49,320 nt of DNA from an uncultured Bacteroidales bacterium. GTDB taxonomy: Bacteria; Bacteroidota; Bacteroidia; Bacteroidales; FEN-979. Below are positions 1 to 49,320 of this stretch, piece after piece (position 1 is the stretch's first letter; every line of letters begins with the position of its first letter). The notes beneath the pieces are model-generated. The model saw only the letters and a list, made by a program, of their open reading frames with translations, did not search any database and was not told the DNA's origin. The translations under genes were made by a program, and so were the position numbers. The DNA lies in assembly GCA_903875045.1 (NCBI GenBank), contig CAIQUS010000241.1:1-49320 (forward strand), in the 5' to 3' direction.

Positions 1-2
1 CC

Positions 3-86
3 CCTGGCATCAAGAAAGTCATTGATTTTCTCAGGTCATCATTCGATGCAAGCATCTCTGATGTTGAAGGCAAAATCAAGTTCTGA
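3..86 (+). CDS. C-terminal end of an unidentified protein (partial)
   Basis: An open frame enters from the left edge and ends with TGA at 84-86, giving 27 residues that begin PGIKKVIDFLRSSFDAS and end EGKIKF. The mix of charged and hydrophobic residues looks like normal protein, and the frame stops 24 bp before a strong terminator, which fits the true end of a gene. Too little is present to name the family. Confidence 0.55.
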   Translation, partial: PGIKKVIDFLRSSFDASISDVEGKIKF

Positions 87-110
87 CCTTCGGTCAAATC
101 TGAGATTTCG

Positions 111-141
111 GCGTTCAGGCTTAGGCCTGAACGCTTTTTTT
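111..141 (+). terminator. Rho-independent terminator
   Basis: A perfect 10-bp stem, GCGTTCAGGC (111-120) pairing with GCCTGAACGC (125-134), has a 4-nt loop and is followed by seven T residues (135-141). It closes the gene entering from the left and separates it from the NERD-helicase gene. Confidence 0.9.
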
Positions 142-281
142 ATGGTCGTAAAAATCAGATTGTATTGAATAATCGAGCTGATTAATGGTTTATTAAGAAA
201 TAACATTTGGTTTTATGATAACATCCTACAATTTGAACATTAATCGCCTTTATTTATTATAACTTTTACTACTTTCGTTCA

Positions 282-2009
282 ATGATCAACCGATTATATA
301 ATCCCTGGCAGATCACAAATGACGGCGAGCGTGAGGCTGACAGGCATTTATCCCTTCCTGCAAACATGGATGGAGAGGTGGTTTATGTGCTTCACAGTTT
401 GCGTATTTCATCCCGATATCACCGGGTTCAAATGTCGGGGGAATGTGATTTCGTGATTTTTTCCAGACTTGGCATCATGGTGGTCGAGGTCAAGGGTGGA
501 ATTATGGGTCATGGCGAACATGGCTTTTACCGATTTAAAGGTGATGAACAAACGGAACCCGTCAAGAATCCCTTCACCCAGGCCGACGAAAACGCCCATG
601 CAATTCTCGATTTCCTTCGCGACAATGGGCAAAACAGCATCTTCGTCGGCTCATTTGTCTGTTTTCCGGAATGCGTGTTTGATTGCGATGGATTGGAATT
701 CAATGACCTTTGGCATCGTGGCCTCGAAGTGGGTTTGCTTCCGATGGTGCTGGATTCGTTGTACGAACAAATAGAGGATTTTTATCAAAAGCAGGATGAG
801 CGTAATGCTGCATTCCAAATAAAATGGGAAACACTCGACGAGATCCGGATCAAACACCTCACGGAGATTCTGAAACCTCAGTTTGATCCGCGTCTTTATC
901 TTTCACAATCAAAACTAAACCTGGGAGAATCGGAGCGCAGGATTGAAGAGGGATTGCACATTCTGCATGGATTAAGCGAGAACCAGCGCATCATGGTTCA
1001 GGGCCCTCCGGGAAGCGGCAAATCAACATACGCGCTTGATCTGATCGTGCGGTTGTGCAAATCGAAAGAAAAACGAGGGCTTTATTTGTGCTGGAACGAA
1101 TTCCTGGCGGCCCGGATGCAGGCTAAATTACAGAATGCTTTACCGGATAATCCACCCGGTAATATCCGGGTCCTGCCCTATTTCCATTTTGTGGAGGAAC
1201 TTGCAAATCTACTGGGGGATAAATCCCTTATTCCAACTTTTGACCATGTGTCCAAAGGAGAGATCAGGCAAGTGGTTAATGAATGCCTTGGAAGACTTCA
1301 TAAGGCGAAGAAGTTACCCTGGTACGACTTTATTGTGGCTGATGAGGCACAGGACCTGTTCGATAAGGGTCTCGACCAGGTAATTAAATCACTTCTCAAA
1401 GCAAACAATCCCCTTCAAAAAGGGAACTACTACATCTTATTTGACGACAACCAGGCTTTTCCAAAGTTTGCAAACCTCGATGCTTACATCCGCACGCGCG
1501 AGGCACTCAAAGAAGCGTCTGCTTATTACATGCAATTCTCCAACCTTCGTGTAAACACAGGCCATGGCATCACAGACCTGATCCAGGATGCAGGGCACGG
1601 ACTTGCTGATCCACACAAGATCTACGGGAATGATGTGAAATTTATCTCCTGGGCAAAACCAACCGAGGTTCCAATTCTTTTAAGGCAATACATCACCCAG
1701 GAAAACACACTGAGCCAATGTAAACCTGAAAACATGGTCGTGCTTCTCACTGCAGATCTTATGAAGGAGGGTTCGCCAATCAAAGACCTTCTAAATGAAG
1801 AATCTGTTCTCGAAATGTTGACAATTGATAACCTGGACAGGCCTTCCGAAAAAATTCACTATACCACTGCCCTGCGAGTAAAAGGGCTGGAATGGGACAC
1901 CGTATTTTTGATCTGCTCATCCCTGACCGACCCCAAAAATCTGTTCCAATTGTTTATCGGCGCTTCCAGGGCAAAGGGCAAGGTATATATCATTTTTGCC
2001 CACCAATAA
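282..2009 (+). CDS. NERD-domain nuclease / superfamily-1 DNA helicase
   Basis: This 575-residue protein joins a nuclease-related domain to a UvrD-like helicase. The NERD part covers roughly residues 15-130 and shows a PD-(D/E)XK-like core: D56 in GECDFVIF, then E69 and K71 in VVEVKGG. The helicase has a clear Walker A (GPPGSGKST, 241-249), a Walker B/motif II written DEAQD (354-358), and C-terminal motifs LRVKGLEWD and GASRAKGK. It should unwind or translocate on DNA and cut it. NERD-helicases are found both as lone accessory proteins and in defence islands; nuclease genes follow here. No ribosome binding site is visible, as is usual in Bacteroidota. TACTTTCG at 270-277, close to the -7 consensus, lies almost at the ATG, so a very short leader is possible. 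The family assignment is firm, the role is inferred. Confidence 0.85.
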   Translation: MINRLYNPWQITNDGEREADRHLSLPANMDGEVVYVLHSLRISSRYHRVQMSGECDFVIFSRLGIMVVEVKGGIMGHGEHGFYRFKGDEQTEPVKNPFTQADENAHAILDFLRDNGQNSIFVGSFVCFPECVFDCDGLEFNDLWHRGLEVGLLPMVLDSLYEQIEDFYQKQDERNAAFQIKWETLDEIRIKHLTEILKPQFDPRLYLSQSKLNLGESERRIEEGLHILHGLSENQRIMVQGPPGSGKSTYALDLIVRLCKSKEKRGLYLCWNEFLAARMQAKLQNALPDNPPGNIRVLPYFHFVEELANLLGDKSLIPTFDHVSKGEIRQVVNECLGRLHKAKKLPWYDFIVADEAQDLFDKGLDQVIKSLLKANNPLQKGNYYILFDDNQAFPKFANLDAYIRTREALKEASAYYMQFSNLRVNTGHGITDLIQDAGHGLADPHKIYGNDVKFISWAKPTEVPILLRQYITQENTLSQCKPENMVVLLTADLMKEGSPIKDLLNEESVLEMLTIDNLDRPSEKIHYTTALRVKGLEWDTVFLICSSLTDPKNLFQLFIGASRAKGKVYIIFAHQ

Positions 2010-2092
2010 TCCTGTTATTTCCTTTGGATTACGCTAGAAATTCCAGATAATAAACAGATATAATTTCTTGTTATAATTCCACTACGTCATAG

Positions 2093-2118
2093 TTTGGCGT
2101 AGTCAGGGTTTATCTTTG
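2093..2118 (+). promoter_or_regulatory. Bacteroidota-type promoter candidate
   Basis: TATCTTTG at 2111-2118 matches the -7 consensus TAnnTTTG exactly, and a TTTG lies upstream at 2093-2096. The 14-bp spacer is shorter than the usual 19-21 bp, so the -35-like part is uncertain. It sits 18 bp before the ATG of the small frameshifted ORF and would drive the DUF2779 and DnaB-like genes. Confidence 0.45.
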
Positions 2119-2136
2119 TTGGATAACAAGGAATCC

Positions 2137-2288
2137 ATGAACCCCATTGAACCACAGCTTTCTGAATTAAACGAACTTTGTAGCAAAGCTGATTTCATTT
2201 CCGGTGCCCTTTCAGACAACAGGAAACTGAGGAGATTATCGGCAATGATTCCGATAGCAAACTGAAAGAGTACTTTAAAATAACCTGA
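2137..2288 (+). pseudogene. Small frameshifted ORF upstream of the DUF2779 gene
   Basis: The ATG at 2137 opens a frame encoding MNPIEPQLSELNELCSKADF and onward, with a stop at 2263-2265. Near 2222 a switch of frame gives a protein-like continuation, ETEEIIGNDSDSKLKEYFKIT, ending with TGA at 2286-2288, only 7 bp before the DUF2779 start. The second part is acidic and its composition suits the first, so a roughly 50-residue protein broken by a one-base indel is a reasonable reading. It sits directly behind a good -7 promoter element. I do not recognise the family. A leader peptide or a chance ORF is the alternative. Confidence 0.35.
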
Positions 2289-2295
2289 TATAACC

Positions 2296-3693
2296 ATGGA
2301 ACACCGTCTCATCTCCAAGTCTTCCTTTATCCGGGGCACGCAATGTCCCAAATCACTTTGGTTGCACCTTAATCAATCCGATGAACGGGATGAAACCAGT
2401 GATGCCCAGCAACAGATTTTCGACACCGGCCACAATGTTGGACTCCTGGCTCAACAGCTTTTTCCAGGTGGGATTGATGCCAGCCGCGGCGAACATGCGC
2501 AGGTTGCCGAAGCAATCGCCTATACTGCCGAACTGATCAGCAACGGTGCGACAGTGATTTATGAGGCAGCCTTCAGCGACGGTGAGACCCTTTGTTATAT
2601 GGATATTTTGGTGAAAGAACCCGATGGTTGGGCCGCATACGAGGTAAAAGCATCTACACGTGTTAAAGATTACCAGGTAAATGACGTGGCTTTCCAGTAC
2701 TATGTGATCACCCGGTCGGGGGTGCCGCTCCGGCGTGTATCCCTGGTACATCTGAACAACCAGTATATCCGGCATGGAGAATTAGACATACCGCGACTGT
2801 TCACCATTGAAAATATGACTGACCGGATCCTGCCGATGCAGGAAGCCATACCCGGGAGACTATCCTCACTGACGGATATGCTGAAAACCGGTATGATGCC
2901 GGAAATATCCATGGGACCCCAATGCGGGAATCCGTTTCCCTGTGATTTCCTGGAATTCTGCAGGGAAAGCTGTCCAGAAAATAAAAATGAGGGTGAACCC
3001 CGGCCAGCCAACCGCAACCAGGATGCCCTTGACGAATTCCTGGACGAGTTGGAATATCCTCTTTATTTCATGGACTTTGAGACCATCCGGTTTGCCGTTC
3101 CCCGATACGATGAAAGCCGCCCCTACCAGCAAATCCCCTTTCAATATTCCCTACACATCCAGCAAAGCACAAACTCATCAGCACATCAGCACATCAGCAC
3201 ATTATCACATCAGCACATTAACACATTATCACATCATGAGTTCCTTGGAACTCCCCCGGTCGATCCGCGTCCTGCCTTTATCGAATCTTTGCTGGCTGCT
3301 CTGGGTGAAATCGGGAGCATCATCGTTTGGAACCAGGCCTTTGAAAACACCAGGCTTCGGGAGATTGCACGCGATTTCCCCGAATATGCGGCCCGGATCG
3401 ATTCCCTCTTTCCCAGAGTATCAGATCTGATGGTTCCATTCCGCCGGAAGCATCTCTACACCCCCGACATGCATGGATCCTATTCACTAAAGGCGGTTTT
3501 CCCGGCTTTGGTGAACGACCTGTCTTATGCTGACCTTGAAATTCAGGAAGGAGGAACGGCCGGCATTATCTACGAAAGTCTTTATCACGATGACGATCCC
3601 GGATCGGTCCATCAGAAACGGGAAAATCTCCTGGCCTATTGTAAAATGGACACAATGAGCCTCGTGCGGATCCTTGAACTACTAGAACCATGA
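2296..3693 (+). CDS. DUF2779 protein: Cas4/RecB-like nuclease fused to DEDD exonuclease-like domain
   Basis: This 465-residue protein has two nuclease modules. The N-terminal one resembles Cas4/RecB nucleases: C17 in FIRGTQCPKSLW, D103 in CYMDILV, E116 and K118 in YEVKAS, and a C-terminal cysteine set C210, C216, C222, C226 that could, with C17, hold an iron-sulphur cluster. The C-terminal module looks like a DEDD 3'-5' exonuclease: D260 and E262 in MDFET, D377, and Y448-x3-D452 in YCKMD (the DEDDy pattern). DUF2779 proteins are annotated in many genomes but their function is not settled; nuclease activity is inferred from the motifs. An 8-bp tandem repeat has expanded in frame between DEDD motifs (residues about 288-314). 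The stop overlaps the next ATG (ATGA), so the two genes are probably translationally coupled. Confidence 0.85.
   Translation: MEHRLISKSSFIRGTQCPKSLWLHLNQSDERDETSDAQQQIFDTGHNVGLLAQQLFPGGIDASRGEHAQVAEAIAYTAELISNGATVIYEAAFSDGETLCYMDILVKEPDGWAAYEVKASTRVKDYQVNDVAFQYYVITRSGVPLRRVSLVHLNNQYIRHGELDIPRLFTIENMTDRILPMQEAIPGRLSSLTDMLKTGMMPEISMGPQCGNPFPCDFLEFCRESCPENKNEGEPRPANRNQDALDEFLDELEYPLYFMDFETIRFAVPRYDESRPYQQIPFQYSLHIQQSTNSSAHQHISTLSHQHINTLSHHEFLGTPPVDPRPAFIESLLAALGEIGSIIVWNQAFENTRLREIARDFPEYAARIDSLFPRVSDLMVPFRRKHLYTPDMHGSYSLKAVFPALVNDLSYADLEIQEGGTAGIIYESLYHDDDPGSVHQKRENLLAYCKMDTMSLVRILELLEP
3173..3236. repeat. 8-bp tandem repeat inside the DUF2779 gene
   Basis: Eight consecutive octamers of the form (G/T/A)CACAT(C/T)A run from 3173 to 3236, the first degenerate. 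Because 8 is not a multiple of 3 the units are read in shifting frames, giving a low-complexity His/Ser/Thr segment (HQHISTLSHQHINTLSHH). No stop codon arises and the gene stays open. Confidence 0.9.
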
Positions 3694-4421
3694 TTCAATC
3701 TCTAACAAACATTCTGGGCGATCCCGCTCCAATTTCCTACCAGGTACCAGGTTATAAAACCGGTTATCCTTCGCTGGACGACAGCCTGGGCGGGATTTCA
3801 ACTTCCGACCTGGTGCTCCTTGCCTCCAAACCCGGGAATTGGGGCAGTAACATCATGCTTAACCTTGCCATCGGGTTAAGCAGGCGATATCGCGTTTTAC
3901 TGATTCATACGACAAAAAAATCCGCTGTTGTTGCCGGAGAACTCAGGTCTGTTCTTCTTCCCGAAGATGGCACCCTTAAAAACGATGAGCAGTTGCTGGA
4001 TGAATTGAACCGTTTAGCCGCCAACATTTTTATCGAAGACGGGGTCTGCTTCCTGGAAGAAATTGACCAATCAATTGCTTCGTTTCACTTACATTATGGT
4101 GAAGATGCCGTCATCCTGATTGATGAGCTTAACAGCATTTTTCTGTCGAAAGAGATCCGGAGTTATTCCAGGGGCCTGGAAGAAAGAGATATTGCTGTCA
4201 ACCTGAAAATGCTGACCATGAAGTACCATTTACCGGTTTTATTGCTTGGGAGGATTAAATCGTATGAGCCTGCCCTCGAAAAAGACCCGCCGACGATCCA
4301 GGACCTTGAACAATTGATGGGATTGAATTGCCCGTTCAACAAGATCATCGGCCTTCACCGCCCCGAATACTATAGGATAGAAACAGATGAAAAAGGGGCT
4401 TCAACCGTAAAGGGTTGGTAA
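3690..4421 (+). pseudogene. DnaB-like RecA-fold ATPase, 5' part, interrupted by IS66
   Basis: About 239 native residues (codons to 4406) resemble the C-terminal ATPase domain of replicative DnaB helicases in order and spacing: TGYPSLDDSLGGI near residue 24, a Walker A position reading SKPGNWGSN (46-54), VILIDELNSI (141-150) where DnaB has its Walker B, then LPVLLLGRI and a HRPEYY segment like the DnaB C-terminus. The Walker A lysine is missing, so ATP hydrolysis is doubtful even in the intact form. The last residues before the stop at 4421 (VKGW) come from the IS terminal repeat. The frame resumes at 6906, giving an original protein of about 279 residues. Its start overlaps the DUF2779 stop, suggesting joint function. 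Confidence 0.85.
4399..4406. repeat. Left target-site duplication of the IS66 element
   Basis: CTTCAACC at 4399-4406 is repeated exactly at 6898-6905, immediately outside both IS ends. Eight-base duplications are typical of IS66 transposition. Confidence 0.97.
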
Positions 4422-4427
4422 ACTACA
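4407..4427 (+). repeat. IS66 left inverted repeat
   Basis: Twenty-one bases starting GTAAAGGG are the exact reverse complement of 6877-6897. The match becomes imperfect inward of position 4427. Confidence 0.95.
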
Positions 4428-4428
4428 T

Positions 4429-4461
4429 CTTGCGCGAGCCCGATGCCCTGACGTACCTTTG
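4429..4461 (+). promoter_or_regulatory. Promoter of the IS66 tnp genes
   Basis: TACCTTTG at 4454-4461 matches the -7 consensus TAnnTTTG exactly, with CTTG at 4429-4432 about 21 bp upstream as a -33-like element. The tnpA ATG follows 17 bp later. The promoter lies inside the IS, so the element carries its own. Confidence 0.6.
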
Positions 4462-4478
4462 CGACCAAAATCCAACCC

Positions 4479-4787
4479 ATGAACAAACAGGATCGCCAAG
4501 CCCTTTCGGAAGAGATGCACTACCATATCGAGTTATGGCAGCAGAGTAAGCTCACACAGAAGCAATACTGTATTGCAAACAATCTTGCCTATCATAAGTT
4601 TATATATTGGCTTCAGAAGATCCGTGATGCGCAAAATCCAGCGGACGGTGTGTTTATTCCGGTCAAAACCAAGCCAGCAAAAAGAACTTTTGTCACCGAT
4701 GTGGAGATAATCTATCCCAATGGTGTCCGTCTTCGGTTATCGCCTGAGAATTTCGAGCATATAGGCCGATTGATCCGTTTGGTCTGA
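4479..4787 (+). CDS. tnpA: IS66 accessory protein TnpA
   Basis: This 102-residue protein opens MNKQDRQALSEEMHYHIELW and contains SKLTQKQYCIANNLAYHKFIYWLQKIR, a helix-turn-helix-like segment typical of the small TnpA of IS66 elements. TnpA is needed for transposition but is not the catalytic subunit. It ends 2 bp before tnpB. Confidence 0.9.
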   Translation: MNKQDRQALSEEMHYHIELWQQSKLTQKQYCIANNLAYHKFIYWLQKIRDAQNPADGVFIPVKTKPAKRTFVTDVEIIYPNGVRLRLSPENFEHIGRLIRLV

Positions 4788-4789
4788 AG

Positions 4790-5149
4790 ATGTTTGGCCT
4801 GACCTCAACACTGAACTATTACTTGTACAATTCACCCACCGATATGCGGATGGGGTTTAACGGCCTGTGCGGGCTGGTACAGAACCGGATGCAGCGCAAT
4901 CCTTTGTCGGGAGAGGTGTTTATATTTATCAACAAGCGCCGTGACCACATGAAATTGCTCCACTGGGAGTATGGGGGTTTTATTCTCTACTATAAGCGGC
5001 TGGAAAGTGGCACCTTTGAGTTACCGATAAGCAACAGTCATGGAACATACGGGTCGGTTTACTGGCCACAACTGATGATGATGGTCGAAGGGATCTCATT
5101 GAAGCATGTTGTGAGGCGGAAAAGATACTTATTAACAGCTTTTTGCTGA
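4790..5149 (+). CDS. tnpB: IS66 accessory protein TnpB
   Basis: The 119-residue product carries the IS66 Orf2 signature: DMRMGFNGLCGLV near residue 18, GEVFIFINKRRDHMKLLHWEYGGF at about 41-64, then YYKRLESGTFELP. This fits the normal size of TnpB (about 115-120). It follows tnpA by 2 bp and precedes a 133-bp gap before tnpC. Confidence 0.93.
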   Translation: MFGLTSTLNYYLYNSPTDMRMGFNGLCGLVQNRMQRNPLSGEVFIFINKRRDHMKLLHWEYGGFILYYKRLESGTFELPISNSHGTYGSVYWPQLMMMVEGISLKHVVRRKRYLLTAFC

Positions 5150-5282
5150 TATTAACAATCGTAATCTGTAGCCGGATCATTGCCGGTTTAAAAACAACCG
5201 ATATTAACAAAACGGGGTGTTGTCGTGTTCATAAAAATTGACTGATTATTAAGCATTAACAGGGCTTTCCGCGACAAATACG

Positions 5283-6881
5283 ATGTATATTTGTGTCGTG
5301 AACGCCACCAACAACATACCCGAATCAGTTTCCGTTGAGGTTATCACCATCCCATTGGTTGTGTACCAGGCGATGTTAGCCGAACAGGCCAGGAGTCGTC
5401 AGGTCATAGATGATTTACAGCATCGGCTCTTGAAATTGGAGCAACACGTAGCTACCTACAAGAAAATGTTATTTGGTAGCAAGAGCGAGCGGTTTATTGG
5501 CGGCATCAATCAAGATCAGATTGCTCTTGATCTTGATTTAGCTCAGGAACCTGCATCAGAACCACCGGTAGAAACGATCACCTACATAAGACCAAAAGGC
5601 GGGACAGAAGCCAAGGCGGGCCATTCCAGGGTCGAACTCCCCGCCGATCTTCCCCGTGAAGAGATCATCATTGAACCGGAGGAAGATGTGACGGGATGCA
5701 AATGCATCGGGGAAGAAGTAACCGAAGTACTGGCAGTGCGCCGGGGTAAATATTTTGTCAAGCGCATTATCCGCCGCAAATATGCAAGGGTAAACGGTGA
5801 GGGCATCGCTATCGGAAAACTACCGCTGCTGCCCATTCACAAAGGCAATGCCGATTATACCTTATTAGCCTGTATCATCATCGCAAAATATATCGATCAC
5901 CTTCCCTGGTACCGCCAGGCTCAGATGATGAAACGTGGTGGAATTATCATCACCGAATCGACTATGGTGGGCTGGTTCCGGGCTGTATGTACCCTATTGG
6001 AACCTTTGTACGCGTTGCACAAGGCAAGGTTTTTATTATCTGATTACGCCCAAGCGGATGAAACCCCGATCCGTGTGCAGAGCCGGGATGTACCCGGCGC
6101 CACGCACAAAGGGTATTTTTGGGTTTACTTTGACCCCATCACCGGCGATGTTATTTTTGAATATCGACATAGCCGGGGGCAGGAAGGTCCGATGGAGTTT
6201 TTGAAAGACTTCAAGGGTTCATTGCAAACAGATGGCTACACAGCTTATAATGTGTTTGGCCATGACAAAGATATCAAGTTGCTGGCCTGCATGTCGCATA
6301 CGCGTAGGAAATTCGATGAATCCAAAGACAATGACCGGGAACGTGCAGAAGCGATGCTTACCATGATGCAGAAATTATATACTACTGAGCGCAAGGCCAA
6401 AGTGCTTTTCCCCGACTTTGATGCTATCCGGGAATTACGACAGAAGGAATCACTTCCGGTGCTGATCGAAATAGAGGCCTGGCTGAAAAAGAACCTGGTG
6501 GAAACCCTGCCCAAAAGTAATATTGGACAGGCCATTGCATACTCATTGAACCTTTGGCCAAGACTAATCCGGTATATTGAAGATGGCCGCTACCAGATTG
6601 ACAATAACCTCATCGAAAATTCTATTCGTCCAATCGCAATCGGACGGCGCAACTACATGTTCGCTGGTTCCCACGAAGCCGCCCAGCGTGCTGCCATGAT
6701 CTATTCTTTCATGGGCACATGCAAACAGAATGGAATCAATCCTCAGGATTGGCTGGAGGATGTGTTACAGCGCATTCCCTATTTTAAACGTTCGGATGAT
6801 CTGTCCGTCTTGCTTCCATCTGTCTGGAAGACCCTGCGTCCATCGGCTGGCGCTGTTCAAGCAGGAAGCGGCGAGGTGTAG
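5283..6881 (+). CDS. tnpC: IS66 transposase TnpC (DDE type)
   Basis: The 532-residue transposase shows an N-terminal coiled region (QARSRQVIDDLQHRLLKLEQ), the KMLFGSKSER motif, a cysteine-containing middle segment, and a DDE catalytic core: DETPIRV (first Asp), LQTDGYTAYN (second Asp) and NNLIENSIRPIAIGRRNYMF (Glu). The C-terminal GTCKQNGINPQDWLEDVL motif is typical. Its TAG stop lies within the right inverted repeat. A TATATTTG motif (5286-5293) sits within the first codons, inside an imperfect inverted repeat (5272-5298). If that is the real promoter, translation would begin further in, for example at Met31 (5373). Confidence 0.95.
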   Translation: MYICVVNATNNIPESVSVEVITIPLVVYQAMLAEQARSRQVIDDLQHRLLKLEQHVATYKKMLFGSKSERFIGGINQDQIALDLDLAQEPASEPPVETITYIRPKGGTEAKAGHSRVELPADLPREEIIIEPEEDVTGCKCIGEEVTEVLAVRRGKYFVKRIIRRKYARVNGEGIAIGKLPLLPIHKGNADYTLLACIIIAKYIDHLPWYRQAQMMKRGGIIITESTMVGWFRAVCTLLEPLYALHKARFLLSDYAQADETPIRVQSRDVPGATHKGYFWVYFDPITGDVIFEYRHSRGQEGPMEFLKDFKGSLQTDGYTAYNVFGHDKDIKLLACMSHTRRKFDESKDNDRERAEAMLTMMQKLYTTERKAKVLFPDFDAIRELRQKESLPVLIEIEAWLKKNLVETLPKSNIGQAIAYSLNLWPRLIRYIEDGRYQIDNNLIENSIRPIAIGRRNYMFAGSHEAAQRAAMIYSFMGTCKQNGINPQDWLEDVLQRIPYFKRSDDLSVLLPSVWKTLRPSAGAVQAGSGEV

Positions 6882-6897
6882 TTTACCAACCCTTTAC
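6877..6897 (-). repeat. IS66 right inverted repeat
   Basis: This is the exact reverse complement of 4407-4427. It overlaps the last codons of tnpC. Confidence 0.95.
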
Positions 6898-7028
6898 CTT
6901 CAACCGAAGACAAGTTATTCCTGCACATTCTGAAAAACAATAGCAAAACACGCAGCATAATCCCTTTAACAATAAGTGAATCCAACAGATTCCGGTTGAC
7001 AGAAGAGGTTCATACCCTGTTTGAATAA
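6898..7028 (+). pseudogene. DnaB-like ATPase, 3' fragment beyond the IS66 insertion
   Basis: After the duplicated target CTTCAACC (6898-6905), the frame starting at 6906 continues the DnaB-like gene in phase: EDKLFLHILKNNSKTRSI and onward to LTEEVHTLFE, with TAA at 7026-7028. Removing the IS and one target copy joins ...EKGAST to EDKLFLHILKN with no frame change. In DnaB proteins this region is the last beta-strands after the EYY motif, where residues like LIVAKNR occur, so the fragment is the true C-terminus. Confidence 0.88.
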
Positions 7029-7152
7029 CAGTTTTTCCAGATTCATTTCCAAAATGACGATCATTAAATGAAACTATCTTTCTGGATCTTATGCTGAGGA
7101 TGGTGAGGGTGCTGGAAATGTTACGGGTTGGAATATCTTGTCAATCATGGAA

Positions 7153-7287
7153 TCATTCGCGATCTTTGGTTTCAATAATTAATCGGTCAATATCATTTTC
7201 TGTAAAGCCAAGCTGGGTCCCGATACTTGTTATAAATGCCTTTTCTGTTGAATGCAGTTCATCATCGCATTTGGCAATGAGAATCAA
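7153..7287 (-). pseudogene. TerB-like C-terminal tail separated from EcsC by a frameshift
   Basis: Directly after the EcsC stop, the overlapping frame reads LILIAKCDDELHSTEKAF and onward to GTQLGFTENDIDRLIIE, ending with TGA at 7153-7155. This resembles the acidic TerB-type pattern (I-A-K-x-D-x-E followed by E, then LG and a helix). Adding one T near 7285 would fuse it in frame to the EcsC end (FELLKFYS-LILIAK). A TTG at 7285-7287 could also start it independently. I infer a single-base deletion; a sequencing or assembly error is possible. Confidence 0.5.
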
Positions 7288-8009
7288 CTATAGAATTTCA
7301 GTAATTCAAAATCCGGGCATTCCTCATTCAATTCTGTCAGGTCAATAAATTGGACTGCAACCGGCTCTTCTGATTTGGTTTTTATAAAAGTTTCACGAGC
7401 ATAATTACCGATGATATTTGTTGTGATTCCATTAATGGTTCCCCCAACGATTCCCCCAAACACCGGAATAATTTTAACAAGATTTATGGCTCCTTTTGTT
7501 CCGAATTTGGTGGCTAATTTGAAACCAACCATTTGATTGATTTTCACCAAAACCTTTCCCGGAATACGTGCTATTAATTTCTCCCCAGTTTTCAGTCCAA
7601 TCCGGATGCCAGCATCCTTCAAAATATCCTTTGCCGATTCACCAACTAAACAAATATAGATCAAGGTTTTTACTTTGTCATTTTTAACATCGTATCCCCC
7701 CAGATGTGCAATTGCGGCAATCATTCTCATTTGAATATAAACAGATGATGCCAGGTCGGCTGGAACTGCAACAGGTAAAGTAATTAACCCGCCAACACCA
7801 GTTAAAAATCCGGATGTTGCAGTTTTTGATATCTGCCAGCGAATTAACGAATTCACTTTATCCGTGAGACTCCCCTCTTCGTTCTCGTAATCGTGCGCCA
7901 AGTCAATGGCAGTTCCCATCCCGGGTAATCCATTTAAAGCTATTTCATAGGCCCAATCAAGTACTCGAAGCATTTTGTTCGAGTCTTCACTTTGTTTTTG
8001 TTCTGCCAT
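7284..8009 (-). CDS. EcsC-family protein (probably truncated by frameshift)
   Basis: The product is 241 residues from the chosen start MAEQKQSEDSNK (8009). The frame is open 38 codons further upstream, but that part is compositionally odd. The EcsC fold is recognisable by GLPGMGTAIDLA (about 28-38), the glycine-rich hydrophobic stretch GFLTGVGGLITLPVAVPADL (67-86), the helix SSVYIQMRMIAAIAHLGGYD, and a second glycine-rich stretch VFGGIVGGTINGI. EcsC proteins are membrane-associated and of poorly known function. The gene lies 88 bp after the AddA-like gene on the same strand, so it is probably the last gene of the long operon. Its C-terminus appears to continue, one base out of frame, into a TerB-like segment. 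Confidence 0.75.
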   Translation of the reverse strand: MAEQKQSEDSNKMLRVLDWAYEIALNGLPGMGTAIDLAHDYENEEGSLTDKVNSLIRWQISKTATSGFLTGVGGLITLPVAVPADLASSVYIQMRMIAAIAHLGGYDVKNDKVKTLIYICLVGESAKDILKDAGIRIGLKTGEKLIARIPGKVLVKINQMVGFKLATKFGTKGAINLVKIIPVFGGIVGGTINGITTNIIGNYARETFIKTKSEEPVAVQFIDLTELNEECPDFELLKFYS

Positions 8010-8097
8010 GGTTTCATTTCTTATATTTTTATAATGACGAATTGAAGTGAATGCCAGAAAACGCACCAGACAGTTTCGATCATATATGTTACAGGGG

Positions 8098-11000
8098 TTA
8101 CAATTTAACCAGCGCTCCCGCAATCACAAACCATATCACAGTCTCAACCTTTCTTCCAGGCCAGACCCGTTCCAGCATCTCCTGGTACAAAGCCATCTGT
8201 CCGCTATAGGTCCTGGCACGCCATTCACAGCGTTCACGGTTCTTGTCTGCATCAGCATACCCCGGGAATGTTTTGTAATCGATCAGCAGGATTTCGTCAG
8301 GGGTTTCGATCACCAGGTCAGCAATACCACTTAAAACCTGGTTGCCTTTCCCGGCCATCATGGGGTATTCCTTGTAATACGCAGCTGATTTATACCTGCG
8401 CCCTATCCATTCATTGAATTGCCGGATCGATGAAACCAGGTCAGCCGGAGAAATGATGCCTGTAAAGCCAAAATTTTCCAACAACCGTTCAATCAGTTGC
8501 AATTGTTCAGCTTCCTTCATCTCCTGGTGATTTGCACATAAAATGGCATGGATGCAGGTTCCGAAAGCGCCATCGTCTCCCACAAGACTAAGTTCAGCTT
8601 GCATTCGAGGATACAGCGGTATATATTCACTGATGTGTGCCTGGGGGATCTCTCCGGCAGATGACGGAGTGATAAGGAAGTCTTGAACGGGAACTGTTCC
8701 CTTTTGTGGCGTATAGATGATTGGGGCGGCAGCATCAACGAGAATCCCCTGTATCAGGTCGGCCTGCATGAATCGCCGGTACCTGAACTTCGAAGGGTAA
8801 TGCTTGTGATGAGTGTTCTTCGTCACATCGTTTTGAACAGGTTCGTCCCCGCAAATTTCTGAAAGTCCACCCGGGATGGCTTTTTCAAGCCAGTCCATTT
8901 TGTTGTATTCCTTGCAGGGAATGATGAGATAATCCCTGGCCCGGGTCATACCCACGTACAGCAATCGAAGGGCCTCCTCAAAACTTTGGTGATCTGCAGT
9001 GGCTTGTTCAGGAAGCGATGTAAAAAGTGTAGTAAATTCAGCATATCCTGAGGGCTTTCCATAAGGAGTGAACGAATAAGGCCAGGGCCAGTATCGGATG
9101 CTTCGTCCCGCCAGCGGTGCATCAAGATCCATGACTTCCTCGCCGGTAACATGGATTCCGAACACCTCAGCATCCCGGTCACGGTTCAGCTGTTGCATCA
9201 CCACCACAGGCCATTCGAGTCCCTTGGCACGGTGGTAGGTAAGAACGTTCACTGCGTTTTCGTTCACCACCAGGGCCTTTTTATCTTCACCGCTATCAGC
9301 CAGGCCATTGAACCATGCAATGAAAGATGAAATAGAGCCGGAGGCCCCGCTTGAATTTGATGATTCTGAAAACATATCTGTATAATTCAGCATCTCCTGC
9401 AGGTTACTCCACCGCTGGTGCTGATCTCCCCACACCGCTACGAGCTGAAGCATGTCCATTTCGGCATAAAGCAAACGCATCAGCAGGGTCAGTGGAAGTG
9501 CGGCTGCTGTCTCATTAATCTTATTAAGACGAAGAATAAAGTCGTTATCTCCAAGCCAGGAACCTGCTGCATCCCCGGGAACTGCATTCTTCTTTTGCTC
9601 CAGATACTCAAGGCGTCCATCAATCAATGCCCCGATGTTGTGACCGGGATCGGTGAGGTAGGCAATTTCTGCCTTTGCCAGTGAATCGAATGGATTATGG
9701 AGGTATTTCAGGCAAGCCATGACCAGCCTTGTTTCTGCCCTGCGTTGAAGCCCGGAGTCTGCTACGGTCGCATCAATGCCATATTCGCGAAGGTTGTTGG
9801 CGATATTGAGACAGGCGTCATTTGAAAAACAGAGAATGGCAATATCACCTGGCATGAGGCTCCTGATTTTTCCCGACATGGGATCTTCAATCAAGGGGCT
9901 TTCCCGGATAAAAGCAGCAACGCTTCCGGCAAGCAGATCATTATAGACAGGTACTGTCAATTTTCCCGGGGTACCATCCACCGAAAAACCCCATACCTGC
10001 AATGCAGTGTCAAGACCGGCATCCTCGAGCCCCTTTCGTACCGGTTTCAGTACGATCTGTTCTTTCCTGGGATATTCAGGTTTGTTCTTAAATGCCTCAT
10101 AAAAAACATCATTCACGAAATTAACCAGGTCAGGCCGCGACCTCCTCGATTCGGTGAGAAAATCCTTTTCGCCCGGGGTTCCCAACCGTCTGACAACTGC
10201 ATTGATCAATGTACTGTCAGTTCCCCGGAAACCATAAATGGCCTGCTTCGGGTCACCGACCCACACCACATGTTCCACGAGACTGGATATCTTCAGGAAA
10301 AGTGCGAGTTGTATTGGACTGGTATCCTGGAACTCATCCACCATCAACACCTTGTACTGCCGGCGAAAGCGTGTTTTCACATCCTCCTGGTCAAGCAGTC
10401 TGAGTACTTCTGCCTCCTGGTCGGCAAAGTCGATCACCCCGCGGCGCCGCTTGTACTCCTGAAAAAGACAAAGGGCGGCAATGGCTTTGTCAAAAACAAA
10501 GGAGATGTACTTGCGCAGATCATCCTGAAATTCCCGGAAGGAGAGATGATCTGAGGCCAATTCCATAAATGGTTCGAACAGGTCCTGGGATTTCTTTCCG
10601 GGACTCAGCTTGCAGACTTTTGCCAAGTCATACCAGGCAACAGAGGCGGGATAATGTGTCATATTATACACAAAACTCTTCAGCTCTTCCATGGCACCAG
10701 CCGTTTTTCCGGTAACGTCCGTGCCGGATGCAATTGCCCGGTCAAGTGCCGGAAACTCCCTGACAAAAAACCTTGCAGCATCCTCCATTGAATTTTCAGG
10801 CGCTGGCAGTTTATCCAGCATCGTGCTGATGGAAGAATCTCTGGCTGCAATCAGTTTGGGACCGTCCATGCCGTTGGACCGTGCCATATCCACAAGGGTG
10901 GCAACCTTTCCACGGATATCATCTCCTGTTGTTGAAAACCTGGAAGAAAGATAGTCCAGTTCATTGGCCGCTTCCCCCGAGATCACCTCTGTGAGCGAAA

Positions 11001-11346
11001 GATTAAACAATGACTGTTTCTCCACGTCCTCAATCACATTGAGAACAGGTGAAAGGCCGCCTTCAAAGGCAAATTGGGAAAGCAACTGACCTCCAACGCT
11101 GTTTACGGTTCCAATCAGGGCCTGATCAAGCAGGTCTACGATCTCATGATGCCCTGTCTCAAGTATCTTCCGCCGCACCCGGTCGCGGAGTTCTCCCGCC
11201 GCCATGCGGGTAAAGGTAGTGGCGATGACTTCAGACGGTGTGTATTTATATTTCCCCTGCGGATCAAGGAAATCGAAAAGTTCATTGGTCAGTCGGTAGG
11301 TTTTACCACTCCCTGCTCCAGCGCTTACAAGACGGATATTTTTCAT
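8098..11346 (-). CDS. AddA-like UvrD helicase with C-terminal PD-(D/E)XK nuclease
   Basis: The product is 1082 residues from the start MKNIRLVSAGAGSGKTYRLT at 11346. This start is chosen because it lies 1 bp after the upstream stop and places the Walker A (AGAGSGKT, 9-16) at the usual distance. Further helicase motifs are VDEFQDTSP (about 336-344), GDPKQAIYGFRG, LTYHRAKGLEWPVV and LLYVGMTRARDYL. The C-terminal nuclease shows GIADLVI with Asp about 1010, then LLIDYKT with Asp 1023 and Lys 1025. This is the AddA/RecB architecture, which resects double-strand ends. It partners the AddB-like gene just upstream. It could be the cell's recombination enzyme or a dedicated defence helicase-nuclease; its location inside a defence operon favours the latter without proving it. 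Confidence 0.88.
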   Translation of the reverse strand: MKNIRLVSAGAGSGKTYRLTNELFDFLDPQGKYKYTPSEVIATTFTRMAAGELRDRVRRKILETGHHEIVDLLDQALIGTVNSVGGQLLSQFAFEGGLSPVLNVIEDVEKQSLFNLSLTEVISGEAANELDYLSSRFSTTGDDIRGKVATLVDMARSNGMDGPKLIAARDSSISTMLDKLPAPENSMEDAARFFVREFPALDRAIASGTDVTGKTAGAMEELKSFVYNMTHYPASVAWYDLAKVCKLSPGKKSQDLFEPFMELASDHLSFREFQDDLRKYISFVFDKAIAALCLFQEYKRRRGVIDFADQEAEVLRLLDQEDVKTRFRRQYKVLMVDEFQDTSPIQLALFLKISSLVEHVVWVGDPKQAIYGFRGTDSTLINAVVRRLGTPGEKDFLTESRRSRPDLVNFVNDVFYEAFKNKPEYPRKEQIVLKPVRKGLEDAGLDTALQVWGFSVDGTPGKLTVPVYNDLLAGSVAAFIRESPLIEDPMSGKIRSLMPGDIAILCFSNDACLNIANNLREYGIDATVADSGLQRRAETRLVMACLKYLHNPFDSLAKAEIAYLTDPGHNIGALIDGRLEYLEQKKNAVPGDAAGSWLGDNDFILRLNKINETAAALPLTLLMRLLYAEMDMLQLVAVWGDQHQRWSNLQEMLNYTDMFSESSNSSGASGSISSFIAWFNGLADSGEDKKALVVNENAVNVLTYHRAKGLEWPVVVMQQLNRDRDAEVFGIHVTGEEVMDLDAPLAGRSIRYWPWPYSFTPYGKPSGYAEFTTLFTSLPEQATADHQSFEEALRLLYVGMTRARDYLIIPCKEYNKMDWLEKAIPGGLSEICGDEPVQNDVTKNTHHKHYPSKFRYRRFMQADLIQGILVDAAAPIIYTPQKGTVPVQDFLITPSSAGEIPQAHISEYIPLYPRMQAELSLVGDDGAFGTCIHAILCANHQEMKEAEQLQLIERLLENFGFTGIISPADLVSSIRQFNEWIGRRYKSAAYYKEYPMMAGKGNQVLSGIADLVIETPDEILLIDYKTFPGYADADKNRERCEWRARTYSGQMALYQEMLERVWPGRKVETVIWFVIAGALVKL

Positions 11347-11347
11347 A

Positions 11348-14065
11348 CTATTCGATATTTGTAAACGTGGAATAATCATTAAAACGGGCTGGTTTCTTCA
11401 CATCATCCCCCGGGGGAAGGAGATATTGTTCAGGATCCAGAGTAAAAACTTCCAGTTCCTCAATTGAAATACCCTCTCCCATTTCGATCTTACCCTGCTT
11501 CAGTTCGCCCATGCGGTATTCCACGGTTCGGAATAGTTTCGCAAGCTGCTGTTCGTATGCTTTAGCCCATTCATCAGAGCCTGCCGGAATGCCATCTTTA
11601 AACGCTTTTTGGTCACGGGTGTACAACCTCCCTGTACTGATGATAAAATAGGCAGTCGGCGAAAATCCGCCTGTGTCGTTGAAAAGCGACGAATAGAGCG
11701 CAAGCTGGAGGTCTCTGTCTTCATTTATCAGCCTGGAATAATATTTCCCGCTTTGCCATTTCAGATCGATGATGGCATATTCTTTCGGCCCTTTTTTCTT
11801 CCTGGAAAGCAGGATGTCGGCATAGCCTTGCAGTTTCAAACCCGATCGCATGGCCTCTTGGTGTGCTTCACAGCCTTCAACAACCCAATTGTTCCCGGTG
11901 ATATGTTTTACCAGTGCCATAAATTTCTCCTTTATGGCATGGTACAATGATTGTACACGGTCCTCCTTCCCCTTTTCAAGCAACAACATACCTTCTGTGT
12001 GAAGAATATAATCAACAGCTTTTGAATAGAGTTTGTCCAGGGCAGGCTGATCCAGCAATGTGACATCTTCATCGGGCCGGGTAAGAGCATACTGAAAAAC
12101 ACGGTGCGATACGTTGCCCATGAATCGGGAATCATCTGCCAGTTGCAGAATGGCCTCATCCTTGATATTTGCCCGGTATTTTAGTACCCAGATGAACGGT
12201 GACTCAACCAGGGAGTTCATCCCCGAATAGGAAAGGGCAAAATCACCAACAACAAGTTGTTCGGTATGGGTCACATGCCAATAGGCAGCCGGATCAGGAA
12301 GCCCGGAAAAGGGAAGGTAGGTCGTTGTTACAGCCAGATTTTCTCCGAGTGAGATGGTTTCAGGTCCGGATATCCTGGTCATCAGTTTGTAAACGGACTT
12401 AAAATGAGCGTCGATGAACGAACGGAAAGGATGCGGTTGAGATGTCTCCCCGCCGAAGTTTTCGGGAACAATGCAGATCAGTTGCCTCCTCACAAAACGA
12501 ATGAATTGTTTTCGAAGCCAGCTGTTTCGCTGCGATTTCAGATTTGCCGGTTCAGGAATCACTCCCCGGGTCTCCAACCAAATGCGTTCCTCCGGAAAAA
12601 AGGCTTCGCAGGAGGCACCCGTCGTACCCCCTGATGCAAAATCAAACCAGATCACGGTGTCGGCAAAACCGGCAAGGTTTCCCGGAGAGTTGATCACGGG
12701 CAGAGTGTCAGCTGCCCTGGTCGCCATGCAACATGATTCGCCGGTGATGGACTTTTCGATGATCCGTTGTAACTCCAGATCACCGATAAAATCCTCCTCT
12801 TCAAATAATGAAAGGATATCGAGCAGATTGGCGCATGAGTTGAGAATGGGTAAAAGCAGATTCTTCTCCACTCCATCAGCCATCCTGACATACCTGCCCC
12901 GCAGGATCCCGGCGGCAAATTCAAACAGGTTCCTGATGACGGATAAGGGGGCTCCTTTGTTTGTGTCGTATTTTTCATATCCGAGGAGGTAATCCAGGCG
13001 TGCTTTGGCCCTGGCAAACCGCTCCTCTTCTCCGACAGACTCCTGGTATGTTGTCAACGCCTCCTGCCATGGTTCGGAACCGATGCCGGGCTTATCCGAC
13101 ATCGCCTGAGCCAGGAGTCGGGAAAGATGCGGCGGCAAAAGGGTGACAGGGCATTGCAAAAACTCGAAAAGCTGCCTGGGCTGCCAGGGTTTCCAGAGAA
13201 AGACCGTAAGCAGCTCCAACAGGCATACCCCTGTCGGAACAGGATTGCCCGCCACGATCGCCGGTGTTGGGAAGCCATCTTTCCGAAGATCAAGGAAAGG
13301 CTGAATCTCATTGTTCTCGCTGATCACAACAGTGTCACGGCAAACCTGGTTCCGGATTAACCCCGCGAGGAGGTCTCCTGCCTGTAGTCGGTCGGGAAGC
13401 AGAATCAACTGCAGCGAACCATCTCCTTTTGCCTCGGATTTGCTAAACCCTACCTTGTTTGATGAAAAAATAAACGATCGCAACGAAGAGAGGTCCGACT
13501 CATCCGGTGATATGGCAGCAGGATTGAATTGCGAACATGCAATACCCTTCATCTCAAAGAGGGTAATCAACTCAGAAATATGCGGTGGCAGCAAATCCAA
13601 TGGTTCAAAATACAGAAACTCATCCAACGGCACATTCCTGCCAATCTTCAGCATGGCCAGGACATTCCTGAACCGATCCCCATACGCATCCGAAACCCCG
13701 GCAAGTGCCTCTGCGTTTGCCAGCGCTTTCAGGCGTGGCGGCATTTCCTCTGTTATGCCGAAATCCCACCCGGCAAGCATCAACTGATCCCGCCAGGAGA
13801 GCAACGTTTCAGCAACGTCGAGTTCATTTGCCGAAAAAGACTTTTCAAAAAACGTCCCCCTTTCAATTTTCTTCAGTGCTTTCCGGTATTTGAAAACACG
13901 CAGCACATTGTTTTCCGCTGGCCGGGACAGTCCCAGATGCAACTCAAGAAACGAAAGCAGTCCGGCTGGGCCTGTATGGCGGCAACCAGCAGCCATCCCA
14001 TCCTTCATGAAGATGTTGAGTGGGTAGGTTGGTTGATCGAAGAGGGTGGAAAATAGGATTTTCAT
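11348..14065 (-). CDS. AddB-like PD-(D/E)XK nuclease-family protein
   Basis: The 905-residue protein begins MKILFSTLFDQPTYPL and contains TGPAGLLSFLELHLGL near residue 34. The middle is helicase-like but lacks a recognisable Walker A, as expected of AddB/RecC-type partners. The C-terminal RecB-type nuclease is visible in GYADILLSRK followed by YAIIDLKWQSGKYY, where the Asp and the D-x-K pair are the likely catalytic residues. The next gene, AddA-like, starts 1 bp after its stop, so the two proteins almost certainly form a complex. It follows the SNF2-like helicase by 47 bp. I did not find the spaced four-cysteine iron-sulphur set of Bacillus AddB, so the match to classical AddB is partial. 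Confidence 0.78.
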   Translation of the reverse strand: MKILFSTLFDQPTYPLNIFMKDGMAAGCRHTGPAGLLSFLELHLGLSRPAENNVLRVFKYRKALKKIERGTFFEKSFSANELDVAETLLSWRDQLMLAGWDFGITEEMPPRLKALANAEALAGVSDAYGDRFRNVLAMLKIGRNVPLDEFLYFEPLDLLPPHISELITLFEMKGIACSQFNPAAISPDESDLSSLRSFIFSSNKVGFSKSEAKGDGSLQLILLPDRLQAGDLLAGLIRNQVCRDTVVISENNEIQPFLDLRKDGFPTPAIVAGNPVPTGVCLLELLTVFLWKPWQPRQLFEFLQCPVTLLPPHLSRLLAQAMSDKPGIGSEPWQEALTTYQESVGEEERFARAKARLDYLLGYEKYDTNKGAPLSVIRNLFEFAAGILRGRYVRMADGVEKNLLLPILNSCANLLDILSLFEEEDFIGDLELQRIIEKSITGESCCMATRAADTLPVINSPGNLAGFADTVIWFDFASGGTTGASCEAFFPEERIWLETRGVIPEPANLKSQRNSWLRKQFIRFVRRQLICIVPENFGGETSQPHPFRSFIDAHFKSVYKLMTRISGPETISLGENLAVTTTYLPFSGLPDPAAYWHVTHTEQLVVGDFALSYSGMNSLVESPFIWVLKYRANIKDEAILQLADDSRFMGNVSHRVFQYALTRPDEDVTLLDQPALDKLYSKAVDYILHTEGMLLLEKGKEDRVQSLYHAIKEKFMALVKHITGNNWVVEGCEAHQEAMRSGLKLQGYADILLSRKKKGPKEYAIIDLKWQSGKYYSRLINEDRDLQLALYSSLFNDTGGFSPTAYFIISTGRLYTRDQKAFKDGIPAGSDEWAKAYEQQLAKLFRTVEYRMGELKQGKIEMGEGISIEELEVFTLDPEQYLLPPGDDVKKPARFNDYSTFTNIE

Positions 14066-14112
14066 GGGCTGTGAATTTTAAATCTTGCATTGAATATAGA
14101 TTGTTTTAGCAA

Positions 14113-17100
14113 TCAAGTCGAAGTAGTGACCTTTGGCGGTGTCAAATCGATCATGAAATCACGTATCAACGATTCTGTTTCATCCTCTGTGAAGCCTCTT
14201 TTTTGGAGTACCTCAACAAGTTCTTCCTGGCGTGGTTGCCCAAAGGTCATGCGATAGAAGGCCAGAACTTCCTTTAAATGTGAATATTTTGCAATGTCTT
14301 TACTGAAAGGATACAGCGGAACAAGTCGTTCAATTTTACAATCCTCAAAGGGTTCGATGTGCCAATATGGCACCAGATCACATTTCCCTTTTTCGGTTCC
14401 CTCCTTGTGTTTTGCAAGAGCGAACATTTTATCCCAAATATTGGCCTCACCAGATCCCATCTTTATATCTTTGCTGTACTTCACCACAAGATTCTTCCTG
14501 ATGATATGGCTCTTATAACGATTGACACGACCTTCACGTTGTTCAAGATCGATGGCATTGTGCGGCAGGTTCCAATGAACAAGACGAGAACAATAATAGT
14601 GAAAGTCGAGACCTTCCTGGCCAATTGAAGTCGATGCCAGTACAAATGGGCGAAACGGGGAGTTAAAGGCATCCCGGACGCTGATTCGCCGGTTTGCATT
14701 CCCTTCCGTTTCGATATCCTGGTTACCAAAATCAACTGCAAAATGGGTCCGAATATTTTTACTCAAACCTGTTTTTACGGTTGAATAGTCATCAATTTTA
14801 AAGTTCACCGTTCTTAATGCAAGGACATCTTCAAACTTTTCTCTGATTTTAGTCAGGTCATGAATAAAATCACAATCGGTCAACATGTGCACATATTCGT
14901 CGGTAACCGACTGAAGATTCCCTTCCAAACAGTATTTGAGGGCAGCTTCCCAGTATGGATCACCCGCCGGAAAGCTGCTTCTTATAACGGTAATACTTTC
15001 CGGTTTGTCTAAATACCTCATCATCGCCTGGGCATATATATAACCCTGGACACGGTGAGCATTCCCGGGTGCCTTTAGTTGATTGTTTTTCAATAGACTC
15101 CTGGAGAATGTAATGGCCGGAGATGCCAGGCAAATCATGGCCAGAACTTTAAATAGATCACGTGGTATGTCTCCCAGTTTGAGATTCTCTGGGGAGAGAT
15201 TCATTGTCTTACATTGCTCAAGGTAGGCTTTTTCAGTCTTTTCCGCCTGCTTGCTTTTCACCAACGAATCAATAATGGAATGAAAGATGGGTAAATTAAC
15301 TTCGCCATTTTTTGCAGACGATTGAATTGGATTGTGATCAAACAACAACAACGCAGCCCAATACCAGCGATCAGATTCTCCCCCCGGAGTTTTATATTTG
15401 TCCAGCTTAAGCTCATTGAATCGCTTTTTTATAGCAATCTCAAGGTCCGCTACGATCGCATGCAAAGTTTGACTTTGGTACACATTCTGTTCAGGATCAT
15501 ACAGATCGCGCAAAAATTCGCTTGGGTATACCAAGGTTAGCAGATTCATTGAGGTGAACTCGCTCTTTTTATCAATTCGGATTTGCAACAGTCGTCCTGG
15601 CTTTCGTTTTTTTATATCGGCAAAATAAGAAGGTGGTTTTTCATTTCGCTTTTTACAATAGGAGGTAATGGCCATCCTCTCACTTTCATAGGAGAGTATC
15701 GTCGAAATAGCTCTGGGCACCATCAACCATGAAGAAAATAGTAGTGTTTTCGAATAGGATGTTTTTATAGGATAAATTTTATCAGGGTTATAGTAGTTTA
15801 ACGTTGGTGGAATCCATAGCCATCTCCATGCCTCCTCAAAATGGACTGTTGTTTTAAGCAATTCCTGCAACCTGGCATTTGGAACCACTGAAAGGTTGCC
15901 AATTTTCCCCAGTGGTTTATAGGCTTTGATCGTTGAAAGATCTATCCATGCGGATTGCTGACTTTTCAAAACCAAAGCAATTTCCGGATTGTTTATCAAA
16001 GTTTTCAAATTGTTACGTATCGAATAATTGCTCAGGAACGATAACGCGTATGGACAGGACTTGCTGAACTCAATGGGGTTCAAACTTCTATACCTTCCAA
16101 CCTCTCCAATCTTCTGGTTAACTATATCAAGTGCCAGGTAATCCTTTATGTCAGCTGCTGAAAGTGTTTTGCCTACATCGAACAGTGTTGCCTTTACCAT
16201 CAGATTTTTGTTGTCAGAAACTAACGTCCGCTCCGTCCTGACCATTCCCTGAAGGTATCTATCCTGTAAACGGTATTTTGTTTCTGTAAGTTCATCCCTG
16301 TTATTCATTACGCCATTCTCATGGGCTGAATACAGTAGGGAAAACATTTTCCGGCGATCTTCTTCAAAGTGAAGCCAGAATTCCGGGTCCTTATCACTCA
16401 TCAGAAATCGCAGCACTTTAATGAATTCCTGATAATGATTTTCACCCGCGTCTTCGTCACATCGTGTGGTGAAGGGTTTAAAGGGTGTTGCCGACAACAT
16501 CAGCACCTTGGTATCTTTCAATTCAAATACTGCCCTTGCCAGTTCCACAGCCGGTGAAACCTGGCCCCCATCCTGATCAATAAGATTGCTATATCGCTGG
16601 AATTCGTCAAGAATGATAAGTTCGGCACTCAGGTATTCCAAACATACTTTTGTTAGAATATGCCGTAATAAAAAAATCAATTCATTCTTGTATGTAACGT
16701 TTTTGTAGTTCCTGCCATCAATTGTTTCGATGCTTTTCAATAGTACATTCCAGATGGTATCAGGCTTGCCCAGACCAAGCGCCAGGCACAATTTCGGTGC
16801 ATTGGTTGCATCTATCTTTTCTTTTTGCAATTCGTTTTTGTATTTTTCAAACAAGTCCGCCCTGAAGTCCTTATTTCTGTTTGCGTATTTTTTATTAATT
16901 GTTTGTTTCCATTTTTCAGGATCAACACTGCTCTTCAGCAACCATTTCAGTCCATTCTTTCTTTCTTTGAATTCATTGTAATGCACCAGCAATGCATAAA
17001 TAATTGCACGCTCATCCTTAACACCCGATTTATTGGACAAATTAAAGGAAGTTGATGGTGTAAGCGAATCAAACCTCAATTTCTGCGGAGCCTTTTTATC

Positions 17101-17451
17101 ATTGTATGCCAGATAGATCAGTCTGTTCAAAGTGCTTTCAACCAGTTCTTCATTCCTCGAAAAATTTAATTTTCGCAGATTGGTTTTTGCCAGTGACTGA
17201 TTCGAACAAATGTAGATTACGTTAAATGTCGGGTTTCCCTTAGGAAAAGAGAATGCCTGGAACGCTTTTGCAATTAACCCTTTAGCAATGATCGTCTTAC
17301 CCAGCCCAACTTCGTCGGCAATGAGAAATGATTTTCTGTTTTTATTATAGAGTTGATCAAATACATAATCAACCGTTTTCTTTTGAAAGTCTTTCAGAGA
17401 TGCCCATGTTTGATTGATCTCGTTAAGGTATTCCGGTGTTTTACTTGTCAT
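14113..17451 (-). CDS. SNF2/DEAD-like superfamily-2 helicase of a restriction-like defence module
   Basis: The product is 1112 residues from MTSKTPEYLNEINQTWASL (17451). The longer open frame adds 19 residues of poor composition, while this ATG overlaps the upstream stop by 11 bp (ATGACAAGTAA), a coupling arrangement. Motif I is IADEVGLGKT (about 44-53), motif II is IILDEFQRYSN (about 279-289), motif III is LMLSATPFKP, motif V is STSIGQEGLDFHYY, and motif VI is DLEQREGRVNRYKSH. The unusually long insertions between motifs are typical of helicases in defence islands. It should translocate on duplex DNA, with the PLD-like protein encoded directly upstream supplying cleavage. The DUF6361-PLD-helicase order matches a gene set I recall as the antiphage RL system, an identification I could not check. 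Confidence 0.85.
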   Translation of the reverse strand: MTSKTPEYLNEINQTWASLKDFQKKTVDYVFDQLYNKNRKSFLIADEVGLGKTIIAKGLIAKAFQAFSFPKGNPTFNVIYICSNQSLAKTNLRKLNFSRNEELVESTLNRLIYLAYNDKKAPQKLRFDSLTPSTSFNLSNKSGVKDERAIIYALLVHYNEFKERKNGLKWLLKSSVDPEKWKQTINKKYANRNKDFRADLFEKYKNELQKEKIDATNAPKLCLALGLGKPDTIWNVLLKSIETIDGRNYKNVTYKNELIFLLRHILTKVCLEYLSAELIILDEFQRYSNLIDQDGGQVSPAVELARAVFELKDTKVLMLSATPFKPFTTRCDEDAGENHYQEFIKVLRFLMSDKDPEFWLHFEEDRRKMFSLLYSAHENGVMNNRDELTETKYRLQDRYLQGMVRTERTLVSDNKNLMVKATLFDVGKTLSAADIKDYLALDIVNQKIGEVGRYRSLNPIEFSKSCPYALSFLSNYSIRNNLKTLINNPEIALVLKSQQSAWIDLSTIKAYKPLGKIGNLSVVPNARLQELLKTTVHFEEAWRWLWIPPTLNYYNPDKIYPIKTSYSKTLLFSSWLMVPRAISTILSYESERMAITSYCKKRNEKPPSYFADIKKRKPGRLLQIRIDKKSEFTSMNLLTLVYPSEFLRDLYDPEQNVYQSQTLHAIVADLEIAIKKRFNELKLDKYKTPGGESDRWYWAALLLFDHNPIQSSAKNGEVNLPIFHSIIDSLVKSKQAEKTEKAYLEQCKTMNLSPENLKLGDIPRDLFKVLAMICLASPAITFSRSLLKNNQLKAPGNAHRVQGYIYAQAMMRYLDKPESITVIRSSFPAGDPYWEAALKYCLEGNLQSVTDEYVHMLTDCDFIHDLTKIREKFEDVLALRTVNFKIDDYSTVKTGLSKNIRTHFAVDFGNQDIETEGNANRRISVRDAFNSPFRPFVLASTSIGQEGLDFHYYCSRLVHWNLPHNAIDLEQREGRVNRYKSHIIRKNLVVKYSKDIKMGSGEANIWDKMFALAKHKEGTEKGKCDLVPYWHIEPFEDCKIERLVPLYPFSKDIAKYSHLKEVLAFYRMTFGQPRQEELVEVLQKRGFTEDETESLIRDFMIDLTPPKVTTST

Positions 17452-19303
17452 TTTGTATAAACGGTTTAAAAACATTCCACATTTCCATGAATTCCACTGG
17501 AATAACATGCTGACTATCTTTATCTTCCTGTATTCTCATTATGGCTTCTTCAACACTTTTCAGTTTGAACGGGTTTCGCGAAACAGTCCTCAACAAGTGT
17601 TCATAGAGTGGAACCTCATAAAGCAAGGCTGCTGAATTCCGATACTTTTCCATATTCCCAGCCGACGATGAAGACGTTATAGTATCGGTCGGTGAATCGA
17701 TCACTTCATTTTCGTTTAGTACCGACATCAGGAATTTCAGGAATTTATCAGTGGAATCAATCACTTCAGAAAAAACCATTGCAAGCCTCGACTTTGGAAC
17801 CTCGATATCGCCCAGTAGTAGGAATTGCTTTTTCAATGATTCATCATCCTTATAGGAAATACTGAAAATGAAATAGCGTGATAACTGCGTCAGAGGAAAA
17901 GTTTCTGAAATATTGACTGGCTCGAAACCCCCTGGATTAACTATAAAACCCAAGCTGTCAGTTTTTTGCATGAACAATGGTTTAATTCCGACAGAAAATG
18001 CAGGAAGCCAATCTTTACCTCGTGTGTCGATCTTAATATCGTAACGATACTGGTCTGTCACCCCTTCGATGCGGTTACACTTGCCCGAGATCTTACAATC
18101 AGCCAGATCAAATTCAAGCTTTCGCAGATGGTTGTTTAGAAAATTATCGGCAGGAATGACTTCCAACCGTGAAATATCAACTTTTTCAAACAGTTTGTGT
18201 TTATCATCAGTGGAAACAAGCTGATTTTTTATCGCCAGGGGGAATACCGATCGATCATTGGATGTAAGTTCAATCAAACATTCCGTATTCCGCCCAAATG
18301 CAGGTGCAGAGAGGTTTGCCGAACCAAGGAACCAGAATACCTTGTTCCCGGATTGATTGATGTATAATTTCGCATGAAGATCGCTGTCATTCGTGGAAAG
18401 AACTTCATTGTTCTGGACAACACGTTCGTCCAGTTGGCCCTCTCGTAACCGTTCATTGATACAAAAATATTCTGCCGGAGTGGCGTTTTTGAATGTTTCT
18501 ACTTTTAGTTTTTCCAGGGCATCTTTCCGCGTGAATAACCAACTGCTTTTGGCTGCTTTCATGGAAATTTGGTGCACCATTTCATCGTCAACAAAAGGTG
18601 ACATCATCAGCAAATGGTCGCTTCTGAAGGACCTTTTACTGAATGGATGATCATATCCCTTTCCTATCCCTATTGGCCAGAAATTCCAATCTAAAAAGGG
18701 CAGGTTAACAATGAACTTGGTTTTAAGTATGTCTACTTTGACCCATGATTCGATTTGTTTTCCTGATTTCTCCTCCAGGAACTCAAGAAAATCAACAAAC
18801 GGCCTGTTTTTTTCAATGGCCCTGTCCGTCACATCACCTTCCATATTGAAAGCGGTATCCCAACTCTGATCGAAGGTAAGGTTGCGGCTAGTTATAACAA
18901 ACCGGGTCCTTCGCTGCTTTGTCTTTTGATTTTCGAATATGAGGAACCAGCATTTGGGATGAAACGAGCTTAAATGATTGTCCGGATTTACACCGGCAAG
19001 GCATCCTTCAGTATAATGAAGAAGTTTACTAACCCTCTTAGGAAGATGGATCTTGTTCTTCTGATGGAACAATGTGATTACCTTTGCTGACTCAGTAATA
19101 GCATTTAGAACATCGTACCTTGTCACATCGGTAATGAGTTCCGATTCCATCGGACGAGAATATAACATCGCGACCGGGATCAGCAGCAGACAGGAAGGAT
19201 CGACAGAGTATGTCGAGCCAATTGCTCTTTTCAGGTGAAATCCGTCGGGAGGCTGAACAATCTTGCCATAATCCAGGTGTGTCTCTTTCCAAATATCAAG
19301 CAT
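17441..19303 (-). CDS. Phospholipase-D-like nuclease of a restriction-like defence module
   Basis: The 620-residue protein carries two HxK half-sites of the PLD superfamily: H115-P-K117 followed by TSRNLT (138-143), and H310-A-K312 followed by GSANLS (327-332). PLD enzymes pair such half-sites into one active centre. The Asp normally found five residues after the Lys is absent from both, which also occurs in some PLD nucleases. The likely activity is DNA phosphodiester cleavage in complex with the downstream helicase, whose start codon overlaps this stop. It begins 5 bp after the DUF6361 gene. The role in phage defence is inferred from context and from remembered naming of similar proteins as antiphage PLD proteins. 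Confidence 0.82.
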   Translation of the reverse strand: MLDIWKETHLDYGKIVQPPDGFHLKRAIGSTYSVDPSCLLLIPVAMLYSRPMESELITDVTRYDVLNAITESAKVITLFHQKNKIHLPKRVSKLLHYTEGCLAGVNPDNHLSSFHPKCWFLIFENQKTKQRRTRFVITSRNLTFDQSWDTAFNMEGDVTDRAIEKNRPFVDFLEFLEEKSGKQIESWVKVDILKTKFIVNLPFLDWNFWPIGIGKGYDHPFSKRSFRSDHLLMMSPFVDDEMVHQISMKAAKSSWLFTRKDALEKLKVETFKNATPAEYFCINERLREGQLDERVVQNNEVLSTNDSDLHAKLYINQSGNKVFWFLGSANLSAPAFGRNTECLIELTSNDRSVFPLAIKNQLVSTDDKHKLFEKVDISRLEVIPADNFLNNHLRKLEFDLADCKISGKCNRIEGVTDQYRYDIKIDTRGKDWLPAFSVGIKPLFMQKTDSLGFIVNPGGFEPVNISETFPLTQLSRYFIFSISYKDDESLKKQFLLLGDIEVPKSRLAMVFSEVIDSTDKFLKFLMSVLNENEVIDSPTDTITSSSSAGNMEKYRNSAALLYEVPLYEHLLRTVSRNPFKLKSVEEAIMRIQEDKDSQHVIPVEFMEMWNVFKPFIQNDK

Positions 19304-19308
19304 GTTTC

Positions 19309-20532
19309 TTATTTTAATGCAGTAAAAATGTCGCGAATAATTGTTCGTGTATTTCCATCCCGGTAATTCAGGTGTGATAAACTTTTTACTTCACCCGACT
19401 TGAAATCGGGTTGAGAGCCATATTTCAACCGTGCCTTTTTACCTTTCATTCTTCCTTCCTGCTCAGCAATCAGCCCTTCAAGTAATTCAATATGTAATTC
19501 ACGTCGTTTGGTGAGCATTAGAATTGGGTTGATAAAATTCACCAGCGAATTGCCGTCGATCTGAGTTGTTTCACTGATGGATTCAACAGTTAGCGAATCC
19601 AATGCGATAAACCTTGCATAAAGCGTTTCCTTCCATGAATTGTACCGGTCAAGGAAAAAGGAATTTTCATAATACCGGTGATTGATCAAGTGAGAATAAG
19701 CCAGGTGCAACCCTTTGGTGATCTCATTGAGGTCGTGCGCCTGTGCAATCTGTCTTTTTAATCTATCCCCAATATCCTCACTGATGGCCTGATTTGCAAA
19801 TGATTCAAAATTATTGGTTGAAAGAAAAACATCCCTCAAAGACGCCATGGTCGCTAATTTCCCGATTAGCCGATCGGGAAATAATTCGCGGATACGTTTC
19901 AAAAAAAAGTCAGCCTCCTCGTAGTTTAATGGCATATCCAACTGATTTCTCCAGCCAGGTACATACGTGCTCACCTTGATCCGGTGATTGTTGGTAAATT
20001 CCACATCGGCATCATCAGCCCCATCCTCAAGGGAGCGCCTGTCAGCACTCAATATCTCCTCAAGTAACCTGTCGGCATTCAGGCAATACTCAGATAAACT
20101 CAGCTTCGTATCAATGAATCGGTAGGCACGGAGCCCATTCCAGTAAATCGATGACGGTCGCCTTGCCAGCGTTTCGTTTTTTCGCTTGGTGATGCCAATA
20201 ACACCTGATCCCGCATTCCTGTCGTGATGGTATTTCTCTGCGAGTTCCCACATAATGGCATACTCCTCATCCTGCAGGTACTGGCTCAAATCACCACTTT
20301 TCCCGCCTTTCTGAAGAAAAAAGTCCTTGATCAGATAGGAAACGATGAAGAAATATCTGGCCTTGGTCTGAACAGTGGACGTTCCAGGGAAGAAAAGTTC
20401 AGCATACGCATCCCTGATCGGGCCAAGCCCAAGCTCATCCACCATTCCGGGTTCCTGGTCCAGGGTGTCGAGGATCGAATTAACCTTTTCTTTAAAGGAG
20501 GGTGCGAAATGAATCCAGCCAAGTTGTTGCAT
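19309..20532 (-). CDS. DUF6361-family protein
   Basis: The product is 407 residues. The N-terminus shows the family signature: LGWIHFAPSFKEKV, then MVDELGLGPIRDAYAELFFPG and TSTVQTKARYFFIVSYLI (about residues 34-72). The rest is mostly helical and charged, with no catalytic motif that I recognise. It is the first gene of the DUF6361-PLD-helicase trio and ends 5 bp before the PLD gene. DUF6361 proteins have no established biochemistry that I know of; a sensing or scaffold role in a defence complex is inference. The 80-bp gap before it holds a short palindrome ACCTGAACAGGT (20592-20603) and a TAAATTTC close to the -7 consensus, so a separate promoter for this module is possible but weak. Confidence 0.8.
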   Translation of the reverse strand: MQQLGWIHFAPSFKEKVNSILDTLDQEPGMVDELGLGPIRDAYAELFFPGTSTVQTKARYFFIVSYLIKDFFLQKGGKSGDLSQYLQDEEYAIMWELAEKYHHDRNAGSGVIGITKRKNETLARRPSSIYWNGLRAYRFIDTKLSLSEYCLNADRLLEEILSADRRSLEDGADDADVEFTNNHRIKVSTYVPGWRNQLDMPLNYEEADFFLKRIRELFPDRLIGKLATMASLRDVFLSTNNFESFANQAISEDIGDRLKRQIAQAHDLNEITKGLHLAYSHLINHRYYENSFFLDRYNSWKETLYARFIALDSLTVESISETTQIDGNSLVNFINPILMLTKRRELHIELLEGLIAEQEGRMKGKKARLKYGSQPDFKSGEVKSLSHLNYRDGNTRTIIRDIFTALK

Positions 20533-20612
20533 GTTTTATTCAGTTAATTGTTCAAAATGAAATTTAGTCCCAGAATGGTTGCCTTACCCTAACCTGAACA
20601 GGTAAACGTAAC

Positions 20613-23600
20613 TCAGGCCGGCAACCTCAACATCCTCTTAATCGTATCCTGCATCGCAATCTTAAACCCTTCATCCTGCGAAATGAGCCGGTAGAGGTCC
20701 AGTTCGTTTTTCCTTTGCTTGCCCATTACCTCATCAAAGATTTTGTTGAAGGCTATTTCCCGGTTTTGAGTGTCGGCGTTTTCGGCGTACTTCACTTTAT
20801 AATCGGGATGTTCCTGCATTTTTTGGGCAAGATTGACAAATTTTACCCGCTGCTCATCGGGGGTGGCTTCCCAACCCTGGAACCAGCGCTCGTTAAAACT
20901 CCGGATAATCAGGTCTAACGGGTCTTCTTCGGTTTCACCATCGTGCACGCCCCTGGGGTTGGGATTTTGCGGATCCAATTCACTCTCTTCTGCATCCAGG
21001 ATTATTGGTTCATTCAGCTTTACACGCTCTATCCCGTATGTTGAAAGGTCAACGGAGTTTAATAATTCATCCAGCGTATCCTGATTCGGGTCAACAATGA
21101 TCAGCTTTGGGATCAGAAATTTCAAAAACCAGAACAGTTGTTCCCAGACAAGAATTTCGTATGGCATAATGGATGCCATCTGGCCGTAAATTTTCACAAA
21201 TTGCTTGGCCTTGATTTTATAATCGGCCTTTGCCTTATCATCAAATTCAAGTCCTGAGTTAAACCGATCTGCTGATATATCAATGATCGGACTTAATTCC
21301 TGTGCATTGACACCTTTAAAATATTTTGCTACAAAGTCTTCCACTTCAAGCCATTCATAAACCCCTGCATCATCCAGGGTCGCCTTTAATTCATGCAAAA
21401 CATTGATATCAGTGGATTTACTTAAGGTGGTTGAAGTATAAAACGGATCAAATGCTTTCTTGATATCCTCGGTTGAATTGTAGAAATCGAGGATGAACAA
21501 ATCTTCGGTTTTCTTGCCCAGTTTGTCAGCCGAGCGGTTTAACCTCGACAACGCCTGCACCGCCATGACACCCTGCAGTTTCTTGTCCACATACATGGCA
21601 GTCAGTTTGGGCTGGTCAAAACCGGTCAGATACTTATTGGCAACAACCAGTATCCGATACTCCTCCATGTCGAAATATCGGGCAATTCTATCTCCGATAT
21701 AACCAGGATCAGCAGGTTTTGCAGAATCCAGCCAGGCAGGGAAATTGTTGATGCCATCTTCGGTATACTCAATGCCCTTGATTGTTTTGGTTCCTGAAAA
21801 TGCAATGGCAATGCTGAAAGGGTTTCCGCGTGCATCCACCAATTTTTTAAGCGCAAAATAGTAATTGATGGCAGATTCTATACTTTGTGTCGCTACAATT
21901 GCTTTTGCCTTGCCCTTTAATTTTTTCGTATTCACCAGTTTGGAAACAAAATGGTCGAGGATTATTTCCGCTTTGGTGGCAATCGTTTGTTTGTTTTGCT
22001 CCACAAAGGTTCTCAGTTTCTTTTGTGCCTTTACGGTATCAAACAACGGATTTTCCTGAATGGATTTTTCTATCTCATAGTAACTTTTGTAGGTGGTATA
22101 GTTGGCCAGAACATCGAGGATGAAGCCCTCCTCAATGGCTTGTTTCATAGCGTAAAGATGGAACGGCTTGGATGTACCATCAGGTTGTTCGATCCCGAAT
22201 TTTTGCAATGTTGTGTTCTTGGGCGTTGCAGTAAATGCCAGATAGGATGCATTCCCCCGCATTTTACGGGACCGCATGGCTTCCAGGATTTTGTCCTGAG
22301 GGTCTCCATCATCTTCTTCCTCAGAGGCTTTGTGGCCCATTGCCTGATTCATCTTGTCGGCTGCTGTCCCGCTCTGACTGCTATGCGCCTCATCAATGAT
22401 GACTGCAAACCGCTTATCACTTAGATCGGCAATGCCATCCACAATGAATGGAAATTTCTGGATGGTTGTGATGATGATTTTCTTCCCGTTTTCCAGGCTT
22501 GCTTTTAACTCTGCAGATGAAGAGGCATGCGCAACAATGTTTTTTACTTCTGAAAATTCTTTGATGTTATCCTTCAGTTGTTTATCTAACAATCGCCGGT
22601 CGGTTACCACAATCACCGAATCAAACAAAGGGTTGGAAATACCTTTGCTTCCAGGGATGGCATCATTTTCGGGATAGGTTTCAATTAACTGATAGGCAGC
22701 CCAGGTGATGGAGTTGGACTTCCCTGATCCGGCGGAGTGCTGGATTAAATATGTTTGACCAACTCCTTTTTTGCCGGCATCGGCAATCAACCTCCGAACG
22801 ACATCCAATTGATGGTACCTGGGAAAATACAGTGTCTTTTTGCTTAATGTATCGGTGTCTTTGCCATCGAACCGGACGAAATGCTGGATGATGTTGGCAA
22901 TACTCTGCCGCGTGAAAATATCCTCCCACAGATAGGCTGTTTTGTGACCAAACGGATTTGGCGGGTTTCCTTTACCGTAGTTGTGCCCAAGGTTGAAGGG
23001 AAGGAAGAAGGTGCCCGGCCCGTTCAGCCTGGTGGTCATATACACCTCATCGGTATCGACAGTAAAATGTACCATGCACCTGCCAAAGTTCAGGAGGGTC
23101 TGGCCAGTGTCCCTTTTGAATTTATACTGGTTTTGCCCGTGTACCTTCGCATTTTGTCCGGTCCAGTGATTTTTCAGTTCCATGGTCGCGAATGGCAAAC
23201 CATTCACAAAGAGAACCATGTCTATCTCCTCACGGGAATTGAGACTAGAGTACTGCAGCTGACGGGTAACACTGAATTGATTATTTTCAAAATTCCTCTT
23301 CACCCCATCGCTGCTGCTGGCCAGCGGCAATGGATACAGTAAGGTGAAATGAACATCCTCCACATCCAACCCTTTGCGAAAGATCTTCAGGATGCCGTAT
23401 TTTTTGATCATCCGGTCGAGGCGTTCCAGAATCCTGGGTTTCCAATCGCTTTGTTTTTGCAGTTTTGTCAGTTCCTCTGTCTGGGTGGTTTGCAGAAAGT
23501 CCCAGAAACGGAATTCATCCAGCGCGATTTTTGCATTGTAATGATCCGGTGAACCAGTATAGTATCCTTTCCCCTTACGATATGCTTCCTGCTTTTCCGC

Positions 23601-23714
23601 CACGGCATTTATGGCAAGACCTTGTGCGCGGAGTTCTTCCAGGCAGGTGCCGGTGAGATGTTTTTCGATGGCGGATTCGAGGGCGCGTTCGTTGGTTTGG
23701 GAAACATTATTCAT
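20613..23714 (-). CDS. hsdR: Type I restriction enzyme R subunit HsdR
   Basis: The product is 1033 residues, a normal HsdR length. The N-terminal PD-(D/E)XK nuclease is seen at D165 (EEIDMVLFVNG), E179 and K181 (FATMELKN). The translocase follows with HSAGSGKSNS (Walker A, K332), IIDEAHSSQSG (DEAH, 441-444), FTATPKNTTL and the VANKYLTGFDQP and ALSRLNRS motifs, then a helical C-terminal domain that docks on HsdM. HsdR translocates DNA with ATP and cuts unmodified DNA away from the recognition site. Its start overlaps the stop of the DUF262 gene by one base (TAATG), tying it to that operon although hsdM and hsdS lie 4.6 kb or more upstream. No truncation or motif loss is visible. Confidence 0.95.
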   Translation of the reverse strand: MNNVSQTNERALESAIEKHLTGTCLEELRAQGLAINAVAEKQEAYRKGKGYYTGSPDHYNAKIALDEFRFWDFLQTTQTEELTKLQKQSDWKPRILERLDRMIKKYGILKIFRKGLDVEDVHFTLLYPLPLASSSDGVKRNFENNQFSVTRQLQYSSLNSREEIDMVLFVNGLPFATMELKNHWTGQNAKVHGQNQYKFKRDTGQTLLNFGRCMVHFTVDTDEVYMTTRLNGPGTFFLPFNLGHNYGKGNPPNPFGHKTAYLWEDIFTRQSIANIIQHFVRFDGKDTDTLSKKTLYFPRYHQLDVVRRLIADAGKKGVGQTYLIQHSAGSGKSNSITWAAYQLIETYPENDAIPGSKGISNPLFDSVIVVTDRRLLDKQLKDNIKEFSEVKNIVAHASSSAELKASLENGKKIIITTIQKFPFIVDGIADLSDKRFAVIIDEAHSSQSGTAADKMNQAMGHKASEEEDDGDPQDKILEAMRSRKMRGNASYLAFTATPKNTTLQKFGIEQPDGTSKPFHLYAMKQAIEEGFILDVLANYTTYKSYYEIEKSIQENPLFDTVKAQKKLRTFVEQNKQTIATKAEIILDHFVSKLVNTKKLKGKAKAIVATQSIESAINYYFALKKLVDARGNPFSIAIAFSGTKTIKGIEYTEDGINNFPAWLDSAKPADPGYIGDRIARYFDMEEYRILVVANKYLTGFDQPKLTAMYVDKKLQGVMAVQALSRLNRSADKLGKKTEDLFILDFYNSTEDIKKAFDPFYTSTTLSKSTDINVLHELKATLDDAGVYEWLEVEDFVAKYFKGVNAQELSPIIDISADRFNSGLEFDDKAKADYKIKAKQFVKIYGQMASIMPYEILVWEQLFWFLKFLIPKLIIVDPNQDTLDELLNSVDLSTYGIERVKLNEPIILDAEESELDPQNPNPRGVHDGETEEDPLDLIIRSFNERWFQGWEATPDEQRVKFVNLAQKMQEHPDYKVKYAENADTQNREIAFNKIFDEVMGKQRKNELDLYRLISQDEGFKIAMQDTIKRMLRLPA

Positions 23715-25792
23715 TATTGTGGGTAATTAAAATATTTTTTAACATATCGAATAATCTCTTCTTTATGTAATTTGATATTCATTTCAACGATGGATTTGTC
23801 AGAACTCTTACTCCAGTCAAGAAGTTTGAAAATCATAAAGGATTTGAGACTATCAATTTTCTTACTATAAAGTTTAACATCAAATTTTGATGATTTCACA
23901 CTTACTGGGAGTTTCCCATAACTTGAATTGATCCCTGTCGTTATTAAAACGAGGTTCCCGAAATCATGCAATAATTCAGGGGCCAGTGCATCTCCTCCTT
24001 CAGGTGATGACTGAGGATAGATATGTTCAACGGAATTTTTAAAAGTGAATTTGTAATCATTCCATAATTCTTTGAATGACTGAGTAAAAACTGCATCATG
24101 CGCTATAAAAATATAATCCTTTCGGAAATGCCACAGGATATATTCAGTCTTATAAAAGCTGTAATTTCCATAATGACGATAATCAGTACAATCTGATATC
24201 TCGAGCCCTTTAATGTAATCTGCAAAATCAGTTGCCCCCAAGTCAGGTATTTTCTTCATAAACTCCCAGCCAATGACTTGGTATTTTAATCCCGGCTTTG
24301 AGCAAAAAAAATAGTTATCGATTTTACGAATTAAAGGAAGTTGTTCGTCTCCCCCGTTTGTCAACCAGTACAGGTACGGTGTCAACCAATAATGTGGCTT
24401 TGTTTGACTATGAAACACCATACTTTGCAACATCGCAAAATCTTCTTGTTTGGCTAATTTTGTTCTTTGCGGATAATACTTTCCATCCCTAATATTTTTT
24501 TTCATTCTTCGGATTTGGTGATATGTTCCATCTTCACCAGCCACTTTTTTAATAATAAATTGGTCAAAAACAATTCGGGTGTCTACCAATTTTTTAATGA
24601 ATAAGGGAGAATTCTCTTTCAACTTCTCTTCGTTAAACCGACCAAAAAAATCCGTATTAAAGGTTTGGAGTAAATTTCTTTCGTCAAGTTCAGTTACATC
24701 CGCTTCGCCGTGTTCAGCTAAAAATATTCTAAGGACATGTAACAGCAATAAATTAAAACTTATAATGGACTCGATTTCCCTTTTCGCATTCTTTCCTTTT
24801 TCTTCTTCAGTAATTACCTCATTATTATTCAAAATACTTAATAAATCAATCGGTTTATCCTCTTCATCAGTTTTCATGTTACAAAATTCAGAGAAAAAAT
24901 CGTCAGAGAACGCATAGGAATCGGATTCACCCTCTTCAACTTCAAAGGTTTCTTTTTGGTCTGGCATCAATTTTAGTAATTCATCCCAGGTTAGCCCAGC
25001 CTGAAATTTTATGTTTTGCTCAATATAATCATTCATATCAGAACAAGCATTCCAAAGTTGCAAGTACCTGATATTATCCGGTAAATACTTCTTAAAATTT
25101 GCCTTTAATATCTCATACTGTGCTAATTGCACCCCTCTGCTGTTAATAACTTCAAAAAGTTTATTGAGGTTTGAATTATCTGGTACCTGTATGAAATTGA
25201 ACTTGACTTGTTGGTAGAAATATTTGGAAAGACCTGTTAATATAATATGCTCACTTTCGGGACCAATCTTCTCAGTTTCAAAATAATCTTCAAAATAGCT
25301 TTTGATTTGAGTGAATGCTTCGGAAATGTTATCAACGTCCTTAACAATTGTGTTGCCATCATACTCCCTTTTGTTTCTAAGTTGAGAGAAGAAATCACTC
25401 ACTCCCTCTCGAATGGAGAAGGACAATCTCAATTTCGATTCGTCAATAAATGCAAATTTTTCTAAATGGTTAGTGACACCTTTTCTGTCAAGATAGCTAA
25501 TTACTGCTGCGATTAACCACACAGCCGTAAAACGCTGCTGGCCATCTATCAGTTCGTATTTTTCATTCCTGGCTGCAACCACTACAGCACCAATATAATA
25601 AATTGGGATGTCTTTTTTATAGGCATGAAACAGATCATCCAGCAGGTTGCGGACCTGTTCATGCTCCCAAACAAATAATCTTTGGTATATTGGTATATTA
25701 TATTGATAGTTGATGTTTATTCCAGAGGCAGCATCTGACTCGAATTCACTGATTTTCCTAAAAGTGCAAAGCGTTGAGGTGTATTCTTTCAT
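23714..25792 (-). CDS. DUF262/DUF1524 protein (GmrSD-like, type IV restriction)
   Basis: The product is 692 residues. The N-terminal DUF262 domain shows IPIYQRLFVWEHEQV (about 33-47) and the signature LIDGQQRFTAVW (81-92), a ParB-like nucleotide-binding element. The C-terminal DUF1524 domain has the HNH motif NSVEHIYPQSS (His590) followed by FGNLVLI. This is the single-chain GmrSD architecture: DUF262 senses or hydrolyses nucleotide and the HNH domain cuts DNA, typically glucosylated or otherwise modified phage DNA. It lies directly upstream of hsdR with a one-base overlap, so it is expressed with the type I system. It would cover phages whose DNA modification blocks HsdR. Family certain, substrate inferred. 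Confidence 0.9.
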   Translation of the reverse strand: MKEYTSTLCTFRKISEFESDAASGININYQYNIPIYQRLFVWEHEQVRNLLDDLFHAYKKDIPIYYIGAVVVAARNEKYELIDGQQRFTAVWLIAAVISYLDRKGVTNHLEKFAFIDESKLRLSFSIREGVSDFFSQLRNKREYDGNTIVKDVDNISEAFTQIKSYFEDYFETEKIGPESEHIILTGLSKYFYQQVKFNFIQVPDNSNLNKLFEVINSRGVQLAQYEILKANFKKYLPDNIRYLQLWNACSDMNDYIEQNIKFQAGLTWDELLKLMPDQKETFEVEEGESDSYAFSDDFFSEFCNMKTDEEDKPIDLLSILNNNEVITEEEKGKNAKREIESIISFNLLLLHVLRIFLAEHGEADVTELDERNLLQTFNTDFFGRFNEEKLKENSPLFIKKLVDTRIVFDQFIIKKVAGEDGTYHQIRRMKKNIRDGKYYPQRTKLAKQEDFAMLQSMVFHSQTKPHYWLTPYLYWLTNGGDEQLPLIRKIDNYFFCSKPGLKYQVIGWEFMKKIPDLGATDFADYIKGLEISDCTDYRHYGNYSFYKTEYILWHFRKDYIFIAHDAVFTQSFKELWNDYKFTFKNSVEHIYPQSSPEGGDALAPELLHDFGNLVLITTGINSSYGKLPVSVKSSKFDVKLYSKKIDSLKSFMIFKLLDWSKSSDKSIVEMNIKLHKEEIIRYVKKYFNYPQ

Positions 25793-25895
25793 GGATTTAT
25801 TGACTTGCTTTTATTCGTTTTTAAACCTAATAAATGAGGTCATCGTTGTAAATGCCGAATTTTCCGATGCATATTGGCTGATCATAGATAAGGTT

Positions 25896-27368
25896 TTAAC
25901 AACATATTTGGTCTTCTACAATTTTTCTTTTTTTCTGGTAATCATTTTCAAAATCATTGGGTAATTCTGATTTGACAATTTTGTAGTATTCAATATATGC
26001 TTCATGATATTTTCGCATTGGGGCACTGATTGATCTTAGTTCAAAATTTGGTTTAACCTCTAAAAGTTGCCTGAACAGTTCGCTCTCCGTATAGGAATTA
26101 AATATTTTGTCCAATAATTGCTGTTGTGCAATGAATTTGGGATATGTCTCCATCCTGATTCTGTATAAAAATTGCCGGAGATGCCCTGTAGCATAATCCC
26201 AATATTTAGCAAAACTCAATAAATTTTCAAAACCAAACTTGTCAACAAATACCAATGATGCAACTACGAAAGCTTGTTTCATGTAATCAGATTGGTACCT
26301 ATACAATTTGTTAAAGAATTCTTGAAATTTTACTTGTGAACGATCTTCAAAAATATACTGTAAAGTTTCGAAATACTTCTCTACAAAAATGAAAAACGTG
26401 ACACCTCTTTCCAGCGGTTGCCTTACCGATATCGGATAATTTATAGGTGATTTTGGTATGGAATATGATTTTACCACGAAACAGTTGCCGCCGGAGGAGC
26501 ATTGGATTTCTCCCCCGACAAATTTATTGATCCCTGAAAATACTTTTATTGTGTTTGATTGGACATCCTTCAGCTCCTTGAAGAATTCTTTTTCAACACC
26601 ATCATCCCAGGCAAAAGAATAGTTCCCATATTTCCAAGTCCGGGCACGCCATAACACAGTGTTTATTAAGTCTGGCATGAACTGGTTTTTGTACCACGGG
26701 AGTATTGAAAGCAGCAAGGGATGTGCTTTTTCATATTTTTCAATGTCTTCCCACTTCTTCGCAAAGGATTCCTGCAATTTTTCATCGTTAATAATACTCA
26801 TTAAGTGGACGGCTTTAAGTAAATCCGCCACTTTGGGCTTAATACCACGATTGTTTTGTGTATCAAACAGGGTAAAGGCTTCATCCGGGGATCCAGTCGT
26901 TATGCTTACAAATATTACTTTTTCAATAGCCTTAACAAGGCATTTTTTTCTTTCTTCATTTGTTAAATACTCCTCAAAGAAATGTTGACAATTCTTAATA
27001 TTTTTCCTTGAAATTTTGCTTTTAAATAAAAAAGAAAATTCAATCTCTCCCTTTTTCAGAATGGATTGTTCCTTGTTTATAACAAAATTAATAATAAGCA
27101 ATGTAGTTAACCGCTGCTGACCATCTACAATGTTTATCTCCTTGTTATGCTCATGCAATACGATATTTCCAAGATAATACTCGTTGGGTCTTTTTTCATC
27201 TTCAATTTTGATAAAGTCGGTCAGGTCCTCTGCCAACCTCGAGAAATTATCATTACTCCAAACATATTCTCGCTGGTAATCTGGAATTTTCAATACTTTA
27301 CCCAGCGTCCTTTCGAACTGTAAAAAAAAAGACGATATTGACTCTTTTGTAATTCTCAAATCACTCAT
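25896..27368 (-). CDS. DUF262-domain protein without an HNH domain
   Basis: The product is 490 residues. DUF262 is clear: KIPDYQREYVWSNDNFSRLA (28-47) and NIVDGQQRLTTLL (79-91), with a downstream LFDTQNNRGIKPKVADLLKA segment as in other DUF262 proteins. I see no HIxPQ-type HNH motif in the C-terminal half, so it may be a GmrS-like subunit that relies on a partner nuclease, perhaps the adjacent DUF262/DUF1524 protein 103 bp downstream. The ATG at 27368 is 25 bp after the end of a broken gene. The two DUF262 proteins share the domain but are otherwise different in sequence, so this is not a recent tandem duplication. Confidence 0.85.
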   Translation of the reverse strand: MSDLRITKESISSFFLQFERTLGKVLKIPDYQREYVWSNDNFSRLAEDLTDFIKIEDEKRPNEYYLGNIVLHEHNKEINIVDGQQRLTTLLIINFVINKEQSILKKGEIEFSFLFKSKISRKNIKNCQHFFEEYLTNEERKKCLVKAIEKVIFVSITTGSPDEAFTLFDTQNNRGIKPKVADLLKAVHLMSIINDEKLQESFAKKWEDIEKYEKAHPLLLSILPWYKNQFMPDLINTVLWRARTWKYGNYSFAWDDGVEKEFFKELKDVQSNTIKVFSGINKFVGGEIQCSSGGNCFVVKSYSIPKSPINYPISVRQPLERGVTFFIFVEKYFETLQYIFEDRSQVKFQEFFNKLYRYQSDYMKQAFVVASLVFVDKFGFENLLSFAKYWDYATGHLRQFLYRIRMETYPKFIAQQQLLDKIFNSYTESELFRQLLEVKPNFELRSISAPMRKYHEAYIEYYKIVKSELPNDFENDYQKKRKIVEDQICC

Positions 27369-27393
27369 GCCTTAGTTATTTCTTTTCATAAAA

Positions 27394-28257
27394 CTACTCT
27401 GAAAAATCAGACTTCTTAATCAAATCCGCCAAAATATCCCTCCTGCCTACGTTCGCAGTGTAATATTCAAGCACATCATTCAGGATCTCATAATCCTCCT
27501 GATTGATCAACGCTACGTTGTCGTTTTTCTCTTAGCGGCCAAAGGCTCCGTTTTGGTTAAGCGTTTTCTCTAATTTATCAAAGGTCTATATCTCCGACAA
27601 CTCATGTTTTGCATCACTTCTGAACCGGGCAAATTTGCGGATGGTATTTTTTGCGTCTTTTCTGGTTTTATCCAATGCCTCCTCAAGTTTGCCACCGACA
27701 TGGGTTTTTATAAGTTTGTTGTAATCATCTACATAAACTGAGAAGCGGGCTTTCAGTATATCATTGAAGATAACCTTGAACGCTTTGCTGTGTTCGCCCT
27801 GCGATTCATGGCCGGTGAAAGCATCCAGATATTTCGGAACATAGGCAATATTCCATGCTGCTGTAAATAAAAATGGATTTTTCGTTCTTCCAAAAAGATG
27901 CGAAATCTGATAATTCTGGATTCGCTCCTTTCCGTCTTTTTTGCTGTCATCCGTCGTTTTTTTGTAGGGTGTAATCTCAGAGATCAACTTAGTAGGTTGC
28001 GCGTTATTGGATGAATCCTTCAGGATGGTCATCTCCGGGAATAGGTTTTTATACAATGCCATGAATAAATCGGTCTTTTTGGCATCCCTTCCATAACCCC
28101 TTATGTAGACAGGTCCATTATTTAAAAGCAATGCCTTGTGCTGTTTCCAATGCTTTTCAATTTCTCCGGGAGAAATAAAAATAATTGCATCTATACTGTC
28201 TTTAATGAATTCTTCTCTTTCATAGCGTTTAAATAAAACATCATACGCGTCTCTCAT
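27394..28257 (-). pseudogene. Putative HNH-like nuclease gene with two in-frame stops
   Basis: The first 223 codons (28257 to the TAG at 27586) begin MRDAYDVLFKRYEREEF and contain NYQISHLFGRTKNPF then AAWNIAYVPKYLDAFTGH. The order H120, N136, H150 suggests an HNH-type metal site, but I do not recognise the family with certainty. After the TAG the same frame stays protein-like (TFDKLEKTLNQNGAFGR), meets a TAA, then runs on as NQEDYEILNDVLEYYTANVG and IKKSDFSE to a final TAG at 27394-27396. Two stops in one otherwise coherent frame point to decay of a roughly 285-codon gene. The 223-residue product might still fold. It lies 51 bp after hsdS and 25 bp before the DUF262 gene. Confidence 0.6.
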
Positions 28258-28308
28258 TAGCCATAGGTTTTAGTAAAAATTTATACTCATTATATCACTC
28301 ATTTTCGA

Positions 28309-29613
28309 TCAACAATCTACTTTCATTAATTCGTCGCTAATTACCCTCACCTTCCCCGTCACCGCACTGTTTATCAAGGTGGCTTTGTACTCTTTCAACT
28401 TTTCGATTTCTTTTTCTTTTAAGGAAATGGCTTTTGCATTTTTTTTTGTTGCTAACATCAAATACTCCACAATTTCATCCTGTTCCTCAATTGGTGGATA
28501 TCCGACAGCCATTTCAAAAAACATGTTAGAATAAAACCTAAGTCGAGATGAATGCAACCCAGTAGATACCCGGTTATAGTGTGTTACATAATTTGGACTT
28601 CCTAACAACTTTTCAATATACCAAGAATTAAAGGTTCGTTCTTTTTGCCGGTATACTGCATAAGAGGGACTGACAATTCCTTCACGATCAGATACTCCTA
28701 ATGCACCCATCCATGCCCACATAATATTGAAAATCAAATCATCTTTTTGACATAATTTTGAATTTGAATAATCCTCAGCTTGAAACATGGATATATTCTT
28801 TTCTGAACGAGGTGTAACCCCCGTCATATGCGACACTGAGAGCAATTCCTCATCACCATTCTTTGAGCGGATATTAATTTCGTCAAATAAGTACTTTGCT
28901 CTTCTCACCTCCCAATGCTCCGGCACCTCCCCAATCCTCTCCACCCCGCTCTCTTTCATTTTTACATCGGGGTTCAGCCCACGGGTTACAGCCTTATGGA
29001 TGAGTATTTGCCTGCGTTCTTTGAGCAGTTCAATTTGCTTTTCCTTGATGCCAATGGCCTGGTCGATCAAAGCTGTTTTTCGGTCAAGAAATTGGGCGAT
29101 GGTGGCTTGTTCTTCGAGGGGAGGAACAAAAGTTTTAAAAGAGAAGAAATTTTCCTTTGAGATTGTATTTCTTAATCCGGTATAAAGTGGCTTTAATCTT
29201 TTATCTGCATCCAGGTTTAAGTAGAAGTAATACAGAAAACCTTTATCGAAATTGTCATTGGGTTGCATGACAGTGTAAGCGCCGGTAATCATCCCATCAT
29301 AATCAGAAAGCCCGACAGTTCTTGGTGTTTCCTCAACATCAAACAAACAGAAAATGAAATCCCCTTTACTAACCTCCTGGTATGTGTCAAACTCAGCCGG
29401 GAATTTCCCTTGAGGATTTTCCATGTCTCTTTTGATAACACCATTTAAGGTTAGAGAAAGAAGTACATAGTCTCCGGATTTCTTGCCAACCCGGTTTTTC
29501 TTTAATCGAAAAATATATTTGTTTGCTAAGATTCCCCAATGTTCCGGAACCTCCCCCAGCCATTCCGCCCCAGATGGTTTATAAGCAGGATATTGTGGAA
29601 AGTTGTTATTCAT
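28309..29613 (-). CDS. hsdS: Type I restriction specificity subunit HsdS
   Basis: The product is 434 residues from MNNNFPQYPAYKPSGAEWLG (29613). The open frame extends 23 codons further, into the decayed DUF1016 region, and lacks homology there. The protein has two target recognition domains, each opening with GEVPEHWG or GEVPEHWE, and two coiled conserved regions: PLEEQATIAQFLDRKTALID with the helix to LLKERRQ, and PIEEQDEIVEYLM with the helix to LKEYKATLINSAVTGKV. This is a full two-TRD HsdS that would recognise a bipartite DNA site and bind two HsdM subunits. It is separated from hsdM by about 1 kb of dead genes, which is unusual because hsdM and hsdS normally abut. Confidence 0.93.
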   Translation of the reverse strand: MNNNFPQYPAYKPSGAEWLGEVPEHWGILANKYIFRLKKNRVGKKSGDYVLLSLTLNGVIKRDMENPQGKFPAEFDTYQEVSKGDFIFCLFDVEETPRTVGLSDYDGMITGAYTVMQPNDNFDKGFLYYFYLNLDADKRLKPLYTGLRNTISKENFFSFKTFVPPLEEQATIAQFLDRKTALIDQAIGIKEKQIELLKERRQILIHKAVTRGLNPDVKMKESGVERIGEVPEHWEVRRAKYLFDEINIRSKNGDEELLSVSHMTGVTPRSEKNISMFQAEDYSNSKLCQKDDLIFNIMWAWMGALGVSDREGIVSPSYAVYRQKERTFNSWYIEKLLGSPNYVTHYNRVSTGLHSSRLRFYSNMFFEMAVGYPPIEEQDEIVEYLMLATKKNAKAISLKEKEIEKLKEYKATLINSAVTGKVRVISDELMKVDC

Positions 29614-29663
29614 TGTTGCTCTGATTTCCAATTTGTTTTTTTGAGGCAAGTATAAACGTGTAA

Positions 29664-29888
29664 CTAGCCTAATTGTCGCCACAGTGTAGCGACATTTTGT
29701 TCGCCTTATTCAGCTCGTTGATTATTCAGTATTTCTTTGTTAATCCTTGCGCCAATATTCCAATAAAGTGAGGTTACGCCCGAAGAAACAACTTTACTCA
29801 CCATGTTCCACGCATCATCAATCAATTTCTGAATATCGGCAAAGAGCTGTTGTTGGTTTTGCTGAATTTCATTCATAAGGTTTTGCAA
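29664..29888 (-). pseudogene. DUF1016 (YhcG-like) nuclease remnant, N-terminal piece
   Basis: From 29888 the frame reads MQNLMNEIQQNQQQLFADIQ and then SLYWNIGARINKEILNNQRAE, the start of DUF1016/PDDEXK proteins. A TAA replaces the tyrosine codon expected after QRAE, yet homology continues in frame as GEQNVATLWRQLG to a second stop at 29664-29666. The remaining 250 or more residues of the family are gone. This is therefore a degraded 5' fragment, not a 60-residue gene. Confidence 0.75.
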
Positions 29889-29914
29889 TTTTCAATATTT
29901 CACGTTTCAACTCA

Positions 29915-30154
29915 TCACCTCCTGTTCAAGTTATAGCATATCGGCGTTCTGCTCCTCAATCCAATGAGTGCTTGCATCAGTTCACCCTCTGAATATTCTT
30001 CAGAAATGGTCAGAAAGTCGAAAATAAATTCATCCTTTGGGGGTAGATAGGGGTGTTTGGCTGCGTTTATTGTGTCGGAATAGGCCAAACCCCGTTGCTT
30101 GAGCCTGTCGATTTGGTCGGTTACAATTATAGGCGGCTTGGTATATTTCATCAA
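29915..30154 (-). pseudogene. Chimeric remnant: Abi-family N-terminus joined to a DUF1016-like segment
   Basis: The first 28 or so codons (MMKYTKPPIIVTDQIDRLKQ, RGLAYSDT) match the start of Abi_2/AbiD-AbiF-type abortive infection proteins. The frame then changes character to DEFIFDFLTISEEYSEGELMQALI, which resembles the beginning of the DUF1016 nuclease domain, before drifting into a non-homologous end (LRSRTPICYNLNRR). Two unrelated fragments fused in one short frame indicate deletion between two dead genes. No function is expected. Confidence 0.6.
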
Positions 30155-30294
30155 ACACCCCCTCCGTTAAAATCGAAAACCCACCCTGGTGCGCTGTTCA
30201 AATGGGAAGCGTGGTGAGTCTTATTGGACACAAAAGTACAAATAAATATTTCAACCCTCCAAATTCCTTGCATAATTCTTCTTTGTAGTATTTA

Positions 30295-30597
30295 TCAGTT
30301 AATTGCAGGTAACTCTTTACAATAAATCCAACGCTCCTGGCTTTCTTTGCACTTGGATAAAATGATAAGGTGCTTGGTCCAGCTAATTTCTCCAACCAGT
30401 GGTTGGAGATTTGCATCCGGGAAATATTCATTATAAAATTGGACCATGTACCATAAGTTTGTCGCAGAAAAACCTCCCATGGATGGAAACTCTTTTTGAA
30501 GTTCATTAACCGCTTTAAGCGCTTCGTATTGCGCTACCCTGACTTTTTCTTTAATTTCAGTAATAAACTGAATTTGTTCGTGATCCAAACTATTCAT
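30295..30597 (-). pseudogene. DUF1016 (YhcG-like) remnant with internal deletion
   Basis: The 100 codons begin MNSLDHEQIQFITEIKEKV and AQYEALKAVN, then jump to ELQKEFPSMGGFSATNLWYM and LQPLVGEISWTKHLIILSKC, the hallmark of the DUF1016 N-terminal domain. About 40 residues normally found between AVN and the LQKEFP motif (the YWDIG and WGKSVVE segment) are missing, and after SQERWIYCKE the frame loses homology and stops. It starts 23 bp after hsdM. This is a separate copy or piece from the DUF1016 remnant at 29664-29888. Confidence 0.7.
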
Positions 30598-30619
30598 AAC
30601 TGATTCAAAATGAATTTAA

Positions 30620-32986
30620 TTATCGGATATTTAATATTTCCCGTATCAACCCTTCGCTCTCCTCTTCCAATTTCAGAATATCTTCACTTACCTCTTCGAT
30701 ACTCCGTAATGGCTTATGGCGATAGAAGTATTTATTGAAACTGATCTCATAACCGATTTTGGTGGCATCGAGGTTGATCCATGCCTCAGAAACATGAGGC
30801 TTTACTTCACGTAAAAAGTAATCGTAAATATGCTCTTTCAGGGGTGCATTTTCAGTGTCACGCAGATCGCTTTCGGTTTCATACTCCAGGTATTCCCCTT
30901 TTTTACCGGTCGGATAATATCCGAAATCGGACAACTGCTTCTCTTCACAACCGAGATGTTCCAGCAAATATTCCAATCTGGCACCGGCCAGCTTCACGGT
31001 TCCTTTTAGCACTTTTTCGGCGCCGGCATCATACCAGCTTACTGCATTCAGAAGATTGTTTCGTTCAGAAGCGGAGAGCTTTGATTTTCCTGCTTTCAGT
31101 GCGGCATCCACCCTGTCTCTGAAAATATTGAAGTCGTTGAACTCTTCGCTGCCAATCACCTTCATCAGTGCGTTAGCGGTTTGCATCAGTTCCAGCTGCT
31201 TGTTCCAGGTGTCAGAAGATGTCAGGGTCTTCTTTTGTTTCGTATTCAGGTTCAGCTCCTGTTTTTCGCACCAGTCGAGGATCTCCTTTTCGTATTTTGC
31301 CAGGTTACTATAAACCTCGTCACCCCAGTTTTCAAACGCCCAAACCATCGGTTCCCGGAGGTTCCTGTCAAACCGGAGTGTTTCGATCCTTTCGGCTGTA
31401 AATTGTGCTTTCAGTCTTTTCGGACGTTCAATGGTTACTTTATAATAACCGAAATCGGTGTTGTCGAATATCTGTGCGGCAATGCCCTCCTCTTCTTTGG
31501 TATCAGGATTTATTAGGCGCCCGACGGATTTCATCTCCATATACACGGAGACTATTTCGCGGATATGTTCCGGAGCAAACTCACAGTTTTTATTTCCCAG
31601 GTTCTTACGCAGTTTACGGAACAGCATCCCGGCATCGATTAATTGTACCTTGCCTTTCCGTTGTGCCGCTTTGTTTTTGCTTAAAATCCAGATGTAGGTT
31701 GTAATGCCCGTGTTGTAAAACAGATTGTTGGGCAATTGCACAATGGCATCAAGCCAGTCATTTTCAATAATATACCTTCGGATGTTGCTCTCTCCGCCAC
31801 CGGCATCGCCTGTGAACAGACTACTGCCGTTGTGTACCGAAGCAATCCTTGAACCCAGCGGATTTTGAGACAAAGGCTTCATTTTATCCACCATTTCCAT
31901 CAGGAAAAGCAACTGACCATCGGAGGAACGGGGAGTGGCGTCTGCTTTTTCCTCCTTACCCCAATAATCTTTGAGTTTGACCTGGAATCGTGGATCAATG
32001 ATCTCCTTGCCGTCTTTGATATACTTCAGGTCGCTTGCCCATGACTTGCCATACGGAGGATTGGACAGCATGAAGTCAAACTTGTTTTCGGAAAACTCAT
32101 CAGTCGAAAGCGTAGAACCCACCCTGATATTTTCGGGATTGTTCCCTTTGATCATCATATCCGATTTGCAGATGGCGTAGGTTTCGTCGTTGATCTCTTT
32201 TCCATAGAGGTACACATCACCGGTTGCGCGGATTTCGCCATCTTCATCCTTGATGAAATTCTGGGATTCGGTCAACATCCCGCCGCTGCCGCACGCAGGA
32301 TCGTAAATGGTAATGACCGGCGGCAGTTTGTCCTGAACAGGCTCAAAAATGATGTGGGTCATCAGGTCGATCACTTCCCGTGGAGTAAAGTGTTCGCCGG
32401 CCTCTTCATTGTTTTCTTCATTGAACTTCCGGATGAGCTCTTCAAACACATAGCCCATTCCCAGATTTGACAATGGCGGGATTTTTCTTCCTTCAGGGTC
32501 GTTTTTTTCAAAAGGGGTCAGGTTTATATAGGGAGAGGTGAACTTCTCCAATACATTCAGTAAAACATCCTTCGATGCCAGATGCCTGACCTGGCTTTTG
32601 AGTTTGAATTTTTCAATGATCTCCTTTACGTTTTTGCTGAAGCCATCCAGGTAATCTACCACGTTGGCCAGGAGAATCTGCTGGTTGTTGGTGGCAGTGT
32701 CGTGCAACCGTTGCAAGGTCCAGGTACTGATGTTGTAAAAAACATACCCTGAGGCCTGTCTCAGGCCATTTTCATCCCATTCTGTAAATCCGGCCACATC
32801 CTTCTGGAATGCCAATTCTTCCAAAACTGCCTCTTTGGTGGGTTCCAGCAATGCATCCAACCTGCGAAGCACCACCATCGGAAGAATGACATCCCGGTAT
32901 TTTCCCCTGACATAAACATCGCGCAGGCAATCGTCGGCAATGGACCAGATAAAGGAAACAATTTTATTGTGTACTGCAGTATTCAT
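30620..32986 (-). CDS. hsdM: Type I modification subunit HsdM (N6-adenine methyltransferase)
   Basis: The product is 788 residues. An N-terminal helical domain (VVLRRLDALLEPTKEAVL) is followed by the catalytic domain with GEHFTPREVIDLM (about 197-209), the SAM-binding motif DPACGSGG (229-236) and the adenine-methylase motif NPPY (309-312). It is longer than the classical 500-residue HsdM because of a C-terminal extension ending in ESDLRDTENAPLKEHIYDYF and an HKPLRSIEEV segment, a form I recognise as a common HsdM subfamily. It methylates the site chosen by HsdS and protects host DNA. It starts 15 bp after the GIY-YIG gene and is followed by gene remnants before hsdS. All motifs are intact. 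Confidence 0.95.
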   Translation of the reverse strand: MNTAVHNKIVSFIWSIADDCLRDVYVRGKYRDVILPMVVLRRLDALLEPTKEAVLEELAFQKDVAGFTEWDENGLRQASGYVFYNISTWTLQRLHDTATNNQQILLANVVDYLDGFSKNVKEIIEKFKLKSQVRHLASKDVLLNVLEKFTSPYINLTPFEKNDPEGRKIPPLSNLGMGYVFEELIRKFNEENNEEAGEHFTPREVIDLMTHIIFEPVQDKLPPVITIYDPACGSGGMLTESQNFIKDEDGEIRATGDVYLYGKEINDETYAICKSDMMIKGNNPENIRVGSTLSTDEFSENKFDFMLSNPPYGKSWASDLKYIKDGKEIIDPRFQVKLKDYWGKEEKADATPRSSDGQLLFLMEMVDKMKPLSQNPLGSRIASVHNGSSLFTGDAGGGESNIRRYIIENDWLDAIVQLPNNLFYNTGITTYIWILSKNKAAQRKGKVQLIDAGMLFRKLRKNLGNKNCEFAPEHIREIVSVYMEMKSVGRLINPDTKEEEGIAAQIFDNTDFGYYKVTIERPKRLKAQFTAERIETLRFDRNLREPMVWAFENWGDEVYSNLAKYEKEILDWCEKQELNLNTKQKKTLTSSDTWNKQLELMQTANALMKVIGSEEFNDFNIFRDRVDAALKAGKSKLSASERNNLLNAVSWYDAGAEKVLKGTVKLAGARLEYLLEHLGCEEKQLSDFGYYPTGKKGEYLEYETESDLRDTENAPLKEHIYDYFLREVKPHVSEAWINLDATKIGYEISFNKYFYRHKPLRSIEEVSEDILKLEEESEGLIREILNIR

Positions 32987-33001
32987 ATTTTTATCGCATC
33001 A

Positions 33002-33955
33002 TTATTTGTTGGTGATCCATAGGGTGAACCCTTTATCCATGTTAAATTTCAAATGCTTTCCTTTCAATTTTTGAATGATCCTTGTATTTTGTTCCAGTAC
33101 TCTTGCCAGGTCTCTTGCAACAGCGGATCCACCTATGTCATTTGCAACAATACCGTCGGAAAACTCCAGGTTGAATGAAAAAGATTGCCGCTTGCTGACT
33201 TTTTTAAAATCTTCCTGGGATAGTTGAATACTCAGTTTTCTGACAGTAACTTCGTTAATGGCAGTTTCTATCAGCGGCAAGGCAGTTTTGAATATGTCCT
33301 CGTACTTATGCTCATTTTGATCCGCGTTCACCGAATTGGTTCTGAAGGGCACAACTTTAGTTTTGATGGGCTCCATGGATGTATCCTTTGGGGGCATAAT
33401 TTGATTGGCCTCCATGGCACAAGCTTTTCGGGCCGCTTTTATTGTTCGGGCATGGGGATTTTCCGGATTTTTGGAATCAATATTCAACAATGGCCTGGCT
33501 TCTGCAATTAATTCGGTTTCCAGCCTGTCTATTTCTAAAGGTGGTTGATTATGCTCATAGAATGAAAGAGCCAGATTGTCTTTCATCCATGTTGTGAGTT
33601 TGGCTTCAGATGAATCGTCAAACTTAAAAAACGATTTTCTTCCGGCATCAAAGTCATCGTCATTCCTGGGAATTGGAATTAACGACAACTCATCTTTCAA
33701 CAATGCCCCCAATGACCGTCGGATCGTGGAACTTCCTGTTTTTCCCGAAGCAAAATGAGTCTTTTCATCCCGGCTTGCCTGGCTGCTTTCCGTTTTCCCA
33801 ATGTAGATGATCTCGTCTTTTTGAGGATTATAGTCCGCTATCGGAAAATTCTTTCCGGTAAAAAACAAAGCATAGATTCCAGGCTCACCGGAAAATTTCC
33901 GGATTTGCTTGTAAGGACAGGAATTGTTTTTAAGGCTGGTGATGATCTGGTTCAT
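33002..33955 (-). CDS. GIY-YIG nuclease-family protein heading the type I operon
   Basis: The product is 317 residues. GIY (26-28, in EPGIYALFF) and YIG (51-53, in IIYIGKTESS) define the catalytic fold, with a conserved arginine nearby (R62 or the RR pair at 79-80) and an acidic position in RLETELIAEARPLLN (about 144-158). The C-terminal 130 residues (from KYEDIFKTALPLIE) match nothing I know; they could form a DNA-binding or regulatory domain. As the first gene of the long minus-strand run, 15 bp before hsdM, it probably belongs to the type I locus, perhaps as an extra nuclease. An AT-rich promoter-like region lies just upstream. Confidence 0.8.
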   Translation of the reverse strand: MNQIITSLKNNSCPYKQIRKFSGEPGIYALFFTGKNFPIADYNPQKDEIIYIGKTESSQASRDEKTHFASGKTGSSTIRRSLGALLKDELSLIPIPRNDDDFDAGRKSFFKFDDSSEAKLTTWMKDNLALSFYEHNQPPLEIDRLETELIAEARPLLNIDSKNPENPHARTIKAARKACAMEANQIMPPKDTSMEPIKTKVVPFRTNSVNADQNEHKYEDIFKTALPLIETAINEVTVRKLSIQLSQEDFKKVSKRQSFSFNLEFSDGIVANDIGGSAVARDLARVLEQNTRIIQKLKGKHLKFNMDKGFTLWITNK

Positions 33956-34304
33956 ATATCTTATGTGTTTTGTGCAAAGTAACTTACAACAACAGTAATC
34001 TGTTTATGGTTTATTGATGGGCATTGACAGTGTCGTTCAGCAATGGATCGACGTAGTTAGGTATTGCCAATTTTAGAAGCCTATCAAAAGTATTACTTTT
34101 TATGAACGCAATTACAAGACGGAGGGAATATTTTAATTTGTCTGCGGGAATATGCAACCTTTTTCATCTTTCATCATAGCAAGATCCCCTCGCATCGGGT
34201 CATTCGTCACTGAATGCCCGGCGAGGAGATCGTTGAAGAGATCATCCGTAAGTTCAGGATACAATTGTTGAAAAGCTTAACAAGGCAAGCGGCAAAGGAA
34301 AAAA
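33956..34304. other. Intergenic region between the defence operon and the TonB receptor
   Basis: This 349-bp stretch holds the presumed promoter of the minus-strand operon at its left end. A 53-codon plus-strand frame (from 34214, MPGEEIVEEIIRKFRIQLLK) is a chance or relic ORF that runs into the 3' end of the TonB gene. I see no RNA gene, strong terminator or repeat. Confidence 0.5.
33975..33982 (-). promoter_or_regulatory. Candidate -7 element for the defence operon
   Basis: Read on the minus strand, TTACTTTG (33982 to 33975) differs from TAnnTTTG at one position and lies 19 bp before the GIY-YIG ATG. No clear TTTG is present at the -33 position; TTGTTG is the nearest match. This is a weak but plausible promoter for the whole operon. 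Confidence 0.35.
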
Positions 34305-36650
34305 TCAAAATTCGATTTTATAACTCAGAAACGGCACGATACCCATCGACAAAACTGGTTCCACCGATTGGTTAAAGTCATTGTAAACATATCCTGTGGC
34401 AGGTTTCTGATTCAGAAGGTTCTTAACCTGGATGGCCCAGACCCCGGAGAACTTGCGGTGGTTGGTCCGGTAGGTAAGCGTCAGGTCAAGATAATAAAAG
34501 TCGGGAAGCCGTTTCTGGTATGCTGCTGCCTCATTCAGGACTTCCCGGTGCTGGATTTTTGATTGCTCAAGGTCGATCGGAACATAATATTCTCCACCGG
34601 TGAGGGATGCCTTCAGGTTAACTCCCAGGATGTTTTTCTTCCGGATGGTCCACTCTTTGCCGCCCAGGATGTTGACAACGTAATTGGAATTGAACCGGGT
34701 ATTTCGCTCGATTCCGTCGCCGCCTTTGTATTTCGAGTCGAAGAGCGAAACCGTTACCAGGTAATAATATTGTTTTGTGAGGAATTTCTCAAACGTCAGA
34801 TCGATCCCTGCGTTTCTTCCTGTGCCGTCATTGAACAGGGTATCGCTATGATAACCCCCGCTGCTGTTGATCATGGAGAAGTAATTGCCTGGTATCACAG
34901 GTATCCCGTAAAGGTATTGGAAATAGGCCTCCGCCTTAAACCTCAGTTCAGGCTTTATGAGAAAATCATATCCGATCACAACATGATGGGACCGGCTGAA
35001 ATCCAGCTGCCGGTTGGGCTGGACTTTCATCTCCGGGGTAACTACCACATCGGTAAGGTATACACCAACATCCTCGGATTGCGAATGTTTGCCATATCCC
35101 AGGCTGAAAGCATGTTTTCGCCCTGCCTGCCAGCGCACGGCTACACGCGGCTCCACTGCATAATGACGGTTCAGCATAAAATACTGGAAATGCAGCCCGG
35201 CATTGAGGGTAACAGTTCGTGACAGTTCGATTTTAGATTCACTGAAGGCCTGGATGAGATCGGTATTCCCGCTACCCTGATAAACCTCTCCGAATATCCC
35301 GGTGAAGGGATTGACCGATTGAAAGTTATTATCGTAATACAGCCTGGCGTAGGTAATCCCGGTCCGGTTGGTGTGCTTTGGCCCGAATTTGTAATTGAGA
35401 AGCGTTCCCGCGGAAAAGCGGTAGTTTTCCTGTTTAACGCTGTCCTGGGGTTGCAAAACAAGGGAAGGTGAAAGGTATCCGTTTTTGAAATCAATGCTGT
35501 TATAAGTGCCCGAAAGAAATGATCGCAGGTAGGCCCTCCTTGAAAATGCGACCTGGTGGGTAAGGGCAAGTGCTCCCATGTTGTTGTTAAGCTGAGATTG
35601 CGTGCGGTCCTCCAGTGTTTTCCATTGTGCCGAATCCTGTTCAGGGACAAATTTTGAACGCGAGATACCTCCGATGCCGACAAGTGAAAACGTACCCGCT
35701 TTTCCTGCGGGCAGGTTTATTTTAAATGACAGGTCCTGGTATGATGGAATTTTATTCTTCATTCCCGGGTCAATATATTGTAAAAAGGCAAGGATGGAAT
35801 ACCGATAGTTGAACAGGTAGGAAGCTCCGCTTTTTTTCGAAAGCGGACCTTCTGTCGAAACATCGAGCCCCTGGATTCCAATCTGTACCGCGAACTCATG
35901 CCGGGTATTGTTCCCGTTGCGAAAACGCATATCGAATACACCTGACAGTGCATTTCCATATTCGGCAGGGAAGGCGGCGGTGTAAAAGTCGGAATTGCTC
36001 AGTACCTGACTGCTGAACATCGTGAGCCCGCCCCCTGAATTGCCAACATAAGCGTAATGATTTGGATTCGGGATATCAACTCCGTCAACGCGCCACAGAA
36101 GTCCTTTGGGCGAATTACCGCGGATCACGATTTCGTTGGAGTTCACATCGGCACTTGAGGCAACTCCTGCAAAATTCGAGACAGCACGCATCGGATCATC
36201 AGCAGAACCGGCATAACGCCTGCTCTCTTCCACCGAAAATGACCTCGCACTTACCATGGCCATGGAGTTTACTGCCTTGTCTTTTTCAACAGTTGCTTTT
36301 ATTTCTACTTCCGCAGCAACGAGTTCATCCTCCTGCAATTCAATGCTTAGAAACACTTCTTTCCCTGAACTAACCATCACTTCCGGTCTGATAATGGGTT
36401 TATAACCAATATAACTCACCTGGAAGGAATGCCGGCCGACAGTTACTTTTTCAAGGATGAAGTTTCCATTAACGTCAGTAGTGGTTCCGGAAAGGGGTAC
36501 TGAATTTAACAGGATGATATTGGCCCCCGGAAGTCCTGTTTTGGAATCACCGTCGAGCACTTTTCCTCGAACGGTTTGGGTTGGCGTTTGGGCCGACAGA
36601 GATAAGCTTAAAATTGTCATGCTGATGATGAAGATGATGATTTTGTTCAT
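34305..36650 (-). CDS. TonB-dependent outer-membrane receptor
   Basis: The product is 781 residues. A signal peptide (MNKIIIFIISMTILSLSLSA) is followed by a carboxypeptidase-regulatory-like beta-sandwich (VRGKVLDGDSKTGLPGANI to VSYIGYKP, about 28-85) as in many Bacteroidota receptors. The plug domain comes next (NEIVIRGNSPKGLLWRVDGV, about 172-191, and YTAAFPAEYGNALSGVFDM), then a long beta-barrel with alternating aromatic strands ending in LSYKIEF, a terminal aromatic residue as in outer-membrane barrels. It imports an unidentified substrate across the outer membrane with TonB energy. It is transcribed alone; no SusD partner is next to it. Substrate cannot be read from sequence. Confidence 0.92.
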   Translation of the reverse strand: MNKIIIFIISMTILSLSLSAQTPTQTVRGKVLDGDSKTGLPGANIILLNSVPLSGTTTDVNGNFILEKVTVGRHSFQVSYIGYKPIIRPEVMVSSGKEVFLSIELQEDELVAAEVEIKATVEKDKAVNSMAMVSARSFSVEESRRYAGSADDPMRAVSNFAGVASSADVNSNEIVIRGNSPKGLLWRVDGVDIPNPNHYAYVGNSGGGLTMFSSQVLSNSDFYTAAFPAEYGNALSGVFDMRFRNGNNTRHEFAVQIGIQGLDVSTEGPLSKKSGASYLFNYRYSILAFLQYIDPGMKNKIPSYQDLSFKINLPAGKAGTFSLVGIGGISRSKFVPEQDSAQWKTLEDRTQSQLNNNMGALALTHQVAFSRRAYLRSFLSGTYNSIDFKNGYLSPSLVLQPQDSVKQENYRFSAGTLLNYKFGPKHTNRTGITYARLYYDNNFQSVNPFTGIFGEVYQGSGNTDLIQAFSESKIELSRTVTLNAGLHFQYFMLNRHYAVEPRVAVRWQAGRKHAFSLGYGKHSQSEDVGVYLTDVVVTPEMKVQPNRQLDFSRSHHVVIGYDFLIKPELRFKAEAYFQYLYGIPVIPGNYFSMINSSGGYHSDTLFNDGTGRNAGIDLTFEKFLTKQYYYLVTVSLFDSKYKGGDGIERNTRFNSNYVVNILGGKEWTIRKKNILGVNLKASLTGGEYYVPIDLEQSKIQHREVLNEAAAYQKRLPDFYYLDLTLTYRTNHRKFSGVWAIQVKNLLNQKPATGYVYNDFNQSVEPVLSMGIVPFLSYKIEF

Positions 36651-36985
36651 TTTTTTGGTTTTAAAGGTTAAATGCCTGTGGATTTCCCTGGAGGAAACCC
36701 TTCTCGCAGATTTTCTTAATTGGATTTTCTGTTTTGAAATAATGACAATTGAGAAAGGCAGTACCCCTATCCGTGAAAATATTTTTTATGGAAGTATGAC
36801 CCTTTGGGTCTTTTCCGATTAAGAAAGGAAGTGGTTGTTGGGGAAAATGGTTGTACTGGCCAGCCTTCGCCAGCGTAATTTGACCACTTCAGCCTACCGA
36901 TTACCAATAAGTTAAGGCAGTCAATCAAAAACGGAGGAAGGTGGTCAGATTTATATTAAACTATAATTCGAAGTGGACTTGGACT
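36651..36985. other. Intergenic region upstream of the TonB receptor gene
   Basis: This 335-bp region has no credible gene. It contains an 11-bp imperfect inverted repeat, AATTTGACCAC (36877-36887) and GTGGTCAGATT (36941-36951), 53 bp apart. The motif is reminiscent of IS21-type ends but no transposase remnant is present. The receptor's promoter should lie at the left end; TAACCTTTA on the minus strand near 36670 is only a partial match. Confidence 0.4.
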
Positions 36986-38422
36986 TTAATCGTTCAAAAC
37001 GATCTTCCTGACAATCATTTCCCGATCATTAAACAATTTCAGGATGTACATCCCCTTTGGATAGCCTGTTAAATCAATGCTCGTCATATTTTGATCTGCC
37101 TTTAACAATATGACCTTCCCTTCCGGATTTCTAATTTCTACCGTTGCGTTATTACCGGAAAAACTACCTGGCGTTATATTTATCAACCCGCTTGTTGGAT
37201 TGGGATAGATTCTGACACCATCATGTTGCCCGTTTATCTGATCAATTGAAACGGGATTATTGACCATGATTTTAAAGTTTGTTGCTGCTTGTGCTCCGGC
37301 AGTATCGATAGCTGTTACCCTTATATATAAAGTTTCGATGTTTGAAGGGGTGCCTGTAAATGTTCCTGTGATTGTATCAAAAGTCAGCCATGCAGGTAAA
37401 GGACTGCCACTGGTAAGTTTTGCATGGTAAGTAAGGGTGTTATTGCCATCATCATCGATAAAGGTGCTGTCGGAAATGGTGAAGGTGAACGGCTCGCCCT
37501 TGGTGGCTGTCTGATTGGGTATCAAATTTAAAATATATGGTATAAAATTGGTATATTTTAGACTGTCAATAAAATTCGATCCTACCCAAAAAATATTATT
37601 ATTCGACACATACGTCATGTATAAGGTATCATCAGTGATTTCACTTCCGCTTTCAGACGTAGCTGTATTTATTAAATTCCCCAGGTTCTTTGGATTGGTC
37701 CATGAACCGTCAATTTTTTTGTAGGAAATATACAGATCAGTGCCTCCGAAACCACCCGGCCGGGAAGAATTGAAAATAAAGTAGCTCTCATTTGGCGATA
37801 CATAAGGATTGCCCCATGCCATATTGGGATCGTTGAACATGGATGGCAACACAATTCGTGGCAGGTAAGCGCCATTTTGGTACTTTGAATAACATATTTT
37901 CCCGGCAGCATTTTCAAAATAAACAGAACTGTCAGCAACAAAACACGGGTGATATTCATCCTGGGTTGTATTCAGAGGCATTCCAAGGTTAATTGGTTCG
38001 CTCCATACAGAACCATTTTTCACGCTGTAACATAAATCTGACCCTCCAATGGGATTGGGAGGGTTATACGCGTAGTAATAAACCCTTTGTCCATCGGGTG
38101 AATAAATCGCCTCTTCGGCCGATCGCGTTGTTGAAAAAGAAACAGTATCAGGGCTTGTCCAGTGGTTGTTTTCATATTTCATGATCATGGTGCGCTTATC
38201 CGGCCAGTTTCCCAGTGCAAACAGCATTTCATCCCCGGCAGGCGAGATGGAAATGCCATATTCAGCTCTTCCTGTTAAGGATACTATTCCCGGAGCAAAT
38301 ACCTGGGGAATGTTACCGGGAGGTGTTTGCCCCAGGTATAAACTGTCGGGCGGGATTGTTTGGGAATGTAAAATACTCCCAAATAATAAAATCAGAATGG
38401 TTGTCAGTAATGAGATTTTCAT
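36986..38422 (-). CDS. Secreted PD40-propeller protein with T9SS sorting domain
   Basis: The product is 478 residues. A signal peptide (MKISLLTTILILLFGSILHS) precedes a WD40-like PD40 beta-propeller with repeats such as SISPAGDEMLFALG, IYSPDGQRVYYYAY and VSPNESYFIFNSSRPGG (about 55-280). Next comes a putative immunoglobulin/cadherin-like domain (IPNQTATKGEPFTFTISD to FTGTPSN, about 300-375). The last 80 residues (VRIYPNPTSGLINI to KGMYILKLFNDREMIVRKIV) are a type A T9SS sorting signal. The protein is thus exported to the surface or medium. PD40 repeats often occur in outer-membrane or peptidoglycan-linked proteins; the ligand is unknown. Confidence 0.88.
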   Translation of the reverse strand: MKISLLTTILILLFGSILHSQTIPPDSLYLGQTPPGNIPQVFAPGIVSLTGRAEYGISISPAGDEMLFALGNWPDKRTMIMKYENNHWTSPDTVSFSTTRSAEEAIYSPDGQRVYYYAYNPPNPIGGSDLCYSVKNGSVWSEPINLGMPLNTTQDEYHPCFVADSSVYFENAAGKICYSKYQNGAYLPRIVLPSMFNDPNMAWGNPYVSPNESYFIFNSSRPGGFGGTDLYISYKKIDGSWTNPKNLGNLINTATSESGSEITDDTLYMTYVSNNNIFWVGSNFIDSLKYTNFIPYILNLIPNQTATKGEPFTFTISDSTFIDDDGNNTLTYHAKLTSGSPLPAWLTFDTITGTFTGTPSNIETLYIRVTAIDTAGAQAATNFKIMVNNPVSIDQINGQHDGVRIYPNPTSGLINITPGSFSGNNATVEIRNPEGKVILLKADQNMTSIDLTGYPKGMYILKLFNDREMIVRKIVLND

Positions 38423-38757
38423 AGTATAAAAAATTATTGGTTAATGTTTTTTTGCAGAAAAATCGATTGTTTGGTTCAGCCAATGGTTTTAGACCGGTAT
38501 TTGATGCGAGTCAGATTCGTATGGTTTGGAAAGAAGAAGGATCAGGATGGTAAAAAAGTTCATGGTCATGCAAAATGATTATAAAGCGGGCAAATATAGA
38601 TTGAGTCACCAGTGAAAAGAAATCAAATCGCTGAAATCGTTGAAAATTCCTGTAAGAAACATCAAAATCATGATGAATATTCATGTAATTTTATACTCAT
38701 AAAAGTATCATTTGAACAAAATGCGTCTTCAATGACGCCAAACCCGGTATCCATCGC
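38423..38757. other. Divergent intergenic region between two T9SS-cargo genes
   Basis: This 335-bp AT-rich region separates oppositely oriented starts and should carry both promoters. TATCATTTG at 38706-38714 resembles the -7 element with one extra base; nothing convincing is seen for the minus-strand gene. No RNA gene or repeat is apparent. Confidence 0.4.
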
Positions 38758-40887
38758 ATGATGAAAGCATATTTCCTTCCGTTGGTCATGGCAATCCTTA
38801 CCATTTCATTGAATGCCCGGTCATCAGTTCCTGATGTGGCAGCGCAACAGTGTCTTGCAAATTTCTCTTTCCCGGCATCCGGAAATTGCGTCGGGCAGGG
38901 TATTCCATTTACAGACCTGTCTGTTATTGGTGCTCCCGGTCCCGGATACATTATGACCTGGCAATGGGACTTCGGCGACGGCACCATCGTTGTGATCAAT
39001 TACCCTTCAAGTCCAAATGTCACCCATGTGTTTACTGGTTATGCCAACTCCTACATGGTCACACTGACCATAACAGGAAGCCTTGGTTGTTCCGATTCTG
39101 AAATTAAGACAGTGAACCTCATCCCCGCCCCCATCGCTAATTTTTCGTTTCCTGCAACGGGCAACTGCCTGGGACAACCTGTTCAGTTCACAGACCTGAG
39201 CCAGACCAATGGCGGGGGACAGATTGTCAGCTTTAGCTGGAACTTCGGAGACGGTTCCTGGCCCTCCAGCCTCCAAAATCCTGTTCATGTGTATTCAAGT
39301 CATGGTACATACACTGTCACTCTTTCTGTGATAAATGTAAATGGTTGTCCGGGTTCTGTTTCAAAAGTCATTGCCATAGACCCAATGATTGTACCTAACC
39401 TGTCAGGTCCTCAAACTGTATGTGCCGGTACTGCCGGCAACATATACAACACCGAAACCGGGATGACCAATTATTTATGGACAATTTCATCAGGAGGAAC
39501 CATCACCGGCGGAGGGGGAATGGCTGATCATACAATGACCGTTACTTGGAACCTGGCTGGTGCTCAGACCGTAAGTGTAAACTATACCGGACCTAACGGG
39601 TGTACAGCAGCTTCAGCCACTATTTACAATGTCATTGTTCTTCCTCAGCCAACGGCTGTCATCACAGCGAACGGACCAACAACCTTTTGTGAAGGAAACT
39701 CCGTCACACTAATGGCAAGCCTGACAAACGCTTACCTGTGGAACAATGGAGCGACAACCAGTAGTATTACTGTTCTAAATTCAGGAAACTACATTGTAAC
39801 GGTTACCGATGGGAACGCCTGCTCCGGAGCATCGCCACCAACCCTGGTGACTGCTACGCCAAATCCGGTTGCCGGTGCCGGACCTGATCAATCCATCGGT
39901 TATGGAGCTTCGACTACCCTGAGCGGGACTGCTGCAAATGGTTCGGGTAATTATTCGTGGCATTGGGAACCGGCTTCGCTGCTGATAAATCCCAATGTTC
40001 AGCATCCGGTTACGGTCGGTTTATCCTCCTCTGTTCAATTTATATTAACTGTAACTGATCTGACGAATGGATGTACCGGCAATGACCAGGTCCTTGTAGC
40101 AGTGACCGGAGGACCTTTATCCGTGGATGCCACGGCCTCTCCAAACACAACCTGCCCGGGAAGTCCGGTTCAGTTGATGGCCATCGCTTCGGGGGGAACA
40201 GGAACCAATACCTATTCCTGGACATCAAACCCGGTGGGATTTACGTCACTCATCTATAACCCGGTGGTTTACCCTGTGGTACCAACCACTTTCCTCGTGG
40301 CAGTTAACGATGGTTTTGCCAATGTACTTGATTCAGTATTTGTGTCAATTCTTCCGTTACCCGGCATTCCCGAAACGCCTGCAGGACCGGATACGGCGGA
40401 TCTTGGCACCATCATAAGTTCGGAATACAACACCACCGGGGGAACATCTGCAAACTCCTACAGTTGGGAAATAAACCCCGTTAGTGCAGGAACCATCAGC
40501 GGGACTGGGATTTCTGCAACGGTCAACTGGAATCCTTCTTACCAGGGCACGGCAGAGGTCAGGGTAAAATCGCTGAATTCTTGTGGAGAATCTCCCTGGA
40601 CACCGGAGAAAATGACCATCGTAATCAATACCACCACCGGTATTGACTTTGTCAAAGATCAGAATTTCCCGGAAATATACCCGAATCCCACAACAGGTAA
40701 AGTTTACATCTCACTGGCAAGAAGGTCAAATATCTCCATATTCACAATCACTGGCACCATGGTTGGAAGTGTTCAGGATTTTACCTCCGGAACGCTTAAC
40801 CTTGGCACATATTCCAGGGGAATATATATCCTCCGGATTGAATCACCCGGCTTTCCGGTAATTCAAAAAAAAGTAGTGTTGCTGTAG
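38758..40887 (+). CDS. PKD-repeat secreted protein with T9SS sorting domain
   Basis: The product is 709 residues. It has a signal peptide (MMKAYFLPLVMAILTISLNA). Two PKD domains follow, each with the signature WDFGDG or WNFGDG and a closing YxVTLxI strand (about 32-118 and 123-207). Then come several PKD-like modules seen in Bacteroidota adhesins (GPQTVCAGTAGNIYN, GPTTFCEGNSVTL, SPNTTCPGSPVQL). The C-terminus (EIYPNPTTGKVYISL to YSRGIYILRIESPG) is a type A T9SS signal. ATG codons at 38758 and 38761 are both possible starts. Such proteins are surface adhesins or filler domains of larger complexes; no enzyme domain is visible. Confidence 0.88.
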   Translation: MMKAYFLPLVMAILTISLNARSSVPDVAAQQCLANFSFPASGNCVGQGIPFTDLSVIGAPGPGYIMTWQWDFGDGTIVVINYPSSPNVTHVFTGYANSYMVTLTITGSLGCSDSEIKTVNLIPAPIANFSFPATGNCLGQPVQFTDLSQTNGGGQIVSFSWNFGDGSWPSSLQNPVHVYSSHGTYTVTLSVINVNGCPGSVSKVIAIDPMIVPNLSGPQTVCAGTAGNIYNTETGMTNYLWTISSGGTITGGGGMADHTMTVTWNLAGAQTVSVNYTGPNGCTAASATIYNVIVLPQPTAVITANGPTTFCEGNSVTLMASLTNAYLWNNGATTSSITVLNSGNYIVTVTDGNACSGASPPTLVTATPNPVAGAGPDQSIGYGASTTLSGTAANGSGNYSWHWEPASLLINPNVQHPVTVGLSSSVQFILTVTDLTNGCTGNDQVLVAVTGGPLSVDATASPNTTCPGSPVQLMAIASGGTGTNTYSWTSNPVGFTSLIYNPVVYPVVPTTFLVAVNDGFANVLDSVFVSILPLPGIPETPAGPDTADLGTIISSEYNTTGGTSANSYSWEINPVSAGTISGTGISATVNWNPSYQGTAEVRVKSLNSCGESPWTPEKMTIVINTTTGIDFVKDQNFPEIYPNPTTGKVYISLARRSNISIFTITGTMVGSVQDFTSGTLNLGTYSRGIYILRIESPGFPVIQKKVVLL

Positions 40888-41006
40888 GTTTAAATGCACA
40901 ATTAAAGGTGTTTCGGAATAGTCAAATTCAATACTGTTCACATTGTTTTTTTTTATAATTTTATCCGGTGAAAATAAATCCCTTCTCATCATTTTAAATC
41001 AACTTT

Positions 41007-44000
41007 ATGTCCAAATCGAATTTCGTCAGGCATCCCTTGTCTTTTTTCCTTGGGATCGTTGCACTATTGTTATCTTTTCAGGTTCCTGCCCAGAAACCGG
41101 ATGATCCGAACCTTGACCAGGTTCCGCAGTATCTGCGTGAAACTGCTCCTAACAACACCGACCTCCCCGCTTCTACGTTTATTACCATCAACAATTATGA
41201 TAATTTCAATCTCGGTGTTGACTTCGGGGAAAGCAACATTGCGGAAAATCCGCTGAATCCGCCCTGGTTCTTTACGGCTTACAATACCAATACCGCCCAT
41301 AATACACAAAACGGGATTGACTGGGGAACAAGCAGCCCTGCCTTTGGCGCATCCATGGCTGGCGACCCTGTTGTGGCCTACGACAGCCTCGGCAACTTGT
41401 TTTATGAAAACATGTATGGTTCCATTTCGGGTTGCAAGGTTATGGCATCAACAACAAACGGTGCAACGTGGGGGCCTTCGGTTACTGCTATTGCCGGGAA
41501 TGACAAAAACTGGATGGCCTGCGACCAGACGGCCGGCCCTTATACAAACTACGTCTATACTGTGATGACCAACAATGGTTCAGGAAATTTCGCCCGGAGC
41601 ATGGATCATGGTGCAACATTTACCTCCACCTTTGCTCCCACAACGCAGTCGTTGCCCGGTATGATGGTCTGTGTAGGGCCTCAGGGAACCATCCAGGGAG
41701 GCTCGGTCTATGTAGTCACCAACAGCGGAAGTTCTTTCAATTCCACCTATACCTTCTATCAGTCAAACAACGGCGGCGCCACCTTTAGTTTAAAATCGAC
41801 CCAGCAGTTTTCCAATACGGTAGGCTCCCAGGTGGGCGGCAGGAACTCTGTGCAGAACATGCGTACCCGGCCTTACCCGATGATCGCAGCCGACAACAGC
41901 TTTGGGACTTACCGTGGCCGGTTTTACTGTGTATATGCATCCAATGATCCACCGGGTGACGGAAACAAACCGGATATCTGGTGCCGGTACTCCGACGACG
42001 GAGGAGCCACATGGTCTTCAGGCATCCTGGTAAATGATGATACCAGTCCTCAAACACATCACCAGTGGCACCCGGCCATCTGGAGTGACAAGGAGACTGG
42101 CAGGCTCTACGCCATGTGGATGGACACACGCAACTGCCCGACCAACGACAGCGCCCTCATTTATGCCTCCTATTCCGACAACGGCGGTGTAACCTGGGCC
42201 CAGAACCAGGCCCTGTCGAACCAGAAAATGAAAATCGACTGCCCCACCTGCGGCGGGGGCGGAACACCAAGATACCAGGGAGATTACAATGGTATCATCT
42301 CCAATAAAAAAGGCGGCATGGCAGGGTGGACGGATTTCCGTCAGGGCTCTTTTATGAGTGTGACTTCCTATTTTCCTGATTTTGCCATGGCAATCAACAA
42401 TACGACCGGAAACCTTTATGTACCCAATGACAGCATCGATTTCGTCGTCAGCATTCCGGGTGTCAAACTCTATAACGATACGGTCATCGTGAGCGGCCAG
42501 ATTTCACCAGTCCCCACTTCCGGCACCATCACATTTTCCTTTCCTCAGGGAAATACAATCACCTCATTCCCCGGATCTAAAATTGTTCGTGTCAAAGTGA
42601 CCGGAAATGTTCCGCTGTCAAATTATCAGGCGCTTTTCTTTGCAAAAGGTCCAAACGGAACACCTGCCCATCAGCGCAATGCCACCATCACGGTGATGGC
42701 TTCCCTGGCATTATCTGTTTATGTCACAGCCAACCCCGCTGCTGTTTGCTCAGGGAGTTCCACCCAGTTACAGGCTACTGCCACCGGAGGAACAGGACCC
42801 TATACCTATGCATGGACATCCAACCCGGCGGGGTTCTCATCCAACCTGCCCAATCCACTCGCCACACCGGCCGCAAACACCTGGTACATCTGCACGGTGC
42901 ATGACAATGTAAACGCCATCAAGAAGGACAGTGTTTACGTCACGATCATGCCTATACCCGCGGTACCCGGTGCCATTTCCGGCAATACATCACCGTGCAT
43001 GGGCGCCACCGTTACTTACAGTATCGCCTCTGTTGCCGGTGCAACCTCCTACAACTGGACAGTCCCGTCGGGGGCTTCCATCCTTTCAGGACAAAATACC
43101 ATCTCCATTTCAGTTCTCTGGGGGCTGTCTTCAGGTAACGTTGCGGTTACTGCCGGCAACAATTGCGGGAACAGCCCTGCCAGCCAACTTCCCGTAACCC
43201 TCTCACCTGTGCCCTCCACCCCTGATCCGATCAGCGGCCCGTCGGTCGTATGCACCGGCAGCTCGGTCAACTTCAGCGTTCCGGCAATAGCAGGCGTGAT
43301 CAATACCTGGACCGTTCCTGCTGATGCAACCATTACTGCCGGACAAGGTACGAATGCCATAACGGTGCAATGGGGTGTCAACGCCGGTTTTGTAAGTGTT
43401 ATCGCACAAATGGGAGCCTGTACAAGTTCCGCGGGCATGCTGGCGGTTAACGTGGAATACCTGCCAACACCTGCTCAGGTCATTACAGGTCCTGATACCG
43501 TTTGCCAGGGACTGGGAGGCTACCAATATAGCATTCCCCTGATATCCAATGCATCAACTTACACCTGGACATTGCCGTCCGGAGCAGTGATTTCGCAGGG
43601 ACTTGGCACGAACAGCATCAATGTTGACTTCAATGGTTCAGCGATTTCCGGTGATATGAAGGTTGCCGGAAATAATATGTGCGGAACCGGCCCTGAAAGC
43701 TCAACCTATGTGAATGTGATGGTCTGCACGGGGATTAACGAAGATCAACTACAGTCACGGATTACCATGTATCCCAATCCTGTCCATGGAATTCTTACGC
43801 TATCGATTAAGGGAACTGAAAAGCAACTCAGGGTTCAGATCACAGATGTAAGCGGTCACAGCCTTTATAACGGATTGCTCGACAATTTAACGGCTGATTG
43901 CACACGCCGGATTGATGTCAGCAGATTTGCAAAGGGAATGTACCTGATTAAAATCACAAACAATTCCCGGGTCTTTACCGGAAAATTTGAAGTCAACTAA
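41007..44000 (+). CDS. Secreted sialidase-fold (BNR/Asp-box) protein with PKD-like repeats and T9SS signal
   Basis: The product is 997 residues. After a signal peptide (ending about VPAQ, residue 29) the first 480 residues form a beta-propeller with Asp-box/BNR repeats: STTNGATWGP, QSNNGGATFS, YSDDGGATWS and YSDNGGVTWA. The fold is shared with sialidases and other glycan-binding enzymes, but the arginine triad of true sialidases is not evident, so no enzymatic call is made. Three or four PKD-like domains follow (SAVCSGSS-type TVCxG motifs, and repeated YNWTVPSGASI modules). The end (ITMYPNPVHGILTL to AKGMYLIKITNNSRV) is a type A T9SS signal. It shares its modular style with the 709-residue protein 119 bp upstream and may be co-transcribed. 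A strong terminator follows. Confidence 0.88.
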   Translation: MSKSNFVRHPLSFFLGIVALLLSFQVPAQKPDDPNLDQVPQYLRETAPNNTDLPASTFITINNYDNFNLGVDFGESNIAENPLNPPWFFTAYNTNTAHNTQNGIDWGTSSPAFGASMAGDPVVAYDSLGNLFYENMYGSISGCKVMASTTNGATWGPSVTAIAGNDKNWMACDQTAGPYTNYVYTVMTNNGSGNFARSMDHGATFTSTFAPTTQSLPGMMVCVGPQGTIQGGSVYVVTNSGSSFNSTYTFYQSNNGGATFSLKSTQQFSNTVGSQVGGRNSVQNMRTRPYPMIAADNSFGTYRGRFYCVYASNDPPGDGNKPDIWCRYSDDGGATWSSGILVNDDTSPQTHHQWHPAIWSDKETGRLYAMWMDTRNCPTNDSALIYASYSDNGGVTWAQNQALSNQKMKIDCPTCGGGGTPRYQGDYNGIISNKKGGMAGWTDFRQGSFMSVTSYFPDFAMAINNTTGNLYVPNDSIDFVVSIPGVKLYNDTVIVSGQISPVPTSGTITFSFPQGNTITSFPGSKIVRVKVTGNVPLSNYQALFFAKGPNGTPAHQRNATITVMASLALSVYVTANPAAVCSGSSTQLQATATGGTGPYTYAWTSNPAGFSSNLPNPLATPAANTWYICTVHDNVNAIKKDSVYVTIMPIPAVPGAISGNTSPCMGATVTYSIASVAGATSYNWTVPSGASILSGQNTISISVLWGLSSGNVAVTAGNNCGNSPASQLPVTLSPVPSTPDPISGPSVVCTGSSVNFSVPAIAGVINTWTVPADATITAGQGTNAITVQWGVNAGFVSVIAQMGACTSSAGMLAVNVEYLPTPAQVITGPDTVCQGLGGYQYSIPLISNASTYTWTLPSGAVISQGLGTNSINVDFNGSAISGDMKVAGNNMCGTGPESSTYVNVMVCTGINEDQLQSRITMYPNPVHGILTLSIKGTEKQLRVQITDVSGHSLYNGLLDNLTADCTRRIDVSRFAKGMYLIKITNNSRVFTGKFEVN

Positions 44001-44021
44001 ATGACTCCTGGGAATCCATAT

Positions 44022-44050
44022 AAAAAGGGGGCAAGTTGCTCCCTTTTTTT
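44022..44050 (+). terminator. Rho-independent terminator
   Basis: AAAAAGGGGGCA pairs with TGCTCCCTTTTT around an AGT loop, with one mismatch in the stem, and ends in a run of T. It lies 21 bp after the BNR-protein stop and could also work in the opposite direction because of the A-run. Confidence 0.85.
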
Positions 44051-44130
44051 ATTTTCAGTTTTCATCCTTGTTTGCATCCTGTTACCAGAAAAACGTAAAA
44101 ACAAAGGGAATAAAAACAAAAAAGTTAGCT

Positions 44131-44253
44131 GTAAACGGTAAATACCAATGCGAGATTTCGGCAATTAGGAATGCAAGAAATCGGTAAATAAGGATGCAGA
44201 AATCGGTAAATAAGGATGCAGAAATTCGGTAAATAAGAATGCAGGATTTCGGT
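44131..44253. repeat. 22-23 bp tandem repeat, about 5.5 copies
   Basis: The unit GAAATCGGTAAATAAGGATG followed by CA is present twice exactly (44177-44198, 44199-44220). Diverged copies flank it at 44131-44153, 44154-44176 and 44221-44243, with a partial copy at 44244-44253. It directly abuts the point where homology of the HsdR remnant ends. Both strands are AT-rich and stop-poor, which creates chance ORFs. Confidence 0.9.
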
Positions 44254-44254
44254 C

Positions 44255-44692
44255 GGGAAACCATAGACTTTCTTCGGAGGGTAGTTATTCAGGTCCCAGA
44301 AATAGATATCATGTCCGTTGGTATAGAAGCAAAATGGCAATTCCCCTCCATGGGTTGATTGAATGTTATTGCAATATTTTTTGCCTGTTCCCTTCCAATT
44401 GCTGCATCCACAGAGGTCTTTTTAGCCTCCACGACTGCAAGGGGCTTCCTGTCCTTACCCAATCATAGTCAGAATACTGGTGCCCGCTGTATGGGGTTTG
44501 TGCTTCTCTTGCAAGTGTTTGGTCAACAATGATATCAAACTCCTCAGACACATGAGTCTTATCCCTGACATTCCAGCCAGGTTTTTTTAGCCTTAGGTCG
44601 ATGATTTCCTGACGGGTGTGTTTTTCGGTTTTCAAATTGAATTTCTTGCAGAATTTCAATAGCGATATAAAGTTACCGCTGAAGTCACTCAT
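44255..44692 (-). pseudogene. HsdR N-terminal remnant with two frameshifts
   Basis: On the minus strand from about 44650, EIIDLRLKKPGWNVRDKTHV, EEFDIIVD and TPYSGHQYSDYDWV match the N-terminus of an HsdR/EcoEI-type nuclease-helicase. After about 44440 a second frame continues with DRKPLAVVEAKKTSVDAAIG and REQAKNIAI, including the catalytic VEAK. From 44340 a third frame gives PFCFYTNGHDIYFWDLNNYP and VYGFPTEIL. Homology then stops at the tandem repeat. About 145 codons remain of a protein near 800 residues or more. It is a different subfamily from the intact HsdR in this window. The upstream end (MSDFSGNFISLLKF) is probably fused sequence. Confidence 0.85.
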
Positions 44693-44740
44693 AAAGTAAA
44701 GATATCGAGTTCACGAAATGCGTTTGATATTTTCAGATCA

Positions 44741-45070
44741 GTGTTGACTGATAAACCCTACGAGGAATTTTGGGTGATCCTGCTGAATAGGGCAAACAAA
44801 GTGCTGCAAAAAGTTCAGATCAGCGAAGGGGGTATTTCAGGTACTGTTGTTGATCCCAAAAAGATCTTCAAGATTGCGTTGGAGAACCATTCGTCGGGAA
44901 TTATCCTGTGTCACAATCATCCGTCAGGGGCTACATTCCCCAGTGAAGCTGACCAGAAAATCACTAAAAAGCTGGTTAATGCCGGTTTGCTATTAGAGAT
45001 CGCTGTACTTGATCACCTTATCGTAACTGATGATGGATTTTATTCATTTGTCGATGAGGGTGCATTGTAA
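44741..45070 (+). pseudogene. RadC-like JAB-domain protein, 5'-truncated
   Basis: From the GTG at 44741, 109 codons encode the RadC metalloprotease-like core: EEFWVILLNRANKVLQKVQI, then LCHNHPSGATFPSEADQKIT (the H-x-H-P-S-G-x8-D metal site) and LLEIAVLDHLIVTDDGFYSF. The frame is open back to 44663 and still homologous there (KISSSRNAFDIFRSVL), but no good start exists and the helix-hairpin-helix N-terminus of full RadC is absent. Short Bacteroidota JAB proteins of about 150 residues exist, often in mobile regions, so this is probably such a gene that has lost its 5' end where it meets the HsdR remnant. Confidence 0.7.
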
Positions 45071-45119
45071 TTCTGTTTTCACTGCGACTTGTACCATCCC
45101 TGATAATAATCAAATAGTC

Positions 45120-46289
45120 TTATAAATCCCGCAAGCAACGCACAGAAAACCCTTCCTCCTTTCCTCTGCCACCTCTGCTTACATAGTTGTAGTTGGAACT
45201 TAGGATCCGGCTCCATACGCTTGTGCCTCCCTCTGAAGAACTCCAATAGAAGCCAGCATAGCCAATGGCGTAAAATCCAACGATGACGTGGTCGCCTCCC
45301 GGTAAGGCAGTAAATCCACTTTCATTTGTTGCCCCGGTATTGGGGGATAACCACAAACCGGTCCCGGTTTCGATTGTGCCTGAAGATTTCATTTTCCCAC
45401 CTGCGACACTTTCCCCTCCAAGTAAGGTTGTAAGTGTAGTCCACTCTGCATCAGTTGGAATATGCCAGCCCTGAGGGCAAATTCCTTGCGTACCAGCAGT
45501 TGTTAGATGTTGCATCATCTCATTCCATTGGTATAGGCCACCGTATATATTGCAATTCGATTCAAGGTCGAGGAAACAGTATTTCTCAATTAGGCTGTTA
45601 TTTGTTTGTTCCTGGTTACCGTTTATTCTTGTTCCGATATTCAGGTTTTCTTTGAACCAGCACTGAGCTCCTATTTGAACTGTGTTGTAGATTTGACCAT
45701 CATAAGATACAGTGGGTGTATCTGTGCATGGCTGTCCCATACAGGTGGCTGTTGTCTGATTTAAGGTAACTGATATGGAGTTCCCGCAAATATTGTAAGC
45801 CCAGACATAGCGGGTGTAAACTGTATTGCACATAAGATTTGTTTCGGTCATGGTTGTGGTTGTGCCCATGTCTATTGCCCCGGTATAATTGTTTGCCGAA
45901 TTCCATTTATACCCGGTAGCATCGGCAACGGTGCTCCAGTTCCAGTTGATTTGGGTTGCTGCCGGAACGTGAAAACCTACTTCCGGATAAAGAGGCACAA
46001 GGCAGGAAGGGTTGACAATTTGCCATGAACCATTGATAAACATGGCCATGGCACCGTTACCAGAGTTGCTACAATCGGTGCAATAAATGATTAGCCCATT
46101 GGCTGGGTCTATGATGGTATTCATCTGAGCATGGGTCATCCTAGGAGGAAGAAAGCCTTTATTTGTTGACTTAACATCAAGCATTGCTGAATTATCCGGT
46201 GTACTATTATCAGTACTAATACCCACTTGGGCAAACAATGTGTAACACATCATTACCTGTATAGTAATAAGTATGAAAAGTTTTTTCAT
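45120..46289 (-). CDS. FISUMP-domain secreted protein
   Basis: The product is 389 residues. A signal peptide ([20 protein letters not shown]) is followed by a Bacteroidota N-terminal motif ([35 protein letters not shown]) and a fibronectin-like middle part (about 105-190). The C-terminal FISUMP domain (Fibrobacter succinogenes major paralogous domain) shows [38 protein letters not shown] and [17 protein letters not shown], ending [15 protein letters not shown] proteins are exported, cysteine-containing surface proteins of unknown function. No T9SS tail is present. The gene stands alone. Confidence 0.88.
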
Positions 46290-46397
46290 GGTTCAATGGA
46301 TTGATTGTGTGACAACAGGAAATATTTCATAAACGGAATAGCTCTATAAAATTACAATTTTTACGGCTAAAATCAAGCAAAAGTTAACCAACAAAGG

Positions 46398-46760
46398 ATG
46401 TATTCACCAAATTTCAAATCAAACAAAATGATAACAGACCGTGAAAAGAAGGCGCTGTCTATTGCTAAACGCGCTTACCAGCACTTCACACATGATGCGT
46501 TGGAGATTGCCAGGAAAATCATTGCCCTGGAACGTGAAATGGCAGAAGATCAGGAAAAAAGTGTAACGATTCCTGTGACAATGCAACCAGAAACAACCGC
46601 AATGAACAATGTTTCCAGTATTGTACCGATAACTGCTGACATTCAATCCAAGCCCCCGACACCGGTAAGCAGTATCAGGTTTGCCGGGTCATTAAATTAT
46701 CCCAGGATGCAAGAAAATGAACAGCCTGCAAAGAGAGATTACGAAGAAGTGCCCTATTAA
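46398..46760 (+). CDS. Hypothetical small protein
   Basis: The open frame has 120 codons; the ATG at 46428 (MITDREKKALSIAKRAYQHF) is a likelier start than 46398 because the preceding ten residues look non-coding. The N-terminal half is a charged helix (ALEIARKIIALEREMAEDQE), the C-terminal half is proline- and serine-rich and probably disordered. I recognise no family. It stands on the opposite strand to its left neighbour with a 108-bp divergent gap. Composition argues for real coding but this is uncertain. Confidence 0.4.
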   Translation: MYSPNFKSNKMITDREKKALSIAKRAYQHFTHDALEIARKIIALEREMAEDQEKSVTIPVTMQPETTAMNNVSSIVPITADIQSKPPTPVSSIRFAGSLNYPRMQENEQPAKRDYEEVPY

Positions 46761-46790
46761 CCCAAGTATTCACATTTAAAAAATGACAAC

Positions 46791-47156
46791 ATGTCACAGG
46801 GAATAATTAAATCTGTAACACCGCAGATGGTAGGAGGTATACATAAGTCATGGATAAATAAATTTAATGGAAACCGGAACTATGAGGAGGTGAAGATGAA
46901 ATCAATTATGTTGGGTGGATTGTCTGCCCAGTATTTCCAACGGGTGTTTTACAGACTGATGAAGGCTTCATATTATCTGGTAAAGGGTTCTCAGGTGGAT
47001 TCGTTCCGCTTTGGGAACCTTTTTTTAATTTCTCAAAAAAAAAATACCATATCTGCCACAATGACAACTTACTCTGGTTGTAGGCGTATTTGTAGGCACA
47101 TACCTAAAAAAAAGGCTTTCCGTTTTTGGAAAGCCTTGATTCTGTATGAGCGGTAA
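46791..47156 (+). CDS. Doubtful ORF running into a terminator and tRNA remnant
   Basis: The frame opens 30 bp after the previous ORF with MSQGIIKSVTPQMVGGIHKS. The first 80 codons might be coding, but the last 20 (KKKAFRFWKALILYER) are translated from the terminator stem and the tRNA 3' end on the other strand. Either it is a truncated relic or a chance ORF. No family recognised. Confidence 0.2.
   Translation: MSQGIIKSVTPQMVGGIHKSWINKFNGNRNYEEVKMKSIMLGGLSAQYFQRVFYRLMKASYYLVKGSQVDSFRFGNLFLISQKKNTISATMTTYSGCRRICRHIPKKKAFRFWKALILYER
47105..47137 (-). terminator. Terminator downstream of the tRNA-Gly remnant
   Basis: Read on the minus strand, AAGGCTTTCC and GGAAAGCCTT form a perfect 10-bp stem (47137-47128 and 47121-47112) with a 6-nt loop, followed by a T-run (47111 to 47105). 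It lies 11 nt after the tRNA 3' end, the normal place for a tRNA gene terminator. Confidence 0.85.
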
Positions 47157-47190
47157 ATGGGATTCGGACCCACGACCCTCAGCTTGGGAA
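47149..47190 (-). tRNA. 3' half of tRNA-Gly(CCC), remnant
   Basis: On the minus strand the 42 nt begin with an anticodon loop TTCCCAA (anticodon CCC), then the 3' anticodon stem GCTGA, variable loop, a T-arm GTGGG-TCCGAAT-CCCAT and the acceptor strand ending TTACCGCT; CCA is not encoded. The expected 5' half (GCGGTAA, D-arm, TCAGC) is absent upstream, and the T-loop has TCC in place of the invariant TTC. It is therefore a non-functional fragment. Such 3' halves are left when an element integrates at a tRNA gene. Confidence 0.7.
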
Positions 47191-47544
47191 GAGGGAGACA
47201 CATCTCCTATATCATCAATGAATACTATATATTCCTGCGTTTAAATAAATATTTGCCATTCATTATGCCATGCGTTTTGACATTTTCAGGTATTTGGTAG
47301 AAACAATTTTACCAAAAAATGTCATTAACAAAGTAACAAAATATTTCAACACCACAATTATTCTTGAGTACCTATTCTATTCTGTTCTAAAATCAAGGTT
47401 GTAGGTTGTACCCTTGATAACTATTTGATATAATACATGTTAATTGTAAATAACCTACACTCATTTCACCTGGTAAAGTTGGTGACCTCAAGCGAAAATA
47501 AATAAAAATGCAGCCATAGTCGCTTCTGAAGTGACATTTCCACT
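47191..47544. other. Non-coding stretch right of the tRNA remnant
   Basis: This AT-rich region of about 350 bp has no credible ORF and no integrase remnant. A short inverted or direct element around ATCAAGGTTGTAGGTTGTACCCTTGAT (47391-47417) has arms ATCAAGG/CCTTGAT and could form a small hairpin. Nothing else is recognised. Confidence 0.35.
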
Positions 47545-47576
47545 GTTGCATTCCGACCTTCAATCCATTATATTTG
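47545..47576 (+). promoter_or_regulatory. Bacteroidota-type promoter
   Basis: TATATTTG at 47569-47576 matches TAnnTTTG exactly and GTTG at 47545-47548 fits the -33 TTTG with one mismatch, with a 20-bp spacer. The ATG of the T9SS-cargo gene follows 40 bp downstream, leaving a leader of about 35 nt. Confidence 0.6.
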
Positions 47577-47616
47577 CATCTTCCAAAGTATTTCTACTCG
47601 GAACAACAGCATTTTT

Positions 47617-49158
47617 ATGGCAAACCATTCTGGTTTTCGTCTGACAAAAATCAACTCTTTAATCGCAACGATCTTTGTCTTAGGATTACCTGCCTCCCCC
47701 TTTTTCCTTCAGGCCCAGAATTACCAGCAGATTTGCTCACCGCAGACAACATACTACACAGCAGCAGATAACCTGATCAGTGCATTCAGAAGAGATTCTG
47801 CTTTTGCTTCGGGGACGACATTAGAAGATACAACCTTCTATTCATACATTACCATCCAGAATGCACCCAGCGGAACCTGTTACGATACAACAGGAGGCTC
47901 TGTGTTGGGCAGACGGATATTTAAAAGACATGATGGATGGTTTTTCTTTTTTAACAATCTAAATGACACAGTTTTCATTAACACACAAGCGCTTATCGGC
48001 CAATCGTGGAAATTTTGCGACCTTCCAGGAGGCAGTTACCTGTGGGCTACAGTAGTTTCCCAGGAGCCAGGAACAGTGTTGGGCCAGCCGGAAATTTTTA
48101 AAGTAATATCCCTTCAGGCAAAGAACAGTAGTAATACCAATATTTCCAACCCATTCAATCAAAAACAAATCAGGTTAGGCAAAAACTACGGACTTGTCAC
48201 GACATACAACCTTTATCGGATGCCTGCCGACACAACTTTGCTATCACTTATTGGAAAAACCTATCTGTCGATTGGACTATCAGACATTTCATGGCAGAAA
48301 ATATATGATTATGATATAGATGACGAGTTTCATTATTCGGGTTATGTTGTTACATCATATTATGCAGGAAATTGGAAAAGCCAGTATAGAGTGTTGTCTA
48401 AAACCGTTTTTGGTAATAACGATTCTGTTCATTACCTTATGGAATTTTGCCAGCATAAGGTTTGGTTCAACCCAAATAGTACGTCGGACATACACGATAC
48501 AATCCTTTTAAGATATGATTGGAATTTGTTGAATAACGACACTTATCAATGGTCCCCAAAACTACTGCTACCCCATACGTTTAAACCTTACGGCTTTGAG
48601 GCAGGATTGTATTTCCAAACAACAAGTGGTTTCAACTCTCGGCATCAGATTGTTAATCAACATAGATATTACAAGGAAAATTATCCGGCTTGCTGGAATA
48701 TCTCACCACTAACCCATATCATCCGTTTTGAATTTGCCGAAGGAATCGGACGTTTATTGAAATTCGAACAGGCTGGTGTTTCAGGTAGTTTCGCCCTGAG
48801 TTATGATAGTTTGGTATTCTACAAAAAGGGTGCAGAAACATGGGGAGTGCCTGTCACAACTACTTGTGACATTGTAAATATTAGACCTGCCTCGAACCAC
48901 CAAACTTTTCAGGCTCACATATTCCCTAATCCTGCTGAGGGTTTATTCCTTGTTAACATAGTATTGCAGACGCCATCGGACGTTAAAATCATCCTTGTTG
49001 ACCAATTGGGCCATCAAGTTTATTCGCAGTATAAAGAGGCACTCAATACGGGGAATGAGCTCATTGAAATAGCAACAGACCGGCTTTCACCCGGAATCTA
49101 TTTTCTAACAATACTGGCAAGTCATACCCTCCTGACAAAAAAAATTGTTGTCAAATAG
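47617..49158 (+). CDS. Secreted protein of unknown function with T9SS sorting domain
   Basis: The product is 513 residues. The N-terminus has a long basic n-region and a hydrophobic core (SLIATIFVLGLPASPFFLQA), consistent with a signal peptide cut near residue 34. Residues 35-420 are beta-rich with many aromatic residues (for example DGWFFFFNNLNDTVFINT and SWQKIYDYDIDDEFHYSGYV) and match no family I know. The last 80 residues (HIFPNPAEGLFLVNI to SPGIYFLTILASHTLLTKKI) are a type A T9SS signal, so it is exported through the T9SS. A good promoter lies just upstream and no partner gene follows directly. Confidence 0.8.
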   Translation: MANHSGFRLTKINSLIATIFVLGLPASPFFLQAQNYQQICSPQTTYYTAADNLISAFRRDSAFASGTTLEDTTFYSYITIQNAPSGTCYDTTGGSVLGRRIFKRHDGWFFFFNNLNDTVFINTQALIGQSWKFCDLPGGSYLWATVVSQEPGTVLGQPEIFKVISLQAKNSSNTNISNPFNQKQIRLGKNYGLVTTYNLYRMPADTTLLSLIGKTYLSIGLSDISWQKIYDYDIDDEFHYSGYVVTSYYAGNWKSQYRVLSKTVFGNNDSVHYLMEFCQHKVWFNPNSTSDIHDTILLRYDWNLLNNDTYQWSPKLLLPHTFKPYGFEAGLYFQTTSGFNSRHQIVNQHRYYKENYPACWNISPLTHIIRFEFAEGIGRLLKFEQAGVSGSFALSYDSLVFYKKGAETWGVPVTTTCDIVNIRPASNHQTFQAHIFPNPAEGLFLVNIVLQTPSDVKIILVDQLGHQVYSQYKEALNTGNELIEIATDRLSPGIYFLTILASHTLLTKKIVVK

Positions 49159-49195
49159 AATACTCCGCTTTACGGTTGACGGCTCGTTGCACTAA

Positions 49196-49213
49196 ATCCC
49201 GCTTTGGCGGGAT
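49196..49213. other. Small hairpin after the T9SS gene
   Basis: ATCCCGC (49196-49202) and GCGGGAT (49207-49213) form a perfect 7-bp stem with a 4-nt loop. No T-run follows, so it is not a typical intrinsic terminator; it may still stabilise the mRNA end. Confidence 0.45.
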
Positions 49214-49244
49214 AGCCAATCAAAAATAGCAAATATTCGTATAA

Positions 49245-49282
49245 GACTCATGTTTAACCAATAAATTCTACAAACATGAGTC
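49245..49282. promoter_or_regulatory. Inverted repeat spanning a start codon
   Basis: GACTCATGTTT (49245-49255) and AAACATGAGTC (49272-49282) are exact reverse complements separated by 16 bp. The second arm contains the ATG (49276-49278) of the next gene. It could be an operator for an autoregulator or an mRNA hairpin that hides the start codon. Confidence 0.55.
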
Positions 49283-49320
49283 GAAAAACGATTAAAGATG
49301 AAGCCTGTGACAAGATTGCA
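49276..49320 (+). CDS. Start of an unidentified gene (runs off the window)
   Basis: ATG at 49276 opens MSRKTIKDEACDKIA, still open at the window edge. The lysine-rich start and the inverted repeat over the ATG would suit a DNA-binding or mobile-element protein, but fifteen residues cannot identify it. Confidence 0.4.
   Translation, partial: MSRKTIKDEACDKIA

Follow-up and report, generated by a model that had tools for sequence, protein, structure and literature searches.

The window analysed here, a 49,320-nucleotide stretch of DNA from an uncultured Bacteroidales bacterium, carries a run of thirteen main genes, mostly overlapping or closely spaced (Table 1). A first-pass annotation had described the run as lying on one strand from a GIY-YIG gene (33002-33955) to an EcsC gene, and every main ORF is indeed on the minus strand. 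Two overlaps that it had pointed out are also there: TAATG at 23714, where the second DUF262 stop overlaps the HsdR start, and 11 bp at 17441 between ZacB and ZacC if the latter starts at the ATG at 17451. Its description of the junctions as mostly overlaps or gaps below about 100 bp holds for most of them (GIY-YIG/HsdM, 15 bp; HsdS/orf223, 51 bp; DUF262/DUF262, 103 bp; HsdR/ZacA, 80 bp; ZacA/ZacB, 5 bp; ZacC/AddB, 47 bp; AddB/AddA, ~1 bp; AddA/EcsC, 88 bp), but not between orf223 and the first DUF262 gene (217 bp) nor between the HsdM end at 30620 and the likely HsdS ATG, where ~1,006 bp of debris intervene. The run had been extended to 7153, a position reached only in another frame; the EcsC frame stops at 7284. 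The parts had been named about right, with a complete type I restriction-modification (RM) system, two DUF262 proteins and an AddB/AddA-like pair; the DUF6361-PLD-helicase trio, considered as an unnamed system, was rejected as such and is Azaca by PADLOC. Rfam and tRNA scans of the window gave no matches.

Table 1. Genes and gene remnants of the run, in order of transcription.
Feature	Position	Strand	Description	Support
GIY-YIG	33002..33955	-	First gene of the run; 317 aa, with a GIY_YIG_2 nuclease domain	Pfam PF20815, 77 bits
HsdM	30620..32986	-	Type I methyltransferase, 788 aa, NPPY	PF02384, 209 bits; HsdM_N, 84 bits; PADLOC MTase_I, 876 bits
Debris	29614..30619	-	DUF1016_N in two broken pieces (30295-30597, 29706-29876); YhcG_C, one weak piece (29918-30151)	60.7, 24.9 and 17.0 bits, the latter two below the curated cut-off
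HsdS	28309..29682	-	Specificity subunit, ORF of 457 aa from GTG, likely ATG 29613	PF01420; PADLOC Specificity_I, 419 bits
orf223	27586..28257	-		No family match
TgvA-like	25896..27368	-	DUF262 protein, 490 aa; DGQQR at 82, FDTQN at 168	GmrSD_N, DUF7834
TgvB-like	23714..25792	-	DUF262-DUF1524 protein, 692 aa; DGQQR at 83	GmrSD_N, GmrSD_C
HsdR	20613..23714	-	1033 aa; GSGKS, DEAH	HSDR_N
ZacA	19309..20532	-	Azaca protein, 407 aa, DUF6361	PADLOC ZacA, 234 bits; PF19888
ZacB	17441..19303	-	Azaca protein, 620 aa, single chain with two PLD half-sites	PADLOC ZacB, 398 bits
ZacC	14113..17508	-	Azaca SF2 helicase, likely ATG 17451; GLGKT, DEFQ	PADLOC ZacC, 922 bits
AddB-like	11348..14065	-	905 aa; PD-(D/E)XK domain, D750, D767 and K769 kept	PF12705, 45 bits; alignment
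AddA-like	8098..11379	-	UvrD helicase and PD-(D/E)XK nuclease, 1093 aa, likely ATG 11346	
EcsC	7284..8123	-	EcsC-family protein, likely ATG 8009, frame end 7284	PADLOC candidate PDC-S29

A type I RM locus with an embedded DUF262 pair

HsdM, HsdS and HsdR are all present with catalytic motifs (NPPY, GSGKS, DEAH), as in a type I RM system. The hsd genes are not contiguous, contiguity being usual rather than strictly required: 1 kb of debris separates HsdM from HsdS, and three genes separate HsdS from HsdR. Among the latter is a neighbouring DUF262 pair with DGQQR in both proteins and DUF1524 on the second, which are the marks of TgvAB in the GmrSD family, a system directed against phages with hypermodified cytosines. 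The order HsdM, HsdS, DUF262, DUF262-DUF1524, HsdR matches a locus published from Vibrio (VC1769-VC1765), a type I RM system that carries TgvAB within it. According to the passages of PMC11411939 on this locus, tgvAB sits between hsdS and hsdR, and the type I enzyme is argued to act on unmodified DNA and the DUF262 proteins on modified DNA. The two loci are alike in the position of the pair, the DUF1524 domain and the DGQQR motifs, but relative to the locus as presented in those passages the window has orf223 separating HsdS from the pair, a GIY-YIG gene ahead of the locus, and debris that sets HsdM and HsdS ~1 kb apart.

Base composition changes along the run, with a G+C content of 0.46 in HsdM, 0.34 in the DUF262 pair, 0.41 in ZacB/ZacC and 0.50 in AddB/AddA. 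Scans for sigma-70 promoters and terminators stayed within ~1.4 s.d. of shuffled sequences. One strict Bacteroidota-type promoter match was found on the minus strand at 30263-30231, inside the debris; about one-third of resampled controls meet the same strict match.

Azaca and its AddB/AddA-like neighbours

ZacA, ZacB and ZacC are adjacent and in the order of Azaca (ZacABC), a system reportedly described by Millman and colleagues in 2022. The passages on Azaca in the literature that we consulted give no mechanism for it. An AlphaFold2 model of ZacA (pLDDT 88) is nearly all helix, and its fold found no PDB match at E 0.001 (best E 0.55). The ZacB fold matches Tdp1 and PLD3, and the residues of its two half-sites (H115, K117, N141, D149 and H310, K312, N330, E341) are invariant across 48 aligned rows. 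Among 395 genomes from the phylum of the window, taken to be Bacteroidota on the basis of the window's proteins and nearest ZacC, ZacC was found in 3, the window's own included, and a scan of viral contigs with ZacC found no relative. The window differs from Azaca in the dedicated AddB-AddA pair that lies immediately downstream. Another trio, the PADLOC candidate PDC-M27A/B/C, is Azaca-like, and in MT835507.1 it occurs on one contig together with same-family AddBA, but it is distant from ZacABC and lies there ~6-7 kb from AddBA on the other strand, with weak matches for A and B (32 and 34 bits).

The AddA-like protein combines SF1 helicase motifs (GAGSGKT, DEFQDT) with a C-terminal PD-(D/E)XK nuclease (D1021, D1034, K1036) and has an AddB-like partner with its own nuclease, as in AddAB/RecBCD. 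The AddB C-terminal nuclease has iron-sulphur cluster cysteines. The window's pair differs in that AddB lacks these cysteines (CxxC...C, seen in 8 of 11 aligned AddB and absent from those of the window, L020 and L102, with the nuclease residues kept in the window), that AddB gave no match to ADDB_N, the model for the AddB N-terminal helicase-like domain, at E 0.01 and no NCBIfam match, and that the pair falls in a mobile clade. In the AddA tree, the sequence from the window groups with those of two Azaca loci (L020, L025) and with eight plasmid AddA in a single clade (SH-aLRT 100). Judged by these placements, the window's AddB and AddA are members of a mobile clade, set apart from the other AddA/RecB-like gene of the genome, a 1032-aa UvrD/AddA-like ORF on contig C35. 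The pair was considered as the genome's housekeeping copy and rejected, the gene on C35 belonging to a separate clade; with that gene present, nor is the pair the host's only repair AddAB. Strong AddB relatives with no neighbouring AddA occur in G037 and G178, two genomes from the phylum of the window, and Pfam gave no match for three C249 neighbours. This AddBA clade also occurs near WYL regulators, CBASS, ThiF, SIR2, SNF2 and DUF262 genes, and PADLOC-DB 2.0.0 contains no AddB model that fits this mobile clade of defence islands.

AddA/RecB genes beside Azaca in other genomes

Azaca is associated with AddAB, an association of which we found no description in the literature searched (a single open library). 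Of 80 Azaca loci, the best-scoring of 498 relatives, 7 have an AddA/RecB ORF of at least 1000 aa next to Azaca, against 0.27 expected by chance (0.22 for a 50-locus subset); the expectation rests on at least 58 full-length AddA/RecB-like ORFs, hand-counted and recounted, in 49 genomes among the matches listed, and the AddA profile seeds include positives. For a control, 61 type I HsdR sites were taken from 31 of these genomes; none had AddA/RecB within 5 kb among the matches listed, with distances compared by eye from coordinates and some sites on short contigs, which lowers the control. Compared with 7 or 6 of the best 80 Azaca loci, this gives p 0.017-0.031 (Fisher); at 12 kb the control rises to 2/61 and the contrast with the best 80 is not significant (p 0.17-0.24). 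With the 50-locus subset, chosen mainly for long flanks and holding all seven positives, which favours association, p is 0.003-0.007 within 5 kb and 0.04-0.08 within 12 kb.

Three further linked cases, the window, a Methylocystis parvus plasmid and G615, bring the total to ten; on a tree built from 86 ZacC, ten changes are required to account for these ten linked rows. Both the ZacC and AddA trees are limited by long branches (very long for the ZacC of L104) and quick methods, and L063, missed by the ORF-based locus scan, was left out of the ZacC tree. The AddA/RecB of linked loci come from several lineages and in both gene orders, that of ZacA-ZacB-ZacC-AddB-AddA being found in four linked cases, including the window. 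Azaca/AddBA junctions are tight in most (47 bp in the window, 77 bp in G615, 26 in L020, 27 in L025 and ~5 in L065); in M. parvus, orf140 and 741 bp separate Azaca from AddB. When the search started from AddB, 15 new loci turned up in two phyla: Azaca is present in one of them (G615) and absent from nine whose flanks are long, and the other five are short or cut. Among 26 plasmid AddB records, only the two of M. parvus have a full Azaca beside AddB. In 73 of the best 80 of 498 Azaca loci there is no full-length AddA/RecB in the flanks, many of which are short, and AddBA is therefore not required for Azaca as a family. HsdR lies near Azaca in 6 of these 80, hence island clustering alone is also at work.

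Such clustering might account for the whole run, the modules having come together by preferential insertion and selection for co-transfer while Azaca and AddBA stayed functionally unlinked. We regard this as possible, though less likely than not: the differing G+C of the modules, the decayed genes within the run, the varied neighbours of the AddBA clade and the weak HsdR contrast at 12 kb all fit it, whereas the ten separate placements on the ZacC tree with both orders and several AddA lineages, the mostly very short junctions and the empty 5-kb HsdR control do not. About as likely, and likewise short of probable, is that AddBA serves as a general mobile end-degrading helper of any neighbouring cutter (RM, TgvAB, Azaca or the Azaca-like PDC-M27) and is not specific to Azaca. 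Occurrence of the same clade near CBASS, SNF2 helicase, DUF262, ThiF and WYL genes, and of AddBA with a PDC-M27-like trio on the MT835507.1 contig, would be expected of such a helper, but with none of the 61 HsdR sites having AddA/RecB within 5 kb among the matches listed, AddBA pairing is not equally frequent with all cutters.

A stack of modules or a single unit

Recurrence in unrelated bacteria suggests that Azaca and AddAB work together. Given the gene content, the conserved catalytic residues and this recurrence, we consider it on balance probable that defence modules acquired separately have been stacked on one strand to form the run, and that within it Azaca and a dedicated AddBA make up an extended Azaca, with AddBA degrading ends. 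The first module would be the type I RM locus, whose HsdS and HsdR genes flank a TgvAB-like modification-dependent nuclease, and the second ZacA-ZacB-ZacC-AddB-AddA, Azaca plus its helicase-nuclease. We infer joint expression and the following substrates and order of action: invading DNA would be attacked by ZacC as motor, by ZacB as a PLD nuclease with two sites and by helical ZacA; AddBA, with one UvrD motor and two PD-(D/E)XK nucleases, would load on the ends left by Azaca or by restriction and then degrade the DNA from them. AddBA may be a private stand-in for host AddAB/RecBCD, perhaps outside host control or the reach of phage inhibitors. That the AddAB-like pair may act on cut ends, as the first-pass annotation had proposed, is plausible and gains indirect support from the repeated pairing. 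The Azaca-AddAB/RecBC partnership, apparently reached many times, gives a direct lead, open to testing, on how Azaca acts on DNA.

A bolder version, which we think unlikely, would make ZacABC-AddBA one five-protein machine in which the Tdp1/PLD3-like ZacB clears invading DNA of odd ends or protein blocks, ZacC serves as the translocase and the opened ends are destroyed by a private AddBA that phage inhibitors of host RecBCD/AddAB fail to recognise. Azaca, lacking a step of its own for degrading ends, would then repeatedly capture whichever AddAB/RecBC is available.

More improbable still is the model of the first-pass annotation, a single operon of 26.8 kb with layers that work together as a unit. 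The single strand and small gaps speak for it, as do a locus with HsdM-HsdS-HsdR upstream of ZacABC (L044, with 868 bp and a UvrD_C piece between) and two with ZacABC between HsdS and HsdR (L005, L014). Set against these are the decayed genes that split HsdM from HsdS over 1 kb, the G+C mosaic, the presence of ZacC in so few genomes of the phylum and the occurrence of sub-blocks apart from each other; no second locus with RM, Azaca and AddBA was found among those examined, and HsdR-ZacABC-AddBA occur together in none of them, the loci being up to 23 kb and so too short to show all 26.8 kb. Rather than a single unit, the run appears to be a mosaic of modules. Conservation of gene order in relatives, which had been put forward as a check, does not extend to the full order but does hold for two sub-blocks: judging by the passages of PMC11411939 on the locus, type I RM with TgvAB-like genes is the published one, and Azaca with AddAB/RecBC is the one found here.

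The run as a probable stack of modules

The source genome (5.96 Mb in 253 contigs; the window is its 49,320-base contig C241) carries every main ORF of the run on one strand, in the Pfam-based order GIY_YIG_2, HsdM, debris, HsdS, orf223, DUF262, DUF262-DUF1524, HsdR, DUF6361, PLD protein, helicase, AddB-like, AddA-like and EcsC, and Por secretion-tail proteins adjoin it. The first-pass annotation had read the run as a single 26.8-kb operon. The shared strand and mostly small gaps agree with this, but the HsdM-HsdS spacer of ~1,006 bp, in which two DUF1016_N fragments and a weak YhcG_C one remain, and the shifts in G+C by module do not, and scans for promoters and terminators were neither for nor against one operon. 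G+C was similar within modules and different between them (HsdM 0.458, HsdS 0.397, HsdR 0.453; the DUF262 pair 0.345 and 0.344; DUF6361 0.444, PLD protein 0.414, helicase 0.408; AddB 0.497, AddA 0.498), and hence the run fits a stack of modules.

Coordinates of features in the window and at related loci
Feature	Sequence	Position	Strand	Remark
NERD-helicase, DUF2779 protein, DnaB-like protein	window	282-4421	plus	left of IS66 genes
IS66 genes	window	4790-6881 (matched)		left of run
Frame of 44 codons	window	7153-7287		directly past EcsC stop
Main ORFs of the run	window	33955 to 7284	minus	thirteen genes plus debris
CarboxypepD_reg/TonB-plug protein	window			right of run
C-terminal 405 residues of a second AddA	L098 (contig C249, 4.3 kb)	3059-4276		79% identical to window's
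Sacsin-domain protein matching PADLOC TmtA	L177 (genome G615)	4484-7447	same as ZacA	upstream of ZacA
ADP-ribosylglycohydrolase fused to AddA-type C-terminal part (PDDEXK)	L091	6078-8156		begins exactly at ZacC end
HsdM-HsdS-HsdR and ZacABC	L044	1-13213		hsd genes upstream of ZacABC and close to window's (HsdR 1173 bits)

The frame past EcsC may be the former C-terminal end of that gene, now in another frame. The NERD-helicase scores 87 bits to PADLOC RTasNERD-Hel and, with the DUF2779 and DnaB-like proteins, may mark an extension of the defence-like region to the left of the IS66 genes.

In the type I module, the domains and motifs of HsdM, HsdS and HsdR are present, and orf223 and DUF262 proteins of 490 aa and 692 aa (the latter DUF262-DUF1524), both with DGQQR, lie between HsdS and HsdR. 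According to PMC11411939, a Vibrio type I RM locus (VC1769-68-65) is interrupted by TgvAB (VC1767-66), a position likened to that of RloF between hsdR and hsdS; TgvA and TgvB are both required and target phages with hypermodified genomes, and the five-gene RM-TgvAB arrangement gave 79 hits in 41,142 genomes. The window likewise has its DUF262 pair in this interval, but adds orf223; other defence genes are described in this interval in PMC12255303. The earlier idea of layers against unmodified plus modified DNA is therefore already published for the RM-TgvAB architecture.

Azaca and AddBA proteins

PADLOC recognised the next three genes as Azaca: ZacA (DUF6361; 234 bits), ZacB (PLD protein; 398 bits) and ZacC (helicase; 922 bits). 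ZacB has two PLD half-sites, invariant across 48 aligned rows, and its predicted structure (pLDDT 84) matched Tdp1 (E 5e-8) and PLD3 with TM-scores of ~0.3-0.5, that is, in the fold core only. The ZacA model (pLDDT 88) is essentially all-helical, with no PDB match at E 0.001. ZacC has motifs GLGKT and DEFQ. Of 395 genomes from the window's phylum, 3 contained a ZacC match, the window's own among them. The rows nearest to the window's ZacC in an 86-row tree are from Bacteroidota and, together with the Por secretion-tail proteins, make this the probable phylum of the window.

The AddA-like protein of the AddBA pair combines UvrD helicase motifs with nuclease residues D1021, D1034 and K1036. The AddB-like protein retains D750, D767 and K769, but lacks the C-terminal cysteines present in 8 of 11 aligned AddB. 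In PADLOC, the window AddB had a single hit (DruK, 17 bits), AddA matched helicases (e.g. GajB, 111 bits, partial), and the AddB of genome G615 had no hit at E 1e-5. An AddB profile matched 12 of 390 genomes of the window's phylum, three strongly: the window's genome, and G037 and G178, which both lack an adjacent AddA. The window's genome also has another UvrD/AddA-like gene (1032 aa, contig C35). Contig C249 is perhaps a second AddBA locus interrupted by assembly; the genes after its AddA differ from the window's, and the three scanned had no Pfam match.

Recurrence of the Azaca-AddA/RecB association

Six aligned ZacC, used as the query against genome contigs, retrieved at least 498 relatives; the best 80 were taken and all examined. 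AddA/RecB-profile ORFs of at least 1000 aa occurred in the flanks of 7 of these 80 loci, at 26 to 3,414 bp from Azaca; flanks were often short (3.5 kb on both sides in just 42/80, on one side or more in 71/80), so this may be an undercount. AddB-AddA lies upstream of ZacA in L020, L025 and L087 and follows ZacC in L065; L022 has RecC-RecB and an HA/HNH-like protein upstream of ZacA, and L089 has AddA, another helicase, then ZacA. These six AddA/RecB are on the Azaca strand, whereas L052 has a convergent AddA with a 744-aa PDDEXK protein.

For 50 of the 80 loci, chosen chiefly for long flanks and including all seven positives, the search took in the entire genome (49 genomes). By hand count among the matches listed, these 203.5 Mb hold at least ~58 full-length AddA/RecB-like ORFs, a density at which chance would give 0.22 in the flanks of the 50 loci or 0.27 in those of all 80, against 7 observed. 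As control, 61 HsdR sites in 31 of the same genomes were used: among the matches listed, no full-length AddA/RecB came closer than 5 kb to any of them, and two of the sites had one within ~12 kb, judged by eye. Comparison with the 50 loci, biased toward association by their choice, gave Fisher p of 0.003-0.007 for the 5-kb distance and 0.04-0.08 for the 12-kb distance; that with all 80, on which we rely, gave 0.017-0.031 and 0.17-0.24. HsdR was itself in the flanks of 6/80 loci, and hence Azaca does occur in defence islands.

The window AddB matched 26 of 72,556 plasmid records (tblastn), and AddA directly followed AddB in all eight examined, with neighbours including WYL regulators, CBASS, SIR2, ThiF and SNF2. 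In an AddA/RecB tree of 39 proteins, the window, L020, L025 and the eight plasmid proteins group in a single clade (SH-aLRT 100) that leaves out the remaining 28 rows, of which the C35 gene is one. On the ZacC tree, the five rows linked to this mobile clade required five changes, and all ten linked rows required ten, both numbers being forced by supported branches as well; on the AddA tree, seven Azaca-linked rows (L052 left out) required six, at least four by supported branches, both trees being made by quick methods and having long branches. These numbers favour repeated pairing, or repeated loss and replacement, over one inherited cassette.

The run is made of known modules. For its combination of Azaca with AddBA, the analysis establishes presence, order, conserved active-site residues and recurrence. 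No description of an Azaca-AddAB link was found in the literature searched, mostly without subscription papers. Azaca would engage invading DNA and cut it, and AddBA would load onto the ends and then degrade the DNA. Phage defence by Druantia III with Zorya II can depend on RecBCD (PMC13192584, preprint); a private AddBA could sustain end degradation when the host enzyme is blocked and, in the window, could also act on ends from the type I and TgvAB-like enzymes.

Further loci

Methylocystis parvus plasmid pMpar-1 carries integrase-ZacA-ZacB-ZacC-orf140-AddB-AddA, where ZacC and AddB stand 741 bp apart. Only this and another M. parvus record, among the 26 AddB plasmids, have a full-length ZacC beside AddB; a third, from Methylocystis sp. 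MJC1, has just a 79-residue match at a great distance from AddB. In G615, ZacA-ZacB-ZacC-AddB-AddA share one strand with a ZacC/AddB gap of 77 bp. The AddB alignment was positive in 4/297 genomes of the phylum of L025, namely the genome of L025 itself, G615, G535 and G545; in the last two, Zac genes were not found in the stretches examined. For the phylum of locus L024, 12/398 genomes were positive: seven with long flanks (G941 one-sidedly short) had no Zac gene, four had AddB on 3-8 kb contigs, and G810 had a piece at a contig end. In MT835507.1, a record labelled phage, AddBA lies 6-7 kb from a trio on the opposite strand that is similar to the Azaca-like PADLOC candidate PDC-M27.

In a Haliscomenobacter plasmid (L005) and an Algoriphagus genome (L014, its HsdS identified by an 87-bit match to that of L005), Azaca lies between HsdS and HsdR and is itself embedded cargo of the type I locus. 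L036 has a weak AddA-type C-terminal match at Azaca, with PDDEXK below its cut-off. In L044, a smaller match of this type (UvrD_C, 138 aa) touches Azaca, as a fragment between HsdR and ZacA.
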